The position numbers and the translations under genes were made by a program. 64,000 nt of DNA from Sphaerisporangium krabiense (GTDB lineage: Bacteria; Actinomycetota; Actinomycetes; Streptosporangiales; Streptosporangiaceae). Shown in pieces: positions 1 to 64,000 of this stretch (its first letter is position 1; each line of letters begins with the position of its first letter). The stretch is from assembly GCF_014200435.1 (NCBI RefSeq), contig NZ_JACHBR010000001.1:6204001-6268000 (forward strand), written 5' to 3'. The notes below the pieces were generated by a model. The model was not told the DNA's origin, did no database searches, and saw only the letters and a list, made by a program, of their open reading frames with translations.

Positions 1-1743
1 AGGCAGCGGGTAGGTCGAGGTCGCGTGCATGATCACCAGCTTGGAGGTGCCGAGGACGTCCACGGCCGCGTCGATCTCCTCCAGCGTGGACATGCCCGTC
101 GACAGGATGACCGGCTTGCCGGTGGCGGCGAGGCGGCGCAGCAGCTCGCGGTCGGTCACGCTGGCCGAGGCCACCTTGTGGCAGACGACGTCCAGCTCCT
201 CCAGGAAGTCCACCGAGGGGACGTCCCACGGCGAGGCGAACCAGTCCAGGCCGCGCTCGGCGCAGTACTTGGCGATCTGGGTGTACTCGTCGAGGCCGAA
301 CTCCACCCGGTGCTTGTACTCCAGGTAGGTCATCTCGCCCCACGGCGTCTGCCGGATCTGGTCGCGCTGGTGGACCGGGACGGCGATCTCGGGGGTGCGC
401 TTCTGGAACTTCACGGCCTGGCAGCCGGCGTCGGCGGCCACGTCGATGAGGCGGCGCGCGATGTCCAGGTCGCCGTTGTGGTTGATGCCGATCTCGCCGA
501 TGAAGTACACCGGCTGGCCGGGGCCGACCAGCGACTCGCCGATGCGGACCGGCGCGCCCTTGGCCCGCAGGGTGGCCCGGGACGTCACGGCCGGCTCCTC
601 GGGGACCGGCCGGGCCTGGAGCACCCGGTCGGCCAGCTCGCGGACGGCGCCGGCGCCGCCCGGGCGGGTCAGCACGGCCCGCGCCGCCGCCCGCACGCGG
701 GGCTCGGCGGCCGCCACGGTCACCGGCCAGCCCACCAGGTCCATGCAGCCGAGGTCGTTGAGGTCGTTGCCCAGGTAGGCGACGCGGGCCGGGTCCAGGC
801 CCTCCACGCGCAGCCACTCGCTGAGCGCGGTGTGCTTGGAGGCCAGGCCCTGCAGCACGGGGACGCCGAGCTTGCGCGCGCGGGCCGCCACGACCGGGTT
901 CCGCTCGGTGGACAGGATCAGCACCTTGACCCCGGCGCGCCGGAGCAGGGAGATCCCGAGGCCGTCGGAGCGGCTGACGGTGACGGTCTCGTGGCCGTCC
1001 TGGTCCACCTGGACCGAGTCGTCGGTGTGCACGCCGTCGAAGTCGGTGACCACGGCGTCCACGTCGATCGGCCCGGGACGGTCGGCCAGCGGCGCCAGCG
1101 CCCGGACGATCTCCAGGTCCTCGGGGGAGTCCACCTCGACCGCGGTGAGGGACGGCACGGGCTGGACGGCGACGGCGCCGAAGAAGCGGTGCCCGTGCTC
1201 GCGCAGGCCGGCGGCGCGGATGACGTAGAACGCGCCGGTCTCGCGGAAGTCGGGCTCGCGGTCCTGGCGGCGGGGCCGGTGGACGGGGTCGTGGTTGACG
1301 CCCTGGGCCGCGCCGTCGCGGACCGCCCAGACGAACTCGTGGGTCCGCAGGCCGGAGAAGACCACGTCGGCGGCGCCGTCCAGCACCTTGGACACCGCGG
1401 CGTCGAGGTCGGCGGGGTCGATGAACGCGCTGGTGCACTGCACCAGGACGACGACCTCGGGGTCGGCGCCGAGCTGGTCGAGGGCGTGCAGCACGGCCGA
1501 CTCGCTGGAGGCCGTCGCGCCGCTCAGCTCGTCGGGGCGGCGGACGACCCGGGCGCCCGCGGTCTCGGCGGCGGCGGCGATGCCCTCGTGGTCGGTGCTG
1601 ACGACGACCTCGTCGATGAGCCCGGCTGCCGCGCAGGAGGCCACCGCGCGGGTGACCAGGGGCGTGCCGCCCACCTTGGCCAGGTTCTTGAGCGGGACGC
1701 CCGCAGAACCTCCGCGGGCGGGAACGACGGCCAGGACTCGCAA
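1..1743 (-). CDS. Trifunctional nonulosonate (sialic-acid-like) enzyme: CMP transferase, HAD phosphatase, NeuB synthase (3' end cut)
   Basis: 581 codons are visible before the left edge cuts the C-terminus. Residues 1 to about 225 are a NeuA-type cytidylyltransferase with the glycine-rich N-terminal motif VVPARGGSAGVPLKN. Residues about 228-395 are a HAD phosphatase with motif DFDGVHTDD near residue 234. From about residue 400 a NeuB-type synthase begins (IGEIGINHNGD, later STGMS). Known chemistry of these families: a sugar condenses with PEP, the nonulosonate phosphate is dephosphorylated, and the acid is activated with CMP. The start is TTG, chosen because AAGGAG lies five bases upstream and translation opens directly into the conserved motif. 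The sugar could be Kdn, sialic or a legionaminic-like acid; sequence alone does not decide. The three-domain fusion itself is clear. Confidence 0.85.
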   Translation of the reverse strand, partial: MRVLAVVPARGGSAGVPLKNLAKVGGTPLVTRAVASCAAAGLIDEVVVSTDHEGIAAAAETAGARVVRRPDELSGATASSESAVLHALDQLGADPEVVVLVQCTSAFIDPADLDAAVSKVLDGAADVVFSGLRTHEFVWAVRDGAAQGVNHDPVHRPRRQDREPDFRETGAFYVIRAAGLREHGHRFFGAVAVQPVPSLTAVEVDSPEDLEIVRALAPLADRPGPIDVDAVVTDFDGVHTDDSVQVDQDGHETVTVSRSDGLGISLLRRAGVKVLILSTERNPVVAARARKLGVPVLQGLASKHTALSEWLRVEGLDPARVAYLGNDLNDLGCMDLVGWPVTVAAAEPRVRAAARAVLTRPGGAGAVRELADRVLQARPVPEEPAVTSRATLRAKGAPVRIGESLVGPGQPVYFIGEIGINHNGDLDIARRLIDVAADAGCQAVKFQKRTPEIAVPVHQRDQIRQTPWGEMTYLEYKHRVEFGLDEYTQIAKYCAERGLDWFASPWDVPSVDFLEELDVVCHKVASASVTDRELLRRLAATGKPVILSTGMSTLEEIDAAVDVLGTSKLVIMHATSTYPLP

Positions 1744-1926
1744 GATGACTCCTTGGTGTGCGACGAGGCGGCGCCCGCCGGAACGGGCACGGCGCGTGAG
1801 GATGTCGAGCACGCTAACCACCGGTACTGCCCGGAAAGGGGTGGCGGAGCTGAACGCCTGACGTCGCTCCTGTTAACTCTTGGGGGCCGTATGAACTGCG
1901 GTCATCCGGCGGTAAGCCCCTGGTCG

Positions 1927-1979
1927 GCGCGGGTTCACCGGGGCCCGCGCGCGTTCACCTGGAGACGCGCGCGTTCACC
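1927..1979. repeat. Three direct repeats phased at exactly 20 bp
   Basis: The 13-base unit GCGCGSGTTCACC occurs at 1927-1939, 1947-1959 and 1967-1979. The last two copies are identical and the first differs at one base. The last copy covers the stop codon of the histidine kinase gene. The array lies about 190 bases upstream of the nonulosonate gene on the minus strand. The near two-turn spacing suggests a protein-binding array, but no binder is known. Confidence 0.5.
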
Positions 1980-3330
1980 CGGCCGTCGGAAGCCGCAGCA
2001 CGAACCTGGTGCCCTCGGGGACGTCCTCGGCGTGCAGCGTCCCGCCGTGGGCGATGGCGACGTCGCGGGCGATGGCCAGGCCCAGCCCGGTGCCGCCGCG
2101 GTCCCTGCTGCGGGAGTCGTCGAGCCGGGCGAACCGCTGGAAGACCCGTTCGCGGTCGGCCTCGGGGATGCGGTCGCCGTCGTTGGTGACGGTGAGGACG
2201 GCGGTGCCGTCGCGGGCGCGCGCCTCGACCCTGACCATGGCGTCGGCGTGCCGCTGCGCGTTGTCCAGCAGGTTGCCGATCACGCGGGAGAGCTGCGTGC
2301 TGACGCCGAGCACGGCCACCTCCTCGTGCAGGACCGCCTCCACCGGGACGCGCCCGCGCCGCCGCTCGATCTCCTCGGCCGCCAGCCGGGCCAGGTCCAC
2401 CCGCTCCTGCGCCGCCGGGCCCCCGGAGCCGAGCCTGGCCATGAACAGCAGGTCGGTGATGATGTTCTGCAGGCGGTCGGTGTCGCGCAGCGCGCCGCCG
2501 ACCAGGACGGCCAGGTCGGTGTGCTCGGGGTGCAGCCGCGCCTCCTCCAGCTGGGCGCGCAGCCCGGCGATCGGCGTGCGCAGCTCGTGGGAGGCGTCGG
2601 CGGCGAACCTGCGCTGCTGCTCCACCGAGTTCTCCAGGCGCGCCAGCGTGGTGTTGACGGTCCTGGCGAGCCGGGCGATCTCGTCGTCGCCGCGCGGCTC
2701 GGCGACGCGCCGCGACAGGTCGCTCACCGTGATGTGCGCCAGCTCGGCCTTGATGTTGTCGATCGTGCGCAGCCCCCGGTCGGACGCCTTCCAGGCCACC
2801 CAGCCGACCAGCGCGGCCAGGGCCGCCGTCTGCAGGCCGATGGCGGCCTCCAGGGCGGGGGTGGAGACCAGCAGCGGCGCCCGCTTGGCCGCGTACACCA
2901 GCGGCGCTCCGGGAGCGGTTCCGGCGAGCATCGCGGTGACCTCGTAGCAGCGCGCCGCGGCGCCCGGGCAGGCGGTGAACTGCGCGACGCGGCGGTGCGC
3001 GGCCGGGCGCGTGGTGCTGATCGGGGCCAGGTCCGCCGCGCCGTCGCTGGCGGCGAGCACGTGGCCGCCCGGCCCGATCACCTGGATCAGGTCGGCCCCC
3101 GCGGGCACGGGAGAGATGGGATTGCGCAGCGTCGAGGCGCGAATGGCCGAGGCGGCGCGGGAGGCGGCCTCCCTTGTCTCCCGGGCCAGCGACGTGGCCA
3201 CGGCGTGCCGGATGACCGTGTCGGCCGCGACCGCCAGAGGGATCAGGAACAGGCCGGCCACGCCCAGGGCGACAAGGGTGACCCGCCCCCGGATCGAACG
3301 AGGCCAGACGGCGGCCCGGCGGAGGGACAT
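1975..3330 (-). CDS. Membrane sensor histidine kinase
   Basis: A 451-residue two-component sensor. An N-terminal membrane segment is followed by an extracytoplasmic loop to about residue 165, a second membrane segment, a HAMP region, the dimerisation and phosphoacceptor helix with ASHELRTP, an N box (NLLDNAQRHA) and the ATP-binding glycine motifs GTGLGLA near the C-terminus. This is the usual OmpR-partner kinase architecture. No response regulator gene lies beside it; its neighbours are the nonulosonate gene downstream and a divergent secreted protein, so its partner must be elsewhere. I chose ATG at 3330 over TTG at 3336. There is no Shine-Dalgarno sequence, but TAGCCT ends six bases before the ATG, which suggests a leaderless transcript. 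Confidence 0.85.
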   Translation of the reverse strand: MSLRRAAVWPRSIRGRVTLVALGVAGLFLIPLAVAADTVIRHAVATSLARETREAASRAASAIRASTLRNPISPVPAGADLIQVIGPGGHVLAASDGAADLAPISTTRPAAHRRVAQFTACPGAAARCYEVTAMLAGTAPGAPLVYAAKRAPLLVSTPALEAAIGLQTAALAALVGWVAWKASDRGLRTIDNIKAELAHITVSDLSRRVAEPRGDDEIARLARTVNTTLARLENSVEQQRRFAADASHELRTPIAGLRAQLEEARLHPEHTDLAVLVGGALRDTDRLQNIITDLLFMARLGSGGPAAQERVDLARLAAEEIERRRGRVPVEAVLHEEVAVLGVSTQLSRVIGNLLDNAQRHADAMVRVEARARDGTAVLTVTNDGDRIPEADRERVFQRFARLDDSRSRDRGGTGLGLAIARDVAIAHGGTLHAEDVPEGTRFVLRLPTAG

Positions 3331-3336
3331 TGGCAA

Positions 3337-3373
3337 AGGCTAACCGCGCGGATCTCCGCCGAGATCCGCGCGG
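3337..3373 (-). promoter_or_regulatory. Candidate leaderless promoter abutting a perfect inverted repeat
   Basis: On the minus strand TAGCCT (3337-3342) sits six bases before the kinase ATG, the geometry of a -10 box for a leaderless mRNA. Directly upstream is a perfect inverted repeat with 13-base arms, CCGCGCGGATCTC at 3344-3356 and its complement at 3361-3373, four bases apart. It covers the place of the -35 box, so it looks like an operator. It also lies upstream of the divergent secreted-protein gene. Confidence 0.45.
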
Positions 3374-3553
3374 CGGGAAAGAGGTGTCCAAGGCCTGGCA
3401 AACTCCTCCGGCCGCGCCGCTGCCGGGTCCCGGGCGCGGCCTACCGTCCCGCGTGCCGGATCACGATTCCGGTCCCCGGCGGTCCGAGGTCTCCCGCCGG
3501 GGCCCCACGGCCGCTACGGTGTGCGGCAGCGATCGATTACTGGGTGTGGTCAC

Positions 3554-4852
3554 ATGGCGCGGTTCCTCCGCTTTCTGCCGTCCCCGCTTGCCCTCGTGCT
3601 GCTCGCCGTCCCCGTGGCGGTCCCCTCGGGGCGGGCCGCCGCGTCGGGGGCCGTGCCGGCGGCGGGGGCGGCGCGGATCTTCTACGTGGACGCCCGCGAG
3701 GGCGACGACGACGCGCCGGGCACCGCGCCGGGCAAGGCGTGGCGGTCGCTGGAGCGGGCGGGCAGGGCACGGCTGCGGCCGGGGGACGCGCTGCTGTTCC
3801 GGCGCGGCGGCCGGTGGAAGGGGACGCTGACGCTGTCGGGCGAGGGCACCGCCGCGCGGCCCATCACGGCCGGCTCCTACGGCGAGGGCCCGCGGCCGGT
3901 GATCACCGGCGGGGAGGAGGCGTGCGTGGTGCTCGGCGGCGCGCGCTGGCGCGTGTCGGACCTGCGGGCCACCTCGTGCGGCTGGGCGGGGTTCCGCCTC
4001 GAGGGCCGCCACAACGACCTGTGGGACGTCCTCGCCGACCACAACGTGGCGGGGGTGTGGGTGACCGAGACCGGCGCGCACAACCTGATCCGTGACAGCC
4101 ACATCGCCGAGAACAACCGCATGAGCGTCGACGACGACGTGCCCGACAACGACTCCGGCGCGTTCGGGGTGCTGCTGAACGGCGACGACAACCGGGTGAT
4201 CGGCAACGTGATCACCGGCAGCTACGCGCCGAGCCACGACTACGTCTACGACGGCGCGGCCGTGGAGATCTACGGCGGCGACCGCAACCTCGTCGCGCGC
4301 AACGTCGCCCGCGACAACGAGACCTTCACCGAGCTCGGCCACGAGCCCGGCGGCACCGCCCGCGGCAACGTGTTCGCCACCAACGTGGTGACCTCCTCCC
4401 ACGATCGTGGATCGTTCCTCATCACGCGCGGCCGGGGTCACGGCGTCGGGCCGGTCACCGGCACTCTGGCCGCCGGGAACTCGGTCTACCTGCCGGGACG
4501 GCACACGATCGGCGTCTCGTGCGCCGACGGCTGCTCGGCGAAGATCCTCAGGCTGCGCAACAACGTCGTCAAGGTCGGCGGGCTCGTGGGGTTCGAGGAC
4601 GGCTCGGGCGCCGACGACGCGGGCGGCGTCTACGACGGCAGGCGGGGCCGGTTCACCCCTGGCGCCCGCTCGGTGCGCGCCGACCCGCGCTTCCGGGGGC
4701 ACGACGACCTGCGGCTGCGGCCGGGTTCGCCGGCGATCGGCAGGGGAGTGCCGATCGGGCCATCCTGGTACGGCGGCGCGGCGCTGGCGTACGACGCGGC
4801 GGGGCGGCGAATCCCGCTGAAGAATCCAGACTCAGGCGCGTATCAATACTGA
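3554..4852 (+). CDS. Secreted right-handed parallel beta-helix protein
   Basis: 432 residues. The N-terminus (MARFLRF, then a hydrophobic stretch and an Ala-rich region) looks like a Sec signal peptide. The mature part starts ARIFYVDAREGDDD, the opening seen in pectate-lyase-like and NosD-like beta-helix proteins, and has repeated Asn-rich turns of the helix type (HNDLWD, ENNRMS, DNRVIGN, DRNLVARN, LRNNVVKV). It ends near an SPAIGRG turn, typical of these folds. Family members bind or cleave polysaccharides; I see no motif that proves lyase activity. ATG at 3554 is chosen because it opens the signal peptide; an upstream in-frame start at 3521 would add non-signal residues. It diverges from the histidine kinase. 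Confidence 0.75.
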   Translation: MARFLRFLPSPLALVLLAVPVAVPSGRAAASGAVPAAGAARIFYVDAREGDDDAPGTAPGKAWRSLERAGRARLRPGDALLFRRGGRWKGTLTLSGEGTAARPITAGSYGEGPRPVITGGEEACVVLGGARWRVSDLRATSCGWAGFRLEGRHNDLWDVLADHNVAGVWVTETGAHNLIRDSHIAENNRMSVDDDVPDNDSGAFGVLLNGDDNRVIGNVITGSYAPSHDYVYDGAAVEIYGGDRNLVARNVARDNETFTELGHEPGGTARGNVFATNVVTSSHDRGSFLITRGRGHGVGPVTGTLAAGNSVYLPGRHTIGVSCADGCSAKILRLRNNVVKVGGLVGFEDGSGADDAGGVYDGRRGRFTPGARSVRADPRFRGHDDLRLRPGSPAIGRGVPIGPSWYGGAALAYDAAGRRIPLKNPDSGAYQY

Positions 4853-5004
4853 TTTCGTCTTATTTCGGACATTTTCGTGGAACATCCGCGAAACCTCGGT
4901 TCGGCATGCTGTGTGGCGTGGTGCAGTAGATGAAAGAAATACCAGGTCGGCCCGTACGCGGGGCGGCTCGCTCACGGCGGCACGCGCGAACAGAGGTGGT
5001 CACG

Positions 5005-5634
5005 ATGATGCTACGGGTACGAGTCTCGCTGCCCGACCGTCCGGGCGTGCTCGGGCAGGTGGCCCGGGCCTTCGGCGTACTCGGGGCGGACATCCTCCAG
5101 GTCACGGTCCTGGAGCGGGAGGGCGGCCGGGCGGTGGACGACTTCACGCTGTCCTGGCAGGGCGGGGCCGGTGCCGACGAGCTGCGCGAGCGCCTCGCGG
5201 TCGTGCCGGGCGTGCGCATCGAGGGCGTGTGGCCGACGCGCGAGTCGCCCGGCGTGAGCCCCGACTACGACCTGCTCGGCCACGTCGCCTCCGACGCCGC
5301 CCGGGCCTTCGTCACGCTGGTGGACGCCGCCCCCGACCTGGTCGGCGGCGAGTGGGCGGTCGCGGTGGACTCCCGCACCGGCGCGGTGGTGCACGGGAGC
5401 TGGCAGGCGCCGGGCGTGGCCGGGCTGCCCGAGCTCACGCCGCTGCGGCCCTCGGCCTTCAGCGAGGGCCCGCTCCACCTGGTGAGCCTGCCCGTGCACG
5501 GCGCGGGCCTGCACCTGGTGGTGGCCCGCGCCCAGGGGCCCGCCTTCCACCAGGTCGAGCTGGACAAGATCGTCCGCGTCGTGGAGATCGTCTCGCTGCT
5601 CGCCGCCTCGGACGCCGACCGCACCGTGGCCTGA
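5005..5634 (+). CDS. ACT domain-containing protein
   Basis: 209 residues. The N-terminus is an ACT domain: a beta strand LRVRVSLPD, the RPGVLGQVARAFGVLGADIL helix and a following strand. ACT domains bind amino acids as allosteric ligands. The remainder looks like a second regulatory or GAF-like segment without a catalytic motif I recognise. ATG at 5005 is preferred because GAGGTGG lies just upstream; an in-frame ATG at 4930 would add 25 poorly conserved residues. It converges on the ATPase gene with a 24-base gap. Its regulatory partner is not evident from the neighbours. Confidence 0.75.
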   Translation: MMLRVRVSLPDRPGVLGQVARAFGVLGADILQVTVLEREGGRAVDDFTLSWQGGAGADELRERLAVVPGVRIEGVWPTRESPGVSPDYDLLGHVASDAARAFVTLVDAAPDLVGGEWAVAVDSRTGAVVHGSWQAPGVAGLPELTPLRPSAFSEGPLHLVSLPVHGAGLHLVVARAQGPAFHQVELDKIVRVVEIVSLLAASDADRTVA

Positions 5635-5658
5635 GCCGCGCCCGGCGGCGGAGGGTGC

Positions 5659-6954
5659 TCAGCGGCGGGGCGGGTCGATCCTGTTGCCCTCCACGGTGAA
5701 CAGCATGAGCCTGCTGAGGTCCACCGACACCCTGCCGTGCTCCCCGGCCCGCCAGGCCGGGCGGGCGCCGAGCCGCACGACCAGGTCGGCCCTGCGGTGG
5801 TGGCCGCTGCCCACGGCGATCTCCTGATCGGGGCGCTCGTCGCCGGTGGCCAGCAGGCGCCGCATCATCGAGCGGATCCTCCCGCCGCCCGCGTCGCCGT
5901 GGCCGTTGCCGTCGCCGCCGCCGTTGCCGTTCTGGCGGTGCGGCGGCTCCGGCGCGGGCACCGCGGGGATGCCGACCTCCAGGTAGGCCAGCCACTCGTG
6001 GCCGTGGTACTCCAGCGTCCTGACCCGCCCGCTGAAGAAGGGGCCGTCCACGCCCTCGCCGATCGGCGTCAGGCCGTCCGGGCGGATCCCGACGATGATC
6101 TGGCTGCCGGTGTGCTGGGAGACGGCGTAGGCGCGGGGGTCGGTCCACGGCATCGTGATCTGGTGGAGGCCGAAGTCCAGCATGATGTACTGGTTCTGCG
6201 GGGTGCGCACCGTGGCCGAGAGCAGGTTGAGCTGCTGGGAGCTGAGGAAGGAGGCCACGAACGCCGTCGCCGGGTCGTTGTAGATCTGGCCGGGGGTGCC
6301 GACGTCCTGCAGCACGCCGCGGTTCATGATCGCGATGCGGTCGGCCAGCGTCAGGGCCTCGACCTGGTCGTGCGTCACGTAGATCGTCGTCACGCCGAGG
6401 GCGCGCACGAGCGAGGAGATCTCCATGCGCAGCTCGGTGCGCATGCCGGCGTCGAGGTTCGACAGCGGCTCGTCCATCAGGAACAGCGACGGCTGGCGCA
6501 CGATGGCCCTGCCCATGGCCACGCGCTGCCGCTGGCCGCCGGAGAGCGTTCCAGGACGGCGGTCGAGGGTCTCGTCGATGTGCAGCGCGCGAGAGAGCTC
6601 GACCACCCGCTCCCTGACCAGCGCGGGGTCGGCCTTGGCGATCTCCAGGGGGAACGAGAGGTTGCGGCGCACGGTCCTGTGCGGGTAGAGCGCGCCGTTC
6701 TGGAAGACCATCGCGACGTCGCGGTCCCGTGGGACGAGATCGTTGGCGTGCCGACCGTCGAGATAGAGATCGCCGGACGTGATCTCCTCAAGCCCGGCGA
6801 TCATGCGCAGCAGCGTCGACTTGCCACAGCCGGATGGCCCGAGCAGGACGAGAAGTTCCCCCTCTTCCGCGCGCAGGCTCATTCGATCGACCGCGAGATG
6901 CCCCCCCGGGTACACCTTCGTCACGCTGTCGAGAACGACGGTACTCATCGTCAC
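5659..6954 (-). CDS. ABC transporter ATP-binding protein, MalK/MsmK/UgpC type
   Basis: 431 residues. It has Walker A GPSGCGKST, the Q-loop FQNGALYPH, signature LSGGQRQR, Walker B LFLMDEPLSNLD and the switch histidine YVTHD, then the C-terminal OB/TOBE domain of carbohydrate (CUT1) importers. The C-terminal domain contains an unusual Gly/Asn/His-rich linker (near residues 330-350) and further sequence between its strands. GTG at 6954 is chosen because GGAGG lies five bases upstream; ATG at 6948 is the alternative. It diverges from the binding-protein and permease genes at 7365-10474 and most likely powers that importer, although MsmK-type ATPases can serve several. Confidence 0.92.
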   Translation of the reverse strand: MTMSTVVLDSVTKVYPGGHLAVDRMSLRAEEGELLVLLGPSGCGKSTLLRMIAGLEEITSGDLYLDGRHANDLVPRDRDVAMVFQNGALYPHRTVRRNLSFPLEIAKADPALVRERVVELSRALHIDETLDRRPGTLSGGQRQRVAMGRAIVRQPSLFLMDEPLSNLDAGMRTELRMEISSLVRALGVTTIYVTHDQVEALTLADRIAIMNRGVLQDVGTPGQIYNDPATAFVASFLSSQQLNLLSATVRTPQNQYIMLDFGLHQITMPWTDPRAYAVSQHTGSQIIVGIRPDGLTPIGEGVDGPFFSGRVRTLEYHGHEWLAYLEVGIPAVPAPEPPHRQNGNGGGDGNGHGDAGGGRIRSMMRRLLATGDERPDQEIAVGSGHHRRADLVVRLGARPAWRAGEHGRVSVDLSRLMLFTVEGNRIDPPRR

Positions 6955-7364
6955 TCGTTCCTCCCGGGCGTCTCGCCCGGATCCCAGCCGTCATTGTGAT
7001 TGATGAGGTAGTACATCGCGTTGCGGGGCGCCGTGTCCATACATGGGGTGAGAAAACGCTCATCCGCCGGTTACTTGACCGTCGCCTCTCCGTCGACGTC
7101 AGGACAGGCGCAAACGTCCTCCTGCGACCGTCGCCGGGAGCGTGTGCGCGAAACGGGTCGCGGGTCGCTCGCACGGAGCATCTAAGGGCGCGCGGGCCGG
7201 GTACTTGCCACAGTTTGCGGAAAGTTTCTGAAAGGTCTTTCAGAGTCGTTCACACGACTGTTACGTTCCGCCTACCCCGGTGATGCCGCCCGCTCGGGGA
7301 GGAACACGGGGCGGCGTGCGCCGATCCACTGAGCGATGAAGCTGAGCGAGGAGAGTGCACGAAC
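6955..7364. other. 410-bp divergent control region of the glucoside importer
   Basis: No gene is seen here. The stretch separates the minus-strand ATPase from the plus-strand binding protein and must hold both promoters. The only clear element is the perfect palindrome at 7227-7244; a shorter one, GAAAGTTTC, sits at 7220-7228. I could not assign a convincing -35/-10 pair. Confidence 0.6.
7227..7244. promoter_or_regulatory. LacI-type operator candidate
   Basis: TCTGAAAG-GT-CTTTCAGA is a perfect inverted repeat with eight-base arms, about 120 bases upstream of the binding-protein ATG. The same cluster ends with a LacI-family regulator at 12152, whose family binds palindromes of this size. The pairing is inferred. 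Confidence 0.6.
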
Positions 7365-8654
7365 ATGCGGCGAGGCATCTCGGCCGCGGCGGTCGCCGCG
7401 GCGCTCGCGCTGGCGGTCTCCGCCTGCGGCGGCGAGGAATCCCCCCGGCAGGCCGCACCGGCCTCCGACCCGGCCGCCGTCTCCGGCCAGGTGACATGGT
7501 GGGACACCTCCGACGCCACCAACGAGGCGCCGGTCTTCCAGGAAGTGCTGAAGGACTTCACGGCGAAGTACCCCAAGATCAAGGTCAACTACGTCAACGT
7601 CCCCTTCGCCGACGCGCAGAACAAGTTCAAGACCGCCGCGCAGAGCGGCTCCGGCGCCCCCGACGTGCTGCGCGCCGAGGTCGGCTGGGTGGCCGAGTTC
7701 GCCTCCCTCGGCTACCTGGCGCCCCTGGACGGCACCCAGGCCCTCGACAAGCCCGAGGAGTTCCTGCCGAGCCCGGCGGGCAGCGGGAAGTACGCCGGCA
7801 AGACCTATGCCGTGCCCCAGGTCACCGACACGCTCGGCCTCCTCTACAACAAGGAGCTGCTGAAGAAGGCCGGGCACGACGCCCCGCCGAAGACCTTCGC
7901 CGAGCTCAAGCAGACCGCCCTGGACGTCAAGACCAAGGCCGGCGCCGACGGCCTCGCGCTCAACGTCGACGCCTACTTCCTGCTGCCGTTCATCTACGGC
8001 GAGGGCGGCGACCTGCTGGACGTCGCCGGCAAGAAGATCACCGTGGCCGCGCCCGCGTCGCTGGCGGGCGTCAAGGTCGTCGAGGACCTGATCGCCTCCG
8101 GCGCGGCGGCCAAGCCCGCCATCCAGGACAGCTACACCAACGCCGAGACCGCCTTCAAGGAAGGCAAGGTCGCGATGATCTTCAACGGCCCGTGGTCGAA
8201 CACCGACAACCTCGGCGGCGCCGTCTTCAAGGACAAGCCGCACGACTTCGGGATCGCGCCCGTCCCCGCCGGATCGGCGAAGGCGGGCTCCCCGACCGGC
8301 GGCCACGACTACGCGGTCTACGCGGGCTCCGGCGATCTCGACGCCTCCTACCTGTTCGTCCGGTACATGGCCTCCGCGGAGACCCAGGCGAGGATCGCCG
8401 GGAAGCTCGGCCTGCTCCCCACCCGCCGCCCCGCCTACACCCTGCCGGAGGCGCAGGCCAACCCCATGATCGCCAAGTGGCAGGAGCCGATGGCCGCCGC
8501 GGTCGAGCGCCCCTGGATCCCCGAGGGCGGCCAGCTCTTCCAGCCGCTGCTGGAGGGCTACCAGAAGCTCGCCGCCGGGCAGCGGCCCGCCGAGCCGATG
8601 CTGAAGGACGTCGCCAAGGCGTACCAGGGGCTGCTCAAGGGCTGGAGCCTGTGA
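7365..8654 (+). CDS. Sugar-binding lipoprotein of a CUT1 ABC importer (MalE-like)
   Basis: 429 residues. The N-terminus MRRGISAAAV plus a hydrophobic run ends in a lipobox (AVSAC, Cys near residue 21), so the protein is lipid-anchored outside the membrane. The mature part has the fold of extracellular solute-binding family 1: VTWWDTSD, then PDVLRAEVGWVAEFA and the hinge segment KVAMIFNGPW. The family delivers oligosaccharides to membrane permeases. GAGGAG ten bases upstream supports the ATG. It is first in the operon with two permeases, a GH13 glucosidase and a LacI regulator, so an alpha-linked glucoside such as maltodextrin, trehalose or isomaltose is the likely ligand. Confidence 0.92.
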   Translation: MRRGISAAAVAAALALAVSACGGEESPRQAAPASDPAAVSGQVTWWDTSDATNEAPVFQEVLKDFTAKYPKIKVNYVNVPFADAQNKFKTAAQSGSGAPDVLRAEVGWVAEFASLGYLAPLDGTQALDKPEEFLPSPAGSGKYAGKTYAVPQVTDTLGLLYNKELLKKAGHDAPPKTFAELKQTALDVKTKAGADGLALNVDAYFLLPFIYGEGGDLLDVAGKKITVAAPASLAGVKVVEDLIASGAAAKPAIQDSYTNAETAFKEGKVAMIFNGPWSNTDNLGGAVFKDKPHDFGIAPVPAGSAKAGSPTGGHDYAVYAGSGDLDASYLFVRYMASAETQARIAGKLGLLPTRRPAYTLPEAQANPMIAKWQEPMAAAVERPWIPEGGQLFQPLLEGYQKLAAGQRPAEPMLKDVAKAYQGLLKGWSL

Positions 8655-8657
8655 CCC

Positions 8658-9632
8658 ATGACGACCCAGGTCGTTGACGCGGCGGCCCCGGGCCCCGGCG
8701 CCCGCGGCCGCCGCCCCCGCGCCCGCGGCGGCACCCGGCACTGGTACGCGTGGGCCATGTGCGCGCCCGTCGTGATCGTCACGCTGGTGCTGGTCGGCTA
8801 CCCCCTGGCGCGCGGCGTCTACCTGTCGCTCACCGACGCGACCGAGGCGAACATGGGCCGGACGATCGGGATGAACACCATCCCCTCGACCTACGAGTTC
8901 GTCGGCCTGTCCAACTACGCCGGCATCGTCACCTCCGCCGAGTTCCTGACCCGGCTCGGCTGGACGGTCACCTGGACGGTGGTGTGCGTCGCCCTGCACT
9001 ACGGCCTCGGCCTGGGCCTGGCGATGCTGCTGAACCGGCCGCTGCGGCTGCGCTCGCTCTACCGGGTGCTGCTCGTGCTGCCGTGGGCCGTCCCGGCGTT
9101 CGTCTCGGCGTTCGTCTGGCGGTACCTGCTCAACGGCGAGTTCGGCGTCGTCAACGCGATGCTCCGCGCCGCCGGGCTCGGCGGTGTCGACTGGCTCGAC
9201 GACCCGCTCTGGGCGAAGGTGTCGGTGATCGCGGTCAACGTGTGGCTCGGCGTGCCGTTCATGATGCTCGCCCTGCTGGGCGGCCTGCAGGCCATCCCGC
9301 GCGAGCTGTACGAGGCGGCCGAGGTCGACGGCGCGACCCCGTGGCGGCGCTTCCGGCACATCACCCTGCCGGGCCTGCGGCCGGTCGCCGGCACGGTCGT
9401 GCTGCTCGGCACGATCTGGACCTTCAACCAGTTCCCCGTCATCTACCTGGTCACCCGGGGCGGCCCCGGAGGCTCCAGCGAGATCCTGGTGACCTACGCC
9501 TACCGGCAGGCGTTCGAGGGCATCCGCAACTATTCGGGCTCGGCGGCGTGGGGCGTGCTGATCCTCGCGCTGCTCGTCGTCATGGCCGTCGTCTACCGGC
9601 GGGCCCTGCGCACGCGAGGGGAGGCGTGGTGA
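8658..9632 (+). CDS. ABC importer permease (MalF-like)
   Basis: 324 residues with about six membrane helices. The cytoplasmic EAA loop, which docks the ATPase, is present as YEAAEVDGATPWRRFRHITLPGL. The N-terminus is an Arg/Ala/Gly-rich cytoplasmic tail followed by the first helix (MCAPVVIVTLVLVGY). It starts three bases after the binding-protein stop and ends overlapping the next permease. It forms one half of the transmembrane channel for the glucoside importer. Confidence 0.92.
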   Translation: MTTQVVDAAAPGPGARGRRPRARGGTRHWYAWAMCAPVVIVTLVLVGYPLARGVYLSLTDATEANMGRTIGMNTIPSTYEFVGLSNYAGIVTSAEFLTRLGWTVTWTVVCVALHYGLGLGLAMLLNRPLRLRSLYRVLLVLPWAVPAFVSAFVWRYLLNGEFGVVNAMLRAAGLGGVDWLDDPLWAKVSVIAVNVWLGVPFMMLALLGGLQAIPRELYEAAEVDGATPWRRFRHITLPGLRPVAGTVVLLGTIWTFNQFPVIYLVTRGGPGGSSEILVTYAYRQAFEGIRNYSGSAAWGVLILALLVVMAVVYRRALRTRGEAW

Positions 9633-10474
9633 CGGCAGGTCGCGGAGGTTCGCGCGGGGCCGGCGCGTCCCTGGCCCTGCACGCCACGCTGGTCGTGGCG
9701 AGCCTCGTGGCGGTCTTCCCCGTCGCGTGGCTCGTGCTGACCTCCATCAAGCCGCGCGACGCCTGGCAGTCCAGCCGGGTGGAAATGTTCCACGACCCCA
9801 CCCTGGCCAACTACGCGCAGGTGCTCGGGGACACCGCCTTCCCGCGCTGGCTGGTCAACTCGCTGTTCGTCGCGGCGCTGACCACCGTGCTCGGCGTGCT
9901 GCTCGCGGCCACCACCGGGTACGCCGTCAGCCGCTTCCGCTTCCCCGGCTTCCGCTCGATCATGTGGATGCTGCTGGTCACGCAGATGTTCCCCGTGGCC
10001 ACCCTGATCGTGCCGATCTACAACCTGCTGGCCGCGCTCGGGCTGGTCAACCAGTTCCCCGGGCTGGTCATCGCCTACCTCACCACCACCGTCCCCTTCT
10101 GCGCCTGGATGATGAAGGGCTACTTCGACACCGTCCCCGTCGAGATCGACGAGGCCGGGCGGGTGGACGGGCTCACGCCGTTCGGCACGTTCTGGCGGCT
10201 GATCCTGCCGCTGTCCAGGCCCGGCCTCGCCGTCGCCGCGTTCTACTCCTTCATCACCGCGTGGGCGGAGGTGGCGTACGCGACCGCGTTCATGACCGGC
10301 GACGACAAGTACACTCTCGCCGTCGGGCTCGGGCAGTTCGTCGGCCAGCACAAGGCGGAGTGGGGCCTGCTCACCGCGTCCTCGGTGCTGATCGCCGTGC
10401 CCGCCGCCGTGGTGTTCCTCCTCGTGCAGCGCCACCTCGTCACCGGCCTCACCGCCGGCGCCACCAAGGCGTGA
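9629..10474 (+). CDS. ABC importer permease (MalG-like)
   Basis: 281 residues, six predicted membrane helices, with the EAA-type loop IDEAGRVDGLTPFGTFWRLI. GTG at 9629 overlaps the stop of the preceding gene by four bases and has GGGGAGG four bases upstream; the in-frame GTG at 9626 is too close to that site. It pairs with the preceding permease and the ATPase at 5659 to make the importer. Confidence 0.92.
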   Translation: MTAGRGGSRGAGASLALHATLVVASLVAVFPVAWLVLTSIKPRDAWQSSRVEMFHDPTLANYAQVLGDTAFPRWLVNSLFVAALTTVLGVLLAATTGYAVSRFRFPGFRSIMWMLLVTQMFPVATLIVPIYNLLAALGLVNQFPGLVIAYLTTTVPFCAWMMKGYFDTVPVEIDEAGRVDGLTPFGTFWRLILPLSRPGLAVAAFYSFITAWAEVAYATAFMTGDDKYTLAVGLGQFVGQHKAEWGLLTASSVLIAVPAAVVFLLVQRHLVTGLTAGATKA

Positions 10475-10522
10475 TACTCCGGTGGTGACCGTCCCAGCCC
10501 TTCCCGCCGATCGGGGGTTCCC

Positions 10523-12142
10523 ATGACCGACGCCGTGACCCACGCCGAGACCGGTGAGGTCCGCGAGGCCACCCGCTGGTGGCGCGACGCGGTGATCTAC
10601 CAGGTCTACGTCCGCAGCTTCGCCGACGGCAACGGCGACGGGATCGGCGACCTGCTCGGGGTGCGCGGCCGGCTCGCCTACCTGGCCGGGCTCGGCGTGG
10701 ACGCCGTCTGGCTCACGCCGTTCTACACCTCGCCGATGGCCGACTTCGGGTACGACGTCGCCGACTACCGCGACGTCGACCCGGTCTTCGGCACGCTCGC
10801 CGACGCCCGCGCCCTCATCGAGGACGCCCACCGGCACGGCCTGCGCATCATCACCGACGTCGTGCCCAACCACACCTCCGACCGGCACGCCTGGTTCCAG
10901 GAGGCGCTGCGGGCCGGCCCCGGCGCCGCCGCGCGGGACCGGTACGTCTTCCGGCCGGGCCGCGGCCGGGACGGCGGGCTGCCGCCCAACGACTGGGAGT
11001 CGGTCTTCGGGGGACCCGCCTGGACGCGGCTGCCCGACGGCGAGTGGTACCTGCACCTGTTCGCCGCCGAGCAGCCCGACCTCAACTGGGACCACCCCGA
11101 GGTCCACGCCGAGTTCGAGGCGATCATGCGCTTCTGGCTCGACCTCGGCGTGGACGGCTTCCGCGTCGACGTGGCCCACGGCATGGTCAAGGCCCCCGGG
11201 CTGCCCGACATCGGGGTGAGCGGGCAGACCGAGATGCTCGGCACCGCCGTGCTGCCCTACTTCGACCAGGACGGCGTCCACGAGATCCACCGCCGCTGGC
11301 GCCGCCTCCTCGACTCCTACGACGGGGAGCGCATCGGCGTCGCCGAGGCGTGGGCGCCCACCCAGGAGCGCCTCGCCCTCTACGTCCGTCCGGACGAGCT
11401 GCACCAGGCGTTCAACTTCCACTTCCTGAAGACCCCCTGGGACGCGGTGGCGCTGCGCGCCGTCATCGACGAGTCCCTGGCCGGGGCCGCCCTCGTCGGC
11501 GCGCCGAGCACGTGGGTGCTGTCCAACCACGACGTCAAGCGGCACGTCACCCGCTACGGGGACGGCGACCTCGGCCTGCGCAGGGCCCGCGCGGCGGCGC
11601 TGCTGATGCTCGCCCTGCCCGGCTCCGCCTACGTCTACCAGGGCGAGGAGCTCGGCCTCCCGGAGGTGCTCGACCTGCCGGAGGAGGTCTGCCAGGACCC
11701 GCAGCGGCTGCGCGCCCCCGGCGACGGCCGCGACGGCTGCCGCGTGCCCATGCCCTGGGCCCACGCCGAGCCGCCGTTCGGGTTCAGCCCGCCCGGCATC
11801 GCCGACACCTGGCTCCCCGTCCCCGCCACCTGGGGCCCGCTCACCGTGGAATCCCAGCTCGCCGACCCCGGCTCCACCCTGGCGCTGTACCGGGCCGCGC
11901 TGCGGCTGCGGCGCGAACACCCCGGCCTCGGGGACGGCGGCCTCACCTGGCACGCCTCGCCTCCCGGCACCCTGGTCTTCTCCCGGGGCGACGGCTTCCT
12001 CTGCACGGTCAACACCGGCCCCGCCCCCGTCGCGCTGCCCCGCCCCGGCCGCCTCCTGCTCGGCAGCGCCCCCATGGAGGAGGGCGGCGTCGTCCGGCTC
12101 CCGTCCGACTCCTGCGCGTGGTGGGAGCCCGGTGATGCGTAA
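10523..12142 (+). CDS. Alpha-glucosidase / oligo-1,6-glucosidase, GH13 family
   Basis: 539 residues, cytoplasmic (no signal peptide). The GH13 regions are in order: DVVPNHTSDRH (region I), GFRVDVAHG with the nucleophile Asp near residue 215, GVAEAW with the acid/base Glu near 274, and LSNHDVKRH with the third carboxylate near 336. The N-terminal WWRDAVIYQVYVRSFADGNG is typical of intracellular alpha-glucosidases and trehalose-6-phosphate hydrolases. With an importer just upstream, it probably hydrolyses imported alpha-glucosides to glucose; 1,4- versus 1,6-linkage preference cannot be read safely. It lies nine bases ahead of the LacI regulator gene. Confidence 0.9.
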   Translation: MTDAVTHAETGEVREATRWWRDAVIYQVYVRSFADGNGDGIGDLLGVRGRLAYLAGLGVDAVWLTPFYTSPMADFGYDVADYRDVDPVFGTLADARALIEDAHRHGLRIITDVVPNHTSDRHAWFQEALRAGPGAAARDRYVFRPGRGRDGGLPPNDWESVFGGPAWTRLPDGEWYLHLFAAEQPDLNWDHPEVHAEFEAIMRFWLDLGVDGFRVDVAHGMVKAPGLPDIGVSGQTEMLGTAVLPYFDQDGVHEIHRRWRRLLDSYDGERIGVAEAWAPTQERLALYVRPDELHQAFNFHFLKTPWDAVALRAVIDESLAGAALVGAPSTWVLSNHDVKRHVTRYGDGDLGLRRARAAALLMLALPGSAYVYQGEELGLPEVLDLPEEVCQDPQRLRAPGDGRDGCRVPMPWAHAEPPFGFSPPGIADTWLPVPATWGPLTVESQLADPGSTLALYRAALRLRREHPGLGDGGLTWHASPPGTLVFSRGDGFLCTVNTGPAPVALPRPGRLLLGSAPMEEGGVVRLPSDSCAWWEPGDA

Positions 12143-12151
12143 AGTAGCGCC

Positions 12152-13168
12152 ATGAACGGTAATGCCCGGCTCGCCGACATCGCGGCCCAGGCGGGCGTCA
12201 GCGAGGCGACCGTCAGCCGGGTGCTGAACGGCAGGTCCGGGGTGTCGGCGAACACCCGCCGGCTCGTCCTCACCGCGCTGGACCTGATGGGCTACGAACG
12301 CCCCCAGCGCCTGCGCCAGCGCAGCAACGGCCTGATCGGCCTGGTCACCCCCGAGCTGGACAACCCCATCTTCCCCGCGTTCGCCCAGGCCGTCGAGCGG
12401 TCGCTCACCCAGCACGGCTACACCCCCGTGCTGTGCACCCAGAGCCCCGGCGGCGCCCCCGAGGACGAGTTCACCGAGCTGCTGCTCGAACGCGACGTCA
12501 GCGGCATCGTCTACGTCTCCGGCCTGCACGCCGACACCACCGCGCGTATGGACCGTTACACCCGGCTCGTCGACCGCGGGCTGCCGATCGTCCTCATCGA
12601 CGGCTACAGCGAGCGCGTCGAGGCGCCGTTCATCTCGCCCGACGACCGGCTGGCGGCCCGCCTCGCCGTCCGCCACCTCGTCGACCTCGGCCACCGGCGC
12701 ATCGGCCTCGCCGTGGGGCAGCGGCGCTTCGTGCCCGTCATCCGGAAGATCGAGGGCTTCGCCGCGGCCCTGGCCGACCTGCTCGGCGTCGCCGACTGCG
12801 AGCCGTTCGTCCGGCACTCCCTGTTCTCCGTCGAAGGCGGGCAGGCCGCCGCGTCCGCCCTGATCGAGGCCGGCTGCACCGCCATCGTCTGCGCCAGCGA
12901 CCTCATGGCCCTCGGCGCGATCCGCGCGGCCCGCGACCGCGGCCTGTCCGTCCCCGGCGAGGTCTCGGTGGTCGGCTTCGACGACAGCCCCCTGATCCCC
13001 TTCACCGACCCACCCCTCACCACCATCCGCAAGCCCATCGGCCCCATGGCGGTCGCCGCCGTCCAAACCCTCCTGGAGGGCATCGCCGGCGCGCCGCCCA
13101 AGAACCTGGAACTCGTCTTCCAGCCCGAACTCATAGTCCGCCGCTCCACCGCCCCGGCCCCCCGCTAG
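12152..13168 (+). CDS. LacI-family transcriptional regulator
   Basis: 338 residues. The N-terminal helix-turn-helix with hinge helix is clear (LADIAAQAGVSEATVSRVLNG, residues about 6-28), followed by a periplasmic-binding-like sensor domain ending in the family-typical GFDDSPLIPFTDPPLTTIRKP. It closes the glucoside operon and probably represses it through the palindrome at 7227-7244, released by a glucoside. No clear Shine-Dalgarno precedes the ATG, so translation may be coupled to the glucosidase gene, whose stop is nine bases upstream. Confidence 0.9.
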   Translation: MNGNARLADIAAQAGVSEATVSRVLNGRSGVSANTRRLVLTALDLMGYERPQRLRQRSNGLIGLVTPELDNPIFPAFAQAVERSLTQHGYTPVLCTQSPGGAPEDEFTELLLERDVSGIVYVSGLHADTTARMDRYTRLVDRGLPIVLIDGYSERVEAPFISPDDRLAARLAVRHLVDLGHRRIGLAVGQRRFVPVIRKIEGFAAALADLLGVADCEPFVRHSLFSVEGGQAAASALIEAGCTAIVCASDLMALGAIRAARDRGLSVPGEVSVVGFDDSPLIPFTDPPLTTIRKPIGPMAVAAVQTLLEGIAGAPPKNLELVFQPELIVRRSTAPAPR

Positions 13169-13690
13169 CCGCTTGATGGTCAGAGCGCAGTCACGGGGGC
13201 TGGTCGCGGTGGTGTCGCATTCGATGTCGTAAGCGCCGTGGGAGTGGACCTGCCCGAGCTGGGCGGCCGCCTGTCCGGGCTGCCGGTCGCCGCGTGCCAT
13301 TTCCCGGCGTGCCAATTCCTGTGGTGAGCAGTGGACGCCGATGAAGACGACGTCCAGGCCGCTGAGGACGGTGAGGCAGTCCAGCAGGCGCCACCGCTCG
13401 CTGAGGACGTGGTCGACGACGAGGTCGTTGCCGGCCTGGGCCATGCCCGCGACCGCGCGGTGGAAGCCGGCCCGGGTCCGGGCCAGGACGGCGTCCAGCT
13501 CGCCGGGATCCAGCTCCAGCGTGCGCCGGCGGGCGCGCATCGCGTTGATGGCATCGACGGACAGGTGGAAGAAGGGACGATCCAGGACGTGCAGGAGCTG
13601 GTCGGCGATGCTCGACTTGCCCGAGCTGGACGTCCCGTTGAGAAAGAGGACCTGCCCGGTCCGGGCTGCGGTGAAGCTCATGGGCTTCAT
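13169..13690 (-). CDS. CPT-like (chloramphenicol phosphotransferase family) kinase without an in-frame stop
   Basis: A P-loop kinase of about 174 residues. It shows Walker A NGTSSSGKSS near residues 18-27, HLSVDAINAM, VVDHVLSERWR, FIGVHCSP and a C-terminal YDIECDTTATSP, the pattern of CPT-family small kinases (PF07931 type). These phosphorylate small hydroxylated compounds; the true substrate here is unknown. The odd feature is its end: where the family stops (after CALTIKRL) this frame has no stop and stays open through the antisense of the LacI and glucosidase genes down to 9593. A one-base slip would reach TGA at 13180-13182. It is either an overlapping gene end, a recent frameshift or a sequencing error. 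I give the end by homology, not by a stop. Confidence 0.6.
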
Positions 13691-13762
13691 TGTGGCCAGG
13701 GCCCGAAAAGGTGCTCACCGTGGCTGCCGCCGAGGAGAAAGGTGAAGCGGTCCAGGTCGGCA

Positions 13763-14019
13763 ATGCGTGAGCTCGCCTACAGCTCGTCGAAGGCGGCGCT
13801 GAACATGATCGCGATCCGGTACGCCCAGGCGCTCCCGGAGATCACACTCAACCTGGTCACTCCCGGAGAAGCCGCCAGTTCGCCGCCACCGACATGAACC
13901 GTCACCCCGGCCGGCTGACGGTCACCGAAGGCACCGACCCGATCGTCGAGCTCGCGATGATCGACGCCGGCGGGCCGGCCGGGATCTTCCTCGATCGCCT
14001 CGGGCCCCTCGGCTGGTGA
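13763..14019 (+). pseudogene. Truncated and frameshifted short-chain dehydrogenase remnant
   Basis: Only the C-terminal part of an SDR is left. Frame 1 gives RELAYSSSKAALNMI, containing the YxxxK active-site motif, then NLVTPGE. After a shift near 13865 the frame 3 translation continues as FAATDMNRHPGRLTVTEG and ends PLGW at TGA 14017-14019. These pieces match in order the C-terminal end of NAD(P)-dependent SDRs of the carbonyl-reductase-like group. The cofactor-binding half is missing, so it cannot be functional. Confidence 0.7.
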
Positions 14020-14104
14020 TGTCACCTCACCTTTTCGGCGGCTGCGTTGTCGGACCAGTAGCACCGGGCGCAAGACCTGATGCGACGACCACCGTGGAGG
14101 ACTC

Positions 14105-14458
14105 ATGTTCGCCGCCTACGCGACGATCACCATCTTCGCCTCGCTGCTGTTCGGCAGCGCGGCGGTCATCTACCTGATCGGACACGAATTCCCGAAGGCC
14201 CAACTGGACATGAAGGGCCTGCCGCGCTCATGGGCACCCGTCCTGGGCGCGATGCTGGCGCTGGGCGCGTTGGGATTGCCGGGCGGATTCGCCATCCCCC
14301 TGCTGGGGACTCTGGCCGCCTACAGCCTCGTGCTGTACTTCACCGGCGCGCTCCTCGCGCACCTGCGAGTAGGGTCACGCAAGCTGGGAAACTGGGCCCT
14401 CTTCTTCGCCACCGCGGTGGCCGCACTGGGCGCGAGCCTGCTCTACCACTGGTCGTGA
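14105..14458 (+). CDS. Small DoxX-like membrane protein
   Basis: 117 residues with about four hydrophobic helices (FASLLFGSAAVIYLIG, LGAMLALGALGL, LGTLAAYSLVLYF, LFFATAVAALGASLL), the size and spacing of DoxX-like integral membrane proteins. GGAGG lies five bases ahead of the ATG. It stands alone between the SDR remnant and the convergent D-amino acid operon. Function is unknown. Confidence 0.7.
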   Translation: MFAAYATITIFASLLFGSAAVIYLIGHEFPKAQLDMKGLPRSWAPVLGAMLALGALGLPGGFAIPLLGTLAAYSLVLYFTGALLAHLRVGSRKLGNWALFFATAVAALGASLLYHWS

Positions 14459-14474
14459 TCCCTGGCGACAGGGA
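14459..14474 (+). terminator. Short hairpin after the DoxX-like gene
   Basis: TCCCTG-GCGA-CAGGGA begins right after the TGA. It is a six-base stem with no T tract, so only weakly supported. Confidence 0.3.
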
Positions 14475-14545
14475 GTGAGAAGTCGCGGCCCAGGCCCATC
14501 ACCGGCTTCGCGCCGTTCCCGCTTGAGGCGTTCGGTGGCCTGTGT

Positions 14546-14577
14546 CGCCCCGGTGGCCGGTACAGGCGGCCGGGGCG
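14546..14577. terminator. GC-rich hairpin between convergent genes
   Basis: Arms 14546-14558 and 14565-14577 pair at 11 of 13 positions around a six-base loop (GGTACA). It lies between the plus-strand DoxX-like gene and the minus-strand D-serine-dehydratase-like gene, where a terminator serving both directions is expected. Confidence 0.5.
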
Positions 14578-14648
14578 CCTCCGCCGAGATCACCGGCGGA
14601 TGCCGCCGCCGGGGCCGGGCCGGCCGCCGAGGAGGGAGCAGGAGATGA

Positions 14649-15881
14649 TCAGAAGTGGGTGTACGCCAGCTCGGTCACCGTGCAGTCGGCGTCGACCACC
14701 GGGATGACCCGCCACTTGTCGAAGGTCGTACACGGGTGGGAGATGCCGAACGCGACGACGTCGCCCACCGTGAGCGGCAGGTCCGCGGGCAGGGCGAGAT
14801 ACGCGTGCTGGTCGTTGACGGCGGTCACCCGTACCTCGCCGTCGAACGGGGTGATCCGGCCGGTGCGGTCGCGCACCATGCGGGGCACCGGCAGCCCGTC
14901 GTCGGCGGAGGCGTCCCGGCGGCCCAGCCCGGCCAGCGCCAGCGTCGGCTCGGGGCGGGACAGCACCGGCGCCCAGATCCGCAGCGCCTCGCGGAGCCGG
15001 TACGGGGCGCGTGGCCGGGCGCCGAAGGGGGAGAGCGCCTCATAGCCACCGGCGTCGTGGGTGACGTAGCACCCGCTGCGCAGGACGGTCCGGTACGGCG
15101 TGCCGGCCAGGGCCGGGGGCAGTCGCCGTGCCACCCGGTCGAAGTAGGCGCTGCCGCCCACCGTGACGATCGGCGCGGGCCCGGCGCCGATCAGCCCGTC
15201 CGCGTGCGCGGTGCGCGCCACGCCGGAGAGCCGGTCGAGGAGCCGGTCGACCAGCGTCAGGGTATCGGCGAGGTCGGCGCCGTGCAGGATGCCCTCGAAA
15301 GCGGAGAACCCGGCCAGCACCATCGGGCCGTCCGCGATCCTGGCCGCCAGGGCGAGCGCGTCGCGGTCGTCGCGCAGGCCGGTCCGTCCGCCGGTCACGC
15401 CGATCTCGACGAGAACCCGTGCCCGGCCGCGCAGGCCCGCGTCGATGCCGTTCTCCAGAGCGTGCAGCGCGGCCGGCGAATCGGTGTGGCAGTAGATTTC
15501 CAGGTCGTCGTAGGCCGCCAGCACGCCGTTGAGGAGCCGGAGCGAGCCGGGGTCGACGATGCAGTTGGCCAGCACCAGGCGGCGCACGCCCATGTCGGCC
15601 ACCGTCCGGGCCTGCCACGCGGTCGCCACGCTGATCGCCCACGCCCCGGCCGCCAGCTGCCGTTCGATGATCTGCGGGCACATCGTCGTCTTGCCGTGCG
15701 GGGCCAGCAGCACGCCATGGGCCGCGCAGTACGCGGCCATCGTGGCGACGTTGTGCTCGAGTTCGTCCCGGAGCAGCACGGCGGTGGGCAGCGGGAACGT
15801 GCCGTCGAAGAGCTGTGCGCCGCGCGGGTCGGCGACGTCGGGCAACCCTTTCGCGAGTGTGACAGCGGGCTCAGCCCACAT
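14649..15881 (-). CDS. D-serine dehydratase / D-threonine aldolase-like PLP enzyme (fold type III)
   Basis: 410 residues. The alanine-racemase-like barrel has the PLP lysine in APHGKTTM (Lys64), and the C-terminal domain has the metal pair His382 and Cys384 (GISHPCTTFDKW) that marks the zinc-dependent D-serine dehydratase/D-threonine aldolase group. These enzymes turn D-serine or D-threonine into pyruvate or 2-oxobutyrate plus ammonia, or cleave beta-hydroxy-D-amino acids. Its ATG overlaps the D-aminoacylase stop by eleven bases, so it is translated in the same operon and would take the D-amino acid that enzyme releases. Which D-amino acid cannot be read. Confidence 0.82.
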   Translation of the reverse strand: MWAEPAVTLAKGLPDVADPRGAQLFDGTFPLPTAVLLRDELEHNVATMAAYCAAHGVLLAPHGKTTMCPQIIERQLAAGAWAISVATAWQARTVADMGVRRLVLANCIVDPGSLRLLNGVLAAYDDLEIYCHTDSPAALHALENGIDAGLRGRARVLVEIGVTGGRTGLRDDRDALALAARIADGPMVLAGFSAFEGILHGADLADTLTLVDRLLDRLSGVARTAHADGLIGAGPAPIVTVGGSAYFDRVARRLPPALAGTPYRTVLRSGCYVTHDAGGYEALSPFGARPRAPYRLREALRIWAPVLSRPEPTLALAGLGRRDASADDGLPVPRMVRDRTGRITPFDGEVRVTAVNDQHAYLALPADLPLTVGDVVAFGISHPCTTFDKWRVIPVVDADCTVTELAYTHF

Positions 15882-17475
15882 GGCGCAGCACCTTTCCCGG
15901 GCGGGCGGTGCCGAGCACGCCGTCCCGTACGACGATTCGACCGCCGACCACGGTCAGCGCGATCCCCACCGGCGCCTGCCGGGGCCGTTCGAAGGTGGCC
16001 CGGTCGGCGACCACGGAGCGGTCGAAGGCGACCAGGTCGGCGACGAATCCCGGACGGATCCGCCCGCGATCGCGCAGGCCGAGCCGGGCCGCCGGGGCGG
16101 CGGTCATCTTGTGCACCGCGTCGGGCCAGGTCAGGACGCCGAGTTCGCGCACGTAGCGCCCGAGGACCCGGGCGTTGGCGCCGTAGGCGCGTGGGTGCGG
16201 CTGGCCGGCGCCGGCGCGTAACGGCAGCGCGTTGCCGTCCGAGCCCACGATCGAAAGGCGATGGGCGAGGAACGCGGTCATGTCGGCCTCGGTGCGATAG
16301 TGCAGCACCACCTGGGCCGCGCTGCCCAGTTCGACGCACAGGTCGAGCAGGACCTCCTCGGGCGGCCGCCGCCGGAGCCGGGCCACCTCGGCGATGGAGC
16401 TGCCGGGCAGGTCCTCGTACGGCCCGGCGGCGGTGATCACGACCCGGTCCCAGTGCCAGGGAATGCCGCCGAAGAAGCCGGCGCGGATGTCGCCGAGCGC
16501 GCGCCGCCGCCATGCGGCGTCGCCGGAGTTCCGCCGCAGGCCGGCGCTGCCGTCCCGCTGCACCCACTCGGGGAGGTACTGCACCAGCGCCGAGGACGAG
16601 GCGTCGTAGGGGTAGACGTCGAAGGCCACGTCGAGGCCCCGCGCCTCGGCGGCGTCGAAGCGGGCGAGCGCGTCGGCGGCGCGGCCCCAGGAGGCGGGAT
16701 CGTTCAGCGCGAGGTGGGAGAACTGCAGCCGCCCGCCGGTACGCCTGGCTGTGTCGACGGCTTCGTCGACGGCCGCGAGTTCCCGGCCGGCCGAGGCCCG
16801 GGCGTGGGTGGCGTAGACGGCGTCGTGCGCGGCGCAGATCTCGGCGAGCGCGGTCACCTCGCCGGGCCCGCCGAGTGAGGACGGCGTGTGGGTGAGCCCG
16901 GTGGACAGGCCGAACGCGCCGGCCGCGAGCGCGTCGTCGAGCAGGCGCCGCATGCGGGCGACGTCGTCGGCGGTGGCCGGGCCGTACGGGTCGTCCATCG
17001 CGGCGATCCGCAGCGCGCCGTGACCGGCGAGGGCGGCCACGTTGATGGCCGGTCGCGCGCCGGTCAGGGCCTCGGCGTACCCGTCGAAGCCGGTCCAGGT
17101 GACCGGGGCGGGGCCGTCGCCCAGGCGGGCGAGGTGGTCGGTCAGCAGGTGGTGGCGGGCCGGATGCACCGGGAACGCCGAGTACCCGCAGTTGCCGACC
17201 ACCTCGGTGGTCACGCCCTGCAGGGCCTTGCTCTCGCCGCGCGGGTCGAGCAGCAGGCTGACGTCGGAATGGGTGTGGACGTCGATGAATCCGGGAGCGA
17301 GGGTGAGCCCGGTCAGGTCGACGGTCTCGGCCGCCGTCACGCCGTCGCCCGGGGAGGCCCCTGGCGCCGCCAGATGGGTGATCCGGTCCGAGGTCACCCC
17401 GATGTCGAGCCGGCGCTCCGGCGCACCGGTGCCGTCCAGCACGGTGGCCCCGTGCAGCCACAGGTCGTAGGCCAT
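15871..17475 (-). CDS. N-acyl-D-amino-acid deacylase (D-aminoacylase), amidohydrolase superfamily
   Basis: 534 residues. Metal ligands visible are His67 and His69 (FIDVHTHSD), Cys96 (VVGNCGYS), His in YATHARA and QFSHL, and Asp in IVGSDG; the first three fall at the positions I recall for the characterised Alcaligenes enzyme. The N- and C-terminal strands form the urease-type beta sandwich. It hydrolyses N-acyl-D-amino acids to the free D-amino acid. GGGAG six bases upstream supports the ATG. It is the second gene of the IclR operon, 18 bases after the regulator. In place of an N-acyl group the true leaving group could be something larger, given the neighbours. Confidence 0.88.
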   Translation of the reverse strand: MAYDLWLHGATVLDGTGAPERRLDIGVTSDRITHLAAPGASPGDGVTAAETVDLTGLTLAPGFIDVHTHSDVSLLLDPRGESKALQGVTTEVVGNCGYSAFPVHPARHHLLTDHLARLGDGPAPVTWTGFDGYAEALTGARPAINVAALAGHGALRIAAMDDPYGPATADDVARMRRLLDDALAAGAFGLSTGLTHTPSSLGGPGEVTALAEICAAHDAVYATHARASAGRELAAVDEAVDTARRTGGRLQFSHLALNDPASWGRAADALARFDAAEARGLDVAFDVYPYDASSSALVQYLPEWVQRDGSAGLRRNSGDAAWRRRALGDIRAGFFGGIPWHWDRVVITAAGPYEDLPGSSIAEVARLRRRPPEEVLLDLCVELGSAAQVVLHYRTEADMTAFLAHRLSIVGSDGNALPLRAGAGQPHPRAYGANARVLGRYVRELGVLTWPDAVHKMTAAPAARLGLRDRGRIRPGFVADLVAFDRSVVADRATFERPRQAPVGIALTVVGGRIVVRDGVLGTARPGKVLRHVG

Positions 17476-17493
17476 CGGGACTCCCTTCCAGGA

Positions 17494-18258
17494 TCAGGTG
17501 AGTGCGTTGCCGAGCTCCGCGCACACCTCGGCCAGGCGCCGCCCGACCATGGCCATGGTCTCGTCGGGCATGCGCGAGGTGGGCGCGGCGACGCTGATCG
17601 CGGCCACCGGCCGGCCCTCGCCGTCCAGGATCGACGCGGCCACGCAGCGGGAGCCCACCTCGTTCTCCTCGTCGTCGATGGCGTAGCCGAGCCGGCGGAA
17701 GGTCCCGAGGGCCGCGAGCAGCTCGTCGACCGAGGCGACCGCGTTGGGGGTGTGCCGCGACCAGTCGGCCTGGGCGAGCTGCTCGCGGGCGTGCTCCTCG
17801 GGGAGCGCCGCGAGGACCGCCTTGCCCAGCGCCGTGGTGTGCACCGGGTCGCGCAGCGCGATCTGCACCGTCGTGCGCAGCCGCTGCGCGCTCTCCACCG
17901 CGTCGAGGTAGACGACCTGGCCGTGGCTGACCACTCCGAGGTTGACGGTCTCGCCGAACTCCTCGTTGAGCGACTGCATGGCCGGGCGGGTCAGCCGGAC
18001 CAGGTCGGTGGAGTTCCGCGCCGCCCGGCTCAGGCCGTAGAGGGCGGGGCCGAGCGAGTACTCCTTGCGCGCCTCGTCGCGCACCACGTAGCCCCGCTGG
18101 TCGAGGGTCTTGAGTATCCGGTACGCCGCGGGCTTGGTGATCCCGGTGTGCTGGCAGAGCTGTGCCACGGTGCAGGGTGCGTCCGTCGCCATCCGGTCGA
18201 GGATGTCGAGTGCCTTGACGAGGACCCCGACCTCGTCGGACCGCCGTTCGCTGCTCAC
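17494..18258 (-). CDS. IclR-family transcriptional regulator of the D-amino acid / sugar-acid island
   Basis: 254 residues. A winged helix (LVKALDILDRMA, TVAQLCQHTGITKPAAYRILKTL) is followed by the IclR effector domain with GKAVLAALP, GYAIDDEENEVGSRCVAA and ISVAAPTSRMP. The reading frame is open far upstream, so the start was chosen by domain position: GTG at 18258 gives the normal family length, with AAAGGAG twelve bases upstream; TTG at 18267 is the alternative. It heads the operon with the D-aminoacylase and the D-serine-dehydratase-like enzyme and diverges from the long plus-strand set. The inverted repeat in that promoter recurs upstream of the importer gene, so it probably controls both. 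Confidence 0.9.
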   Translation of the reverse strand: MSSERRSDEVGVLVKALDILDRMATDAPCTVAQLCQHTGITKPAAYRILKTLDQRGYVVRDEARKEYSLGPALYGLSRAARNSTDLVRLTRPAMQSLNEEFGETVNLGVVSHGQVVYLDAVESAQRLRTTVQIALRDPVHTTALGKAVLAALPEEHAREQLAQADWSRHTPNAVASVDELLAALGTFRRLGYAIDDEENEVGSRCVAASILDGEGRPVAAISVAAPTSRMPDETMAMVGRRLAEVCAELGNALT

Positions 18259-18295
18259 CGGTACCAATTGCTCCTTTCGGGTGGATACCCACTCA

Positions 18296-18324
18296 TTGCG
18301 AAGTCCGATATGCGGAACTAGATT
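18296..18324 (+). promoter_or_regulatory. Divergent promoter with an IclR operator in its spacer
   Basis: On the plus strand TTGCGA (18296-18301) and TAGATT (18319-18324) are 17 bases apart. The inverted repeat TCCG-ATATG-CGGA occupies 18304-18316, inside the spacer. Read on the other strand it is TCCGCATATCGGA, matching the importer-gene sites at 12 of 13 bases. A protein here would block the promoter. The IclR assignment is inferred from position. Confidence 0.65.
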
Positions 18325-18363
18325 TCGCTTATCGTACAACGGCCGGATCGGAAGGGCAAAGCG

Positions 18364-19881
18364 ATGACGGTGCGGATCGGGCTGGGGGGCATCTGGCAGG
18401 AGACGAACACCTTCGCGGTCGAACCCACCACACTGGCGGACTTCCGCCGGTACCAGTTCTTCGAGGGGCCGGAGCTCGTGGCCTCGCTGCGCGGGACGGG
18501 CACCGAGCTGGGCGGGGCCATCGACGCCGCCCGGCAGCGGTCGGCCTACCCGGTGGGGCTGTTCTTCGGCGCCGCGCTTCCCTCCGGCATGGTCCGGGCG
18601 CGGGCGTTCGAGTCGATGCTGCGCCGGCTGGCAGCCCTCACCCGGGCGCGGCTTCCCCTCGACGGGCTGGTGCTGTCGCTGCACGGCGCGATGGTGGTCG
18701 ACGGTCATCCGGACCCCGAGGCGGAGATCGTCACGACCCTGCGTGCCGTCGTCGGCGACATCCCGATCGCCGCCACGCTGGACTACCACGCCAACGTCGG
18801 CGCGACCCTGCCCGAGGTCACCGACATCCTGGTCGGCTACCGCACCTATCCCCACGTCGACATGGCCGAACGCGGCGCGGAGGCGATGGAGGCGGTGCTG
18901 CGCCTGCTGCGCCCGCCGTGGCGGGGACGCCGCCCGGCCCGGCACCTGGAGAGGCTTCCGCTGCTCACCGTGCCCCCGGCCCAGGAGGACGTGGCCGAGC
19001 CGATGCGGTCCATCCTCGCCGCGGCCGAGCGGATACGCGCCGAGCCCGGCGTCTGGGCCGCCAGCGCGCTGCCCGGGTTCGCCTACGCCGAGAGCGGCAG
19101 GCTCGGGTTCGCGGTGTACCTGGCGGCGGAGACCCATGCGGTGGCGCGCGCCCGGGAACTGGCCGCCCACGTGTGGCGCGAGCGCGACGCGTTCTCCGCG
19201 CCGCTGGCCGGTCCCGCCGAGGCGGTGGCCGAGGTGGCCGGCGCCCGGGGGAGGAGGCCCACCGTGCTGGTCGACGTCGCGGACAACGTGGGCGGCGGCT
19301 CGCCGGGCGACGGTACGGCGCTGCTCCACGCGCTGGCCCAGGCCGGGGTGGCGGGCGCCATCGCGGTCATCTGGGATCCGGCCGCGGTGGCCGCCGCGCA
19401 CGCGGGGTCCGCCGACCGGATCGACCTGTGGGTGGGCGGCCACAGCGACCCGGCGATGGGACCGCCGTTCCGCGCCTCAGGGCCGGTCCGCCGCTTCGAC
19501 TCCGTGTCGTACCTGCGTACGGGCTCGTACATGCGCGGCCAGCGGGTGGAGATGGGCCGGGTGGCGGTGATCGAGACGCCGATCGGCGCGATCGTCCTGA
19601 CCGAGAACCGGGTGGTCCCCTTCGATGACGATCATCTGCGCGCCGTGGGCCTGGAGCCGCGCGGCGCCCGCGTGATCGTCGCCAAGGGGGCCATCGCGTG
19701 GAAGGCCGCGTTCGCCGGCTACGCCGCGCGGACCCTCTACGTCCGCACTCCGGGGTACTGCCCGGCCGCGCTCGACCAGCTCGACTACCGGTCCCGCCCG
19801 GCGCCGCTCTACCCGCTGGAACGGGACCCCGCCTGGGAGTCCGCGGTGGCCGCCCGGCTGACCTCGGGGAACCGTCCGTAA
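18364..19881 (+). CDS. M81-family metallopeptidase (MlrC-like), copy 1
   Basis: 505 residues, cytoplasmic. It opens with GGIWQETNTF, and the family metal-binding set is present: Asp140 and His142 in LDYHAN and His164 in TYPHVD. Family members include MlrC, which cleaves linear microcystin and short peptides with D-amino acids; many homologues have no known substrate. GAAGGG eight bases upstream supports the ATG. It is first on the plus strand after the IclR-controlled promoter and is followed by a 133-base gap with its own promoter. A second M81 gene lies at 27196. Peptidase activity is family knowledge, not shown here. Confidence 0.85.
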   Translation: MTVRIGLGGIWQETNTFAVEPTTLADFRRYQFFEGPELVASLRGTGTELGGAIDAARQRSAYPVGLFFGAALPSGMVRARAFESMLRRLAALTRARLPLDGLVLSLHGAMVVDGHPDPEAEIVTTLRAVVGDIPIAATLDYHANVGATLPEVTDILVGYRTYPHVDMAERGAEAMEAVLRLLRPPWRGRRPARHLERLPLLTVPPAQEDVAEPMRSILAAAERIRAEPGVWAASALPGFAYAESGRLGFAVYLAAETHAVARARELAAHVWRERDAFSAPLAGPAEAVAEVAGARGRRPTVLVDVADNVGGGSPGDGTALLHALAQAGVAGAIAVIWDPAAVAAAHAGSADRIDLWVGGHSDPAMGPPFRASGPVRRFDSVSYLRTGSYMRGQRVEMGRVAVIETPIGAIVLTENRVVPFDDDHLRAVGLEPRGARVIVAKGAIAWKAAFAGYAARTLYVRTPGYCPAALDQLDYRSRPAPLYPLERDPAWESAVAARLTSGNRP

Positions 19882-19931
19882 CGCGCCTGGTCACAACTCG
19901 GTACCAGTCAAAGATCGGACATGTCGGGTGA

Positions 19932-19995
19932 TTGACACAGCGTTCCGGCATTTCTAGCTTAGTCCGCATAGCAGAAATGTAGTCCGCATAGCGGA
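19932..19995 (+). promoter_or_regulatory. Strong promoter with two tandem IclR-type sites
   Basis: TTGACA (19932-19937) and TAGCTT (19955-19960) are 17 bases apart. Right after the -10 box are TCCG-CATAG-CAGA (19963-19975, one arm imperfect) and TCCG-CATAG-CGGA (19983-19995, perfect, extending to TAGTCCGC/GCGGACTA). The copies are exactly 20 bases apart. Their place over the start point suggests repression. The AAGGGG site for the next gene begins at 20004. Confidence 0.75.
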
Positions 19996-20014
19996 CTAAC
20001 CCTAAGGGGTGGCA

Positions 20015-21223
20015 ATGCCTGACTCGTCGAAGGGCCTGGGCGGATTCAACCGGCGCGATCTCCTGCGCCTCAGCGTCATCACCGGAGCCGGGCTCGCCGT
20101 CGGCGCCCCGCTGCTCAGCGCGTGTTCGGTCGACAGCGGGACGAGCGGCGGCGCGGAGCAGAGCTCCACGCCCGGCGCCACCCGGAAGGCGATCGGCAAC
20201 GGCATCACCGAGAAGAAGGAACTGGCGCCCTTCCAGTTCGGCGGCCCGGCCGGCGAGAAGCCCGGCATCCCCAAGCGGATCGCCTGGGCCAACACCTCCG
20301 ACGCCGAGTTCTTCCTGCAGATCACCCGATCCATCGAGCTGGCCGCCACCGCCCGCGGGCTGGAGTTCGTGACGGCGATCGCCAACGACGACTCGGCCAA
20401 GAACGTCGAGCAGATCGAGACCTTCCTGCAGCGCGGCATCGGCGCGCTGTGCATCCAGCCGCTGGACGCCAACGCCCAGGCTCCGCTGATGAAGCGCGCG
20501 ATCGAGGCGGGCGCCGCCGTGATGTCGCTGGTGACCCCGCCGAGCACCTCACAGGCCGTCGCCGACCAGTACAAGGTCGGGAACACCCAGGGGCTGGCCG
20601 CCGCCAAGTACATCACCGAGAAACTGGGCGGCAAGGCCAAGGCCGTCTACTTCAACATCGACACCATCGAGGTGCTCAAGGCCCGGCACCAGGGCGTGCT
20701 GGACGGCCTGAAGTCCGCCGGATCGGGTGTGAAGATCGTCTCCGACGTGCAGCCGTCGGCCCTCACCCAGGACGGCGGCTTCAAGGCGATGAACACCATC
20801 CTGCAGGCCCACCCCGACGTCAACGTCGTCGTGGGCGGCGACACGCACTGCCTGGGCGCGCTGTCGGCACTGAAGGCCGCCGGCAAGGACCGGCCGGAGA
20901 TGTACCTGTCCGGGATCGACGGTGACGAGCAGGCCCTGGCCGAGATCCGCAAGGGCGGGGCCTACAAGGCCAGCTTCGCCTTCGCCTACCCGCTGATGGG
21001 CTACGCCTGGGGACAGTTCGCGGCGGACTGGCTGGAGGGCAAGCCGATCCCCCAGGTCATGCAGTTCAACGCCGTCGAGCTCAACTCCGCCGAGATCATC
21101 GACAGGTACCAGGCCGACATGAAGGCGGTGGCCGAGACCTGGAAGAACGCCGCCACCTACTTCACCCTGCTGGGCTCCGTCCGCTACCAGGAACGAGACC
21201 AGTTCATCAACTACGCCGCCTGA
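20015..21223 (+). CDS. Substrate-binding protein of a CUT2 (ribose-type) ABC importer, Tat lipoprotein
   Basis: 402 residues. The N-terminus has a twin-arginine motif (NRRDLLRLS), a hydrophobic stretch and a lipobox (LLSAC, Cys37), so it is exported folded and lipid-anchored. The mature domain is a periplasmic-binding fold of the ribose/galactose type (ITRSIELAATARGLEF, IGALCIQPLDANAQ, VVVGGDTHCLGALSALKAAG). These bind monosaccharides, polyols and related small molecules. ATG at 20015 is chosen over GTG at 20009 because AAGGGG ends five bases before it. It is the first gene after the promoter with two IclR-type sites and precedes the fused permease-ATPase. Confidence 0.9.
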   Translation: MPDSSKGLGGFNRRDLLRLSVITGAGLAVGAPLLSACSVDSGTSGGAEQSSTPGATRKAIGNGITEKKELAPFQFGGPAGEKPGIPKRIAWANTSDAEFFLQITRSIELAATARGLEFVTAIANDDSAKNVEQIETFLQRGIGALCIQPLDANAQAPLMKRAIEAGAAVMSLVTPPSTSQAVADQYKVGNTQGLAAAKYITEKLGGKAKAVYFNIDTIEVLKARHQGVLDGLKSAGSGVKIVSDVQPSALTQDGGFKAMNTILQAHPDVNVVVGGDTHCLGALSALKAAGKDRPEMYLSGIDGDEQALAEIRKGGAYKASFAFAYPLMGYAWGQFAADWLEGKPIPQVMQFNAVELNSAEIIDRYQADMKAVAETWKNAATYFTLLGSVRYQERDQFINYAA

Positions 21224-21243
21224 ACCGCCTCTTAGGGGTTGCT

Positions 21244-23133
<1,890 letters not shown>

Positions 23134-23134
23134 C

Positions 23135-23902
23135 ATGGACGACTTCGACCTGACCGGCCGCCGGGTGCTGGTCACCGGCGGCGGGGACGGGCTCGGCCGC
23201 CAGATGACCGAGGCGTTCGTGGACGCCGGCGCGACCGTGGTCATCTGCGGGCGCCGCACGGAACCGCTGGAGAGGACCGCGGCCGAGCTGGCCGGGCGCG
23301 GCGACGTCCGGCCGGTCCGGGCCGACGTGACGGTCCCCGCCGAGGTGGACGCGCTGGTCGCCGCCGCCGGCGGGATCGACGTGCTGGTCAACAACGCCGG
23401 ACTCGCCCACCGGACGCCCTGGCAGGAGGTCGAGTCCGCGGAGTGGCGGCGGATCATGACCCTCAACGTGGAGGCGCCGTTCTGGCTCTGCCAGCGTTTC
23501 GTGCCCGGCATGGTCGAGCGCGGCTGGGGCCGGGTGATCAACGTCTCCTCGGTGTACGGGCTGGTCGCCGGCGACGCCGGTCGCTATCCCGGCCTCGGCC
23601 TGGACATCGCCTCCTACTTCGCCAGCAAGCACGCCGTCATCGGGATGACCAGGTTCCTCGCCGCCCAGCTCGGGCCGACCGGGGTGACGGTCAACGCGCT
23701 CTGCCCCGGCATGTTCCCCAGCCCGGCCAACGACGACGCGCTACGGCCCGAGGTGATCGCGGCGCTCTCCGGCGGCACCCCGATGGGCCGGCTGGGCACC
23801 GACCGGGAACTCCGCTCGGCCGTGCTGTTCCTCGCGGCACCCTCCTCCTCCTTCGTCACCGGTCAGAGCCTGGTGGTCGACGGCGGATGGACGATCTGGT
23901 GA
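23135..23902 (+). CDS. Short-chain dehydrogenase/reductase (SDR), copy 1
   Basis: 255 residues, classical SDR. It shows the cofactor motif TGGGDGLGR, NNAG, the catalytic Tyr-Lys pair in YFASK and the PG motif after it. It has a longer loop than usual between the catalytic Ser and Tyr (GDAGRYPGLGLDIAS), which may shape the substrate pocket. It starts one base after the transporter stop. SDRs of sugar-acid clusters oxidise a hydroxyl to a keto group or the reverse; the substrate is unknown. Confidence 0.88.
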   Translation: MDDFDLTGRRVLVTGGGDGLGRQMTEAFVDAGATVVICGRRTEPLERTAAELAGRGDVRPVRADVTVPAEVDALVAAAGGIDVLVNNAGLAHRTPWQEVESAEWRRIMTLNVEAPFWLCQRFVPGMVERGWGRVINVSSVYGLVAGDAGRYPGLGLDIASYFASKHAVIGMTRFLAAQLGPTGVTVNALCPGMFPSPANDDALRPEVIAALSGGTPMGRLGTDRELRSAVLFLAAPSSSFVTGQSLVVDGGWTIW

Positions 23903-23916
23903 AGGAGACCTATCCG

Positions 23917-25200
23917 ATGGAATTCGACGCGTCACGGGCACGGATCGACCATGCCGCCGCGGTGGTCGCGGGCGGGGTGAACAGCGCCTTCCGGCTCGGC
24001 ATACGCCCCCATCCGCTGGTCTTCGCCTCGGCGGACGGCGCGATCCTCACCGATGTCGACGGCAACCGGTTGATCGACTACTTCCTCGGCATGGGGCCGA
24101 TGCTGCTCGGCCACCGGCCACCGGCCGTCGTCGAGGCCGCGCGGGCGCAACTCGACCGCAGCATCCTCGTCGCCGGGCAGACCGAACTGGAGTACGCCGC
24201 CGCGCGGTTGCTGGTCGAACTGGTGCCCTCGGCGGAGCTGGTGCGCTTCTCCGTCTCCGGCAGCGAGGCGGTGCAGGCCGCGCTGCGGGTGGCTCGGGCG
24301 GCCACCGGCCGGTCGGCGGTGGTCAAGTTCGAGGGCCACTACCACGGGTGGTTCGACAACGTCCTGTGGAGCGTGGCACCCGACCTCGCCAAGGCCGGCC
24401 CGCGCGAGGCGCCGGTGCCGCTCCCCGGATCGGGGGGCCAGATGCCCGACCCGAACATCTCCGTCCTGCCCTGGAACGACGCCGGGGCCCTGCGCGAGCG
24501 GCTCGCCGCGGGTGACGTGGCCGCCGTCATCATGGAGCCGGTCATGTTCAACAGCGCCGGCATCCTTCCGGTACCGGGCTACCTCGAAGCGGTCCGCGAG
24601 GCCTGCGACGCCGCCGGGACCCTGCTCGTCTTCGACGAGGTGATCACCGGTTTCCGGGTGGCCCCGGGCGGCGCGCAGCAGCGGTTCGGCGTGGTGCCGG
24701 ACCTGACCGTCCTCGGCAAGGCGCTGGCCAACGGATTCCCGGTGGCCGCGGTGGTGGGCCTGCGGCGGTACATGGATCTGATCGCCGACCGGCAGGTGTT
24801 GCACGGCGGCACCTACAACACCCAGTCCGTCGCGATGGCCGCCACGCTCGCCACCCTGACCGAGATCCGGGACGGCGCCCCCTACCGGCGGATCGACAAG
24901 GTCGGCGCCCGGCTGATGGAAGGCCTGCTGGAGGAGTTCGCGGCGGCGGGCGTCGAGGCCCGGATCGTCGGCTATCCGGCCGTGTTCCAGGTGCGGTTCG
25001 GCGCCGTGCGCCCGAGCGACTTCCGCGAGGCGCAGCGGGCGGACAACGCGCGGTACGCCGACTTCGCGGCGGCGCTGCTGCGCCACGGGGTGCGGGTGCT
25101 GCCCCGAGGCACCTGGTTCGTGTCCGCCGCGCACGAGGACGGCCACGTCGACGCCACCCTCGCCGCGGTGCGCGCGGTACTCGCCGAGACCCGGTCGTAA
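23917..25200 (+). CDS. Class III aminotransferase, glutamate-1-semialdehyde-aminomutase-like
   Basis: 427 residues with fold type I. The PLP lysine is Lys268 in LGKALANGFP, preceded by VFDEVITGFRV (the Asp that holds the pyridine nitrogen). Other family marks are SGSEAVQAALRVAR and HYHGW. The typical role is moving an amino group on a carbonyl compound, or a mutase reaction. ATG at 23917 is supported by GAAGGAG nine bases upstream. In this operon it probably removes or transfers an amino group on the pathway substrate. It is not the haem-biosynthesis enzyme by context; hemL would sit with other hem genes. Confidence 0.85.
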   Translation: MEFDASRARIDHAAAVVAGGVNSAFRLGIRPHPLVFASADGAILTDVDGNRLIDYFLGMGPMLLGHRPPAVVEAARAQLDRSILVAGQTELEYAAARLLVELVPSAELVRFSVSGSEAVQAALRVARAATGRSAVVKFEGHYHGWFDNVLWSVAPDLAKAGPREAPVPLPGSGGQMPDPNISVLPWNDAGALRERLAAGDVAAVIMEPVMFNSAGILPVPGYLEAVREACDAAGTLLVFDEVITGFRVAPGGAQQRFGVVPDLTVLGKALANGFPVAAVVGLRRYMDLIADRQVLHGGTYNTQSVAMAATLATLTEIRDGAPYRRIDKVGARLMEGLLEEFAAAGVEARIVGYPAVFQVRFGAVRPSDFREAQRADNARYADFAAALLRHGVRVLPRGTWFVSAAHEDGHVDATLAAVRAVLAETRS

Positions 25201-25211
25201 GGGAGCGTCTC

Positions 25212-26420
25212 TTGAAGATCATCGACATTCGCGCCACCCCCGTGACGGTGCCGCTCCGCCGCCCGCTGCGCTGGTCCTTCGGCGTCGAGGTGTCCACCAC
25301 CCGCACCATCGTCGAACTGATCACCGACGAGGGACTCGTCGGCGTCGGCGAGACCCGGGGCGGCGACGAGGTCGTGCGCGCCCTCATGCTCCACCGCGAC
25401 CTCTACATCGGCGTCGACCCGATGGAGGTGTGGCGGATCACCCGCCGCTTCAGCGTGTTCCGGATGACCAGCGAGCAACTGGCACTGGTCGGCGCCGCGA
25501 AGCTGGCCGGCGCCGCCGTGGAGATGGCCTGCTGGGACCTGGCCGGCAAGGCGCTCGGCAAACGCTGCGGGGACCTGTGGGGCGGCATCGAGACCGAACA
25601 GGTGGAGTTCGCCGCCTACGTCTTCTACCGCTACGCCTCCGCCGGCGACATCGGCAACGGCGACCGTCCCGAGGACGCCGCCGACCACGCCGAAGAGCTG
25701 TTCGACACCTACGGGTTCACCGACATCAAGTTCAAGAACGGGGTCCTGCCGCCGGAGCGGGAGATCGCCTCGGTCCGCATGATGCGGGAGCGGCTCGGCT
25801 CGCGGCTGCGGTACCTGCGGATCGACCCCAACGCGGTCTGGTCGGTGGAGACCGGTATCCGGGTGCTCAACGAACTGGCCGACTACGGCCTGGAGTTCTG
25901 CGAGGACCCGACCTGGGGGATCGAGGGAATGTCCCTGGTCAGGGAACGCACCCCGGTCCCGCTCGCCACCAACATGTGCTGCGTCACCTTCGAGCAGATC
26001 CCCCTTTCGGTACGGCTGCGCGCGGTCGACGTGATCCTCGGCGACGTGCACTTCTGGGGCGGCCCCAGCTCGGTGCTGCAACTGGCGAAGGTGTGCGAGA
26101 CCTTCAACCTCGGGCTGAGCATGCACAGCGACCGTGAACTGGGCATCTCCACCGCGGCGGTGCTGCACGTGGCCGCCGCCGAGACGATGGTCAGCCACGC
26201 CGTCGACTCCCACCTGCCCGAACAGGCCGACGACATCATCACCGAGCCGTTCACCTTCGAGAACGGGCGGCTCCAGGTGCCCACCGGCCCCGGGCTCGGC
26301 GTCGAGATCGACCAGGACAAGCTGCGCTTCTACGCCGACCACCACCGCAGGAACGGTGAGGGCAGCGAGTTCGCCGACGCCGCGCGACCCGGGTTCCGCG
26401 CGAAGTTCCCGAGGTTCTGA
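25212..26420 (+). CDS. Enolase-superfamily sugar-acid dehydratase, glucarate-dehydratase-like
   Basis: 402 residues. The residues that define the glucarate dehydratase group are all present: KxK at Lys173/Lys175 (IKFKNGV), Asp205 (DPNAVW), Glu231 (CEDP), Asn254 (LATNMCC) and His305 (SMHSDRELGIS). The expected reaction is loss of water from an aldarate or related sugar acid to give a 2-keto-3-deoxy acid. The start is TTG with GGGAG six bases upstream. The residue set fits glucarate or a close relative, but the neighbouring lactonase and FAH hydrolase would also fit another sugar acid. Confidence 0.85.
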   Translation: MKIIDIRATPVTVPLRRPLRWSFGVEVSTTRTIVELITDEGLVGVGETRGGDEVVRALMLHRDLYIGVDPMEVWRITRRFSVFRMTSEQLALVGAAKLAGAAVEMACWDLAGKALGKRCGDLWGGIETEQVEFAAYVFYRYASAGDIGNGDRPEDAADHAEELFDTYGFTDIKFKNGVLPPEREIASVRMMRERLGSRLRYLRIDPNAVWSVETGIRVLNELADYGLEFCEDPTWGIEGMSLVRERTPVPLATNMCCVTFEQIPLSVRLRAVDVILGDVHFWGGPSSVLQLAKVCETFNLGLSMHSDRELGISTAAVLHVAAAETMVSHAVDSHLPEQADDIITEPFTFENGRLQVPTGPGLGVEIDQDKLRFYADHHRRNGEGSEFADAARPGFRAKFPRF

Positions 26421-27196
26421 TGACGAGGTCAGCGGGGCCGTTGGCCGGCCGGGTCGCCGTGGTGACCGGGGCGGCGGGCGGCATCGGCCGGCGCATCGCG
26501 CGGCGACTGGCCGCCGACGGCGCGGCGGTCGCGGTCAACTACCACCCGGCGACGGGCGAGCAGGCCACCGCCGAGGAGCTGGTCCGCCGGATCGGCGCCG
26601 GCCGGGCCACCGCGATCCCCGCCGACGTGTCCGACCCGGACCAGGTCGCGGAACTGATGAGCACGGCACGCGACCGGCTGGGACCGGTCTCGGCGCTGGT
26701 GTGCAACGCGGCGACGTCGGTGGCCGCGCAGGGCGACTGGCGGCGGCTCACCGCCGAGGACTGGTCGAAGGTGCTCGCGGTCAACGTCACCGGCGCCTTC
26801 CTCTGCGTCCAGGCGGCCTATCCCGACCTGGCGGCCGGCGGCCATGGCGCGGTGGTGGTGATGTCGTCGGTCACGCCGCTGCTCGGCCGGACCGGGAACC
26901 TGCACTACGTGACCTCCAAGGCCGCGCTGATCGGGCTGACCCGGGCGCTGGCCCGGGAGTCCGGACCGGACGGCGTACGCGTCAACGCCATCGCTCCCGG
27001 CGCGATCCGCACCCCGGCCGAGTCGGCGTACGGCGGCGAGGCCGAGCTCGCCGCGGCCATGGCGGCGGTGCAGTCGCTGCGCCGGCGCGGAGAACCGGAG
27101 GACGTGGCGGCGGCGGCGAGCTTCCTGCTGAGCGAGGACGCCTCGTTCGTGACCGGGCAACTGCTGGTCGTCGACGGTGGATGGGTGATGCACTGA
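26420..27196 (+). CDS. SDR, copy 2
   Basis: 258 residues with cofactor motif TGAAGGIGR, NAATSVAA in place of the usual NNAG, and YVTSK. The ATG overlaps the stop of the dehydratase gene by one base (TGATG), so translation is coupled. It is divergent from copies 1 and 3 in this operon. Likely oxidises a sugar-acid intermediate; substrate unknown. Confidence 0.88.
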   Translation: MTRSAGPLAGRVAVVTGAAGGIGRRIARRLAADGAAVAVNYHPATGEQATAEELVRRIGAGRATAIPADVSDPDQVAELMSTARDRLGPVSALVCNAATSVAAQGDWRRLTAEDWSKVLAVNVTGAFLCVQAAYPDLAAGGHGAVVVMSSVTPLLGRTGNLHYVTSKAALIGLTRALARESGPDGVRVNAIAPGAIRTPAESAYGGEAELAAAMAAVQSLRRRGEPEDVAAAASFLLSEDASFVTGQLLVVDGGWVMH

Positions 27197-28692
27197 TGAC
27201 GGTCAAAATCGCCGTCGCGAGTCTCGTCCAGGAGACCAACACCTTCTCCCCGCGACCGTCCACCCTGGACGACTTCCGGGCGCAGGGGTTGTGGACCGGC
27301 GCCGAGGCCATGGCCAGGTCCGCCGGCACCAACACCGAGTTCGCCGGCGCGGTCGAGCGGATCGAGGAGGCCGGGGCCCGGCCGGTGCCGATCATGCGCG
27401 CCTGGGCGATGTCCGGCGGTGTCCTCGACCGGCACGGCTTCACCACCCTGCGAAGCCTGCTGGCCGACGGCCTGGCCGCCGCGGGCCCCGTCGACGCGCT
27501 GGTGCTCTGCCTGCACGGCGCGCTGGTCGCGGACGGCGCGGCCGACGCCGACGCCGTGCTCGTCGAAGCCGCCCGCGCGGTGCTCGCCCCCGGCGTGCCG
27601 GTGATCGTGACCCACGACCTGCACGCCAACGTGACGCGGCGGATCGTGCGCGCCGCCGACGCGCTGATCGGCTTCCACACCTACCCGCACGTGGACCAGG
27701 GCGACACCGGGCGCCGCGGCGCCGGCCTCGCGCTGCGCGCGGCGGACGGCGGGCCGCCGCCGGGCACGGCGCTGGCCAAGCGGCCCATGCTGGTACCGGC
27801 CGAGGCGCAGGCCCTGGCCGACCCGCCGATGGCGCGGCTGCGCGCGCTCGCCGACGCGGCGACCGGCGGGCCGATCCTCGACGTGTCGCTGTTCCCGGTG
27901 CAGCCCTGGCTGGACGTGCCGGAGCTGGGGTTCGGCGTGACGGTCACCCACACCGGAGCGCCGGGCGCGCAGGCGGCGGCGGAAGCGGTCGCCGAGCGGA
28001 TCGCCGGCGAGGCATGGGCCGGCAGGGCCGGGTTCTCCGTCGACCCGGTGCCGGTCGCCGAGGCCGTCCGCCGGATCCACCCGGGTACCGGGCTCGGGCC
28101 GGTGCTGCTGGTCCAGTCCGCCGACTCGCCCACGGCGGGGGCCACCGCCGACAGCGCCGCCGTGATCGCCGCACTGCGGGAGCACGGCCGGGGCCTGCGG
28201 GCGTACGCGACGGTGGTGGACGCCCCGGCGGTCGCCGCGTGCTTCGCCGCGGGACCAGGGGCCACGGTCGACACCATGGTCGGCGCGACCCTGGATCCGC
28301 GGTGGTCGGGACCGGTGCCGCTTTCCGGGGCCGTACGGCGGACAGGCGCGTCGCCGGTCATCCTGACCGGCGACGCGATGACCGGCCAGCCCATCTCCAT
28401 GGGCCGCTGGGCGACCGTGGACACCGGCGAGGGCCTGGTGGTCCTGGTGACCGAGCGCCCGGCGCCGACCTTCGATCCCGCCGGGTACCGGCATGCCGGG
28501 CTCGAACCCGCCGACGCGGACACCGTCGTGGTCCGCTCGGCCACCATGTACCGGGCCGGGTTCCGCGGCGTCCACGCCGGCGCGATCCTGCTCGACCTGC
28601 CCGGCGCCAGCACCCCCCGGCTCGACTACCTCGAGTTCCGGCACGCCCCCCGACCGCTTCATCCCCTCGATCTGGTGGGAGGCAGCCGATGA
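27196..28692 (+). CDS. M81-family metallopeptidase (MlrC-like), copy 2
   Basis: 498 residues. Asp141, His143 (THDLHAN) and His165 (TYPHVD) match the metal set of copy 1, and the start ASLVQETNTF is the family opening. Outside these motifs it is clearly diverged from copy 1, so the two probably have different substrates instead of being a recent duplicate. It overlaps the SDR stop by one base. A second hydrolase for the same conjugate, or for its stereoisomer, is a fair guess. Confidence 0.85.
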   Translation: MTVKIAVASLVQETNTFSPRPSTLDDFRAQGLWTGAEAMARSAGTNTEFAGAVERIEEAGARPVPIMRAWAMSGGVLDRHGFTTLRSLLADGLAAAGPVDALVLCLHGALVADGAADADAVLVEAARAVLAPGVPVIVTHDLHANVTRRIVRAADALIGFHTYPHVDQGDTGRRGAGLALRAADGGPPPGTALAKRPMLVPAEAQALADPPMARLRALADAATGGPILDVSLFPVQPWLDVPELGFGVTVTHTGAPGAQAAAEAVAERIAGEAWAGRAGFSVDPVPVAEAVRRIHPGTGLGPVLLVQSADSPTAGATADSAAVIAALREHGRGLRAYATVVDAPAVAACFAAGPGATVDTMVGATLDPRWSGPVPLSGAVRRTGASPVILTGDAMTGQPISMGRWATVDTGEGLVVLVTERPAPTFDPAGYRHAGLEPADADTVVVRSATMYRAGFRGVHAGAILLDLPGASTPRLDYLEFRHAPRPLHPLDLVGGSR

Positions 28693-29729
28693 GCTCCACC
28701 CCGGCTCCGCTGTTCCTGGCGGACAACCGGATACCGGTCTACTACTCGGGCGGCGAGCGGATCAGCGAGTTCCGGGGCGGCGGCGACGGCCCGACCGGCC
28801 CGGAGGACTGGGTCGGCTCGCTCACCGCCCTGCCCGCCGCCATCCTGCCCCCCGGGTACCCCCCGGACACGGGCGTCTCGCGCACCGGCCGCGGCTCGCT
28901 GCGCGACCTGGTGGAAGCCGACCCACAGGCCTGGCTGGGGGAGGAGCTCGCCGCCGCCCACGGCACGGAAAGCGGGCTGCTGGTCAAGCTGCTCGACGCG
29001 GGCGAACGGCTGCCGGTGCACTGCCACCCGACCCGCGACTTCGCCCGCGCCCACCTGGGCAGCCGGTTCGGCAAGACCGAGGGCTGGATCGTGCTGGCCG
29101 CCGCGCCCGGGGCCCAGGTCTGGCTCGGCATGCGCGACCGGATCACCGCCGGGGAACTGCGGAGCTGGATCACCGCCCAGGACGGCGCCGCCATGCTCGC
29201 CGCGATGAACCGGATCCCGGTCACCGGCGGCCAGGTGTTCTACGTCCCCGCCGGGCTGCCGCACGCCATCGGCGCCGGCGTGATGGTGACCGAGCTGCAG
29301 GAGCCGACCTCGTTCTCGGTGCTCGCCGAGCACGACGCGTTCGGGCTGGGCCCGGAGGCGGCGACGCTCGGACTGGGCTGGGATCTCGCGCTGACCTGCT
29401 TCGACCTGAACGGCTACGCCGACCGGCTGGGCGAGCTGATGCCCGCGCCCCGTGACCTGCGGTCGTCCTCCGGCGGCCGGCTGCGCAGCCTCTTCCCCGC
29501 CGGCGCGGACGCCTACTTCCGTGCCTGGCAGGCGGAGTGCACCGAGGAGCTGGCCCTGCCGGCCGGTTTCGCCGTCCTCGTCGTCACCGGCGGCGCGGGC
29601 ACCCTGGTCTGGAACGGCGGAGAAACCCCCATCGCGCGCGGCCAGACGCTGGTGGTGCCCGCCGCGGCCGGACCGCCGCGCCTGAGGGGCACGGTCCGGG
29701 TGATCGCCTGCCTGCCCCCGGAGTGCTGA
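28689..29729 (+). CDS. Mannose-6-phosphate-isomerase-like cupin protein
   Basis: 346 residues. It shows the type I phosphomannose isomerase pattern: VHCHP (the usual QVHP region), FGKTEGW, and VPAGLPHAIGAG followed by ELQEPTSF. The residues that bind zinc in the family (His, Glu, His) are present, although the first motif reads HCHP and not QVHP. It could isomerise an unphosphorylated or modified sugar. ATGA overlap with the M81 stop. Confidence 0.75.
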   Translation: MSSTPAPLFLADNRIPVYYSGGERISEFRGGGDGPTGPEDWVGSLTALPAAILPPGYPPDTGVSRTGRGSLRDLVEADPQAWLGEELAAAHGTESGLLVKLLDAGERLPVHCHPTRDFARAHLGSRFGKTEGWIVLAAAPGAQVWLGMRDRITAGELRSWITAQDGAAMLAAMNRIPVTGGQVFYVPAGLPHAIGAGVMVTELQEPTSFSVLAEHDAFGLGPEAATLGLGWDLALTCFDLNGYADRLGELMPAPRDLRSSSGGRLRSLFPAGADAYFRAWQAECTEELALPAGFAVLVVTGGAGTLVWNGGETPIARGQTLVVPAAAGPPRLRGTVRVIACLPPEC

Positions 29730-30616
29730 TGGACCTCGGCCGCCTGCCCCGCCTCCCCGCGCGTACCGTCCAGGTCGTCGACAGCCGGTGCGCGCTGGGG
29801 GAGAGCCCGCTGTGGCTGCCCGCCGCCGCGGAACTGCGCTGGGTCGACGCGGTACGCGGCGAGCTGCACGCGCTGGGCCCGGGCGGGCACGAACGGCGGC
29901 CCGTCGTGACCGGGGTGCTCAGCGCGGTCGCCGCCGACACGGGCGGCGGCCTGGTGCTCACCGCCGACCGGCGGGTCCTTCGCACGGCCGGGCCGGACGG
30001 ACCGGCGACCGTGCTCGCGCGGATCCCCGACCAGCCCCCCGGGATACGGTTCAACGACGCGAAGGCGGGCCCGGACGGCAGGCTCTGGGCGGGCACGGTC
30101 CACCCGGGACGGCCGGGCGCCGCCGCCCTGTGGTCGATCGGCCCCACCGGCGAGACCGTCCGGCACTGGTCCGGGATCGGCCACGGCAACGGCATCGCCT
30201 GGAGCCCGTCCGGCGACACGATGTTCTTCGTCGACAGCGGCGAACGCACCGTGTCCCGCGCCGCGTTCTCCCCGGCGCTCGGGGCACGCGAGGTCATCGC
30301 CCGGATCCCCGGCGGCATCCCCGACGGCCTGACCGTGGACGCCCAGGCCGACCTGTGGCTCGCCGTCTGGGGCGGCGGATGTCTGGTACGGCTGCGCGCC
30401 GACGGCACGCCGGTCGGACGGGTCGACCTGCCCGACCGGAACGTCACCTCGTGCGCCTTCGCCGGCCGCGACCTCGGCCTGCTCGCGGTGACCACCGCCG
30501 AGGACGACGCCGGCCCGGCCGGCGGCGGGGGATCGGTCTACCTGCTCGACGTCGGCCGGCGCGGCGTCCCCGGATATCTGTTCGGCGCGACCGCGGAAAG
30601 GAGCGGTGGCCAATGA
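29729..30616 (+). CDS. SMP-30/gluconolactonase-family lactonase
   Basis: 295 residues, six-bladed propeller type. The metal-binding set is visible: Glu in GESPLW, Asn in RFNDAKAGPDGRLWAG, Asn in GNGIAWSPSGD and Asp in PDGLTVDAQ. It opens sugar lactones to acids. The stop of the isomerase gene and its ATG share one base. In the pathway it would act after a dehydrogenase makes the lactone and before the dehydratase. Confidence 0.85.
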   Translation: MDLGRLPRLPARTVQVVDSRCALGESPLWLPAAAELRWVDAVRGELHALGPGGHERRPVVTGVLSAVAADTGGGLVLTADRRVLRTAGPDGPATVLARIPDQPPGIRFNDAKAGPDGRLWAGTVHPGRPGAAALWSIGPTGETVRHWSGIGHGNGIAWSPSGDTMFFVDSGERTVSRAAFSPALGAREVIARIPGGIPDGLTVDAQADLWLAVWGGGCLVRLRADGTPVGRVDLPDRNVTSCAFAGRDLGLLAVTTAEDDAGPAGGGGSVYLLDVGRRGVPGYLFGATAERSGGQ

Positions 30617-31665
30617 GCATGCGACAGGTATGGATCAACGGGCCCGAGCGGGTCGAGGTGCGCGACGTGCCGATCCCCCGGCCGGGGGAGGGCGAGGTCC
30701 TGGTACGCATGGCCTACGCCGGCATCTGCGGCTCGGACCTGCACACCCTGCGGCGCGGGCACCCGTGGCTGCCCTATCCGATCGCGCCGGGCCACGAGGC
30801 GTCCGGCGTGGTGGCCGAGATCGGTCCCGGCACGTCCGGGTTCGCGGTGGGCGACGCCGTCTACCTGCGCCCGGCCCTGCACTGCGGACGGTGCTTCTAC
30901 TGCCGGCGCGGCCGGGAGAACCTGTGCGCCGACCTGGTCGGGATCGGCTCGCACCGGCCCGGCGCGTTCGCGGACCACTTCGCGGTGCCGTACGCCGCGC
31001 TCGCCCCGGTCCCCGCCGGTGTCGGTCTGGGGGCGGCGGCGATGACCGAGCCGCTGGCCACCGCGGTGCACGCGGTCGCCCTGGCGGCCGGGCGCGGCGG
31101 GCGGCTCGACGGGTGCACGGCCGCCGTGCTCGGCGGCGGCACGATCGGGCAGTGCGTGCTGCTCGCGGCGCTCGACGCGGGCGCCGGCGCGGTGGCGGTC
31201 ACCGACCCCGTCGCGGCCAAGCGGGAGCTGGCCACCCGGCTGGGCGCGGTGGCGGCCCTGGACGCGGCCGGCCCGGCGCTAGAAGCCGGCATCGCCGATG
31301 CCCTCGGCGGCCGTCCGGACGTGGTCTTCGACTGCGTGGCGACCGCCGGCTCGCTGGGTGTCGCGATCTCGCTGTCGATCCGCGGCGGCAGCGTGATCGT
31401 CGTCGGCGTCGGCCACGGCCCGCTGGAGGTCGCCATCGAGGCCGTTCAGGACCAGGAGATCCGCATCGCCGGCTCGGCCATGTACGTGCCCGGCGACTTC
31501 ACCGCGGCGGAGCGGCTCATCGCCGCGGGGGCGCCGGTCGACCGGCTCGTCACCTCGGTACGTCCGGTCGGCGACGCGCCGGACGCGCTGCGCACGGCCG
31601 CCACCGGCGCCGAAGTCAAGATCCACCTGTCCGGCCCGGCCGCGGGCCGATCGCAGGCATCGTAG
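30613..31665 (+). CDS. Zinc-dependent dehydrogenase, copy 1 (sorbitol/threonine-dehydrogenase type)
   Basis: 350 residues, medium-chain dehydrogenase. It has the catalytic zinc Cys in GICGSDLH, GHEASGVVAEIG, the structural zinc cysteines CGRCFYCRRGRENLC and a glycine-rich cofactor loop LGGGTIGQ. AAAGGAG nine bases upstream and an ATGA overlap with the lactonase gene set the start. The likely role is oxidation of a polyol or sugar to a ketone or lactone, with the cofactor unknown. Confidence 0.87.
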   Translation: MSMRQVWINGPERVEVRDVPIPRPGEGEVLVRMAYAGICGSDLHTLRRGHPWLPYPIAPGHEASGVVAEIGPGTSGFAVGDAVYLRPALHCGRCFYCRRGRENLCADLVGIGSHRPGAFADHFAVPYAALAPVPAGVGLGAAAMTEPLATAVHAVALAAGRGGRLDGCTAAVLGGGTIGQCVLLAALDAGAGAVAVTDPVAAKRELATRLGAVAALDAAGPALEAGIADALGGRPDVVFDCVATAGSLGVAISLSIRGGSVIVVGVGHGPLEVAIEAVQDQEIRIAGSAMYVPGDFTAAERLIAAGAPVDRLVTSVRPVGDAPDALRTAATGAEVKIHLSGPAAGRSQAS

Positions 31666-31678
31666 GAGGAGGAACCCG

Positions 31679-32773
31679 ATGCGCGTAGCCACGCCGGTGC
31701 TGTTCCGGGCGGGCGCTCCGCACCGCGTCGTCGAACTCGACGTCGACGAACCCCGCGCGGGTGAGGTGCGGGTACGGATGGCGGCCTCCGGGGTCTGCCA
31801 TAGCTGCCTGTACGCGATGAACGGCCGGCACGCGGGGATCCCGATGCCGATCGTGCTGGGCGACGAGGGGGCCGGGGTGGTCGAGTCGGTCGGCCCCGGC
31901 GTCACGTCGGTCACCGAAGGCGACCACGTCATCGTCTCCTGGGCGCCCGGCTGCGGCCGGTGCCGCACCTGCCTGCGGGGAGCCCCCGCCCTGTGCGCCG
32001 CCCAGCCGCCCCTCGGCCGGATGGCCGACCACACCACCCGGTTCCACCTCGACGGCGCGCGGGTCTTCCACTACGGCCCGGCCACCAACGCGCCGCTCAC
32101 CGTGCTGAACGAACGCGCCGTGGTCCCCGTCGACCCGCGGATCCCGCTGGACCTGGCCGCGCTGATCGGCTGCGCCGCCGCGACCGGGGTGGGCGCGGTG
32201 CGCAACACCGCGCGGGTGCGGACCGGCGAGAGCATGGTCGTGGTCGGCTGCGGCGGGGTCGGCGTCAGCGCCCTGCACGCGGGCGCGCTGGCCGGCGCGT
32301 ACCCGATCGTGGCCGTCGACGTGGTGCCGGAGAAGTTCCCCGCGCTCACGGCACTCGGCGCCACGCACTGTGTGGACGCGAGAGCCGGCGACGCCGCCGC
32401 GCGCGTCCTCGAGATCACCCGCGGTGGCGCCGACCACGCGTTCGTCACCAGCAGCGCGCCGTCCGCGTTCCCGCTCGCGATCCGCGTGCTGGCCGCCCAG
32501 GGCACCTGTGTGCTGATCGCCGGCTACCCGGACGGCGCGACGCTCTCCTTCGACCCGGGACATCTGCTCAACGGGGAACGCCGGATCATCGCCTCCAAGT
32601 ACGGATCGTCGAACCCGCCGGTCGACTTTCCCGATCTGGCGGGCCTCTATCTCGCCGGACGGCTGCGCCTGGACGAACTGGTCTCAGGAAGATGGCGGAT
32701 CGATCAGGTGGACGAGGCCTACGAGGCCCTCGCCTCCGGCACGCAGACCCGCGGCCTGATCGTCTTCGAGTGA
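31679..32773 (+). CDS. Zinc-dependent alcohol dehydrogenase, copy 2 (class III-like)
   Basis: 364 residues. Catalytic cysteine in GVCHSCLY, structural zinc cysteines in CGRCRTCLRG, and glycine loop GCGGVGVS. The usual GHE of the zinc site reads GDEGAGVV, so one ligand His appears replaced by Asp; this may be a family variant or a change in metal use. SD GGAGGAGG lies six or seven bases ahead of the ATG. It is clearly different from copies 1 and 3. Confidence 0.85.
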   Translation: MRVATPVLFRAGAPHRVVELDVDEPRAGEVRVRMAASGVCHSCLYAMNGRHAGIPMPIVLGDEGAGVVESVGPGVTSVTEGDHVIVSWAPGCGRCRTCLRGAPALCAAQPPLGRMADHTTRFHLDGARVFHYGPATNAPLTVLNERAVVPVDPRIPLDLAALIGCAAATGVGAVRNTARVRTGESMVVVGCGGVGVSALHAGALAGAYPIVAVDVVPEKFPALTALGATHCVDARAGDAAARVLEITRGGADHAFVTSSAPSAFPLAIRVLAAQGTCVLIAGYPDGATLSFDPGHLLNGERRIIASKYGSSNPPVDFPDLAGLYLAGRLRLDELVSGRWRIDQVDEAYEALASGTQTRGLIVFE

Positions 32774-32792
32774 CCCGGACGAGGAGGAACCC

Positions 32793-33791
32793 ATGCACGC
32801 GGTGGTGGTAGAGGCGCCGGACCGGCTCGCCGTGACCCAGGTGCCCGATCCGGCGCCGGCGTCCGGCGGCGTGGTGATCGCCGTCCGTGCGTGCGGCATC
32901 TGCGGCACCGACCTGCACCTGGTCGCCGGCGACCTGGGGGCGGACCGGCTGCCGCTGATCCCCGGGCACGAGCCGTACGGCGAGGTGGTCGCGGTCGGCG
33001 CCGAGGTCGGCGGGTACGCGGTGGGCGACCTCGTCGCCGTCGACCCGTCGCTGCACTGCGGCCGGTGCGTCCCGTGCCGGCGCGGTCAGGGCAACATGTG
33101 CCTGCGGTGGGGCGCGATCGGCGCCACCAGGCCCGGGGCGTGGGCGCAGTTCACCGCCGTGCCCGAGGCCAACCTGTACCGGCTGCCGGAGTCGTTCCCC
33201 CTGGAGGCGGCCCCACTGGCCGAGCCGGTGGCCTGCGCGGTCCGCGGCCTGCACCGGCTGAACCCCCGGCCCGACGAGCCCGCGATCGTCTTCGGGGCCG
33301 GCACGATGGGGCTCATCCTGGCGATCATGCTGGACCTGCGGGGCGTCGGGCCGGTGACCGTGGTCGACGTCAATCCGGCCAGGCGGGAACTCGCCGAACG
33401 GCTCACCGGGGCACGCGCCTGCGACCCCGAGGAAGCCGCTCACCTCCGGGCGCCGTGGGTGATCGAGGCCACCGGCAGCCCGCGGGCGTTCGCCCAGGCC
33501 CTCGACAGCGTGGCGCGCGCCGGGCACCTGCTGGTCTTCGGCGTCGCCTCGCCCCAGGCCACGGCCACCGTGTCGCCGTACCGGATCTACGCCGACGAGC
33601 TGACCATCGTGGGGTCGATGGCCATCCTGAACAGCTTCCCCCCGGCCATCGACGTCATCCGCCGCCACGCGGCCCGGCTGGCGCCGCTGATCACCGACGG
33701 CTTCGGCCTGGACAGGATCGAGGACGCGCTGGCCCTGGTACGGTCCGGGCGGACCGTCAAGACCGTGCTCACCCCGGAGGCGGGGCGGTGA
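32793..33791 (+). CDS. Zinc-dependent dehydrogenase, copy 3
   Basis: 332 residues. Catalytic zinc in GICGTDLH, GHEPYGEVVAVG, structural cysteines CGRCVPCRRGQGNMC and glycine loop GAGTMGLI. It is nearest to copy 1 in layout. GAGGAGG upstream supports the ATG. The next SDR overlaps its stop by four bases (GTGA). Confidence 0.87.
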   Translation: MHAVVVEAPDRLAVTQVPDPAPASGGVVIAVRACGICGTDLHLVAGDLGADRLPLIPGHEPYGEVVAVGAEVGGYAVGDLVAVDPSLHCGRCVPCRRGQGNMCLRWGAIGATRPGAWAQFTAVPEANLYRLPESFPLEAAPLAEPVACAVRGLHRLNPRPDEPAIVFGAGTMGLILAIMLDLRGVGPVTVVDVNPARRELAERLTGARACDPEEAAHLRAPWVIEATGSPRAFAQALDSVARAGHLLVFGVASPQATATVSPYRIYADELTIVGSMAILNSFPPAIDVIRRHAARLAPLITDGFGLDRIEDALALVRSGRTVKTVLTPEAGR

Positions 33792-34531
33792 CCGGGCGGA
33801 CGATCCTGATCACCGGAGCCCGCCGGGGCATCGGAGCGGCACTCGCCGAGGGCCTGGCGGAGCCGGGCACCACACTGGTACTCCACCACCTGGCCGCCGA
33901 GCAGGAGACCGCCGAGGTCGCGCGGCGCTGCGCGGAGGCGGGCGCGACGGTGCGGATCGCCGAGGCCGACCTGGCCGACCCGGCCGCGACGTCGGCGCTG
34001 GCGGACCGGGCCGGAGCGGTCGACATCCTGGTCAACAACGCGGCCAGGGCCTCGAACGTGGCGATCGGCGAACTGTCGCCCGCCGAGTGGCAGGCGACCT
34101 TCGCGGTGAACGTGACCGCCCCGATGCTGCTGGCGCAGGCGCTGGCCGGCGGGATGCGGGCGCGGGGCTGGGGGCGAGTGATCAACATCACCTCGGCCAC
34201 GGTACGGCTGGCGGGCCCCTCCGGACCGGCCTACGTCGCCAGCAAGGCGGCGCTGGTCGGGCTCACCCGGTCGCTGGCGCGGGCGTGGGGCCCGGACGGC
34301 GTCACGGTCAACGCGATCTCGCCCGGCGCTATCAGGACGGAGAGCGAGGTCGAACTCGCCGGCGGCCGTGACCAGGCCGACCTGGACGACGACGTGATCG
34401 CCCGGCAGGCGATGCGCCGCCGGCTGGTGCCGGAGGACCTGGTCGCGGCGGCGCGTTTCCTGGCCGGTGACGGCGCCGCCGGAGTCACCGGCCAGGTGAT
34501 CGAGGTCGGCGCCGGTCTCGTCTACCGCTGA
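33788..34531 (+). CDS. SDR, copy 3
   Basis: 247 residues. Cofactor motif TGARRGIG, NNAA, and the YVASK pair. GTG at 33788 overlaps the copy 3 zinc dehydrogenase stop. In the L-fucose and L-rhamnose type non-phosphorylated routes an SDR makes the 2,4-diketo-3-deoxy acid that an FAH hydrolase then cleaves; the FAH gene follows here after 145 bases, so this is the best candidate for that step, by analogy only. Confidence 0.87.
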   Translation: MTGRTILITGARRGIGAALAEGLAEPGTTLVLHHLAAEQETAEVARRCAEAGATVRIAEADLADPAATSALADRAGAVDILVNNAARASNVAIGELSPAEWQATFAVNVTAPMLLAQALAGGMRARGWGRVINITSATVRLAGPSGPAYVASKAALVGLTRSLARAWGPDGVTVNAISPGAIRTESEVELAGGRDQADLDDDVIARQAMRRRLVPEDLVAAARFLAGDGAAGVTGQVIEVGAGLVYR

Positions 34532-34676
34532 GCCCGCAGGTGAGCCGGAGGACCGAAGCGGCGAAGTCGGCGGTCCCGAGGCGGACCCCGGCACGTTCGT
34601 CGTATCGCGTGACCACCGCCCGGAAGTTCCCCGGCCGGTCGGCCGCCACTGGAGTCCCTTCTGATCAGGAGAAGTC

Positions 34677-35525
34677 TTGTACCTCATGCGCATCGGCGAA
34701 CCCGGCGCCGAGAAGCCCGTCGTCCGCGTCGGCGAGTCCCACTACATCGACGTCTCGGACGTCACCCCCGATTTCGACGAGCGATTCTTCGCCGCGGGTG
34801 GCACCGCGCTGCTGGACGAGCGGGTCACCCGGGGCGACGTGCGGGCGTTCGCCGGTGAGCGGGTCGGCGCGCCGATCGCCCGGCCGCACCAGATCCTGTG
34901 CATCGGCCTGAACTACAGTGACCACGCCGCCGAGACCGGCCAGGCCGTCCCGGCCGAGCCGATCCTTTTCACCAAGTCGCCCAACACCCTGGTCGGCCCG
35001 TACGACGACGTGCGCATCCCGCGCGGCGCGTCCAAGACCGACTGGGAGGTGGAGCTGGGCATCGTCATCGGCCGCCGCGCCTCCTACCTGGACTCGCCGG
35101 AGGAGGCCGCCGATGTGATCGCCGGGTACTGCGTGGTCAACGACGTCAGCGAGCGCGCCTTCCAGATGGAGCGCGGCGGCCAGTGGAGCAAAGGCAAGTC
35201 GGCCGAGACGTTCAACCCGGCCGGGCCGTGGCTGGTCACCCCGGACGAGATTCCCGATGTCGGGAACCTCGGCATGTGGCTGGAGGTCAACGGGGTGCGC
35301 CGCCAGACCGGCACCACCGCGACCATGGTCTTCGACCCGTACGTGATCGTGCACCACCTGAGCCGGTTCATGGTGCTGGAGCCCGGCGACCTCGTCAACA
35401 CCGGCACCCCGCCCGGCGTCGGCATGGGCCACAACCCGCCCATCTGGCTCCAGCCCGGCGACGTCATGGAACTCGGCATCGACGGCCTCGGCACCCAGCG
35501 CCAGCGGGTCGTAGCACCGCGGTAG
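34677..35525 (+). CDS. Fumarylacetoacetate-hydrolase-family protein (diketo sugar-acid hydrolase candidate)
   Basis: 282 residues. The FAH fold is shown by PHQILCIGLNYSDHAAE, DWEVELGIVIG (metal Glu-x-Glu), YCVVNDVSERAFQ, and GTPPGVGMG. Family members cleave 2,4-diketo acids or 3-acylpyruvates. TTG at 34677 is chosen because GGAG is five bases upstream; ATG at 34686 is fourteen bases from it. It is the last gene of the island and would give pyruvate plus a short acid if the pathway is of the non-phosphorylated type. Confidence 0.85.
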   Translation: MYLMRIGEPGAEKPVVRVGESHYIDVSDVTPDFDERFFAAGGTALLDERVTRGDVRAFAGERVGAPIARPHQILCIGLNYSDHAAETGQAVPAEPILFTKSPNTLVGPYDDVRIPRGASKTDWEVELGIVIGRRASYLDSPEEAADVIAGYCVVNDVSERAFQMERGGQWSKGKSAETFNPAGPWLVTPDEIPDVGNLGMWLEVNGVRRQTGTTATMVFDPYVIVHHLSRFMVLEPGDLVNTGTPPGVGMGHNPPIWLQPGDVMELGIDGLGTQRQRVVAPR

Positions 35526-35596
35526 CGCACATCGGCCCTGACCGGCCTCTTGACCAAGCGGTATTGGGGCTGCCGGCCCCCTCCACCCCCAATGAG

Positions 35597-35627
35597 GGCC
35601 GCCCGTCGATCGGGGGGTGCGGCGGCC
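35597..35627 (+). terminator. Possible terminator hairpin of the island operon
   Basis: GGCCGCC (35597-35603) and GGCGGCC (35621-35627) can pair, with CCCG/CGGG inside. The stem is short and has no T tract. A weaker pair ATTGGGG/CCCCAAT is at 35563-35593. Confidence 0.3.
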
Positions 35628-36106
35628 GTGCCGTCAGAACCGGTGTTTTCGACGGTCGTGGACGACAAGGCCGGGAGAAGACGTGAAGCCAGGGGAAATC
35701 CTGCCGTGTTTCTCCCGCCTCGGCGGAACTGGGAACCGTCCGTTGCGATGACGGCGAATGCGTCACCCCTGCTCGTACGGTTCTCCGAGGTGGCGGCCAT
35801 TCGCCGGTGGGCGGCGCGCCGCGTGACCCGGGCAGTCATCGCGAAATTCTGCATACAACTCATAAGGGGCGAATTCGCTTCCGGTGCCGGTTCCGTGTGC
35901 GAATCATGCCAAGTGCGGGCGGCGGGGATGGTGGGGCCGGCCGGGCCGCGGGTGAACGGGGCCTGTTTCGGCGCCGGTCAAGTCCTCGGCCCGAATTGAC
36001 GGCTTTCCCGGCCGGCCGGTGGGTGCCCGAGCCGCCGCTCGATCGGCGGCGCCGCGGCCGTTCATGGTCACCCACCGTGTCCGCGCACTGACGAGAAGTG
36101 CTGGAC

Positions 36107-36155
36107 GGGTCGATATCGGTTGACCCTTGACAGCGGGCAGGGTCGATCACATGAT
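36107..36155 (+). promoter_or_regulatory. Promoter of the oligopeptide-type importer, with direct repeats
   Basis: TTGACA (36127-36132) and CATGAT (36150-36155) are 17 bases apart. The octamer GGGTCGAT occurs at 36107-36114 and 36140-36147, 33 bases apart (about three turns), flanking the -35 box. The transcript would begin near 36162 with a long, relatively AT-rich leader. The binder may be the IclR regulator at 46250; that is a guess. Confidence 0.55.
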
Positions 36156-36304
36156 GCGTGTTACAGAAATATGAAAAACACATCAAGCATCTGAAAAACG
36201 TCGACCGCTGCACGCCGCTCGATCTCGGCGGTACGCCCGTCGACTCGACTTCCACCGCTCCCGTCCGGACACAACATGCGCCGGGACCCCCACATGGAGT
36301 AACG

Positions 36305-37918
36305 ATGGCTCACAGGTATGCGCGCCGGTCGCGCTGGCTACAGGCCGGGGTGGCCCTGATCACTGCGGGTGCCCTCGCGGCGTGCTCGCCCGCGGCGGCG
36401 CCCTCGGAAACGAAGGCGTCGCGGGTCGACAACACCAAGAACTACAAGAACGGCCTCGTCGGGGTGACGGACGGAGGCTCTCCGGTCAAGGGCGGCACGC
36501 TGACGTTCGCGGCCACGGCCGAGACCCCCGTGCTGGACCCGGCCAAGAACATCTACTCCGCGACGACCGGCGCCATCGAGATGAGCGCGGTCTTCGACGT
36601 GCTGATGCGCTGGGACAGCGAGTCCGGCGAGATCGTCCCCCAGCTCGCGAAGGAGCTGAAGGCGTCCGGCGACTACAAGACCTGGACCCTCACGCTGCGC
36701 GACGGCGTGAAGTTCAGCGACGGCACGCCGCTGGACGCCGGCGCGGTGGTGTGGAGCATCGACCGCTACCTGGACAGGAAGGGCACCGAGTCGGCCCTGT
36801 GGAACCTGAACGTCACCTCGACGGAGGCGTCCGGCGACTCGACCGTCGTGTTCAAGCTGAAGAAGAGGTGGCCCGGGTTCGACAACCTGCTCACCAGCGG
36901 TCCCGGGCTGATCGTCGCCAAGGCGTCCGACAAGGGGACGTTCACGCCGATCGGGGCCGGGCCGTTCGTCTTCGAGCGCTACGCGCCGCAGGAGGAGCTG
37001 GTCCTCAAGGCCAACGAGGCCTACTGGGACGGCCGGCCCAACCTCGACCGCGTGCGGATGGTCTTCCTCAACGACGCGCAGGCGTCCCGGGAGTCCCTCG
37101 ACGCGGGCAGCGTCGACATGACGATCCTGCGCCAGCCCGACCACGTCGACGCGGCGCTCGCCGACGGCCTGCCCGGATACATGAACCTGCTCACCCTCAC
37201 CAGCCTGCCGATCATCAACGCGGCGGAGGGACGGCCGGGGCACGACGCGCGGGTACACCAGGCCATGCAGCTCGCGATCGACCCCAAGCTGATCTACCAG
37301 CGGGTCTACAAGGGAGCGGGCACGCCGACCGCCGAGATCTTCTCGACCTACTCGCGCTGGCACACCGACGCGAAACCCCTCGGCTACGACCCCGCGAAGG
37401 CCAAGCGACTCGTCCAGGAGGCCAAGGCCGCCGGCTTCGACGGGAAGATCAAGTACCTGCACGGCCAGGACCCCACCTCGCGCGCCATGGGCCTGACCCT
37501 CAAGGCGGCGCTCGACGCCGTGGGCTTCACCGTCGAACTGGTGGGCGCCCGCACCGTCCAGGACATCATCGGCAAGGTCGCGGTCGAGCGGGACTACGAC
37601 GTCGCCACGTGGGGGATCACGCTGCGCGAGTCCGACCCCTACAGCCGGATGTACGCGGCGCTGCACAGCAAGGGCACGCTCACCCACGGCGTGCACACCG
37701 GCCCCGAGATGGACGCGATCATCGAGGACCTCCAGGGCGCGGAGACCAAGGAGGAGCAGCTCAAGGTCATGGCCCGCTTCCAGGAGCAGTGGAACAAGGA
37801 CGTGCCCGCCCTCTGCTTCGGGCCGATCCCCGAGTACGTGACCTGGGCCAAGCGGGTCCACGGGGTCGTCGACACCGCCACCAGCGTGGTCCTGCTCGGC
37901 AAGGCGTGGGTCGCGTGA
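36305..37918 (+). CDS. Oligopeptide-type ABC substrate-binding lipoprotein
   Basis: 537 residues. Signal peptide with lipobox (GALAAC, Cys near residue 26). The fold is the large family 5 solute-binding type: GGTLTFAATAETPVLDPAKN, LRDGVKFSDGTPLDA, PFVFERYAPQEELVLKANEAYWDG. These bind peptides, nickel complexes or other small molecules. ATG at 36305 has GGAG five bases upstream; earlier in-frame starts lie in the leader. It is the first gene of the operon with two permeases and two ATPases. Confidence 0.92.
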   Translation: MAHRYARRSRWLQAGVALITAGALAACSPAAAPSETKASRVDNTKNYKNGLVGVTDGGSPVKGGTLTFAATAETPVLDPAKNIYSATTGAIEMSAVFDVLMRWDSESGEIVPQLAKELKASGDYKTWTLTLRDGVKFSDGTPLDAGAVVWSIDRYLDRKGTESALWNLNVTSTEASGDSTVVFKLKKRWPGFDNLLTSGPGLIVAKASDKGTFTPIGAGPFVFERYAPQEELVLKANEAYWDGRPNLDRVRMVFLNDAQASRESLDAGSVDMTILRQPDHVDAALADGLPGYMNLLTLTSLPIINAAEGRPGHDARVHQAMQLAIDPKLIYQRVYKGAGTPTAEIFSTYSRWHTDAKPLGYDPAKAKRLVQEAKAAGFDGKIKYLHGQDPTSRAMGLTLKAALDAVGFTVELVGARTVQDIIGKVAVERDYDVATWGITLRESDPYSRMYAALHSKGTLTHGVHTGPEMDAIIEDLQGAETKEEQLKVMARFQEQWNKDVPALCFGPIPEYVTWAKRVHGVVDTATSVVLLGKAWVA

Positions 37919-37964
37919 GCGCGGCCCCGGCGGGTCACGGCGCGATCGGGAACGCGGAGTCGCC

Positions 37965-38918
37965 GTGACGCGCACGATACTCAAGAAGGCCGCCGAACTG
38001 CTGGCCGTCCTGCTGGTCGTCAGCATGGGCACCTTCAGCCTGATGTCGCTGATGCCGGGCGACCCGGCGATCGCCATCCTCGGCGAGGGCCGCACCCCGG
38101 CCGAGTACGCCGCCGTACGGCAGGACCTCGGGCTCGACGACCCGTTCCTGAGCCGCTACTGGCACTGGCTGTCGTCGGCGGTCACCGGCGACCTCGGCCA
38201 GTCGGTGGTCCCGCCCCACACCGAGGTGACCGCGAGGATCGCCGCGGCGCTGCCGGTCAGCGTCGAGCTGGCGCTGCTCGGCGTCGTCCTGGCCCTGATC
38301 CTGGCCGTGCCGCTGGCGATGTGGTCGGCCACCCACGAGGGCAAGCGGGTGGACCGGTTCATCAGCGCCGGCACGTTCGCCGTCCTGTCGGTGCCGAGCT
38401 TCCTGGCCGGCCTGCTCATCATCATGGTCATGGTCAACCAGCTCGGCTGGTTCCCCCGCAACGAGTGGGTGCGGCTGAGCGACGGTCTCGGCGCGAACCT
38501 GTACCACGCCCTGCTGCCGGCCCTCGTGATCGCGCTCACCGAGACCGCGATGTTCACCCGGATCCTGCGCGGCGACCTGATCACCACGCTGCGGGAGGAC
38601 TTCATCCTGGCGGCCAAGGCCAGGGGCATGTCCACCCTGCACGTCCTGGTCAGCGACGCCCTCAGGCCCTCCTCCTTCTCGATGATCACCGTGCTCGGCA
38701 TCAGCCTGGGGCGGCTCATCGGCAGCACGGTGATCGTGGAGTACCTCTTCGCCCTCCCCGGAATGGGGTCGCTGGTCGTCGGCGCCGCCTCCAACGGCGA
38801 CTTCACGATGGTCCAGGGGGCCGTGATGGTCATCGCGCTGATCTACGTGGCCGCGAACGCCCTGATCGACGCCTCCTACGGCTACCTCGACCCCCGCATC
38901 AGGAGGGCGCATGTCTGA
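37965..38918 (+). CDS. Oligopeptide-type ABC permease (DppB-like)
   Basis: 317 residues with about six membrane helices. The N-terminal cap region and the RQDLGLDDPFLSRYWHW loop are typical, as is the ATPase-contact segment EDFILAAKARGMS. GTG at 37965 has a CGGAG site upstream. The 46-base gap from the preceding gene has no clear element. Confidence 0.9.
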   Translation: MTRTILKKAAELLAVLLVVSMGTFSLMSLMPGDPAIAILGEGRTPAEYAAVRQDLGLDDPFLSRYWHWLSSAVTGDLGQSVVPPHTEVTARIAAALPVSVELALLGVVLALILAVPLAMWSATHEGKRVDRFISAGTFAVLSVPSFLAGLLIIMVMVNQLGWFPRNEWVRLSDGLGANLYHALLPALVIALTETAMFTRILRGDLITTLREDFILAAKARGMSTLHVLVSDALRPSSFSMITVLGISLGRLIGSTVIVEYLFALPGMGSLVVGAASNGDFTMVQGAVMVIALIYVAANALIDASYGYLDPRIRRAHV

Positions 38919-39948
38919 GCTCAAAGCCGTCCTGCCGCGGCCCCGGCCCATCGGATCGGGTCCGCTGCTCGCCGCCGTGCTGAGCGCGGCGGGCCTGGCC
39001 GCGGTGCTGCTCTCCCTCAGCGTGCTCCAGGGATCGCCCGCGCAACTGCCGGCCCTCGCCGTCTCCTGCGCCGGGGCGTATCTCGCCCTCGCCCGGCTGG
39101 GCCGGGCGCTCCGCGGGGCGCGGTTCGACCTGGCGGCCGTGCTGTGCACCGTGTGGGTGGTGCTGATCGTCGCGGCGGCGCTGCTCGCGCCCCTGCTTCC
39201 GCTCGGTGAGCACGAGGACATCGCCAAGACGATCGAGGAACCGGCCATGGCGACGCCGAACGTCTTCTCGGACCATCCGCTCGGCACCAACAACTTCGGT
39301 CTGGACATCCTCGCCCGCATCGTCTACGGCGCCCGCGCCTCCCTCGTGGTCTCCCTGGCGGCCGTCGCCATCGGCATGGTCATCGGCGGCGGGATCGGCA
39401 TCCTCGCCGGATTCTTCCGCAGGACCGCCGACACCGTGGTGGGCGTCCTCACCAACTCCCTGCTGTCGATGCCGCCGCTCATCCTGCTGATCGCGCTGGC
39501 GACCGTCCTGGAGCCGAGCCTGCGGAACATCACGATAGGACTCTCCCTGCTGGCGCTGCCCAGCATGATCCGGATGGCCAGGGCGAGCACCCTCGCCTTC
39601 GCCCAGCGTGACTTCGTCCTGGCGGCCAAGACGATGGGCGCGAGCCGGATCCGCGTCATGGCCAAGGAACTGCTGCCGAACGTGTTCCTGCCGCTGGCCT
39701 CCTACGGGATGGTCATCGTGTCGGTCCTGATCGTGGCGGAGGCGTCCCTGAGCTTCCTCGGGCTCGGCATCAGGCCGCCGGCGCCCTCCTGGGGCAACCT
39801 CATCGCCGAGGGAGAGGGCGGCGTGTTCGCCGAGCACCCGCACGTGGTGCTGATGCCCGGCCTCACCCTCTTCCTCACCGTCTTCTCCCTGAACCTGCTC
39901 GGCGAGAAGGCCAGGAAACGGTGGGACTCCCGGAACGCGAAGGTCTAG
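38911..39948 (+). CDS. Oligopeptide-type ABC permease (DppC-like)
   Basis: 345 residues. The N-terminus has two extra hydrophobic stretches (residues about 20-70) that most DppC proteins lack; the core starts near HPLGTNNFGLDILARIVYGARAS, which is the family signature. The ATPase-contact loop is RDFVLAAKTMGAS. It overlaps the previous gene by eight bases. Confidence 0.9.
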   Translation: MSELKAVLPRPRPIGSGPLLAAVLSAAGLAAVLLSLSVLQGSPAQLPALAVSCAGAYLALARLGRALRGARFDLAAVLCTVWVVLIVAAALLAPLLPLGEHEDIAKTIEEPAMATPNVFSDHPLGTNNFGLDILARIVYGARASLVVSLAAVAIGMVIGGGIGILAGFFRRTADTVVGVLTNSLLSMPPLILLIALATVLEPSLRNITIGLSLLALPSMIRMARASTLAFAQRDFVLAAKTMGASRIRVMAKELLPNVFLPLASYGMVIVSVLIVAEASLSFLGLGIRPPAPSWGNLIAEGEGGVFAEHPHVVLMPGLTLFLTVFSLNLLGEKARKRWDSRNAKV

Positions 39949-39960
39949 GAGATGGCGACC

Positions 39961-41001
39961 ATGAACACAACCTCTCTGACGGCGGCCCCCCGGGCGGGTT
40001 CGGCCAACGACCGGCCCCTGCTCGTCGTGGACGACCTGCGCACGGTGATCCACACCCCTCGCGGGGCCATGAACGCCGTCGACGGCGTGTCCCTCACGCT
40101 GCGGGGCGGCGAGACGCTCGGCATCGTGGGGGAGTCGGGGTCGGGGAAATCGGTGCTGGGCCGTACCATCATGGGCCTGTACCGCACCGGGCCCGAGATG
40201 ACGGTCTCCGGCCGGGTCGGGTTCGGCGACCACGACGTCCACGCGCTGGCGCCGCAGGCGCTGCGCGGCCTGTGGGGCGCGGACATCGCCATGGTCTTCC
40301 AGGACCCGATGACCGCGCTCAACCCGGTCAGGAAGATCGCGTCGCACCTGGTCGAGAGCCTGCGCAAGCACCGCGGGCTGTCCCGCGCCGACGCCATGGC
40401 GCGGGCGGCCGAACTGCTGAACCTCGTCGGCATCCCCGAGCCGAAGCGCCGCCTCGGCCAGTATCCGCACGAGCTCTCCGGCGGCATGCGCCAGCGCGTG
40501 GTCATCGCGATGGCGCTGGCCAACGACCCCAAGCTGCTCATCGCCGACGAGCCGACGACGGCGCTGGACGTGACCGTGCAGAAGCAGATCCTCGACCTGC
40601 TCGACCGGCTCCAGTCCGAGATGGGGATGGCGATCATCCTGATCAGCCACAACCTGGGCGTCGTGGCGGGACGCGCCGACCGGGTCGCCGTCATGTACGC
40701 CGGCCGGCTGGTCGAGACCGGCTCCTCCGGTGAGCTGTTCGGCCGGCCGCGTCACCCCTACACCGAGGCGCTGCTGTCGTCCATCCCGAGGCTGGAGGAC
40801 CTGCCGCACATGCGCCTGCGCGCCATCGCCGGCTCGCCGCCGGACATGACCGCGCCGCCGCCCGGATGCAGGTTCGCGCCCCGGTGCCGGTACGCCGCGC
40901 AGGACTGCCGGGAAGAGGCGCCCCCGATGACGCCGGACGGCGGCGCCGGGACGCCGCACGCGTTCGCCTGCCACCACCCCGTCAGCACAGGAGGAAAGTG
41001 A
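39961..41001 (+). CDS. Oligopeptide-type ABC ATPase (DppD-like)
   Basis: 346 residues. Walker A GESGSGKS, Q loop, LSGGMRQR, Walker B LLIADEPTTALD, switch ISHN, and a C-terminal CRFAPRCRYA cysteine motif with peptide-system type C-terminus. ATG at 39961 is chosen because AGGAG is nine bases before it; ATG at 39952 directly follows that site. It shares one base with the next gene. Confidence 0.92.
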   Translation: MNTTSLTAAPRAGSANDRPLLVVDDLRTVIHTPRGAMNAVDGVSLTLRGGETLGIVGESGSGKSVLGRTIMGLYRTGPEMTVSGRVGFGDHDVHALAPQALRGLWGADIAMVFQDPMTALNPVRKIASHLVESLRKHRGLSRADAMARAAELLNLVGIPEPKRRLGQYPHELSGGMRQRVVIAMALANDPKLLIADEPTTALDVTVQKQILDLLDRLQSEMGMAIILISHNLGVVAGRADRVAVMYAGRLVETGSSGELFGRPRHPYTEALLSSIPRLEDLPHMRLRAIAGSPPDMTAPPPGCRFAPRCRYAAQDCREEAPPMTPDGGAGTPHAFACHHPVSTGGK

Positions 41002-42011
41002 TGGCCGGCACCGGCACCGTGCACATGCGCCCGGACGGCGACCGCGTCCTGGTCGTGGAGGACCTCGTCGTCGAGTTCCCCGTCGGAGGGGGCGGCAAGG
41101 TCCACGCCGTCTCCGGCGTCAGCTTCGACCTGCTGAACGGCGAGACCCTGGGCATCCTGGGGGAGTCCGGCTGCGGCAAGTCCAGCGCGGGCCGCGCGAT
41201 CATGCAGCTGCCCCCGCCCACGTCGGGGACCGTCCGGATGGGCGGCAACGAGCTCACCGGGGTGTCGCAGCGGGACATGCGCCGGCACCGCAGGCACCTG
41301 CAGATGATCCTCCAGGACCCGGTGTCGGCGCTCAACCCGCGGCGCAAGGTCAAGGACCTGGTGGCGGAAGGGCTGGAGATCTGGGGCGCCAAGCCCGCGC
41401 GCGACGACATCGCGGCGATCCTGACGGCCGTGGGCCTGCCGCCCGACGTCGTCTGGGACCGCCGCCCGCACGAACTGTCCGGCGGGCAGTGCCAGCGGGT
41501 GTGCATCGCCAGGGCGCTGATGCTCAGCCCGGAGGTGCTCATCTGCGACGAGCCGGTGTCCAGCCTCGACGTCTCCGTGCAGGCGCAGATCCTCAACCTC
41601 CTCGAGGAGAGCAAGAAGCGCTTCCAGCTCAGCATGATCTTCATCGCGCACGACCTCGCGGTGGTCAAGAACATCAGCGACCGCATCCTGATCATGTATC
41701 TCGGCAAGGTGTGCGAGGTGATCCGCTCCGCGGACCTCGCCGGCGCGGCGCTGCACCCCTACACGCGGCTGCTGCTGGCCTCGGTGCCCGAGGCCGCGCT
41801 CGACGCCGCCCTGAAGGGCGCCTCGCCCGCCGTCCGGGACAGGGGCACGGCGTCGGAGACCGCCGAGCTGCCCTCCCCGCTGAACCCTCCGTCGGGCTGC
41901 CGGTTCCGCACCCGCTGCCCGATGGCCACCGAACGGTGCGCCACCGACGAACCGCGGCTGAGGGAGGTGGCGCCGGGCCAGTACATCGCATGCCACAACG
42001 TCACCGCGTGA
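41001..42011 (+). CDS. Oligopeptide-type ABC ATPase (DppF-like)
   Basis: 336 residues. Walker A GESGCGKSS, LSGGQCQR, Walker B VLICDEPVSSLD, switch AHDLAV and the terminal CRFRTRCPMA motif. AGGAGG six bases upstream sets the ATG. It completes the importer. Confidence 0.92.
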   Translation: MAGTGTVHMRPDGDRVLVVEDLVVEFPVGGGGKVHAVSGVSFDLLNGETLGILGESGCGKSSAGRAIMQLPPPTSGTVRMGGNELTGVSQRDMRRHRRHLQMILQDPVSALNPRRKVKDLVAEGLEIWGAKPARDDIAAILTAVGLPPDVVWDRRPHELSGGQCQRVCIARALMLSPEVLICDEPVSSLDVSVQAQILNLLEESKKRFQLSMIFIAHDLAVVKNISDRILIMYLGKVCEVIRSADLAGAALHPYTRLLLASVPEAALDAALKGASPAVRDRGTASETAELPSPLNPPSGCRFRTRCPMATERCATDEPRLREVAPGQYIACHNVTA

Positions 42012-42102
42012 CGGTCCACCCCCTATCCGCCGGCGCGTCCGCCGACGTCAACGCAGGCCGTCCCCTCGGGCGGCGCATCTCCTCAGCGAAGGGTAGTTAT
42101 CC

Positions 42103-43053
42103 ATGTCATTCCTGTTCGGCAGTGGTTTCCGGGTGCGGTCGTTCTTCCACGCGACCAGCGTCGTCCGCGACATGCGCCCGATCGCCGAGTTCCACCGGCG
42201 CGTGTTCGGCGTTGAGACGACGACCATCCCCTACGCGATGAACCGGTACGCCCACTTCGCCTTCATCGGAGACGTCCCGATCGAGGCGACCAGCCCCAAC
42301 CTCGCCTTCGCCACCGCCAAGCGGACGTTCCTCCAGCTCGCAGGCAACCACTGGAGCCCCGCCGTCTTCTGGACCGACGACCTCCAGGACGGCCTGCACG
42401 GCTTCGACGTACGGCACGGCTACCGCTTCACCCACCTGTTCGACGGCCGGCCGGTGGAGGGCGTGCCGGACAACCGGCCCGAGCACGCCATCCAGGTCTA
42501 CTCCAACCCCTTCCAGACGGGCGTCGACTGGGGCCTGTACGAGATGGACCCGGAGAAGGCCGACACCCAGCGGACCTACCAGAACGTCGACCCGTTCGAG
42601 CTCGTGGGCTCCTACACGCCCGCCGCGCCGCGCGACGACGTCGTCAGCGTCGAACGGCACGCCCAGCACGCGGTGGTGACCGACGACCCCGCCAAGACCC
42701 TGCGGTTCCTGGTGGACGGGCTCGGCGCGACGGTGTTCTCCGAGTCGGAGAACAAGGAGCTCGGCACGCGGAGCACCTTCCTCACCCTCGGCGTCCGGCC
42801 GTTCACCGTCGAGGTGGCCGAGCCGATCGGGCCGGGAGGCGCGGCGCGGGACCTGGAGCGCAACGGCAGCATCTACCACCGTCTCGACTTCAAGGTCCAC
42901 GACCTGGACGCCGCGGTGCGCCACCTCGAACGGGAGAACATCGGCCTGGAGGCCCGCGGCGACGGCTTCGTCGTCCTCGACCCGAAGGACACCAACGGCC
43001 TGCGCTACGGGCTCTTCGCCGAACTGGAGAGCGGAGACCCGCGGCTGTCCTGA
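42103..43053 (+). CDS. Two-domain VOC (glyoxalase/extradiol dioxygenase fold) protein
   Basis: 316 residues with two VOC modules: residues about 13-170 and about 185-315. Metal-ligand-type residues are seen (FFHATSVV, HRLDFKVHDLDAAV, and a Glu near the end), but the set is not typical enough to choose between dioxygenase, isomerase and lyase. It follows the importer by 91 bases and precedes the hairpin at 43071. A role on an imported aromatic or dicarbonyl substrate is possible. Confidence 0.7.
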   Translation: MSFLFGSGFRVRSFFHATSVVRDMRPIAEFHRRVFGVETTTIPYAMNRYAHFAFIGDVPIEATSPNLAFATAKRTFLQLAGNHWSPAVFWTDDLQDGLHGFDVRHGYRFTHLFDGRPVEGVPDNRPEHAIQVYSNPFQTGVDWGLYEMDPEKADTQRTYQNVDPFELVGSYTPAAPRDDVVSVERHAQHAVVTDDPAKTLRFLVDGLGATVFSESENKELGTRSTFLTLGVRPFTVEVAEPIGPGGAARDLERNGSIYHRLDFKVHDLDAAVRHLERENIGLEARGDGFVVLDPKDTNGLRYGLFAELESGDPRLS

Positions 43054-43070
43054 GCCGCCCCGCGAGACGA

Positions 43071-43099
43071 CCCGCCCGGGGGCCGCGCCCCCGGGCGGG
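43071..43099 (+). terminator. Strong hairpin after the VOC gene
   Basis: Arms 43071-43083 (CCCGCCCGGGGGC) and 43087-43099 pair perfectly over 13 bases with a three-base loop (CGC), 18 bases after the VOC stop. No T tract, as is common in high-GC bacteria. Confidence 0.65.
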
Positions 43100-43149
43100 C
43101 CCCCGCCGTACGACCTGAACGGAGTCCACGTGCGCCAGAAGGAGAGATC

Positions 43150-44550
43150 GTGGTGAGAGACAGGCTGCTCGTCGCCTGCCTCTGCTCAGCCGGTATGGTC
43201 GTCGCCCTTCAGCAGACGCTCGTCATCCCCCTGCTGCCCGACTTCCCCCGCCTGCTGGACACCAGCGTCCAGGGCGCCTCCTGGCTGGTCACCGCGACGC
43301 TCCTGACCGGGGCGGTGTGCACGCCGGTGCTCACCCGCCTGGCCGACATGGTGGGCAAGAGGCGCGTCGTCCTGGTCTGCCTCGCCGCGGTGGCCGCCGG
43401 CGGCGTGCTCGGCGCCGTCGCCTCCTCCTTACCCGGGGCCATCGTCGCCCGCGCCGTCGCGGGCGCCGGGGTCCCGCTCATCCCGATCAGCGTCGCGATC
43501 CTCCAGGAGGAGCTGCCGGACGGCAGGCTGCCGGCCAGGGTCGCCCTGCTCAGCTCCACGCTCGCCGTGGGCACCGCCGTGGGCATGCCCCTGGCCGGCG
43601 TCATGGCCGAGGCGCTGAGCTGGCGCGCGGTCTTCTGGTTCTCCGGGCTCGCGGGCCTGGCGATGATCGCCGCGGTGGTCCGGCTCGTTCCCGCGTCGAA
43701 AGGGCGGGCCCCCGGCCGGTTCGACGTCCCCGGCGCCGTGGTGCTCGCCGCGGCGGTGGCGGCCCTGCTCCTGGTGATCACCCAGGCGGGCGCCTGGGGC
43801 TGGACCAGCGGGGCCGTGATCGCGCTCGCCGCCGGATCGGCGCTGGCGACCGCGGTGTGGATCACGCTGGAGTTGAGGGTGCGGCACCCTCTCGTCGATG
43901 TCCGGGTCTCGGTCCGGCCGGTGGTGCTGCTGGCCAACGCCGGATCGCTGCTCATCGGGTTCGTCATGTTCATGAACCTGCTGGTGACCTCGCAGCTCCT
44001 CCAGCTCCCCGCCTCCACCGACGCCGGACTCGGGATGGACTCCATGCGGGCCGGGCTCTGGATGACGCCGATAGCGCTGTCGTTCGGCCTGTTCGCGTCG
44101 GCCTCCTCGCCCGTCACCCGCCGCTTCGGAGCACAGGCGACCCTGGTCGCCGGCGCCCTGCTCCTGTCCGTCGCGTACGTCGGAAGGATCTTCCTCAGCG
44201 ACGGCCTCTGGCAGATCATCGTGGCCTCCATCGCCGTGTCGGCGGGCTCGGCGTTCGCCTACGCGGCCCTCCCCGTCGTCATCATGCGGGCGGTGCCGCC
44301 GTGGCAGATCTCCTCGGCCAACGGGTTCAACAACCTGCTCCGGTCGATCGGGACGTCCATGTCGAGCGCGGTGCTGGCGGCGGTGCTCGCCGCGGCGACG
44401 GCACGGACCGCCGGGGAGGCCGTGCACCACTATCGGCAGGCGTTCGAGCACATGTTCCTGATCGGGGCGCTCGTCGCCTTCGCCGCGTTCCTCGTGACCT
44501 TGCCGCTCATCCGGCTCGCTGACCGGCCGGCCGCGTCCTCAGTTTCATGA
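43150..44550 (+). CDS. MFS transporter (DHA-type)
   Basis: 466 residues with about 12-14 membrane helices; motif A-like sequence RLADMVGKRRV and motif C-like GVPLIPISVAIL and AVGTAVGMPLAG. The family exports drugs or moves small organic acids by proton antiport. GTG at 43150 has AAGGAG five bases upstream; the next codon is also GTG. The mmsA gene follows 20 bases after the stop, so the two are probably co-transcribed. Substrate unknown. Confidence 0.88.
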   Translation: MVRDRLLVACLCSAGMVVALQQTLVIPLLPDFPRLLDTSVQGASWLVTATLLTGAVCTPVLTRLADMVGKRRVVLVCLAAVAAGGVLGAVASSLPGAIVARAVAGAGVPLIPISVAILQEELPDGRLPARVALLSSTLAVGTAVGMPLAGVMAEALSWRAVFWFSGLAGLAMIAAVVRLVPASKGRAPGRFDVPGAVVLAAAVAALLLVITQAGAWGWTSGAVIALAAGSALATAVWITLELRVRHPLVDVRVSVRPVVLLANAGSLLIGFVMFMNLLVTSQLLQLPASTDAGLGMDSMRAGLWMTPIALSFGLFASASSPVTRRFGAQATLVAGALLLSVAYVGRIFLSDGLWQIIVASIAVSAGSAFAYAALPVVIMRAVPPWQISSANGFNNLLRSIGTSMSSAVLAAVLAAATARTAGEAVHHYRQAFEHMFLIGALVAFAAFLVTLPLIRLADRPAASSVS

Positions 44551-44570
44551 AAAGAGAGTAGGAGACCCTT

Positions 44571-46082
44571 ATGACCGATCCGCGGATCGACATCGTTGAG
44601 CACGTCGTCGCCGGCGATCCCATGACCGGTGTGGGGGAGCGGCTGGGACCCGTCTACGATCCCGCCCTGGGGGTCGAGACGAAGAAGGTCCGCCTGGCCG
44701 CGCCCGCCGACGTGGACGCCGCGGTCGGCGCCGCCGCCGCCGCGTTCCCCCGGTGGCGCGACATGTCCTGGGCGCGCAGGCAGACGATCCTGTTCAACTT
44801 CCGCGAGTCGCTCAACAGGCGCAAGAACGAGCTCGCGGAGATCATCACGTCCGAGCACGGGAAGGTGCTCTCGGACGCGCTCGCCGAGATCTCCCGCGGC
44901 CAGGAGGTGCTGGAGTTCGCGCTGGCGATGCCCCAGCTCGCCAAGGGCGGTTACTCGGAGAACGTCAGCACCGGAGTGGACGCCTACTCCCTGCTCCAGC
45001 CCCTCGGCGTGGTCGGGATCGTCAGCCCGTTCAACTTCCCGGTCATGGTGCCCATGTGGTTCCTGCCGATCGCCCTCGCCACCGGGAACACGGTCGTGCT
45101 GAAGCCCAGCGAGAAGGATCCCTCGGCGGCGAACTGGATCGCGGATCTCCTGAAGGAGGCCGGCCTGCCGGACGGGGTCTTCAACGTGCTGCACGGGGAC
45201 AAGGTCGCCGTCGACGGACTGCTCGACCACGAGGAGGTCCGGGCGATCTCGTTCGTCGGCTCGACGCCCATCGCCCGGTACGTGTACGAGCGGGCGACAC
45301 GGGCCGGGAAGCGGGTGCAGGCCCTCGGCGGCGCGAAGAACCACATGCTCGTCCTGGCCGACGCGGACCTGAACCTGGCCGCCGACGCCGCGATCAACGC
45401 CGCCTTCGGCTCGGCGGGCGAGCGCTGCATGGCGATCAGCGTGCTGGCCGTCGCCGACTCCGTCGCCGACGATCTGATCGGGAGGATCGCGGCCCGGATG
45501 GACGGCATCACGGTCGGCGACGGGCGCCGCGGCTGTGACATGGGGCCGCTGGTGACCCGGGAACACCGCGACAAGGTGACCTCCTACATCGAGGACGCCG
45601 AGCGCGACGGTTCGCGGCTGGTGGTCGACGGGCGCGGCGTCAAGGCCGACGGCGACGAGGCAGGCTTCTGGCTCGGGCCCACGCTGGTCGACCGGGTCGA
45701 GGCCGGCTCCCGGCTCTACACCGACGAGATCTTCGGGCCGGTGCTGTCGGTGGTGCGCGTCCGCGACCTGGAGGAGGGCATCGGCCTCATCAACGGCAAC
45801 GCGTACGGCAACGGCACGGCGATCTTCACCACGAACGGCGGGGCCGCACGCCGGTTCCAGCGCGAGGTCCAGGTCGGCATGATCGGCATCAACATTCCCA
45901 TCCCCGTGCCCGTCTCGTACTATTCCTTCGGCGGCTGGAAGCAGTCGTTCTTCGGTGACACGAAGGCGTACGGCGCCCAGGGCGTGCACTTCTTCACCCA
46001 GGAGAAGGCGGTGACCTCTCGCTGGCCCGATCCCGTTCCCGACGGCGACGAGCTGAACCTGGGCTTCCCGCAGAACTCCTAG
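44571..46082 (+). CDS. mmsA: Methylmalonate/malonate-semialdehyde dehydrogenase (CoA-acylating)
   Basis: 503 residues of the aldehyde dehydrogenase superfamily. Catalytic Cys286 lies in AGERCMAIS, and SPFNFPVMVPMWF and FGGWKQSFFGD mark the MmsA group. It oxidises methylmalonate semialdehyde to propionyl-CoA or malonate semialdehyde to acetyl-CoA, with loss of CO2. Such semialdehydes come from valine, beta-alanine, uracil or inositol routes; the neighbours do not say which. It is last in the operon and is followed by two hairpins. Confidence 0.9.
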   Translation: MTDPRIDIVEHVVAGDPMTGVGERLGPVYDPALGVETKKVRLAAPADVDAAVGAAAAAFPRWRDMSWARRQTILFNFRESLNRRKNELAEIITSEHGKVLSDALAEISRGQEVLEFALAMPQLAKGGYSENVSTGVDAYSLLQPLGVVGIVSPFNFPVMVPMWFLPIALATGNTVVLKPSEKDPSAANWIADLLKEAGLPDGVFNVLHGDKVAVDGLLDHEEVRAISFVGSTPIARYVYERATRAGKRVQALGGAKNHMLVLADADLNLAADAAINAAFGSAGERCMAISVLAVADSVADDLIGRIAARMDGITVGDGRRGCDMGPLVTREHRDKVTSYIEDAERDGSRLVVDGRGVKADGDEAGFWLGPTLVDRVEAGSRLYTDEIFGPVLSVVRVRDLEEGIGLINGNAYGNGTAIFTTNGGAARRFQREVQVGMIGINIPIPVPVSYYSFGGWKQSFFGDTKAYGAQGVHFFTQEKAVTSRWPDPVPDGDELNLGFPQNS

Positions 46083-46087
46083 GGCTT

Positions 46088-46107
46088 CGGCGGTGGATTC
46101 TCCGCCG
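46088..46107 (+). terminator. Hairpin after mmsA
   Basis: CGGCGG (46088-46093) and CCGCCG (46102-46107) can pair with an eight-base loop, a few bases after the stop codon. It is a weaker partner of the palindrome that follows. Confidence 0.4.
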
Positions 46108-46124
46108 GTTACGTAAGTGACGGA

Positions 46125-46156
46125 GCCGGCCTCCGGCCACGTGGCCGGAGGCCGGC
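46125..46156. terminator. Perfect 32-base palindrome after mmsA
   Basis: GCCGGCCTCCGGCCAC (46125-46140) is followed directly by its exact reverse complement (46141-46156). Its place after mmsA and before the next start supports a terminator; the lack of a spacer means the loop would use the central bases. Confidence 0.6.
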
Positions 46157-46249
46157 GCCATGCTCACGCGTCGGCCGAGCACGTCTTGGTGAACGCTATC
46201 GTTAGACGTCCCGCGCGAGCAGAGCGTCATGCCATGAAAGGTGCGAAAG

Positions 46250-47029
46250 ATGGCCGTTCCCCGAGAGAGCAGCGCCATCGTCCCTTCCGTGGCCCGCGCG
46301 GTGCGTGTCCTGGAGTTACTGGGCTCCGCGCCGGACGGACTGAGCCTGACAGAGGTGGCGCGCGCGCTGGAGATGCCGCCGAGCAGTGCCCTGGCCATTT
46401 GCACGACGCTACGGCAGGAAAGGCTCGTCACCAGGACCAGGGAACGGCGCTACACGCTCGGTCCCGGCATCCTCGGGCTGGCCGACAAATATATGCGCGG
46501 CGGCCTTCCCTCGTTCTTCATGCGGGTCTGCCGGGACGTTTTGCCCGACAACCGGGAAACCGTCGTCCTCGCCGTACGCGAGTGGCATGAAGTCGTCTAT
46601 GTTGCGCAACGTCCTGGAAATCGGCCATTGGCCGTTAATTACCACCTCGGGATGCGATTGCCCGCGCACACCACCGCGAGCGGGAAAGCCTCCCTGAGCA
46701 CCGTGCCGGACGGCGAAGTGCGGAAGATCTACACGGTCGCCTCCTCGGCGACCGCGCGGGACGGCGTTCAGTGGCCCGACGTCGACGCGCTGATCGAAGA
46801 CCTCCACGAGACCAGGCGGCGCGGCTACGCCATCGACGACGAGCAGACCGCCCCGGGCATGGTGTGCCTGGGCGTCCCCATCTCCATGACGGACTCCGGA
46901 GCGACCACGGCGGCCGTCGCGGTGAGCCTGGTCAAGTCCACCGTCACCGACCAGGTCCTCGCCGAATACCTCACCCTCATAAGAACCCTGGCCGACGCCC
47001 TCTCGTCCATTGAGCCCGCCACCGACTGA
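46250..47029 (+). CDS. IclR-family regulator, second copy
   Basis: 259 residues. Winged helix (SVARAVRVLELLGS, LSLTEVARALEMPPSSALAICTTL), then the effector domain with LPAHTTASGKASL and GYAIDDEQTAPGMVCLG. ATG at 46250 is preferred because AAAGG is eight bases upstream; GTG at 46241 would overlap that site. It has more AT-rich codons in its middle (near 46550-46640) than its neighbours. It lies beside the oligopeptide-type importer unit and is the likely regulator of it. Confidence 0.85.
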   Translation: MAVPRESSAIVPSVARAVRVLELLGSAPDGLSLTEVARALEMPPSSALAICTTLRQERLVTRTRERRYTLGPGILGLADKYMRGGLPSFFMRVCRDVLPDNRETVVLAVREWHEVVYVAQRPGNRPLAVNYHLGMRLPAHTTASGKASLSTVPDGEVRKIYTVASSATARDGVQWPDVDALIEDLHETRRRGYAIDDEQTAPGMVCLGVPISMTDSGATTAAVAVSLVKSTVTDQVLAEYLTLIRTLADALSSIEPATD

Positions 47030-47069
47030 CCCCGCGGCCCCGCCGAGATCCGAGGCGACGGGCGGGCGG

Positions 47070-48029
47070 TCATGCGGCATGCTCGGCGCACAGGCAGTGA
47101 ATGCTCGGCGTGATCCACTCCTGGCCGGTCCAGTCGGGGTGTCGTTCGAGGAGGAGGGCGTGGACCTCGGCGGCGATCTCGGTGACGGCCATCGCGGAGT
47201 CGCGGCGGAGCCAGGTCTCGTCGCGGAGTTCGCGGAGGTAGTCGCGGACGGTTGTGAGGATCTCCGGGCCGCCGACATCGCCGTGGCCGGGGACGACCAC
47301 CCGGGGGGCGGAGGCGGCCAGCCGGTCCATCACCGACAGCCAGCGCACGCCGGAGACGTCCGTGTCGTGCGGGGGGAACCACGGGAAGATGGCGAACCGG
47401 CCCGTCTCGGCGAGGTCCCCGGTGAACAGCACGCCGGCGTCCGGCACCTCGATCACCTGGTCGCCCTTCGTGTGGCCCCGGCCGGTGGGCCGCAGCCGCA
47501 CGGTCCGGCCGCCGAGGTCCAGGTCGTACCCGTCGTCGTAGACCACGTCGGGGGTGGGCACGTGGACGCCGTCGAGGCGGCGGGCGATCGGCCCGCCGAA
47601 ACCCCGGAACATTTCCAGGTAGCCCGGCCCTTTCGTCCGCAGGTCGTCCGCCTGCGCGCGATTGACCAGGTACGTGGCCTCGCCGGCGAAGACCTGGGCG
47701 CCGCCGGCGTGTTCGGGGTGGAAGTGCGTCGTGGTCAGGTACAGGCGGCGGCCCTTGGCGACCTCGGCCGCGAAGGCGAGGACCTGTTCGGCGTTGGCGA
47801 CGCCGATGCCCGTCTCGACGACCAGGACGGCCTCCGCGCCGCCGATGACGCCGATGTTGGGCACCAGCCCGGCCCGATGGTCCGGGATCACCAGCAGGCC
47901 GGGGGCGATCTCCCGCGCGCCGGCGACCCGCACGGCGGGGTCGGGTATCGGTGAACCGGCGATCTCCGCGCCAGGATCGGGCACCGCTTCGCCGGTCGCC
48001 GGCACGTTGGTCATGGGGTCGTGGGTCAT
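47070..48029 (-). CDS. Metallo-beta-lactamase-fold hydrolase
   Basis: 319 residues. Metal sites: HFHPEH (usual HxHxDH but with Glu in place of Asp), His in GHTKGDQ, Asp in FTGDLAET and His in VPGHGDV. The Glu substitution is conservative. Family members hydrolyse lactones, thioesters, beta-lactams or sulphate esters. ATG at 48029 (MTHDPMTN) is a compromise; GGAG ends only one base before it, and longer in-frame starts run into the shared regulatory region. It diverges from a LysR gene, which probably controls it. Confidence 0.8.
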   Translation of the reverse strand: MTHDPMTNVPATGEAVPDPGAEIAGSPIPDPAVRVAGAREIAPGLLVIPDHRAGLVPNIGVIGGAEAVLVVETGIGVANAEQVLAFAAEVAKGRRLYLTTTHFHPEHAGGAQVFAGEATYLVNRAQADDLRTKGPGYLEMFRGFGGPIARRLDGVHVPTPDVVYDDGYDLDLGGRTVRLRPTGRGHTKGDQVIEVPDAGVLFTGDLAETGRFAIFPWFPPHDTDVSGVRWLSVMDRLAASAPRVVVPGHGDVGGPEILTTVRDYLRELRDETWLRRDSAMAVTEIAAEVHALLLERHPDWTGQEWITPSIHCLCAEHAA

Positions 48030-48083
48030 GCTCCGATTCGACCGCCGGCCCGGCCCGGTCGTCCAAGTCCCGTTAGGTGGCGG

Positions 48084-48102
48084 CGATACCGTACGGGTAT
48101 CG
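48084..48102. promoter_or_regulatory. LysR-type operator candidate in a divergent region
   Basis: CGATACC-GTACG-GGTATCG is a perfect inverted repeat with seven-base arms, nine bases before the LysR ATG, in the 82-base gap between the divergent MBL and LysR genes. LysR-type proteins commonly bind such sites and repress their own gene. Confidence 0.55.
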
Positions 48103-48111
48103 TCGCCGGTC

Positions 48112-48963
48112 ATGGAGCTACGCACGCTGCGCTATTTCGTGGCCGTCGCAGAGGAACTCCACTTCGGCCGGGCCGCCGCCCGGCTGTACATGAGCCAGCC
48201 GCCGCTGAGCCGGGCGATCAGGCGGCTGGAGGCCGACGTCGGCGCCGTCCTGCTGCACCGCTCCGCCGCCGGCGTCACGCTCACCCCCGCCGGGACGGTG
48301 CTGCTGGACGAGGCCCGCACCCTGCTCGACCAGGCCGATCGGATACGCGTGCGAGTGGCGGTGGCGGCCGGGGCCGCGACCATCACCGTCGGCATCCTGG
48401 GCGACGGCTCCGACCCGGGCGCGGCACGGCTGGCCGCCGCGTACCGCCGGCGGCATCCGGGCGTCGAGGTCCGCGTCCGCGAGACCGACCTGACCGACCC
48501 GACGTGCGGGCTGCGCGCCGGGCTCGTCGACGTCGCCCTGACCCGCGGGCCGTTCGAGGAGACCGGCCTGACGGTGCGCGAGCTGCGCGCCGACCCGGTG
48601 GGCGCGGTGCTGCGCGCCGACGACCCGCTGGCCCGCCGCGACCGCCTGAGGGTGGCCGACCTGGCCGGCCGGCGCTGGTTCCAGTTCCCGGACGGCACCG
48701 ACCCGCTCTGGCGGTCGTACTGGAACGGCGGCGAGCCTCGCGAGGGCCCGGTGGTGCGCGCCGTCCAGGAGTGCCTGCAGGCGGTGCTCTGGAACGGCAC
48801 GGTCGGCATGAGCCCGCTCGGCCACGAACCCCCCGACCTGCTGACCGTGGTGCCGCTGGCCGACATGGCGCCGAGCCGCGTGGTGGTGGCGTGGAAGGCG
48901 GGCGACGCCAACCCCCTGATCCGCTCGTTCGTCCAGATCGCGACGGCCGCCTACCGCGACTGA
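48112..48963 (+). CDS. LysR-family transcriptional regulator
   Basis: 283 residues. N-terminal winged helix (MELRTLRYFVAVAEELHFGRAA, SQPPLSRAIRRLEADVG), then a substrate-binding-like effector domain, a little short at its end compared with the usual 300. It diverges from the MBL-fold gene and probably regulates it. Confidence 0.87.
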   Translation: MELRTLRYFVAVAEELHFGRAAARLYMSQPPLSRAIRRLEADVGAVLLHRSAAGVTLTPAGTVLLDEARTLLDQADRIRVRVAVAAGAATITVGILGDGSDPGAARLAAAYRRRHPGVEVRVRETDLTDPTCGLRAGLVDVALTRGPFEETGLTVRELRADPVGAVLRADDPLARRDRLRVADLAGRRWFQFPDGTDPLWRSYWNGGEPREGPVVRAVQECLQAVLWNGTVGMSPLGHEPPDLLTVVPLADMAPSRVVVAWKAGDANPLIRSFVQIATAAYRD

Positions 48964-49109
48964 GCGCCCTGCCGGCGGGCGCACCACGCGCCCTGAACGC
49001 CGCCACAGGGCCCGGCGCGGTGGTGGTGCCGGCTGTACCGGCCGGCTCCAGCGTGCGGGATCGATCACGAACCGCTCCCCGGCGACATGCTGGACGGCGT
49101 CGCGAACGC

Positions 49110-49334
49110 ACGCCGAGCAGGGAGATCCCCGATGGGCGGCGTCGACCCCGTCCACTCGCGGCGCGGCGCCCGAGCCGGCCGGATGCCGTCGCGGCTGGTC
49201 CGGTAGAACTTGCGGGGCCGCGACTCGGTGGTGTCCCACTCGCTGGTGAGCAGACCCTGGCTCTCCAGTCGGCGCAGCAGCGGGTAGAGGGTGTTGGCCG
49301 CGACCGGCAGCGTGGTCAGCCCGGCACATTTCAT
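49110..49334 (-). pseudogene. PadR-family regulator fragment
   Basis: The frame encodes the recognition part of a PadR winged helix (VAANTLYPLLRRLESQGLL, SEWDTTESRPRKFYRTS). The family's N-terminal helix is missing, because the frame starts in mid-domain, and the usual C-terminal helix region is not recognisable after YRTSRDG. Position and loss of both ends indicate decay. The 444-base stretch 48964-49407 holds nothing else I recognise. Confidence 0.55.
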
Positions 49335-49407
49335 GACCCATACCCCGAGCGCGGTCCGCGTACGCCGTCGGCCCCGGCCCCATGGCCTGCCCGTCTAGGG
49401 TGGGCGC

Positions 49408-50556
49408 ATGGCCGAACGGCGTCCCTTGATCGCGCGCAGGCTGCGACCGGGACACTGGGTCGCCGTCGACGCGTTCGCGGCGGTTGTCCTGGCCGCCGGG
49501 TTCTCGGTGTCGGCGGTGCTGGTGCCGGAGTCCGCCCGGGTGCCGCCGTATCCGGCCGTGCCGGTGATCGCGCTGGCCTGCCTGCCCCTGGCAGGGCGGC
49601 GCCGGTGGCCGGTGCCGGTCTGCGCGCTGGTCCTGGGGGCGGCGATGTTCGCGCCGTTCGCCGGGTGGGAGGAGGCGTTCGTGCCCTTGGCGGTCGCGCT
49701 GCACGCGGTGGCGCTGCTGGAGGCACGCCGGACGGCGGTGGCGGCGCTGGTGGCCGCGCTGGCGGTGACCGCCGCCGGCGCCGCGATCGGCTCGCCCTCG
49801 TGGACGGAGGCGGTGCCGGGGTGCGGATTCGCCTGGCTGGCGCTCGGTCTGGCGTGGACCGTCGGGCTTGCCGTACGGGAGCAGCGCGCGTACGCCGCGC
49901 AGGCCGTCGCACGGTCGGCGCAGGCCGCGGTTACGGCGGAACGGCTGCGCATGGCTCGTGACGTGCACGACGTCGTCGCCCACAGCATGGGCCTGATCTC
50001 CATGCGGGCCGGCATCGCCAACCACGTCGCCGCCACGCATCCCGAGGAGGCGGGTGAGGCCCTGGCGATCATCGAGGAGACCAGCAGGAAGGCGCTGGCG
50101 GACCTGCGCAGCCTCCTCGGTCTGCTCCGGGACGCCTCAGGGGACCGTGACGGTCCGCCGTACACGCCGGACTCGCTGCGCGAGCTGGTCGCGGCGATTC
50201 CGGCCGGCGACGTACGGGTGGAGCTCGACATCGAGCCCGGTCTCACGCTCGGCGACGAGGCGGCCCTCGTCGTCTATCGCCTCGTGCAGGAGTCGCTGAC
50301 CAACGTGCTCAGACACGCCGGCCCGGCCCGATGCCGGGTGGCCGTCGGCATCCGGGCGGAGCGTGAGCTGGTGGTCGAGGTCGTCGACGACGGTCGCGGG
50401 GGTGCGCCGCGTGCGGGGGGTCACGGGCTGGCCGGGCTGGAGGAGCGGGTGATCCTTTACGGGGGAACGTTCTCGGCGGGACCGGAGCCCGGAGGTGGCT
50501 TCGGCGTTCGCGCGAGGCTGCCGTTGCCAGGCGGTTCCGGGGAGGCCGAGAGGTGA
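49408..50556 (+). CDS. Sensor histidine kinase, NarL type (HisKA_3)
   Basis: 382 residues. About five membrane helices (residues 15-155) are followed by the phosphoacceptor helix MARDVHDVVAHSMGL and an ATPase domain with ESLTNVLRHA and VVDDGRGG. It overlaps the response regulator gene by four bases. The signal is unknown. Confidence 0.9.
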   Translation: MAERRPLIARRLRPGHWVAVDAFAAVVLAAGFSVSAVLVPESARVPPYPAVPVIALACLPLAGRRRWPVPVCALVLGAAMFAPFAGWEEAFVPLAVALHAVALLEARRTAVAALVAALAVTAAGAAIGSPSWTEAVPGCGFAWLALGLAWTVGLAVREQRAYAAQAVARSAQAAVTAERLRMARDVHDVVAHSMGLISMRAGIANHVAATHPEEAGEALAIIEETSRKALADLRSLLGLLRDASGDRDGPPYTPDSLRELVAAIPAGDVRVELDIEPGLTLGDEAALVVYRLVQESLTNVLRHAGPARCRVAVGIRAERELVVEVVDDGRGGAPRAGGHGLAGLEERVILYGGTFSAGPEPGGGFGVRARLPLPGGSGEAER

Positions 50557-51269
50557 GCACGTTCACGGTGCTGGTCGCCGAGGACCAGGCGTTGCTGCGC
50601 GCGGGGCTGCGCAGGCTGATCGACACCGCCCCCGACCTGGAGACCGTCGGCGAGGCCGGGACGGGGGAGCAGGCTGTGGAGGCGGCCCTGCGCCTCCGGC
50701 CCGACCTGGTGCTCATGGACGTCCGCATGCCCGGCCTCGACGGGATCAAGGCCACCGAGCTGATCCGGGCCGACCCGGTGACCGCCGGGACGCGGGTGGT
50801 GATGCTGACCACGTTCGATCTCGACGAGTACGTCTATGGGGCGTTGCGGGCCGGAGCCAGCGGATTCCTGCTGAAGGACACCCGGCCGGGCGACCTGCTG
50901 GAGGCGCTGCGCATCGTGGCGGAAGGACAGGCGCTGCTGGCCCCGTCGGTCACCACGCGACTGATCGGCGAGTTCGCCCGGCGCGAGCCCACCGGAATCC
51001 CGGCCCGGCTGGCGGCGAGGCTGACCCGGCTGTCCGGCCGGGAGCGGGAGGTGCTCTCGCTGGTGGCTCGAGGGCTGACCAACCCGCAGATCGCCGAGCG
51101 ACTCGGCATCGGGCAGGCGACGGTCAAGACCCATGTCCGCAGCCTCCTGGCCAAGCTCGCCGCGCACGACCGGGCGCAACTCGTCATCGCCGCCTACGAG
51201 GGCGGCGTGGTCACGGCCGACAGGCAGGTGCCGTCAGCGGCGGTAAGAGACCTCGGGGAAGGCGGCTGA
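50553..51269 (+). CDS. LuxR/NarL-family response regulator
   Basis: 238 residues. Receiver domain with phosphorylated Asp in LMDVRMPGLDG and C-terminal LuxR helix-turn-helix (LSGREREVLSLVARGLTNPQIAERL, VKTHVRSLL). GTG at 50553 overlaps the kinase stop. The 3' end runs 36 bases into the convergent lipoprotein gene. Confidence 0.92.
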   Translation: MSTFTVLVAEDQALLRAGLRRLIDTAPDLETVGEAGTGEQAVEAALRLRPDLVLMDVRMPGLDGIKATELIRADPVTAGTRVVMLTTFDLDEYVYGALRAGASGFLLKDTRPGDLLEALRIVAEGQALLAPSVTTRLIGEFARREPTGIPARLAARLTRLSGREREVLSLVARGLTNPQIAERLGIGQATVKTHVRSLLAKLAAHDRAQLVIAAYEGGVVTADRQVPSAAVRDLGEGG

Positions 51270-52367
51270 CGGGCCCCGCAGCAACGCCTGCGGACGGCCG
51301 CGCAGGTTCTGCTCGAAGAAGGCCGGCGGGTAGGCGCGCTGGAAGGCCAGCGCCCGCTCGGCCGGGATCGTGCCGACGACCTCCTTGAGCTGCTCCTTTC
51401 CCAGCCCCAGCGGCTCGGCCGCCATGGGGATGAGCAGGGCGTCGTCGCCGAAGGAGTTGTGCGCCGCCCCCTTGAGCGTCACGTTGAGCCGCCAGCCCCG
51501 CAATCCATCCCAGAAGGTGCGCAGCGTCGGATTGGTCGCCATGCCGCCTTTCCCGTCGGTGTCGACCACCATGTACGGCCGGTCGAGACCGGACTGCGCG
51601 ACCTTGCCGAAGACGGCGCCGTCCAGGCCGAGCCCGGCCTTGATCCGAGGGTCGGCGTACATGGCGGAGGAGGTGGCCGCGCCGCCGAGCGAATGCCCGA
51701 ACATTCCGATCCGCGCCAGGTCGAAGAGCGGCTTCCCGTCACGGCCGGGCAGCTTCTCCTCCAGGGAGGGCAGGCTGTCCAGGACGAAACGCACGTCGGC
51801 CACCCGGACGTCGACCGCCTTGGCGAAGTCGGTCAGCTCGACGCCCGCCTCCACCCGGCCGCCGGGGAACTCCACCACCGCCGCGTCATAGGGGTGATCG
51901 ACGGTGACCACCGCGTATCCCCGGCTGGCCAGCTCCTCGACGACGCCGGTCCCGTACGCGCGCGAGGCGTTGGCGCCCGGCGAGTACAGGACGACCGGCA
52001 GTCTGCCCAGGCTCGTGTCGGCGGGCGCGCCTTCGTGGCCGTCGGTCCTGTCCAGTAACACCGAGCCCGGCTCCAGGTCGTTCATCTCCAGGTACCGCTC
52101 CGCCGCCGCCTTCGGCATCCAGGGGGCGACCGGGTGGGCCTGCACGTCCCGGGCCGGGTACCACAGGCTGACCATCAGCTCCCGCTTCCTGCCGGAGCCG
52201 TTCCAGGGATCCGGGCGGGACTGATCGACCAGGTGGACCGAGACGGTCCCCACCGGATGCGGTCCCGTCGGCTTTGGCACCGTCAGGCGCTGCGGCGGGA
52301 TGGAGCCGCATCCGGCCAGAGCGAGGACCAGGGCGGTGATGATGAGTGCGCGTTTCACCTCATTCAC
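51234..52367 (-). CDS. Lipoprotein alpha/beta hydrolase (PAF-acetylhydrolase-like)
   Basis: 377 residues. The N-terminus (KRALIITALVLALAGC) is a lipoprotein signal with lipobox Cys. The catalytic Ser is in GHSLGGAA, and His is probably in GAAHNSFGDD. The sequence VVLYSPGANASRAYGTGVVEELASRG is typical of the platelet-activating-factor acetylhydrolase-like family. The start is uncertain: GTG at 52367 is chosen because it opens the signal peptide; GTG at 52358 and TTG at 52421 are alternatives. Function: esterase or lipase outside the membrane. Confidence 0.8.
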   Translation of the reverse strand: MNEVKRALIITALVLALAGCGSIPPQRLTVPKPTGPHPVGTVSVHLVDQSRPDPWNGSGRKRELMVSLWYPARDVQAHPVAPWMPKAAAERYLEMNDLEPGSVLLDRTDGHEGAPADTSLGRLPVVLYSPGANASRAYGTGVVEELASRGYAVVTVDHPYDAAVVEFPGGRVEAGVELTDFAKAVDVRVADVRFVLDSLPSLEEKLPGRDGKPLFDLARIGMFGHSLGGAATSSAMYADPRIKAGLGLDGAVFGKVAQSGLDRPYMVVDTDGKGGMATNPTLRTFWDGLRGWRLNVTLKGAAHNSFGDDALLIPMAAEPLGLGKEQLKEVVGTIPAERALAFQRAYPPAFFEQNLRGRPQALLRGPSAAFPEVSYRR

Positions 52368-52860
52368 GGTGCCAGCCGGGTACCGCCGCCGCCTCTGGCG
52401 TGAGGAGGACCTCCCGCTCAACCCAGGAAGGTAGAGCCGGATGAGGATCGTTGTCAGGGATGGTGCTCACGAACGAACCGCGCCCGAGCCCAGGACCTGC
52501 CGGCGACCTGATCCATCACCATGGTGCTGACTGCTTTGGCCCTCGCCTGCGAACACGTGCCACGAAGGCACCCGCACGGCGGAGGTAGAAGATCACCCGT
52601 TGGTCCATGTCGGCTCCGTGATCACGGACTTCCAGCGTCGGCGCCATGTCTCCGCGCCGGTGACACCGAGCCGGCCTCGGTGTCACCGGCGCGGTCGTCT
52701 CGCTCTCTACGCCGCCGGCTCGTCGATTCCGGCCTTTCATCCGCCTCGGGCCAGGCCGTCGGCTCCTGCTCCGGAAGCGGCCAGAAGTACGATCTCGCCC
52801 GCCGTGAACCCTGCTTCCGGCCGGTGCCGCCGCCGTTCCCGGCCCGCACCATGGATGCCC
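52368..52860. other. 493-bp divergent region with strong palindromes
   Basis: No gene is assigned. A short minus-strand frame (about 52516-52647) has no recognisable match. It contains a 14-base perfect palindrome at 52615-52628 and an 18-base perfect stem at 52653-52693. Confidence 0.5.
52615..52693. promoter_or_regulatory. 14-base palindrome and 18-base hairpin upstream of divergent genes
   Basis: TCCGTGATCACGGA (52615-52628) is perfect. The second repeat has arms CGCGCCGGTGACACCGAG (52653-52670) and its complement at 52676-52693 with a five-base loop CCGGC. It lies between divergent genes, not convergent ones, so it may be an RNA structure or an operator and not a terminator. Confidence 0.5.
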
Positions 52861-54105
52861 ATGTCCCGTGAAGAACTCCCTCCGGACCACCGGCTCCGGC
52901 GACGCCCCGATGGGCCCCGGCCCGACGACCCCGCCACTCCCGTGCCGGATCCGCCCACGTCCGCCGGTCCCGTGCCGGGGTCGCCCGGTGCCGCTGCTCC
53001 TGTGTCAGGGGCGTCCGGTTCTGCCGCTCCCAGGGCGGGAGCGTTCGGTGTCGTCCCCGACGCGGAACGACCGGCCGCCGTCGCGGGAGAGCCGCGTCCG
53101 GGTGGGCGTGCCCGGATCGTGGCGCTGGACGTCGTCCGAGGGGTCGCGCTGTGCGGGATTCTCGTGGCCAACGTGAAGCCGATCGCGCACATGGTCCACG
53201 TCGGGTCGGCCGCCGAGCCGGTGGTGGCGGCGCGCGCGGACGACGGGTGGCTCGGGCTGGGGCTGTTCGTCGACCAGCGCTTCTTTCCGATCTTCTCGTT
53301 GCTGTTCGGCGTCGGGTTCTCGCTGCTGCTGGAGTCCGCGCGGGATCGTGCCGCGCGGCCGCGGCTCATCCTGGTGCGCCGGCTGCTGGCGCTGCTCGCC
53401 GTCGGTCTGGCGCACATGTTCCTGCTGTGGCGGGGCGACATCCTGACGATCTACGCCGTCGCCGGCCTGCTGGTGCTGCTGCCCTCGACGTGGCTGCCGC
53501 GCCGGGCCGTCGCGGTGCTGGCCGTGGTGCTCATCGCGGCGCCGCCGATCCTCGGCGCCAACGGCATCCCGCTGGTGCCGGGCCTGTTCCTGCTGGGCTC
53601 GGCGCTGACCAGGTACGGCGTGGTCGACCGGATCGAGCGCTCCACCCGCGTCCCGGCCGCGCTGGGCCTGCTCCTCGTGGCGGGCGCGGTGCCCGTCACG
53701 TGGCTGCAGATCCGGTCCGGGGCCTCGGGGGCGGACGGTTTCAGCTCCTGGTTCGGCCTCGCCGGGCTGCTGACGGCCGGCGTCTACGTGTGCGCGCTGC
53801 TGCTCCTGCTGCGGACGCCGCTCCGGCCGGCGCTCGTGGGCGTCTTCGCGCCGCTCGGCCGGATGGCGCTCACCAACTACCTGTCCGCCACGGTCCTGGT
53901 CCTGCTGGCCGCCCGCCTCGCCGGCGGCGACCCGGACGGCTGGTCCACGGCGACGGTGCTCCTGCTCGCCGCGGCGATCCTCCTCGCCCAGTGGGCGGCG
54001 TCCACGCGGTGGCTGCGCCGCCACCGCCAAGGCCCCCTGGAGTGGCTCTGGCGCTGGGCCACCTGGGCCCGCCGCCCGCCGCTGCGGCGGGGAACCGCTG
54101 GTTAG
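52861..54105 (+). CDS. DUF418-type membrane protein
   Basis: 414 residues. After a disordered Pro/Ala/Gly-rich N-terminus of about 80 residues come about ten membrane helices, with the start [18 protein letters not shown] and [18 protein letters not shown] and the DUF418-type C-terminal [15 protein letters not shown]. This family belongs to acyltransferase-3-like membrane proteins of unknown substrate. The start is uncertain (ATG at 52855 and 52861 are in frame; no clear ribosome site). It stands between the hairpin region and the tandem MFS genes. Confidence 0.75.
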
Positions 54106-54202
54106 GGCGGGGATCGGACGGGCAGTGGGTTCGCCATCATCGCTGCCGGGGCGGGCCTGTCGGGGGTCTGTTCCGGCATGCCTGGACGTGAGGCGGGTCG
54201 CC

Positions 54203-55654
54203 ATGGATAGTGTGCGCACGCTGGTGCCGGCGCGGCTGGATCGGTTGCCGTGGTCGGGGTTCCATACCCGGCTGGTGCTGGCGCTCGGGGTCGCGTGGGT
54301 GCTGGACGGCATGGAGATCACGATCGCCAGCGCGATCGGGTCGGTGCTGCAGGAGCGGCAGACGCTGGGGCTGACGGCCGTGGAGGTGGGCTTCACGGCG
54401 ACCGTCTACCTGATCGGCCAGGTGGCCGGCGCCCTGGTGTTCGGGCGGCTGTCGGACCGTTTCGGCAGGCGGAAGCTGTTCATCATCACCCTGGCCCTCT
54501 ACCTGGCGGCCAACGGCATCACGGCGTTCTCCCCGAACCTGGCGTTCCTGCTGTTCTTCCGGTTCTTCGCCGGAGCCGGCATCGGCGGCGAGTACGCGGC
54601 CATCCACTCGGCGATCGACGAGCTGATCCCGTCCCGCTACCGGGGCCGGGTGGACCTGGCCGTGAGCGGCACGTACTGGCTCGGCGCGATCATCGGCACG
54701 GCGAGCACCTACATCCTGCTGAACCCCGACCTCCTGCCCATCGACCTCGGCTGGCGCCTGGGCCTGCTGATCGGCCCGGTGCTGGGCGCGATGATCTGGG
54801 TGCTGCGCCGCCACCTGCCCGAGAGCCCGCGCTGGCTGCTCATGCACGGCAGGCACGAGGAGGCCGAGCAGGCGGCCGAGATGGTCGAGCGCGCGGTGGC
54901 CGAGAGCGGCAGGCCGCTCCCGCCGGTGGACGAGAGCAAGGCGATGGAACTGCGCCCGCACGGCTCGCCGACGTACCGGGAGATCCTCAAGGTCGTCTTC
55001 CGCGAGTACCCGACCCGTACGATCCTCGGCCTGACCATGATGATCAGCCAGTCGTTCCTCTACAACGCCATCTTCTTCACCTACGTCATCGTGCTCGGCG
55101 CCTTCTACGGCGTCTCGGCGAGCGACGCCTCCAAGTTCATGCTGGCCTTCGCCGTCGGCAACCTGGCGGGCCCGTTCGTGCTCGGCCACCTGTTCGACAC
55201 GGTGGGACGCCGGGTGATGATCACCAGTACCTATGTCACGTCGGGGGTGCTGCTGGCGATCACGGGCTGGATGTTCAAGGAGGGCATGCTCACCGCGACC
55301 ACCCAGACGATCCTGTGGTCGGTGATCTTCTTCATCGCCTCGGCGGCGGCCAGTTCGGGCTATCTGACCGTCAGCGAGCTGTTCCCGCTGGAGATCAGGG
55401 CGCTGGCGATCGCGCTGTTCTTCTCGGTGGCGCAGGGGTTCGGCGCGCTCGGCCCGACGATCTTCGGCGCGCTGATCGGCGACCAGGACCACCCCGACCC
55501 CACCCGCCTGTTCTACGGCTACCTGTTCGCCTCGGCGCTGATGGTGGCGGGCGGCGTGGTGGCGTGGTTCTTCGCGGTGAACGCCGAACGCCGCTCCCTG
55601 GAGGACCTGGCGCCGTCGCTGTCCATGCGCGACGCCCGGCACGCCACCACCTGA
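54203..55654 (+). CDS. MFS transporter, tandem copy A (sugar/metabolite porter type)
   Basis: 483 residues with about 12 membrane helices. Marks of the sugar-porter type are GRLSDRFGRRKLF, GIGGEYAAIHSAIDELIPSR and LPESPRWLL. The central loop between helices 6 and 7 is long and charged. ATG at 54203 has GAGGCGG upstream; GTG at 54188 is in frame. It is very like copy B, which starts 97 bases downstream of its stop. Confidence 0.9.
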   Translation: MDSVRTLVPARLDRLPWSGFHTRLVLALGVAWVLDGMEITIASAIGSVLQERQTLGLTAVEVGFTATVYLIGQVAGALVFGRLSDRFGRRKLFIITLALYLAANGITAFSPNLAFLLFFRFFAGAGIGGEYAAIHSAIDELIPSRYRGRVDLAVSGTYWLGAIIGTASTYILLNPDLLPIDLGWRLGLLIGPVLGAMIWVLRRHLPESPRWLLMHGRHEEAEQAAEMVERAVAESGRPLPPVDESKAMELRPHGSPTYREILKVVFREYPTRTILGLTMMISQSFLYNAIFFTYVIVLGAFYGVSASDASKFMLAFAVGNLAGPFVLGHLFDTVGRRVMITSTYVTSGVLLAITGWMFKEGMLTATTQTILWSVIFFIASAAASSGYLTVSELFPLEIRALAIALFFSVAQGFGALGPTIFGALIGDQDHPDPTRLFYGYLFASALMVAGGVVAWFFAVNAERRSLEDLAPSLSMRDARHATT

Positions 55655-55663
55655 GGACAGGCC

Positions 55664-55694
55664 ACGGCTCCGGCGCCGCGCGCGCCGGAGCCGT
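55664..55694 (+). terminator. Hairpin after MFS copy A
   Basis: ACGGCTCCGGCG (55664-55675) pairs with 55683-55694, 12 bases perfect, loop seven. A second palindrome overlaps its end. Confidence 0.6.
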
Positions 55695-55712
55695 CCCGCA
55701 CCGGTGCGGGAC
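55693..55712. terminator. Perfect 20-base palindrome between the MFS copies
   Basis: GTCCCGCACC followed directly by its reverse complement GGTGCGGGAC. Together with the previous hairpin it separates the two MFS genes, so they may be transcribed apart. Confidence 0.5.
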
Positions 55713-55750
55713 CGGGCGTCCAGGGTGATCGGCCGATACGCTGGGTGATC

Positions 55751-57187
55751 ATGGGGGAGGTCGTCCGGAGTCTGGTGCCCGCCCGGCTGGACCGTCTGCC
55801 GTGGTCGGGGTTCCACACCCGGCTGGTGCTGGCGCTCGGGGTCGCGTGGGTGCTGGACGGCATGGAGATCACGATCGCGGGGGCGATCGGCTCGGTGCTG
55901 GAGGACCGGCGCACGCTGGGCCTTTCGGCGTTCCAGGTCGGGCTGACCGCGACGGTGTACCTGGCGGGCCAGGTCGCGGGGGCGCTGTTCTTCGGGCGGA
56001 TGTCGGACCGGTTCGGCCGGCGCAAGCTGTTCGTGCTGACCCTCGGGCTGTACCTGGCGGCCAACGGCGTCACGGCGTTCTCCCCGAACCTGGCGTTCCT
56101 GCTGTTCTTCCGGTTCTTCGCCGGGACCGGCATCGGCGGCGAGTACGCGGCCATCCACTCGGCGATCGACGAGCTGATCCCCGCCCGGTACCGGGGTCGG
56201 GTGGACCTGGCGGTGAGCGGGACGTACTGGCTCGGCGCGATGATCGGCACGGCGAGCACCTATGTCCTGCTGAATCCGGACATCCTGCCGATCAACGTGG
56301 GGTGGCGCGTCGGCCTGCTGATCGGCCCCGCGCTCGGCGCCGCCATCTGGACGCTGCGCCGCCACCTGCCCGAGAGCCCGCGCTGGCTGCTCATGCACGG
56401 CCACCCCGAGGAGGCCGAGCGGGCCGCGGCGTCGGTGGAGCGCGCGGTGGCCGCGAGCGGGCGCCCGCTGCCGCCGGTGGACGCGAGCAAGACCCTGGAG
56501 ATCCGCCCGCGCGGCGCGCCCTCCTACGCCGAGATCGCCCGGGTGCTGGTCCGCGAGCACCCCCGGCGCACGGTGCTCGGCGCCACCCTGATGATCAGCC
56601 AGTCGTTCCTCTACAACGCGATCTTCTTCACCTACGTGCTCGTGCTCGGCACCTACTACGGCGTCACCCCGCACGACGCCTCCAAGTACCTGTTCGCGTT
56701 CGCGCTCGGCAACCTCGCCGGGCCGCTCGTGCTCGGCCACCTGTTCGACACGCTGGGCCGCCGGGCGATGATCTCCGGCACCTACCTGCTGTCGGGGGCG
56801 CTGCTGGCGGGGACGGGGTGGCTGTTCAAGCAGGGCGCGCTCACCGCCACCACGCAGACCCTGCTGTGGTCGGTGATCTTCTTCTTCGCCTCCGCGGCGG
56901 CCAGCTCGGGTTACCTGACCGTCAGCGAGCTGTTCCCGCTGGAGATCAGGGCGCTGGTCATCGCGATGTTCTTCTCGATCGCCCAAGGGTTCGGCGCGCT
57001 CGGCCCGGCGATCTTCGGCGCGCTGATCGGCGAGCCCGGGCACGCCGACCCCGACCGGCTCTTCTACGGGTACGCGTTCGCCGCCGCCATGATGATCGCC
57101 GCGGGGCTGGTGGCGCTGGCGCTCGCCGTGAACGCCGAGGGCCGGTCGCTGGAGGACCTGACCCCGCCCCTGGCGGCCCGCGGCTGA
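55751..57187 (+). CDS. MFS transporter, tandem copy B
   Basis: 478 residues. It aligns end to end with copy A without large gaps; signatures are GRMSDRFGRRKLF, GIGGEYAAIHSAIDELIPAR and LPESPRWLL. The loop and termini have diverged more than the helices. No clear ribosome site precedes ATG 55751; TACGCT at 55737-55742 could be the -10 box of a leaderless message. GTG at 55745 is the other start. The substrate is unknown but probably near that of copy A. Confidence 0.88.
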   Translation: MGEVVRSLVPARLDRLPWSGFHTRLVLALGVAWVLDGMEITIAGAIGSVLEDRRTLGLSAFQVGLTATVYLAGQVAGALFFGRMSDRFGRRKLFVLTLGLYLAANGVTAFSPNLAFLLFFRFFAGTGIGGEYAAIHSAIDELIPARYRGRVDLAVSGTYWLGAMIGTASTYVLLNPDILPINVGWRVGLLIGPALGAAIWTLRRHLPESPRWLLMHGHPEEAERAAASVERAVAASGRPLPPVDASKTLEIRPRGAPSYAEIARVLVREHPRRTVLGATLMISQSFLYNAIFFTYVLVLGTYYGVTPHDASKYLFAFALGNLAGPLVLGHLFDTLGRRAMISGTYLLSGALLAGTGWLFKQGALTATTQTLLWSVIFFFASAAASSGYLTVSELFPLEIRALVIAMFFSIAQGFGALGPAIFGALIGEPGHADPDRLFYGYAFAAAMMIAAGLVALALAVNAEGRSLEDLTPPLAARG

Positions 57188-57190
57188 GCG

Positions 57191-57228
57191 CGGGCCCGCG
57201 GGCGCCGGGTGAGGCGCACGCGGGCCCG
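57191..57228. terminator. Hairpin between convergent MFS copy B and eda
   Basis: Arms 57191-57206 (CGGGCCCGCGGGCGCC) and 57213-57228 pair at 15 of 16 positions around a six-base loop GGGTGA. It lies just after the MFS stop and downstream of eda on the other strand, so it can serve both transcripts. Confidence 0.6.
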
Positions 57229-57442
57229 TGATCCATGAACGTCGCATCGGGTCACGGCGACCTCCATGGTCGTTCGCCCGGCGCCCGAGGGAGGAGGGGC
57301 GCGGACGAGGTCATGGCCGGCGTGACGGGGCGAAGCGGGAACATTCCGGCCACCGGGCGGTCACCCCGCCCGGACGCCGGCCGCTTCGCCGATCACGCGG
57401 CGCCTAACCGTACCCTGGCGCGGACCCGGCCCGCGCACCAGG

Positions 57443-58057
57443 TCAGGCGCGCAGCGCGGCGGCCTCCGCGGCGAGCTTCTCGACGCGGGTGTAGTCCCCG
57501 GCGGCGAGCGCGTCGGCGGGGGTCAGCCAGGTGCCGCCGACGCAGCCGACGTTGGGCAGCGCCAGGTACTCGGGGGCCGTCTCCGGGCGGATGCCGCCGG
57601 TCGGGCAGAACCGCACGCCGGGGATCGGCCCGGCCAGGGCCTTGAGGTAGGCGACGCCGCCCGCGGGGCCCGCGGGGAAGAACTTCAGCTCGGTCAGCCC
57701 GCGCTCGGCCAGCGCCAGCACCTCCGAGGCGGTCGCCGCGCCCGGCAGGAACGGCAGGCCGCTGCCGTCCATGGCGTCGAGCAGGGCGGGCGTCGCGCCG
57801 GGGCTGACCAGGAACCGCGCGCCCACGCCCGCGGCGGCGGTCACGTCGGCCGGCGTGCGCACCGTGCCCGCGCCGACCACGGCGTCCGGCACCTCGGCGG
57901 CGATGGCGGCGATGGCCGCCAGGGCCGCGGGCGTGCGCAGCGTCACCTCGATGGCCGGCAGCCCGCCCGCCACCAGGGCGCGGGCGAGGGGGACGGCCGC
58001 CCGCGCGTCGTCGACGACCACGACGGGGATGACGGGGGCGAGGTCGAGGATGCTCAC
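57443..58057 (-). CDS. eda: 2-keto-3-deoxy-6-phosphogluconate aldolase
   Basis: 204 residues. The Schiff-base lysine is in LKFFPAGP and the catalytic Glu is in [14 protein letters not shown] and CPTGGI complete the family pattern. It cleaves KDPG to pyruvate and glyceraldehyde 3-phosphate. GTG at 58057 shares four bases (GTGA) with the glk stop and has AAGGAG nine bases upstream. It is last in the zwf-edd-glk-eda operon. Confidence 0.93.
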
Positions 58058-59093
58058 GGGGTGGTGCTCCTTGCGGTGAGGGCGGTCCGGCCCGGCGCGG
58101 TGGCGGCCGGGCCGGAGGCGGTGGGAGAGGGGAGGGCCGCCCGCTGGGCGAGCCAGGCCGCCGCGCCGGTCAGCGCGGGCTGTTCGGCGACGATCGCGGT
58201 GGTGGCGATGCCGGTCAGGTAGCCGGACAGGACGAGGTTGGCCTCGAACCGGCGCCGGAAGTCGCTCGCGCGGATCCGTTCGACGATCCTCGGCACGATG
58301 CCCCCTCCGAGATAGACGCCGCCCCTGGCCCCCAAGGTGAGCGCGACGTTGGCCGCGAAGCTCCCCAGCAGCCCGCAGAACACCTCCACCGTACGCGCGC
58401 ACAGCGAGTCGTCGAGGCGCGCCACGACCTCCGAGGCGGGCAGCGGGGCGGCGCGGACGCCCTCCACCAGCGCGAGCCCGTGCCGCAGCCGGGTCAGGCC
58501 CGGCCCGGACAGCAGGTGCTCGGCGTCCACGAACGGCATCCCGTCGGCACGCAGCGCGCGCACGACCTCGTACTCCAGCTCGGTGACGGCGGGCGCGGAG
58601 ACGTGGCCGCCCTCGCCGGGCACCGGCACCCAGCCGCCGCGCGCGGGCACCAGCCCGGCCACGCCGAGGCCCGTGCCCGGGCCCAGCACGGCCTTCACCA
58701 TGCCGGGCGCCGGGTCGGGCCCGCCGAGGGCGGCGAGGTCGGCGCCGTCCAGGCGGGGCAGGGCCAGGGCGAGCGCCTCGAAGTCGTTGAGCAGCTCGAC
58801 GTGCGGGATGCCGAGGTCGTTGACCGAGCCCGACCAGCCCGCGTTGGTGCACCGGTAGCGGTCGGCGTTGACCGGGCCCGCGACGGCCAGGCACGCCGCC
58901 GCGGCGCGCACGCCCACGTGGCCGGCGAGGTAGGCGTGGACGGCGCCGGGCAGGCCGTCGTGCTCGGCCCCCGGGAGCACGACGACCCGCTCCGGACGTC
59001 CACCCGGCCGGGTCACCAGCCCGAAGCGGGCGTTGGTGCCGCCGACGTCGGCGACCAGCCAGGGAGCCTCCGGCGTGGGAGGCGGCGGCGGGC

Positions 59094-59097
<4 letters not shown>
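58054..59097 (-). CDS. glk: Glucokinase, Glk type
   Basis: 347 residues. It belongs to the non-ROK glucokinase group, with [26 protein letters not shown] and [13 protein letters not shown]. It phosphorylates glucose with ATP. GTG at 59097 overlaps the edd stop by four bases. Its place in the Entner-Doudoroff operon feeds glucose to zwf. The C-terminus is a little longer than usual (Ala/Thr/Pro-rich tail). Confidence 0.92.
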
Positions 59098-61027
<1,930 letters not shown>

Positions 61028-61031
<4 letters not shown>

Positions 61032-62563
61032 GGCAGGTCCTCCTCGTGCCAGGCGCGGCCGCTGCGGCCGAGCAGTTCGTGGGCGGCCACCGGGCCGCCG
61101 GTCCCGGCGGCGTACGGCTCGGGGAGGTCGCCGGCGGACTCCCAGGTGGCGACGATCGGGTCGATCCAGCCCCAGGCCGCCTCGACCTCGTCGCGCCGCA
61201 TGAACAGGGTCGGGTCGCCGGCCAGCACGTCGGCCAGCAGCCGCTCGTAGGCGTCGGGGACGCGGGCGTGGAAGGTGTCGGCGAAGCTCAGGCTGAGCGG
61301 CACCGGCCGCGGGACCACCTCGCCGGCGCCCGGCTCCTTGGCCATGATCAGCAGGTGGATGCCCTCGCCGGGCTGCAGGCGCAGCACCAGCCGGTTGGGG
61401 ACGCCCCCGGAGAAGATGGAGTGCGGCACGTCCTTGAACTGGACGACGATCTCCGAGCGGCGGTCGGGCATGCGCTTGCCCGTGCGCAGGTAGAACGGCA
61501 CCCCGGCCCACCGCCAGTTCTTCACCTCGGCGCGGATCGCGGCGAAGGTCTCCACGTGCCGCGAGGCGTCCGTCGGGGGCGTGTCGTCCGGCTCGTCCAG
61601 GTATCCGGGGACGGCACGGCCGTCCACCCGCCCGGCTATGTACTGGCCGCGCACGGTGAACCGCGCCGCCTCGGTGCCGCTGATCGGCCGCAGCGACTGC
61701 AGCACCTTGAGCTTCTCGTCCCGGATCGCCTCGCGGTCGTTGCGCGACGGCGGTTCCATCGCGACCAGGCACAGGAGCTGCAACAGGTGGTTCTGCACCA
61801 TGTCGCGCAGCGCGCCCGCGTGGTCGTAGTAGCCGCGCCGCCCGGGCGTGCCGACCGACTCGGCGGCGGTGATCTGCACGTGGTCGATCCACAGGGAGTT
61901 CCAGATCGGCTCGAGGAAGGCGTTGGCGAACCGCAGCACGAGCAGGTTCTGGACGGTCTCCTTGCCGAGGTAGTGGTCGATGCGGAAGATCTGGTGCTCG
62001 CCGAAGATGGCGCCGACCTCGTCGTTGATGTGGCGGGCGCCCGCGAGGTCGCGGCCGAGGGGCTTCTCGAGCACCACGCGCGAGCGCGGGGTGACAAGGC
62101 CCGCCCGGTCGGCGGCCCGGCAGAACGGGCCGAACGTCATCGGCGGGCTGGCGAGGTAGAAGACCCTGCCGGTGTCCTCGCGCCCGGCGAGCATGCGGGT
62201 GAGCCGCCCCCACCCGGGGTGGGCGGGGGCGTCCCGCCCGGCCGGGACGTCCGCGCACACGTGGTGCAGGCGGCGCAGGAAGCGGTCCCAGCCGGCGGCG
62301 TCGCCGGCGTGCAGGCCCGGCCGCACCTCGGCGTCGACCTTGCCGCGGAAGTCGGCGTCGTCCAGCCCGCCGCGGGAGACGGCGATGATCCGGGCGTCCG
62401 GCGCGAGCCGTCCGTCCCGGTCGCAGTGGTAGAGGGCCGGGAGCAGCTTGCGCATGGAGAGGTCGCCGGTGCCGCCGAAGACGACGAGGTCGGCCGCGTG
62501 CGCGACGGGGCGCTCGCGGCCGTCGGGTGGTGCGGCGGGCGGCGCGCTCGAGGGCTGAGGCAC
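61028..62563 (-). CDS. zwf: Glucose-6-phosphate dehydrogenase
   Basis: 511 residues. Cofactor motif FGGTGDLS and the active-site motif RIDHYLGKE are clear. It oxidises glucose 6-phosphate to the lactone. GTG at 62563 is chosen because CGGAG is eight bases upstream and the length is typical; a longer frame starts at 62641. It is first in the operon. No lactonase gene (pgl) is in the unit, so it must be elsewhere or the step is spontaneous. Confidence 0.93.
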
Positions 62564-62651
62564 GGGAGGGGCTCCGAAGATCTGCCAAGTCTTTGCCAAC
62601 CAGGACAGATCGGACAGTAGCCCGAACCTTTGGTCGCGCACAACCGCAGTT

Positions 62652-62715
62652 TTGACATTTAGGATGTGGAACTTAGGAACTTCTCATTACAAAAGTGTGT
62701 GGTTACACTTGGCCG
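62652..62715. promoter_or_regulatory. Divergent promoter region of zwf and the ROK regulator
   Basis: An AT-rich island. For the plus strand TTCTCA (62681-62686) and TACACT (62704-62709) are 17 bases apart, and the ATG follows six bases later, as for a leaderless message. AAGTGT (62693-62698) and ACACTT (62705-62710) form an inverted repeat over that -10 box, and GGAACTT is repeated in tandem at 62668-62674 and 62676-62682. These are candidate sites for the ROK protein. TTGACA at 62652-62657 has no good partner. Confidence 0.5.
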
Positions 62716-63981
62716 ATGGCTCGACGATCAGGCCCCGCGCTCGCCACCACCGGCGAAGTGCTCCGCCTCATCCGCGACGGCGAGGCCGTCACGCGGGCGG
62801 ACATCGGCAGGGTGACCGGCCTCTCGCGTCCCGCCGTGGCGCTGCGCGTGGCCGAGCTGCTCGACCACGGCCTGGTCGTGGAGGACACCGAGGGCCCCTC
62901 CACCGGCGGGCGCCCGCCCGCGCGCCTGGCGTTCGACGCCTCCGGCGGCGTCGTCCTGGTCGCCTCGCTCGGCGCGAGCCGCACCCAGGTCGCGCTGTGC
63001 GACCTCGCCGGCGCCGAGCTGGCCCGCACGGACCTGGAGATCGACGTCGAGCGCGGCCCCGGCGTGGTGCTGCCCCTGGTCATGGACATTTGGGCGGACC
63101 TGCTCGACGGCAGGCCCGGCTCGGCGGTGCGCGGCGCCGGGCTCGGCGTGCCCGCCACCGTCGAGTTCGCCGCCGGTCGCACCGAGAGCGCCCGCGTCAT
63201 GGCGAGCTGGACCGGCGTCGCGATCCCGCCGCTGATCGCCGCCCGCTACCCCGTGCCGGTCTTCGTGGACAACGACGTCAACGTCGTCGCGATGGGCGAG
63301 TACCGCGCCGCCTACGCCCGCGAGGTCTCCGACCTGCTGTTCGTGAAGGTGTCCACCCGCATCGGCGCCGGGGTGATCGCCGGGGGCGAGATCCTGCGCG
63401 GCGCGCTCGGCGCGGCGGGCGAGATCGGGCACATCCCCGTCACCGACGGGGGAGGGGTGCTGTGCCGGTGCGGCAACATCGACTGCGTCGACTCGGTGGC
63501 GAGCGGCACCGCCATCCTGCGCGACCTGCGGGCCCGCGGGCGCGAGGTCTCCTCGCTCGCCGACGTCGTCACCCTCGTGCGCGCGGGCGACGCCGAGACC
63601 ATGACGGTCGTGCGCCGGGCGGGCCGCATGCTCGGCGAGGTGGTGGCGAGCGCCGTCAACATCCTCAACCCGGCCGTGGTGGTGCTCGGCGGCGACGTCG
63701 CCGAGAAGTTCCAGCCGCTGGTCTCCGGGGTGCGCGAGGCGGTGCACCGGCGCTCGACGGCCCTGTCCACCCGCAGCCTGCGCATCGAGCGCAGCCGTCT
63801 CGGGCCCGGCGCGGGCATCACCGGCTGCGCTCTCATGGTCATCGACCACATCCTGGCGCCCGAGGCGGTCGACGCCTCCCTCGGCGCCTCCCCGGACGTC
63901 AGCGCGACGAGTCCATCAGGTGGACCAGCGCGCGCTCCAGGTCACGCGGCCCGGCGGCCGGTCGCGGCCAGGGGATCCTGA
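62716..63981 (+). CDS. ROK-family transcriptional regulator
   Basis: 421 residues. N-terminal winged helix (TGEVLRLIRDGEAVTRADIGRVTGLSR) and C-terminal ROK domain with DNDVNVVA, the ExGH-type GEIGHIPV and the zinc motif CRCGNIDC. ROK regulators respond to sugars or sugar phosphates; divergence from zwf suggests control of the Entner-Doudoroff operon. ATG at 62716 is chosen because the promoter geometry fits a leaderless message; the last 30 residues read as Pro/Ala-rich and overlap a convergent gene. Confidence 0.87.
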   Translation: MARRSGPALATTGEVLRLIRDGEAVTRADIGRVTGLSRPAVALRVAELLDHGLVVEDTEGPSTGGRPPARLAFDASGGVVLVASLGASRTQVALCDLAGAELARTDLEIDVERGPGVVLPLVMDIWADLLDGRPGSAVRGAGLGVPATVEFAAGRTESARVMASWTGVAIPPLIAARYPVPVFVDNDVNVVAMGEYRAAYAREVSDLLFVKVSTRIGAGVIAGGEILRGALGAAGEIGHIPVTDGGGVLCRCGNIDCVDSVASGTAILRDLRARGREVSSLADVVTLVRAGDAETMTVVRRAGRMLGEVVASAVNILNPAVVVLGGDVAEKFQPLVSGVREAVHRRSTALSTRSLRIERSRLGPGAGITGCALMVIDHILAPEAVDASLGASPDVSATSPSGGPARAPGHAARRPVAARGS

Positions 63982-64000
63982 TCAGTGCGGGGGACTCGGC
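63899..64000 (-). CDS. C-terminal end of a convergent gene (cut by the right edge)
   Basis: 33 residues ending in LVHLMDSSR at TGA 63899-63901 are visible. The sequence is helical and not like the low-complexity reading of the overlapping ROK end. If real, the overlap with the ROK gene is 83 bases. Function cannot be read. Confidence 0.35.
   Translation of the reverse strand, partial: AESPALIRIPWPRPAAGPRDLERALVHLMDSSR

What the first reader, a model, noticed from the sequence alone, without database searches (positions are those of the whole stretch)
14649..35525. A catabolic island that joins D-amino acid and sugar-acid enzymes under one regulator
Seen: D-aminoacylase, a D-serine-dehydratase-like PLP enzyme, two M81 metallopeptidases, a CUT2 importer, a class III aminotransferase, glucarate-dehydratase-like enzyme, lactonase, FAH hydrolase, isomerase, three SDRs and three zinc dehydrogenases in two divergent, tightly packed units. 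Known: the parts belong to separate pathways. Inferred: the substrate is one molecule with a D-amino acid (or D-peptide) and an (amino)sugar or sugar-acid part. A possible order is import, M81 or D-aminoacylase cleavage, D-amino acid breakdown to keto acid and ammonia, and for the other part dehydrogenase, lactonase, dehydratase, SDR and FAH cleavage to pyruvate.
Basis: partly seen in the sequence, partly recalled or inferred. Interest (0 to 1): 0.8.

Follow-up and report, generated by a model that had tools for sequence, protein, structure and literature searches.

The report
Mobile sugar and amino-sugar catabolic island
Eighteen neighbouring genes form one jointly inherited, probably jointly controlled breakdown unit shared by several actinobacteria, and its "D-amino acid" enzymes may really work on an amino-sugar acid, so the odd mix could be one sugar pathway rather than two.

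Summary
In detail: the named enzyme families are at 14649-35525, in two divergent, tightly packed units with one IclR gene between them. The island is a real unit: 16 of its 18 genes keep their order in all five other genomes held across it (Acrocarpospora, three Phytohabitans, Paractinoplanes). Flanks differ, and most genes are more alike between families than gyrase A, so it probably moves as a block. A 17-bp palindrome, AGTCCGC-N3-GCGGACY, lies before the importer gene in all six genomes, the only exact match in each; a weaker copy lies in the divergent promoter. This supports one regulator. A D-amino acid/sugar conjugate is not required. D-aminoacylase/D-serine-dehydratase-like pairs often sit with sugar-acid genes and resemble OngB/OngC, which turn N-acetylglucosaminic acid into 2-keto-3-deoxygluconate. 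FAH is nearest to 2,4-diketo-3-deoxyrhamnonate hydrolase. I propose an amino-aldonate branch and an aldonate branch that meet at a 2-keto-3-deoxy acid finished by SDR and FAH. Against: no RidA or KDG kinase, OngB signature half met, some relatives of the pair lie in non-sugar settings, FAH and lactonase absent from four of five related islands, M81, aminotransferase and isomerase unexplained. The substrate is not identified.

The parts
14649..15881 (-). DSD: fold-III PLP enzyme, D-serine-deaminase/OngC-like; candidate 2-amino-2-deoxyaldonate ammonia-lyase
   Evidence: PF14031 68.5 bits; best solved relative 3gwq 'D-serine deaminase'; HPC motif at 382
15871..17475 (-). DAA: D-aminoacylase-type amidohydrolase; candidate N-acyl-aminoaldonate deacylase
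   Evidence: PF07969; solved relatives BbDam 3gip, AfDam 1m7j, PpOngB 9kb1; SSS loop as PpOngB
17494..18258 (-). IclR-family regulator, the only regulator gene found in the island
   Evidence: PF01614, PF09339; GTG at 18258; same length as in L017 and L019-L022
18302..18318 (.). degenerate palindrome in the divergent promoter (AGTCCGATATGCGGAAC)
   Evidence: 3 mismatches to the importer-promoter site; AGTCCGNTNNNCGGAA conserved in 6 of 6 genomes
18364..19881 (+). M81a, MlrC-like metallohydrolase
   Evidence: PF07364 275 bits; tree joins it to an M81 of L027 (96/94) and, less surely, L106 (85/71)
19961..19997 (.). operator pair before the importer: half-like copy 19961-19977 and palindrome AGTCCGCATAGCGGACT 19981-19997
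   Evidence: conserved in 6 of 6 genomes; only exact match genome-wide in 6 of 6 genomes
20009..21223 (+). ribose-type periplasmic binding protein (ATG alternative at 20015)
   Evidence: PF13407; best solved relatives are mostly ribose-type binding proteins, 75 bits or less
21244..23133 (+). fused permease (49-312) and single ABC ATPase (387-541)
   Evidence: PF02653 and PF00005
23135..23902 (+). SDR1, gluconate-5-dehydrogenase-like
   Evidence: below cut-off
23917..25200 (+). GSAM-like class III aminotransferase (start uncertain)
   Evidence: PF00202; best solved relative 4zm3 'Aminotransferase'; starts
25212..26420 (+). MR: enolase-superfamily protein, probable acid-sugar dehydratase
   Evidence: PF13378/PF02746; glucarate dehydratase best NCBIfam, 158.1 bits, cut-off 828.7; KFK and HSDRELG motifs
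26420..27196 (+). SDR2, candidate 2-keto-3-deoxyaldonate dehydrogenase
   Evidence: best window match (48%) of the SDR in L106
27196..28692 (+). M81b, MlrC-like metallohydrolase of the MR-linked lineage
   Evidence: PF07364; MlrC structure 7ylq 161 bits, Zn ligands aligned; tree
28689..29729 (+). mannose-6-phosphate-isomerase-like cupin protein
   Evidence: 1qwr 55.4 bits; Pfam hits all below cut-off; beside M81b in L017-L023, L026, L030
29729..30616 (+). SMP-30/gluconolactonase family lactonase
   Evidence: PF08450 177.5 bits; start
30613..31665 (+). Zn-dehydrogenase 1
   Evidence: PF08240/PF00107; start
31679..32773 (+). Zn-dehydrogenase 2 (NDMA-dependent ADH-like)
32793..33791 (+). Zn-dehydrogenase 3
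33788..34531 (+). SDR3
   Evidence: start
34677..35525 (+). FAH hydrolase, 2,4-diketo-3-deoxyrhamnonate-hydrolase-like (ATG alternative at 34686)
   Evidence: PF01557; NF053535 321.9 bits, cut-off 500; best solved relative 8gsr

Best explanation
It is a horizontally transferred island for import and non-phosphorylating oxidation of a sugar compound that carries an N-acylated amino sugar (or its aldonic acid). Shown: gene content, co-inheritance, boundaries, shared palindrome. Inferred: the steps. A ribose-type binding protein and the fused permease-ATPase import the compound. Dehydrogenases (ADH/SDR) oxidise sugar ends to lactones and SMP-30 opens them. An amino branch uses DAA to remove the N-acyl group from a 2-amino-2-deoxy-aldonate and DSD to eliminate ammonia, giving a 2-keto-3-deoxy-aldonate. 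A neutral branch uses MR to dehydrate an aldonate to the same kind of product. SDR2 (or SDR3) oxidises this product and FAH cleaves the diketo acid to pyruvate and a hydroxy acid (Route III). The aminotransferase, the isomerase-like protein and the two M81 hydrolases prepare the imported compound, for instance by removing a further amino group or amide; which one is unknown. The IclR protein binds the shared palindrome and controls both units and the importer.
For: DAA and DSD are of the families of OngB/OngC, shown by others to deacetylate GlcNAc1A and deaminate GlcN1A to KDG (PMC9537276, passages and section 13 read; DAA-PpOngB match). In a phylum sample DSD and DAA lie in one cluster in 11 of the 15 other genomes with a DSD match (295 others searched): 8 have a PfkB kinase, IclR and RidA, 6 of these also GntP; G377 has a KDPG/KHG aldolase, RidA and GntP; G356 has RidA and a glucosamine-6-phosphate-isomerase family gene; G325 (L106) has lactonase (32%), SDR (48% to SDR2), M81 (36%) and FAH (57%), a second joining of DAA/DSD to Route III-type genes. 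FAH is closest to L-2,4-diketo-3-deoxyrhamnonate hydrolase 8gsr (252 bits) and keeps a His and Glu three apart as in PMC6336799. MR has KxK and His motifs. In four of five related islands a GFO/IDH/MocA protein follows DSD (family checked on two). Co-inheritance. Operator.
Against: No RidA, PfkB kinase or KDPG aldolase in the island. DAA scores higher with the D-aminoacylases BbDam and AfDam than with PpOngB. DAA has PpOngB's Ser292 (S292T left 1.3% of kcat/Km, PMC12017989) but by ungapped counting Leu at 298, Gln at 296; the DAAs of the kinase-type clusters have Thr at 292, so residue rule and gene context disagree. Some relatives lie in non-sugar settings: the host's own DAA paralogue (43%) follows an importer with a family-3 (amino-acid type) binding protein; DAA of G226 and G194 have no DSD nearby; DSD of G173 and G137 lies among unrelated genes. 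FAH and lactonase are missing from the island in 4 of 5 relatives; a FAH of 68-82% identity lies elsewhere in 3 of these 4 (in one as two pieces), only 48% ones in the fourth. M81, aminotransferase and isomerase have no proven place. OngC itself also deaminates D-serine and D-threonine. SDR and ADH assignments are generic.
Confidence: 0.4

Rival explanations
1. One reading: the substrate is one molecule made of a true D-amino acid (or D-peptide) and a sugar acid; M81 or DAA splits it, DSD breaks the D-amino acid, the rest handles the sugar acid.
For: DAA's best solved relatives are D-aminoacylases; the M81 relative MlrC is an amidase of linearised microcystin (PMC9982164, passages), a peptide with D-amino acids (recalled); a DAA paralogue of the host lies beside an amino-acid-type importer; one regulator and one importer.
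Against: DSD-DAA pairs elsewhere in the phylum lie with gluconate permease, sugar kinase, KDPG aldolase or a glucosamine-isomerase gene in 10 of 11 cases and with lactonase/SDR/FAH in the other (the families of the 8 kinase-type clusters checked by Pfam on one); the binding protein is ribose-type, not peptide-type.
Confidence: 0.2
2. Aminocyclitol or multi-amino sugar (aminoglycoside-like) breakdown: the aminotransferase removes a ring amino group, IolM-like dehydrogenases oxidise the ring, an M81 hydrolase opens it, then the sugar-acid steps follow.
For: Aminotransferase is closest to 4zm3, recalled as PctV acting on a cyclic ketone; ADH1 and ADH3 match scyllo-inosose dehydrogenase IolM at 142.2 and 158.7 bits, cut-off 450; aminotransferase and M81 are near MR in 11 and 12 of 16 close MR loci, of which 7 are the island itself.
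Against: IolM hits are far below cut-off and threonine dehydrogenase models score alike; no precedent known to me for M81 as ring hydrolase; the paper search for the inositol route gave two unrelated hits.
Confidence: 0.15
3. A regulon of convenience: two or three independent pathways (D-amino acid salvage; Route III sugar oxidation; an MR-M81-aminotransferase pathway) brought together and kept because they are useful in the same niche.
For: Each module is found without the others elsewhere; the two M81 genes belong to two separate lineages, not a local duplication.
Against: Order of 16 genes kept in six genomes with differing flanks, and a shared palindrome; DAA/DSD joined to SGL/SDR/FAH/M81 also in L106.
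Confidence: 0.2

Closest known systems
ong pathway (oxidative chitin catabolism, Pseudoalteromonas prydzensis; PMC9537276, PMC12017989)
   Same: D-aminoacylase-fold deacylase plus fold-III PLP deaminase under a dedicated regulator
   Different: the ong cluster as described in the passages read uses RidA, KDG kinase and an SSS symporter; the island has none of these and adds MR, lactonase, FAH, M81 and aminotransferase; OngB signature only half met
Non-phosphorylative Route III of L-rhamnose, L-fucose and pentoses (PMC6336799)
   Same: aldose dehydrogenase, lactonase, acid-sugar dehydratase, SDR dehydrogenase, FAH-family hydrolase with ABC importer and regulator
   Different: adds DAA, DSD, class III aminotransferase, isomerase-like protein and two M81 proteins; FAH and lactonase are not in all copies of the island
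MlrC of microcystin degradation
   Same: M81 proteins with the zinc ligands
   Different: M81a and M81b score 151.2 and 155.3 against an NCBIfam cut-off of 999; no other mlr gene was seen in the island by Pfam naming, none was searched for

Membership tests
ong-type GlcNAc1A catabolism | D-aminoacylase-fold deacylase (OngB) homologue | tested here: met
   PF07969; PpOngB 9kb1 E 2.6e-69
ong-type GlcNAc1A catabolism | fold-III PLP deaminase (OngC) homologue | tested here: met
   PF14031; 3gwq E 1.3e-71; OngC's own sequence was not compared
ong-type GlcNAc1A catabolism | Ser292 and Gln298 of PpOngB | tested here: inconclusive
   Ser292 met, ungapped; 298 lies outside the printed alignment, Leu by counting, Gln at 296
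ong-type GlcNAc1A catabolism | RidA and KDG kinase in the cluster | tested here: not met
   none among the 18 genes; both present in 8 of 11 other DSD+DAA clusters
ong-type GlcNAc1A catabolism | activity on GlcNAc1A / GlcN1A | not testable with these tools
   needs enzyme assay
Route III sugar oxidation | FAH-family 2,4-diketo-acid hydrolase | tested here: inconclusive
   8gsr best solved relative, but NF053535 321.9 bits against cut-off 500; absent from the island in 4 of 5 relatives
Route III sugar oxidation | acid-sugar dehydratase | tested here: inconclusive
   MR with KxK and His motifs aligned to 4dye 'isomerase' (meaning of the motifs recalled); no family cut-off reached
Route III sugar oxidation | lactonase | tested here: met
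   SMP-30, PF08450; absent in L019-L022
Route III sugar oxidation | SDR 2-keto-3-deoxyaldonate dehydrogenase | tested here: inconclusive
   three SDRs; no equivalog cut-off reached in the rows shown
glucarate dehydratase (TIGR03247) | score over the curated cut-off 828.7 | tested here: not met
   158.1 bits
HemL glutamate-1-semialdehyde aminomutase (TIGR00713) | score over cut-off 527.3 | tested here: not met
   344.1 bits
microcystinase MlrC (NF041767) | score over cut-off 999 | tested here: not met
   151.2 and 155.3 bits
M81 metallohydrolases | zinc ligands Glu, Asp-x-His, His | tested here: met
   M81b aligned to 7ylq, M81a by motif; ligands from PMC9982164 passages; general base E70 of MlrC falls on Gly in the printed alignment
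CUT2 sugar importer | permease plus duplicated ABC ATPase (rule recalled) | tested here: not met
   one ABC_tran domain fused to the permease; binding protein and permease families fit
phosphomannose isomerase type I | Pfam cut-off (PF20511, 22 bits) | tested here: not met
   21.1 bits; 1qwr E 5.5e-14

The most novel reading that the evidence does not exclude
The island encodes an undescribed amino-sugar pathway in which a 2-amino-2-deoxy-aldonate is deacylated and deaminated by OngB/OngC-like enzymes but the 2-keto-3-deoxy acid is finished without phosphorylation by SDR and FAH, merged with an aldonate branch, with M81 proteins as new amide (not peptide) hydrolases of sugar metabolism.
Probability: 0.3. 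Interest if true: 0.65.

Novelty: new variant of a known kind. Interest (0 to 1): 0.5.

Why it matters
It gives a testable alternative to 'D-amino acid plus sugar': glucosaminate-like acids are both. If right, it would give a physiological setting to M81 enzymes, which I know mainly from microcystin breakdown, to an uncharacterised enolase-superfamily clade and to a HemL-like aminotransferase clade, and would show a second way to end amino-sugar-acid catabolism. The shared 17-bp palindrome makes the regulon directly testable. It also warns against naming D-aminoacylase/D-serine-dehydratase pairs as D-amino acid enzymes by homology alone.

Tried and rejected
Considered and dropped: a microcystin-degradation island (only M81 fits, far below the MlrC cut-off); a HemL or glucarate-dehydratase assignment (below cut-offs); local duplication of M81 (tree, midpoint root, three long branches); the Dpp-type operon 36158-42011 as part of the unit (not next to the island in Acrocarpospora). 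Inositol-pathway papers: two unrelated hits. Papers on a comparable cluster: none seen in the listings. The pattern GTCCGCANNGCGGAC with 3 mismatches gave 102 matches against 104.66 expected, so it carries no weight; genome-wide one-mismatch hits are at control level. In one search the query was the site itself, so 2 of its 4 matches are that palindrome on both strands. The HisG-like marker matched at 54% and was not used; it may be a paralogue. M81b search in the phylum sample: no match at E<=1e-90 in 295 other genomes, 5 candidates scored per genome.


Full report
OBSERVATION. The window is 64 kb of an 8.53-Mb genome in 4 contigs, GC 68-78% in 2-kb steps. The minus unit is DSD (14649-15881), DAA (15871-17475) and IclR (17494-18258). 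The plus unit runs from M81a (18364) to FAH (35525) and holds 15 genes. The importer's membrane part is one protein with a permease domain and a single ABC domain. The Dpp-type operon from 36158 is not counted in.

CO-INHERITANCE. One scan of a collection of 84,980 species genomes with the MR protein, by six peptide patterns, confirmed 127 relatives and kept the best 80 loci (records near the window's own genome may be left out). Their MR identities are 50% or more in 16 and lower in 64. tblastn of 27 window proteins against the 80 shows five loci held across the island: L017 Acrocarpospora catenulata has all 18 genes in order at 88-96% identity; L019, L020, L021 (Phytohabitans flavus, suffuscus, maris) and L022 (Paractinoplanes rishiriensis) have 16 of 18 in order and lack the lactonase and FAH there. 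L018 and L023 are short contigs with the parts that fit. The ends are sharp: with window 1-14700 as query, the only DNA match in the left flanks was 51 bp at the end of DSD in Acrocarpospora; in the four Micromonosporaceae a GFO/IDH/MocA gene follows DSD (family checked on two of four); the right neighbours differ.

TRANSFER. Two gyrase/topoisomerase-IV A proteins (PF00521; called gyrA and parC by me) are 71% and 59% identical between window and Phytohabitans flavus, while 15 island proteins compared are 65-87%; 13 of 15 exceed 71% (DSD 65 and M81a 70 do not; ADH2 was not compared). Between window and Acrocarpospora they are 87% and 84%, and 17 island proteins 90-96%. In a family sample MR had no match above 48% in 99 other genomes (matches at E<=1e-60 in 30 of them). 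The fused importer had no match at E<=1e-120 in 395 other phylum genomes, but only 3 first-look candidates were scored in each. M81 genes (PF07364, E<=1e-20): the host's only two lie in the island; 1 of 20 relatives has one, in another context. The simplest reading is horizontal transfer as a block.

ONE REGULATOR. Alignment of the intergenic stretches of the window, L017 and L019-L022 shows a palindrome AGTCCGC-N3-GCGGACY before the binding-protein gene in 6 of 6, a half-like copy GTCCGCATAGC 20 bp upstream in 6 of 6, and a weaker form AGTCCGNTNNNCGGAA in the divergent promoter in 6 of 6. In the window the importer site used as query with up to 3 mismatches gives 4 matches (0.20 expected; 0 of 100 shuffles reach 4); two of these are the site itself on both strands, the other two are its half-like copy and the divergent-promoter site, each with 3 mismatches. 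With AGTCCGCNNNGCGGACT the divergent site has 1-2 mismatches in L019-L022, 3 in the window and more than 3 in L017. In each of the six genomes the only exact place of AGTCCGCNNNGCGGACY is the importer site (rows are listed exact first; for the window's genome 3 of 20 rows are shown). One-mismatch matches are no more frequent than the reversed-pattern control. Binding by this IclR is inferred.

MODULES. With profiles of seven island families on six-frame ORFs of the 80 loci, M81 is on the same locus as MR in 12 of 16 loci with MR of at least 50% identity and in 1 of 64 below; the aminotransferase in 11 of 16 and 3 of 64; the isomerase-like gene in 9 of 16; DSD and DAA in 5 of 16. Seven of the 16 are island copies (two on contigs too short to show DSD/DAA); among the other nine M81 is in 5, the aminotransferase in 4, the isomerase-like gene in 2, DSD/DAA in none. 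Locus lengths differ. So a looser core of aminotransferase, MR, SDR2, M81b and isomerase exists outside the island, in full in L026 and in part in Conexibacter, Jiangella and an Acidimicrobiaceae MAG. MR of 78% identity also occurs in another setting, with an amino-acid permease, an FAD amine-oxidase-type protein, epimerase-like, RraA-like and lactonase genes, and FAH in two of three (L024, L029; not L025; families checked on L025, epimerase and RraA named by eye). In a tree of 22 M81 proteins (midpoint root) M81a joins an M81 of L027 (96/94) and, less surely, that of L106 (85/71); M81b joins the MR-linked ones (96/96). L163, L032 and L106 are long branches. The two M81 genes are thus separate lineages.

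WHAT THE D-AMINO ACID PAIR IS. In a phylum sample, DAA has a match at E<=1e-90 in 6 of 295 other genomes (4 candidates scored per genome in the rows shown) and DSD at E<=1e-60 in 15 of 295 (up to 6 scored). I fetched the surroundings of all these matches, about 8-10 kb each way where held. DSD and DAA are in one cluster in 11 of the 15. Eight genomes of one unnamed genus have PfkB kinase, IclR and RidA next to DSD-DAA, six of them also GntP (Pfam check on L112). G377 has a KDPG/KHG aldolase, RidA and GntP. G356 has RidA, two ROK-like genes and a glucosamine-6-phosphate-isomerase family gene. G325 (L106) has lactonase (32%), SDR (48% to SDR2), M81 (36%) and FAH (57%) with a Dpp-type importer, and no kinase or RidA seen. 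The other four have DSD without DAA nearby: G160 and G333 beside a weakly kinase-like gene and ROK-like and sugar-type ABC genes (by eye), G173 and G137 among unrelated genes. Of the six DAA genomes, G226 and G194 have no DSD nearby; G197 (L110) has a distant DSD (26%) beside RidA, an amidohydrolase (NagA-like by eye) and a ROK-family protein. The host's own second copies: a DAA (43%) after an importer with a family-3 binding protein (L107) and a DAA-DSD pair with RidA (L142). Amycolatopsis jejuensis (L162) has GntP-DAA-DSD facing kinase-IclR-RidA; second DSD genes in P. flavus and P. rishiriensis (L164, L165) lie with RidA-like genes and no DAA match. The kinase-type clusters resemble the ong pathway of Pseudoalteromonas, in which OngB deacetylates GlcNAc1A and OngC deaminates GlcN1A to KDG and also accepts D-serine and D-threonine (PMC9537276; passages and section 13 read). 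So the pair need not mean ordinary D-amino acids.

TEST BY RESIDUES. PMC12017989 (abstract, sections 7 and 10 read) names Ser292 and Gln298 as sugar-recognising residues of PpOngB, with Thr and Leu or Arg in D-aminoacylases. The window DAA reads YPYDASSSALVQYLP; PpOngB reads YPYAASSSTL, aligned without gaps. Ser292 is met, as in all five island relatives and L106 (YPYAASASALTQY). 9g5m, an amidohydrolase of a function unknown to me, also has SSS. Position 298 lies beyond the printed alignment; by counting it is Leu, with Gln at 296. The kinase-type clusters have YPYTPGCTTL or similar, Thr at 292. The test leans to a sugar acid for the island but disagrees with the context argument for the kinase-type clusters; I count it as inconclusive. 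DAA scores higher with BbDam and AfDam than with PpOngB.

THE SUGAR-ACID STEPS. MR aligns with 4dye/2oqh (267 bits) and carries KFK and HSDRELG motifs expected of acid-sugar dehydratases (rule recalled). FAH is nearest to 8gsr, L-2,4-diketo-3-deoxyrhamnonate hydrolase, with a His and a Glu three apart as described in PMC6336799 (passages read). That paper's Route III is dehydrogenase, lactonase, dehydratase, dehydrogenase, hydrolase. The four Micromonosporaceae lack FAH in the island; three have a FAH of 68-82% identity elsewhere (two adjacent pieces in P. flavus), beside IclR-, SDR- or lactonase-like genes; P. suffuscus has only about 48% ones.

VERDICT. A real, probably mobile, probably single-regulon catabolic island of unknown substrate. 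The best model is two branches, amino-aldonate (DAA, DSD) and aldonate (dehydrogenase, lactonase, MR), meeting at a 2-keto-3-deoxy acid that SDR and FAH finish. The roles of the M81 proteins, the aminotransferase (closest solved relative 4zm3, recalled as PctV) and the isomerase-like protein are open. No description of the cluster appeared in the listings, which search open-licence papers only.

Noticed in passing
G000:C1 about 220115-223571 (L142:6616-10072): The host genome has a second DAA-DSD pair with RidA beside it, without the island's other genes.
   Followed up: partly
L112, L133-L136, L138-L140, L162: A cluster of RidA, IclR and PfkB kinase (with GntP in most) facing DSD-DAA in eight genomes of one unnamed actinobacterial genus and in Amycolatopsis jejuensis looks like an actinobacterial version of the ong pathway, but with Thr, not Ser, at the OngB Ser292 place.
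   Followed up: partly
L106:3621-10603: Second joining of DAA, DSD, M81, lactonase, SDR and FAH, next to a SIS-domain protein, a weakly ceramidase-like protein and a Dpp-type importer.
   Followed up: partly
window 21244-23133; L026:1122-3052, L028:3655-5584, L030:14541-16417: Permease fused in front of a single ABC domain; in more distant relatives two adjacent genes match this protein separately, the better-matching shorter one (probably the ATPase) first.
   Followed up: partly
L157:1344-2405, L158:1952-3016, L159:1380-2444, L160:1228-2340: A GFO/IDH/MocA gene follows DSD in the four Micromonosporaceae islands but not in the window or Acrocarpospora (family checked on L157 and L158).
   Followed up: partly
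L024, L025, L029: MR of 78% identity in another cluster with an amino-acid permease, FAD amine-oxidase-type protein, epimerase-like, RraA-like and lactonase genes, with FAH in L024 and L029.
   Followed up: partly
window 36158-47029: Dpp-type ABC importer (five genes), glyoxalase-family protein, MFS, aldehyde dehydrogenase and a second IclR directly right of the island; probably a separate operon.
   Followed up: no
L191:8640-9496: In Phytohabitans flavus the FAH relative outside the island is read as two overlapping pieces in different frames.
   Followed up: no
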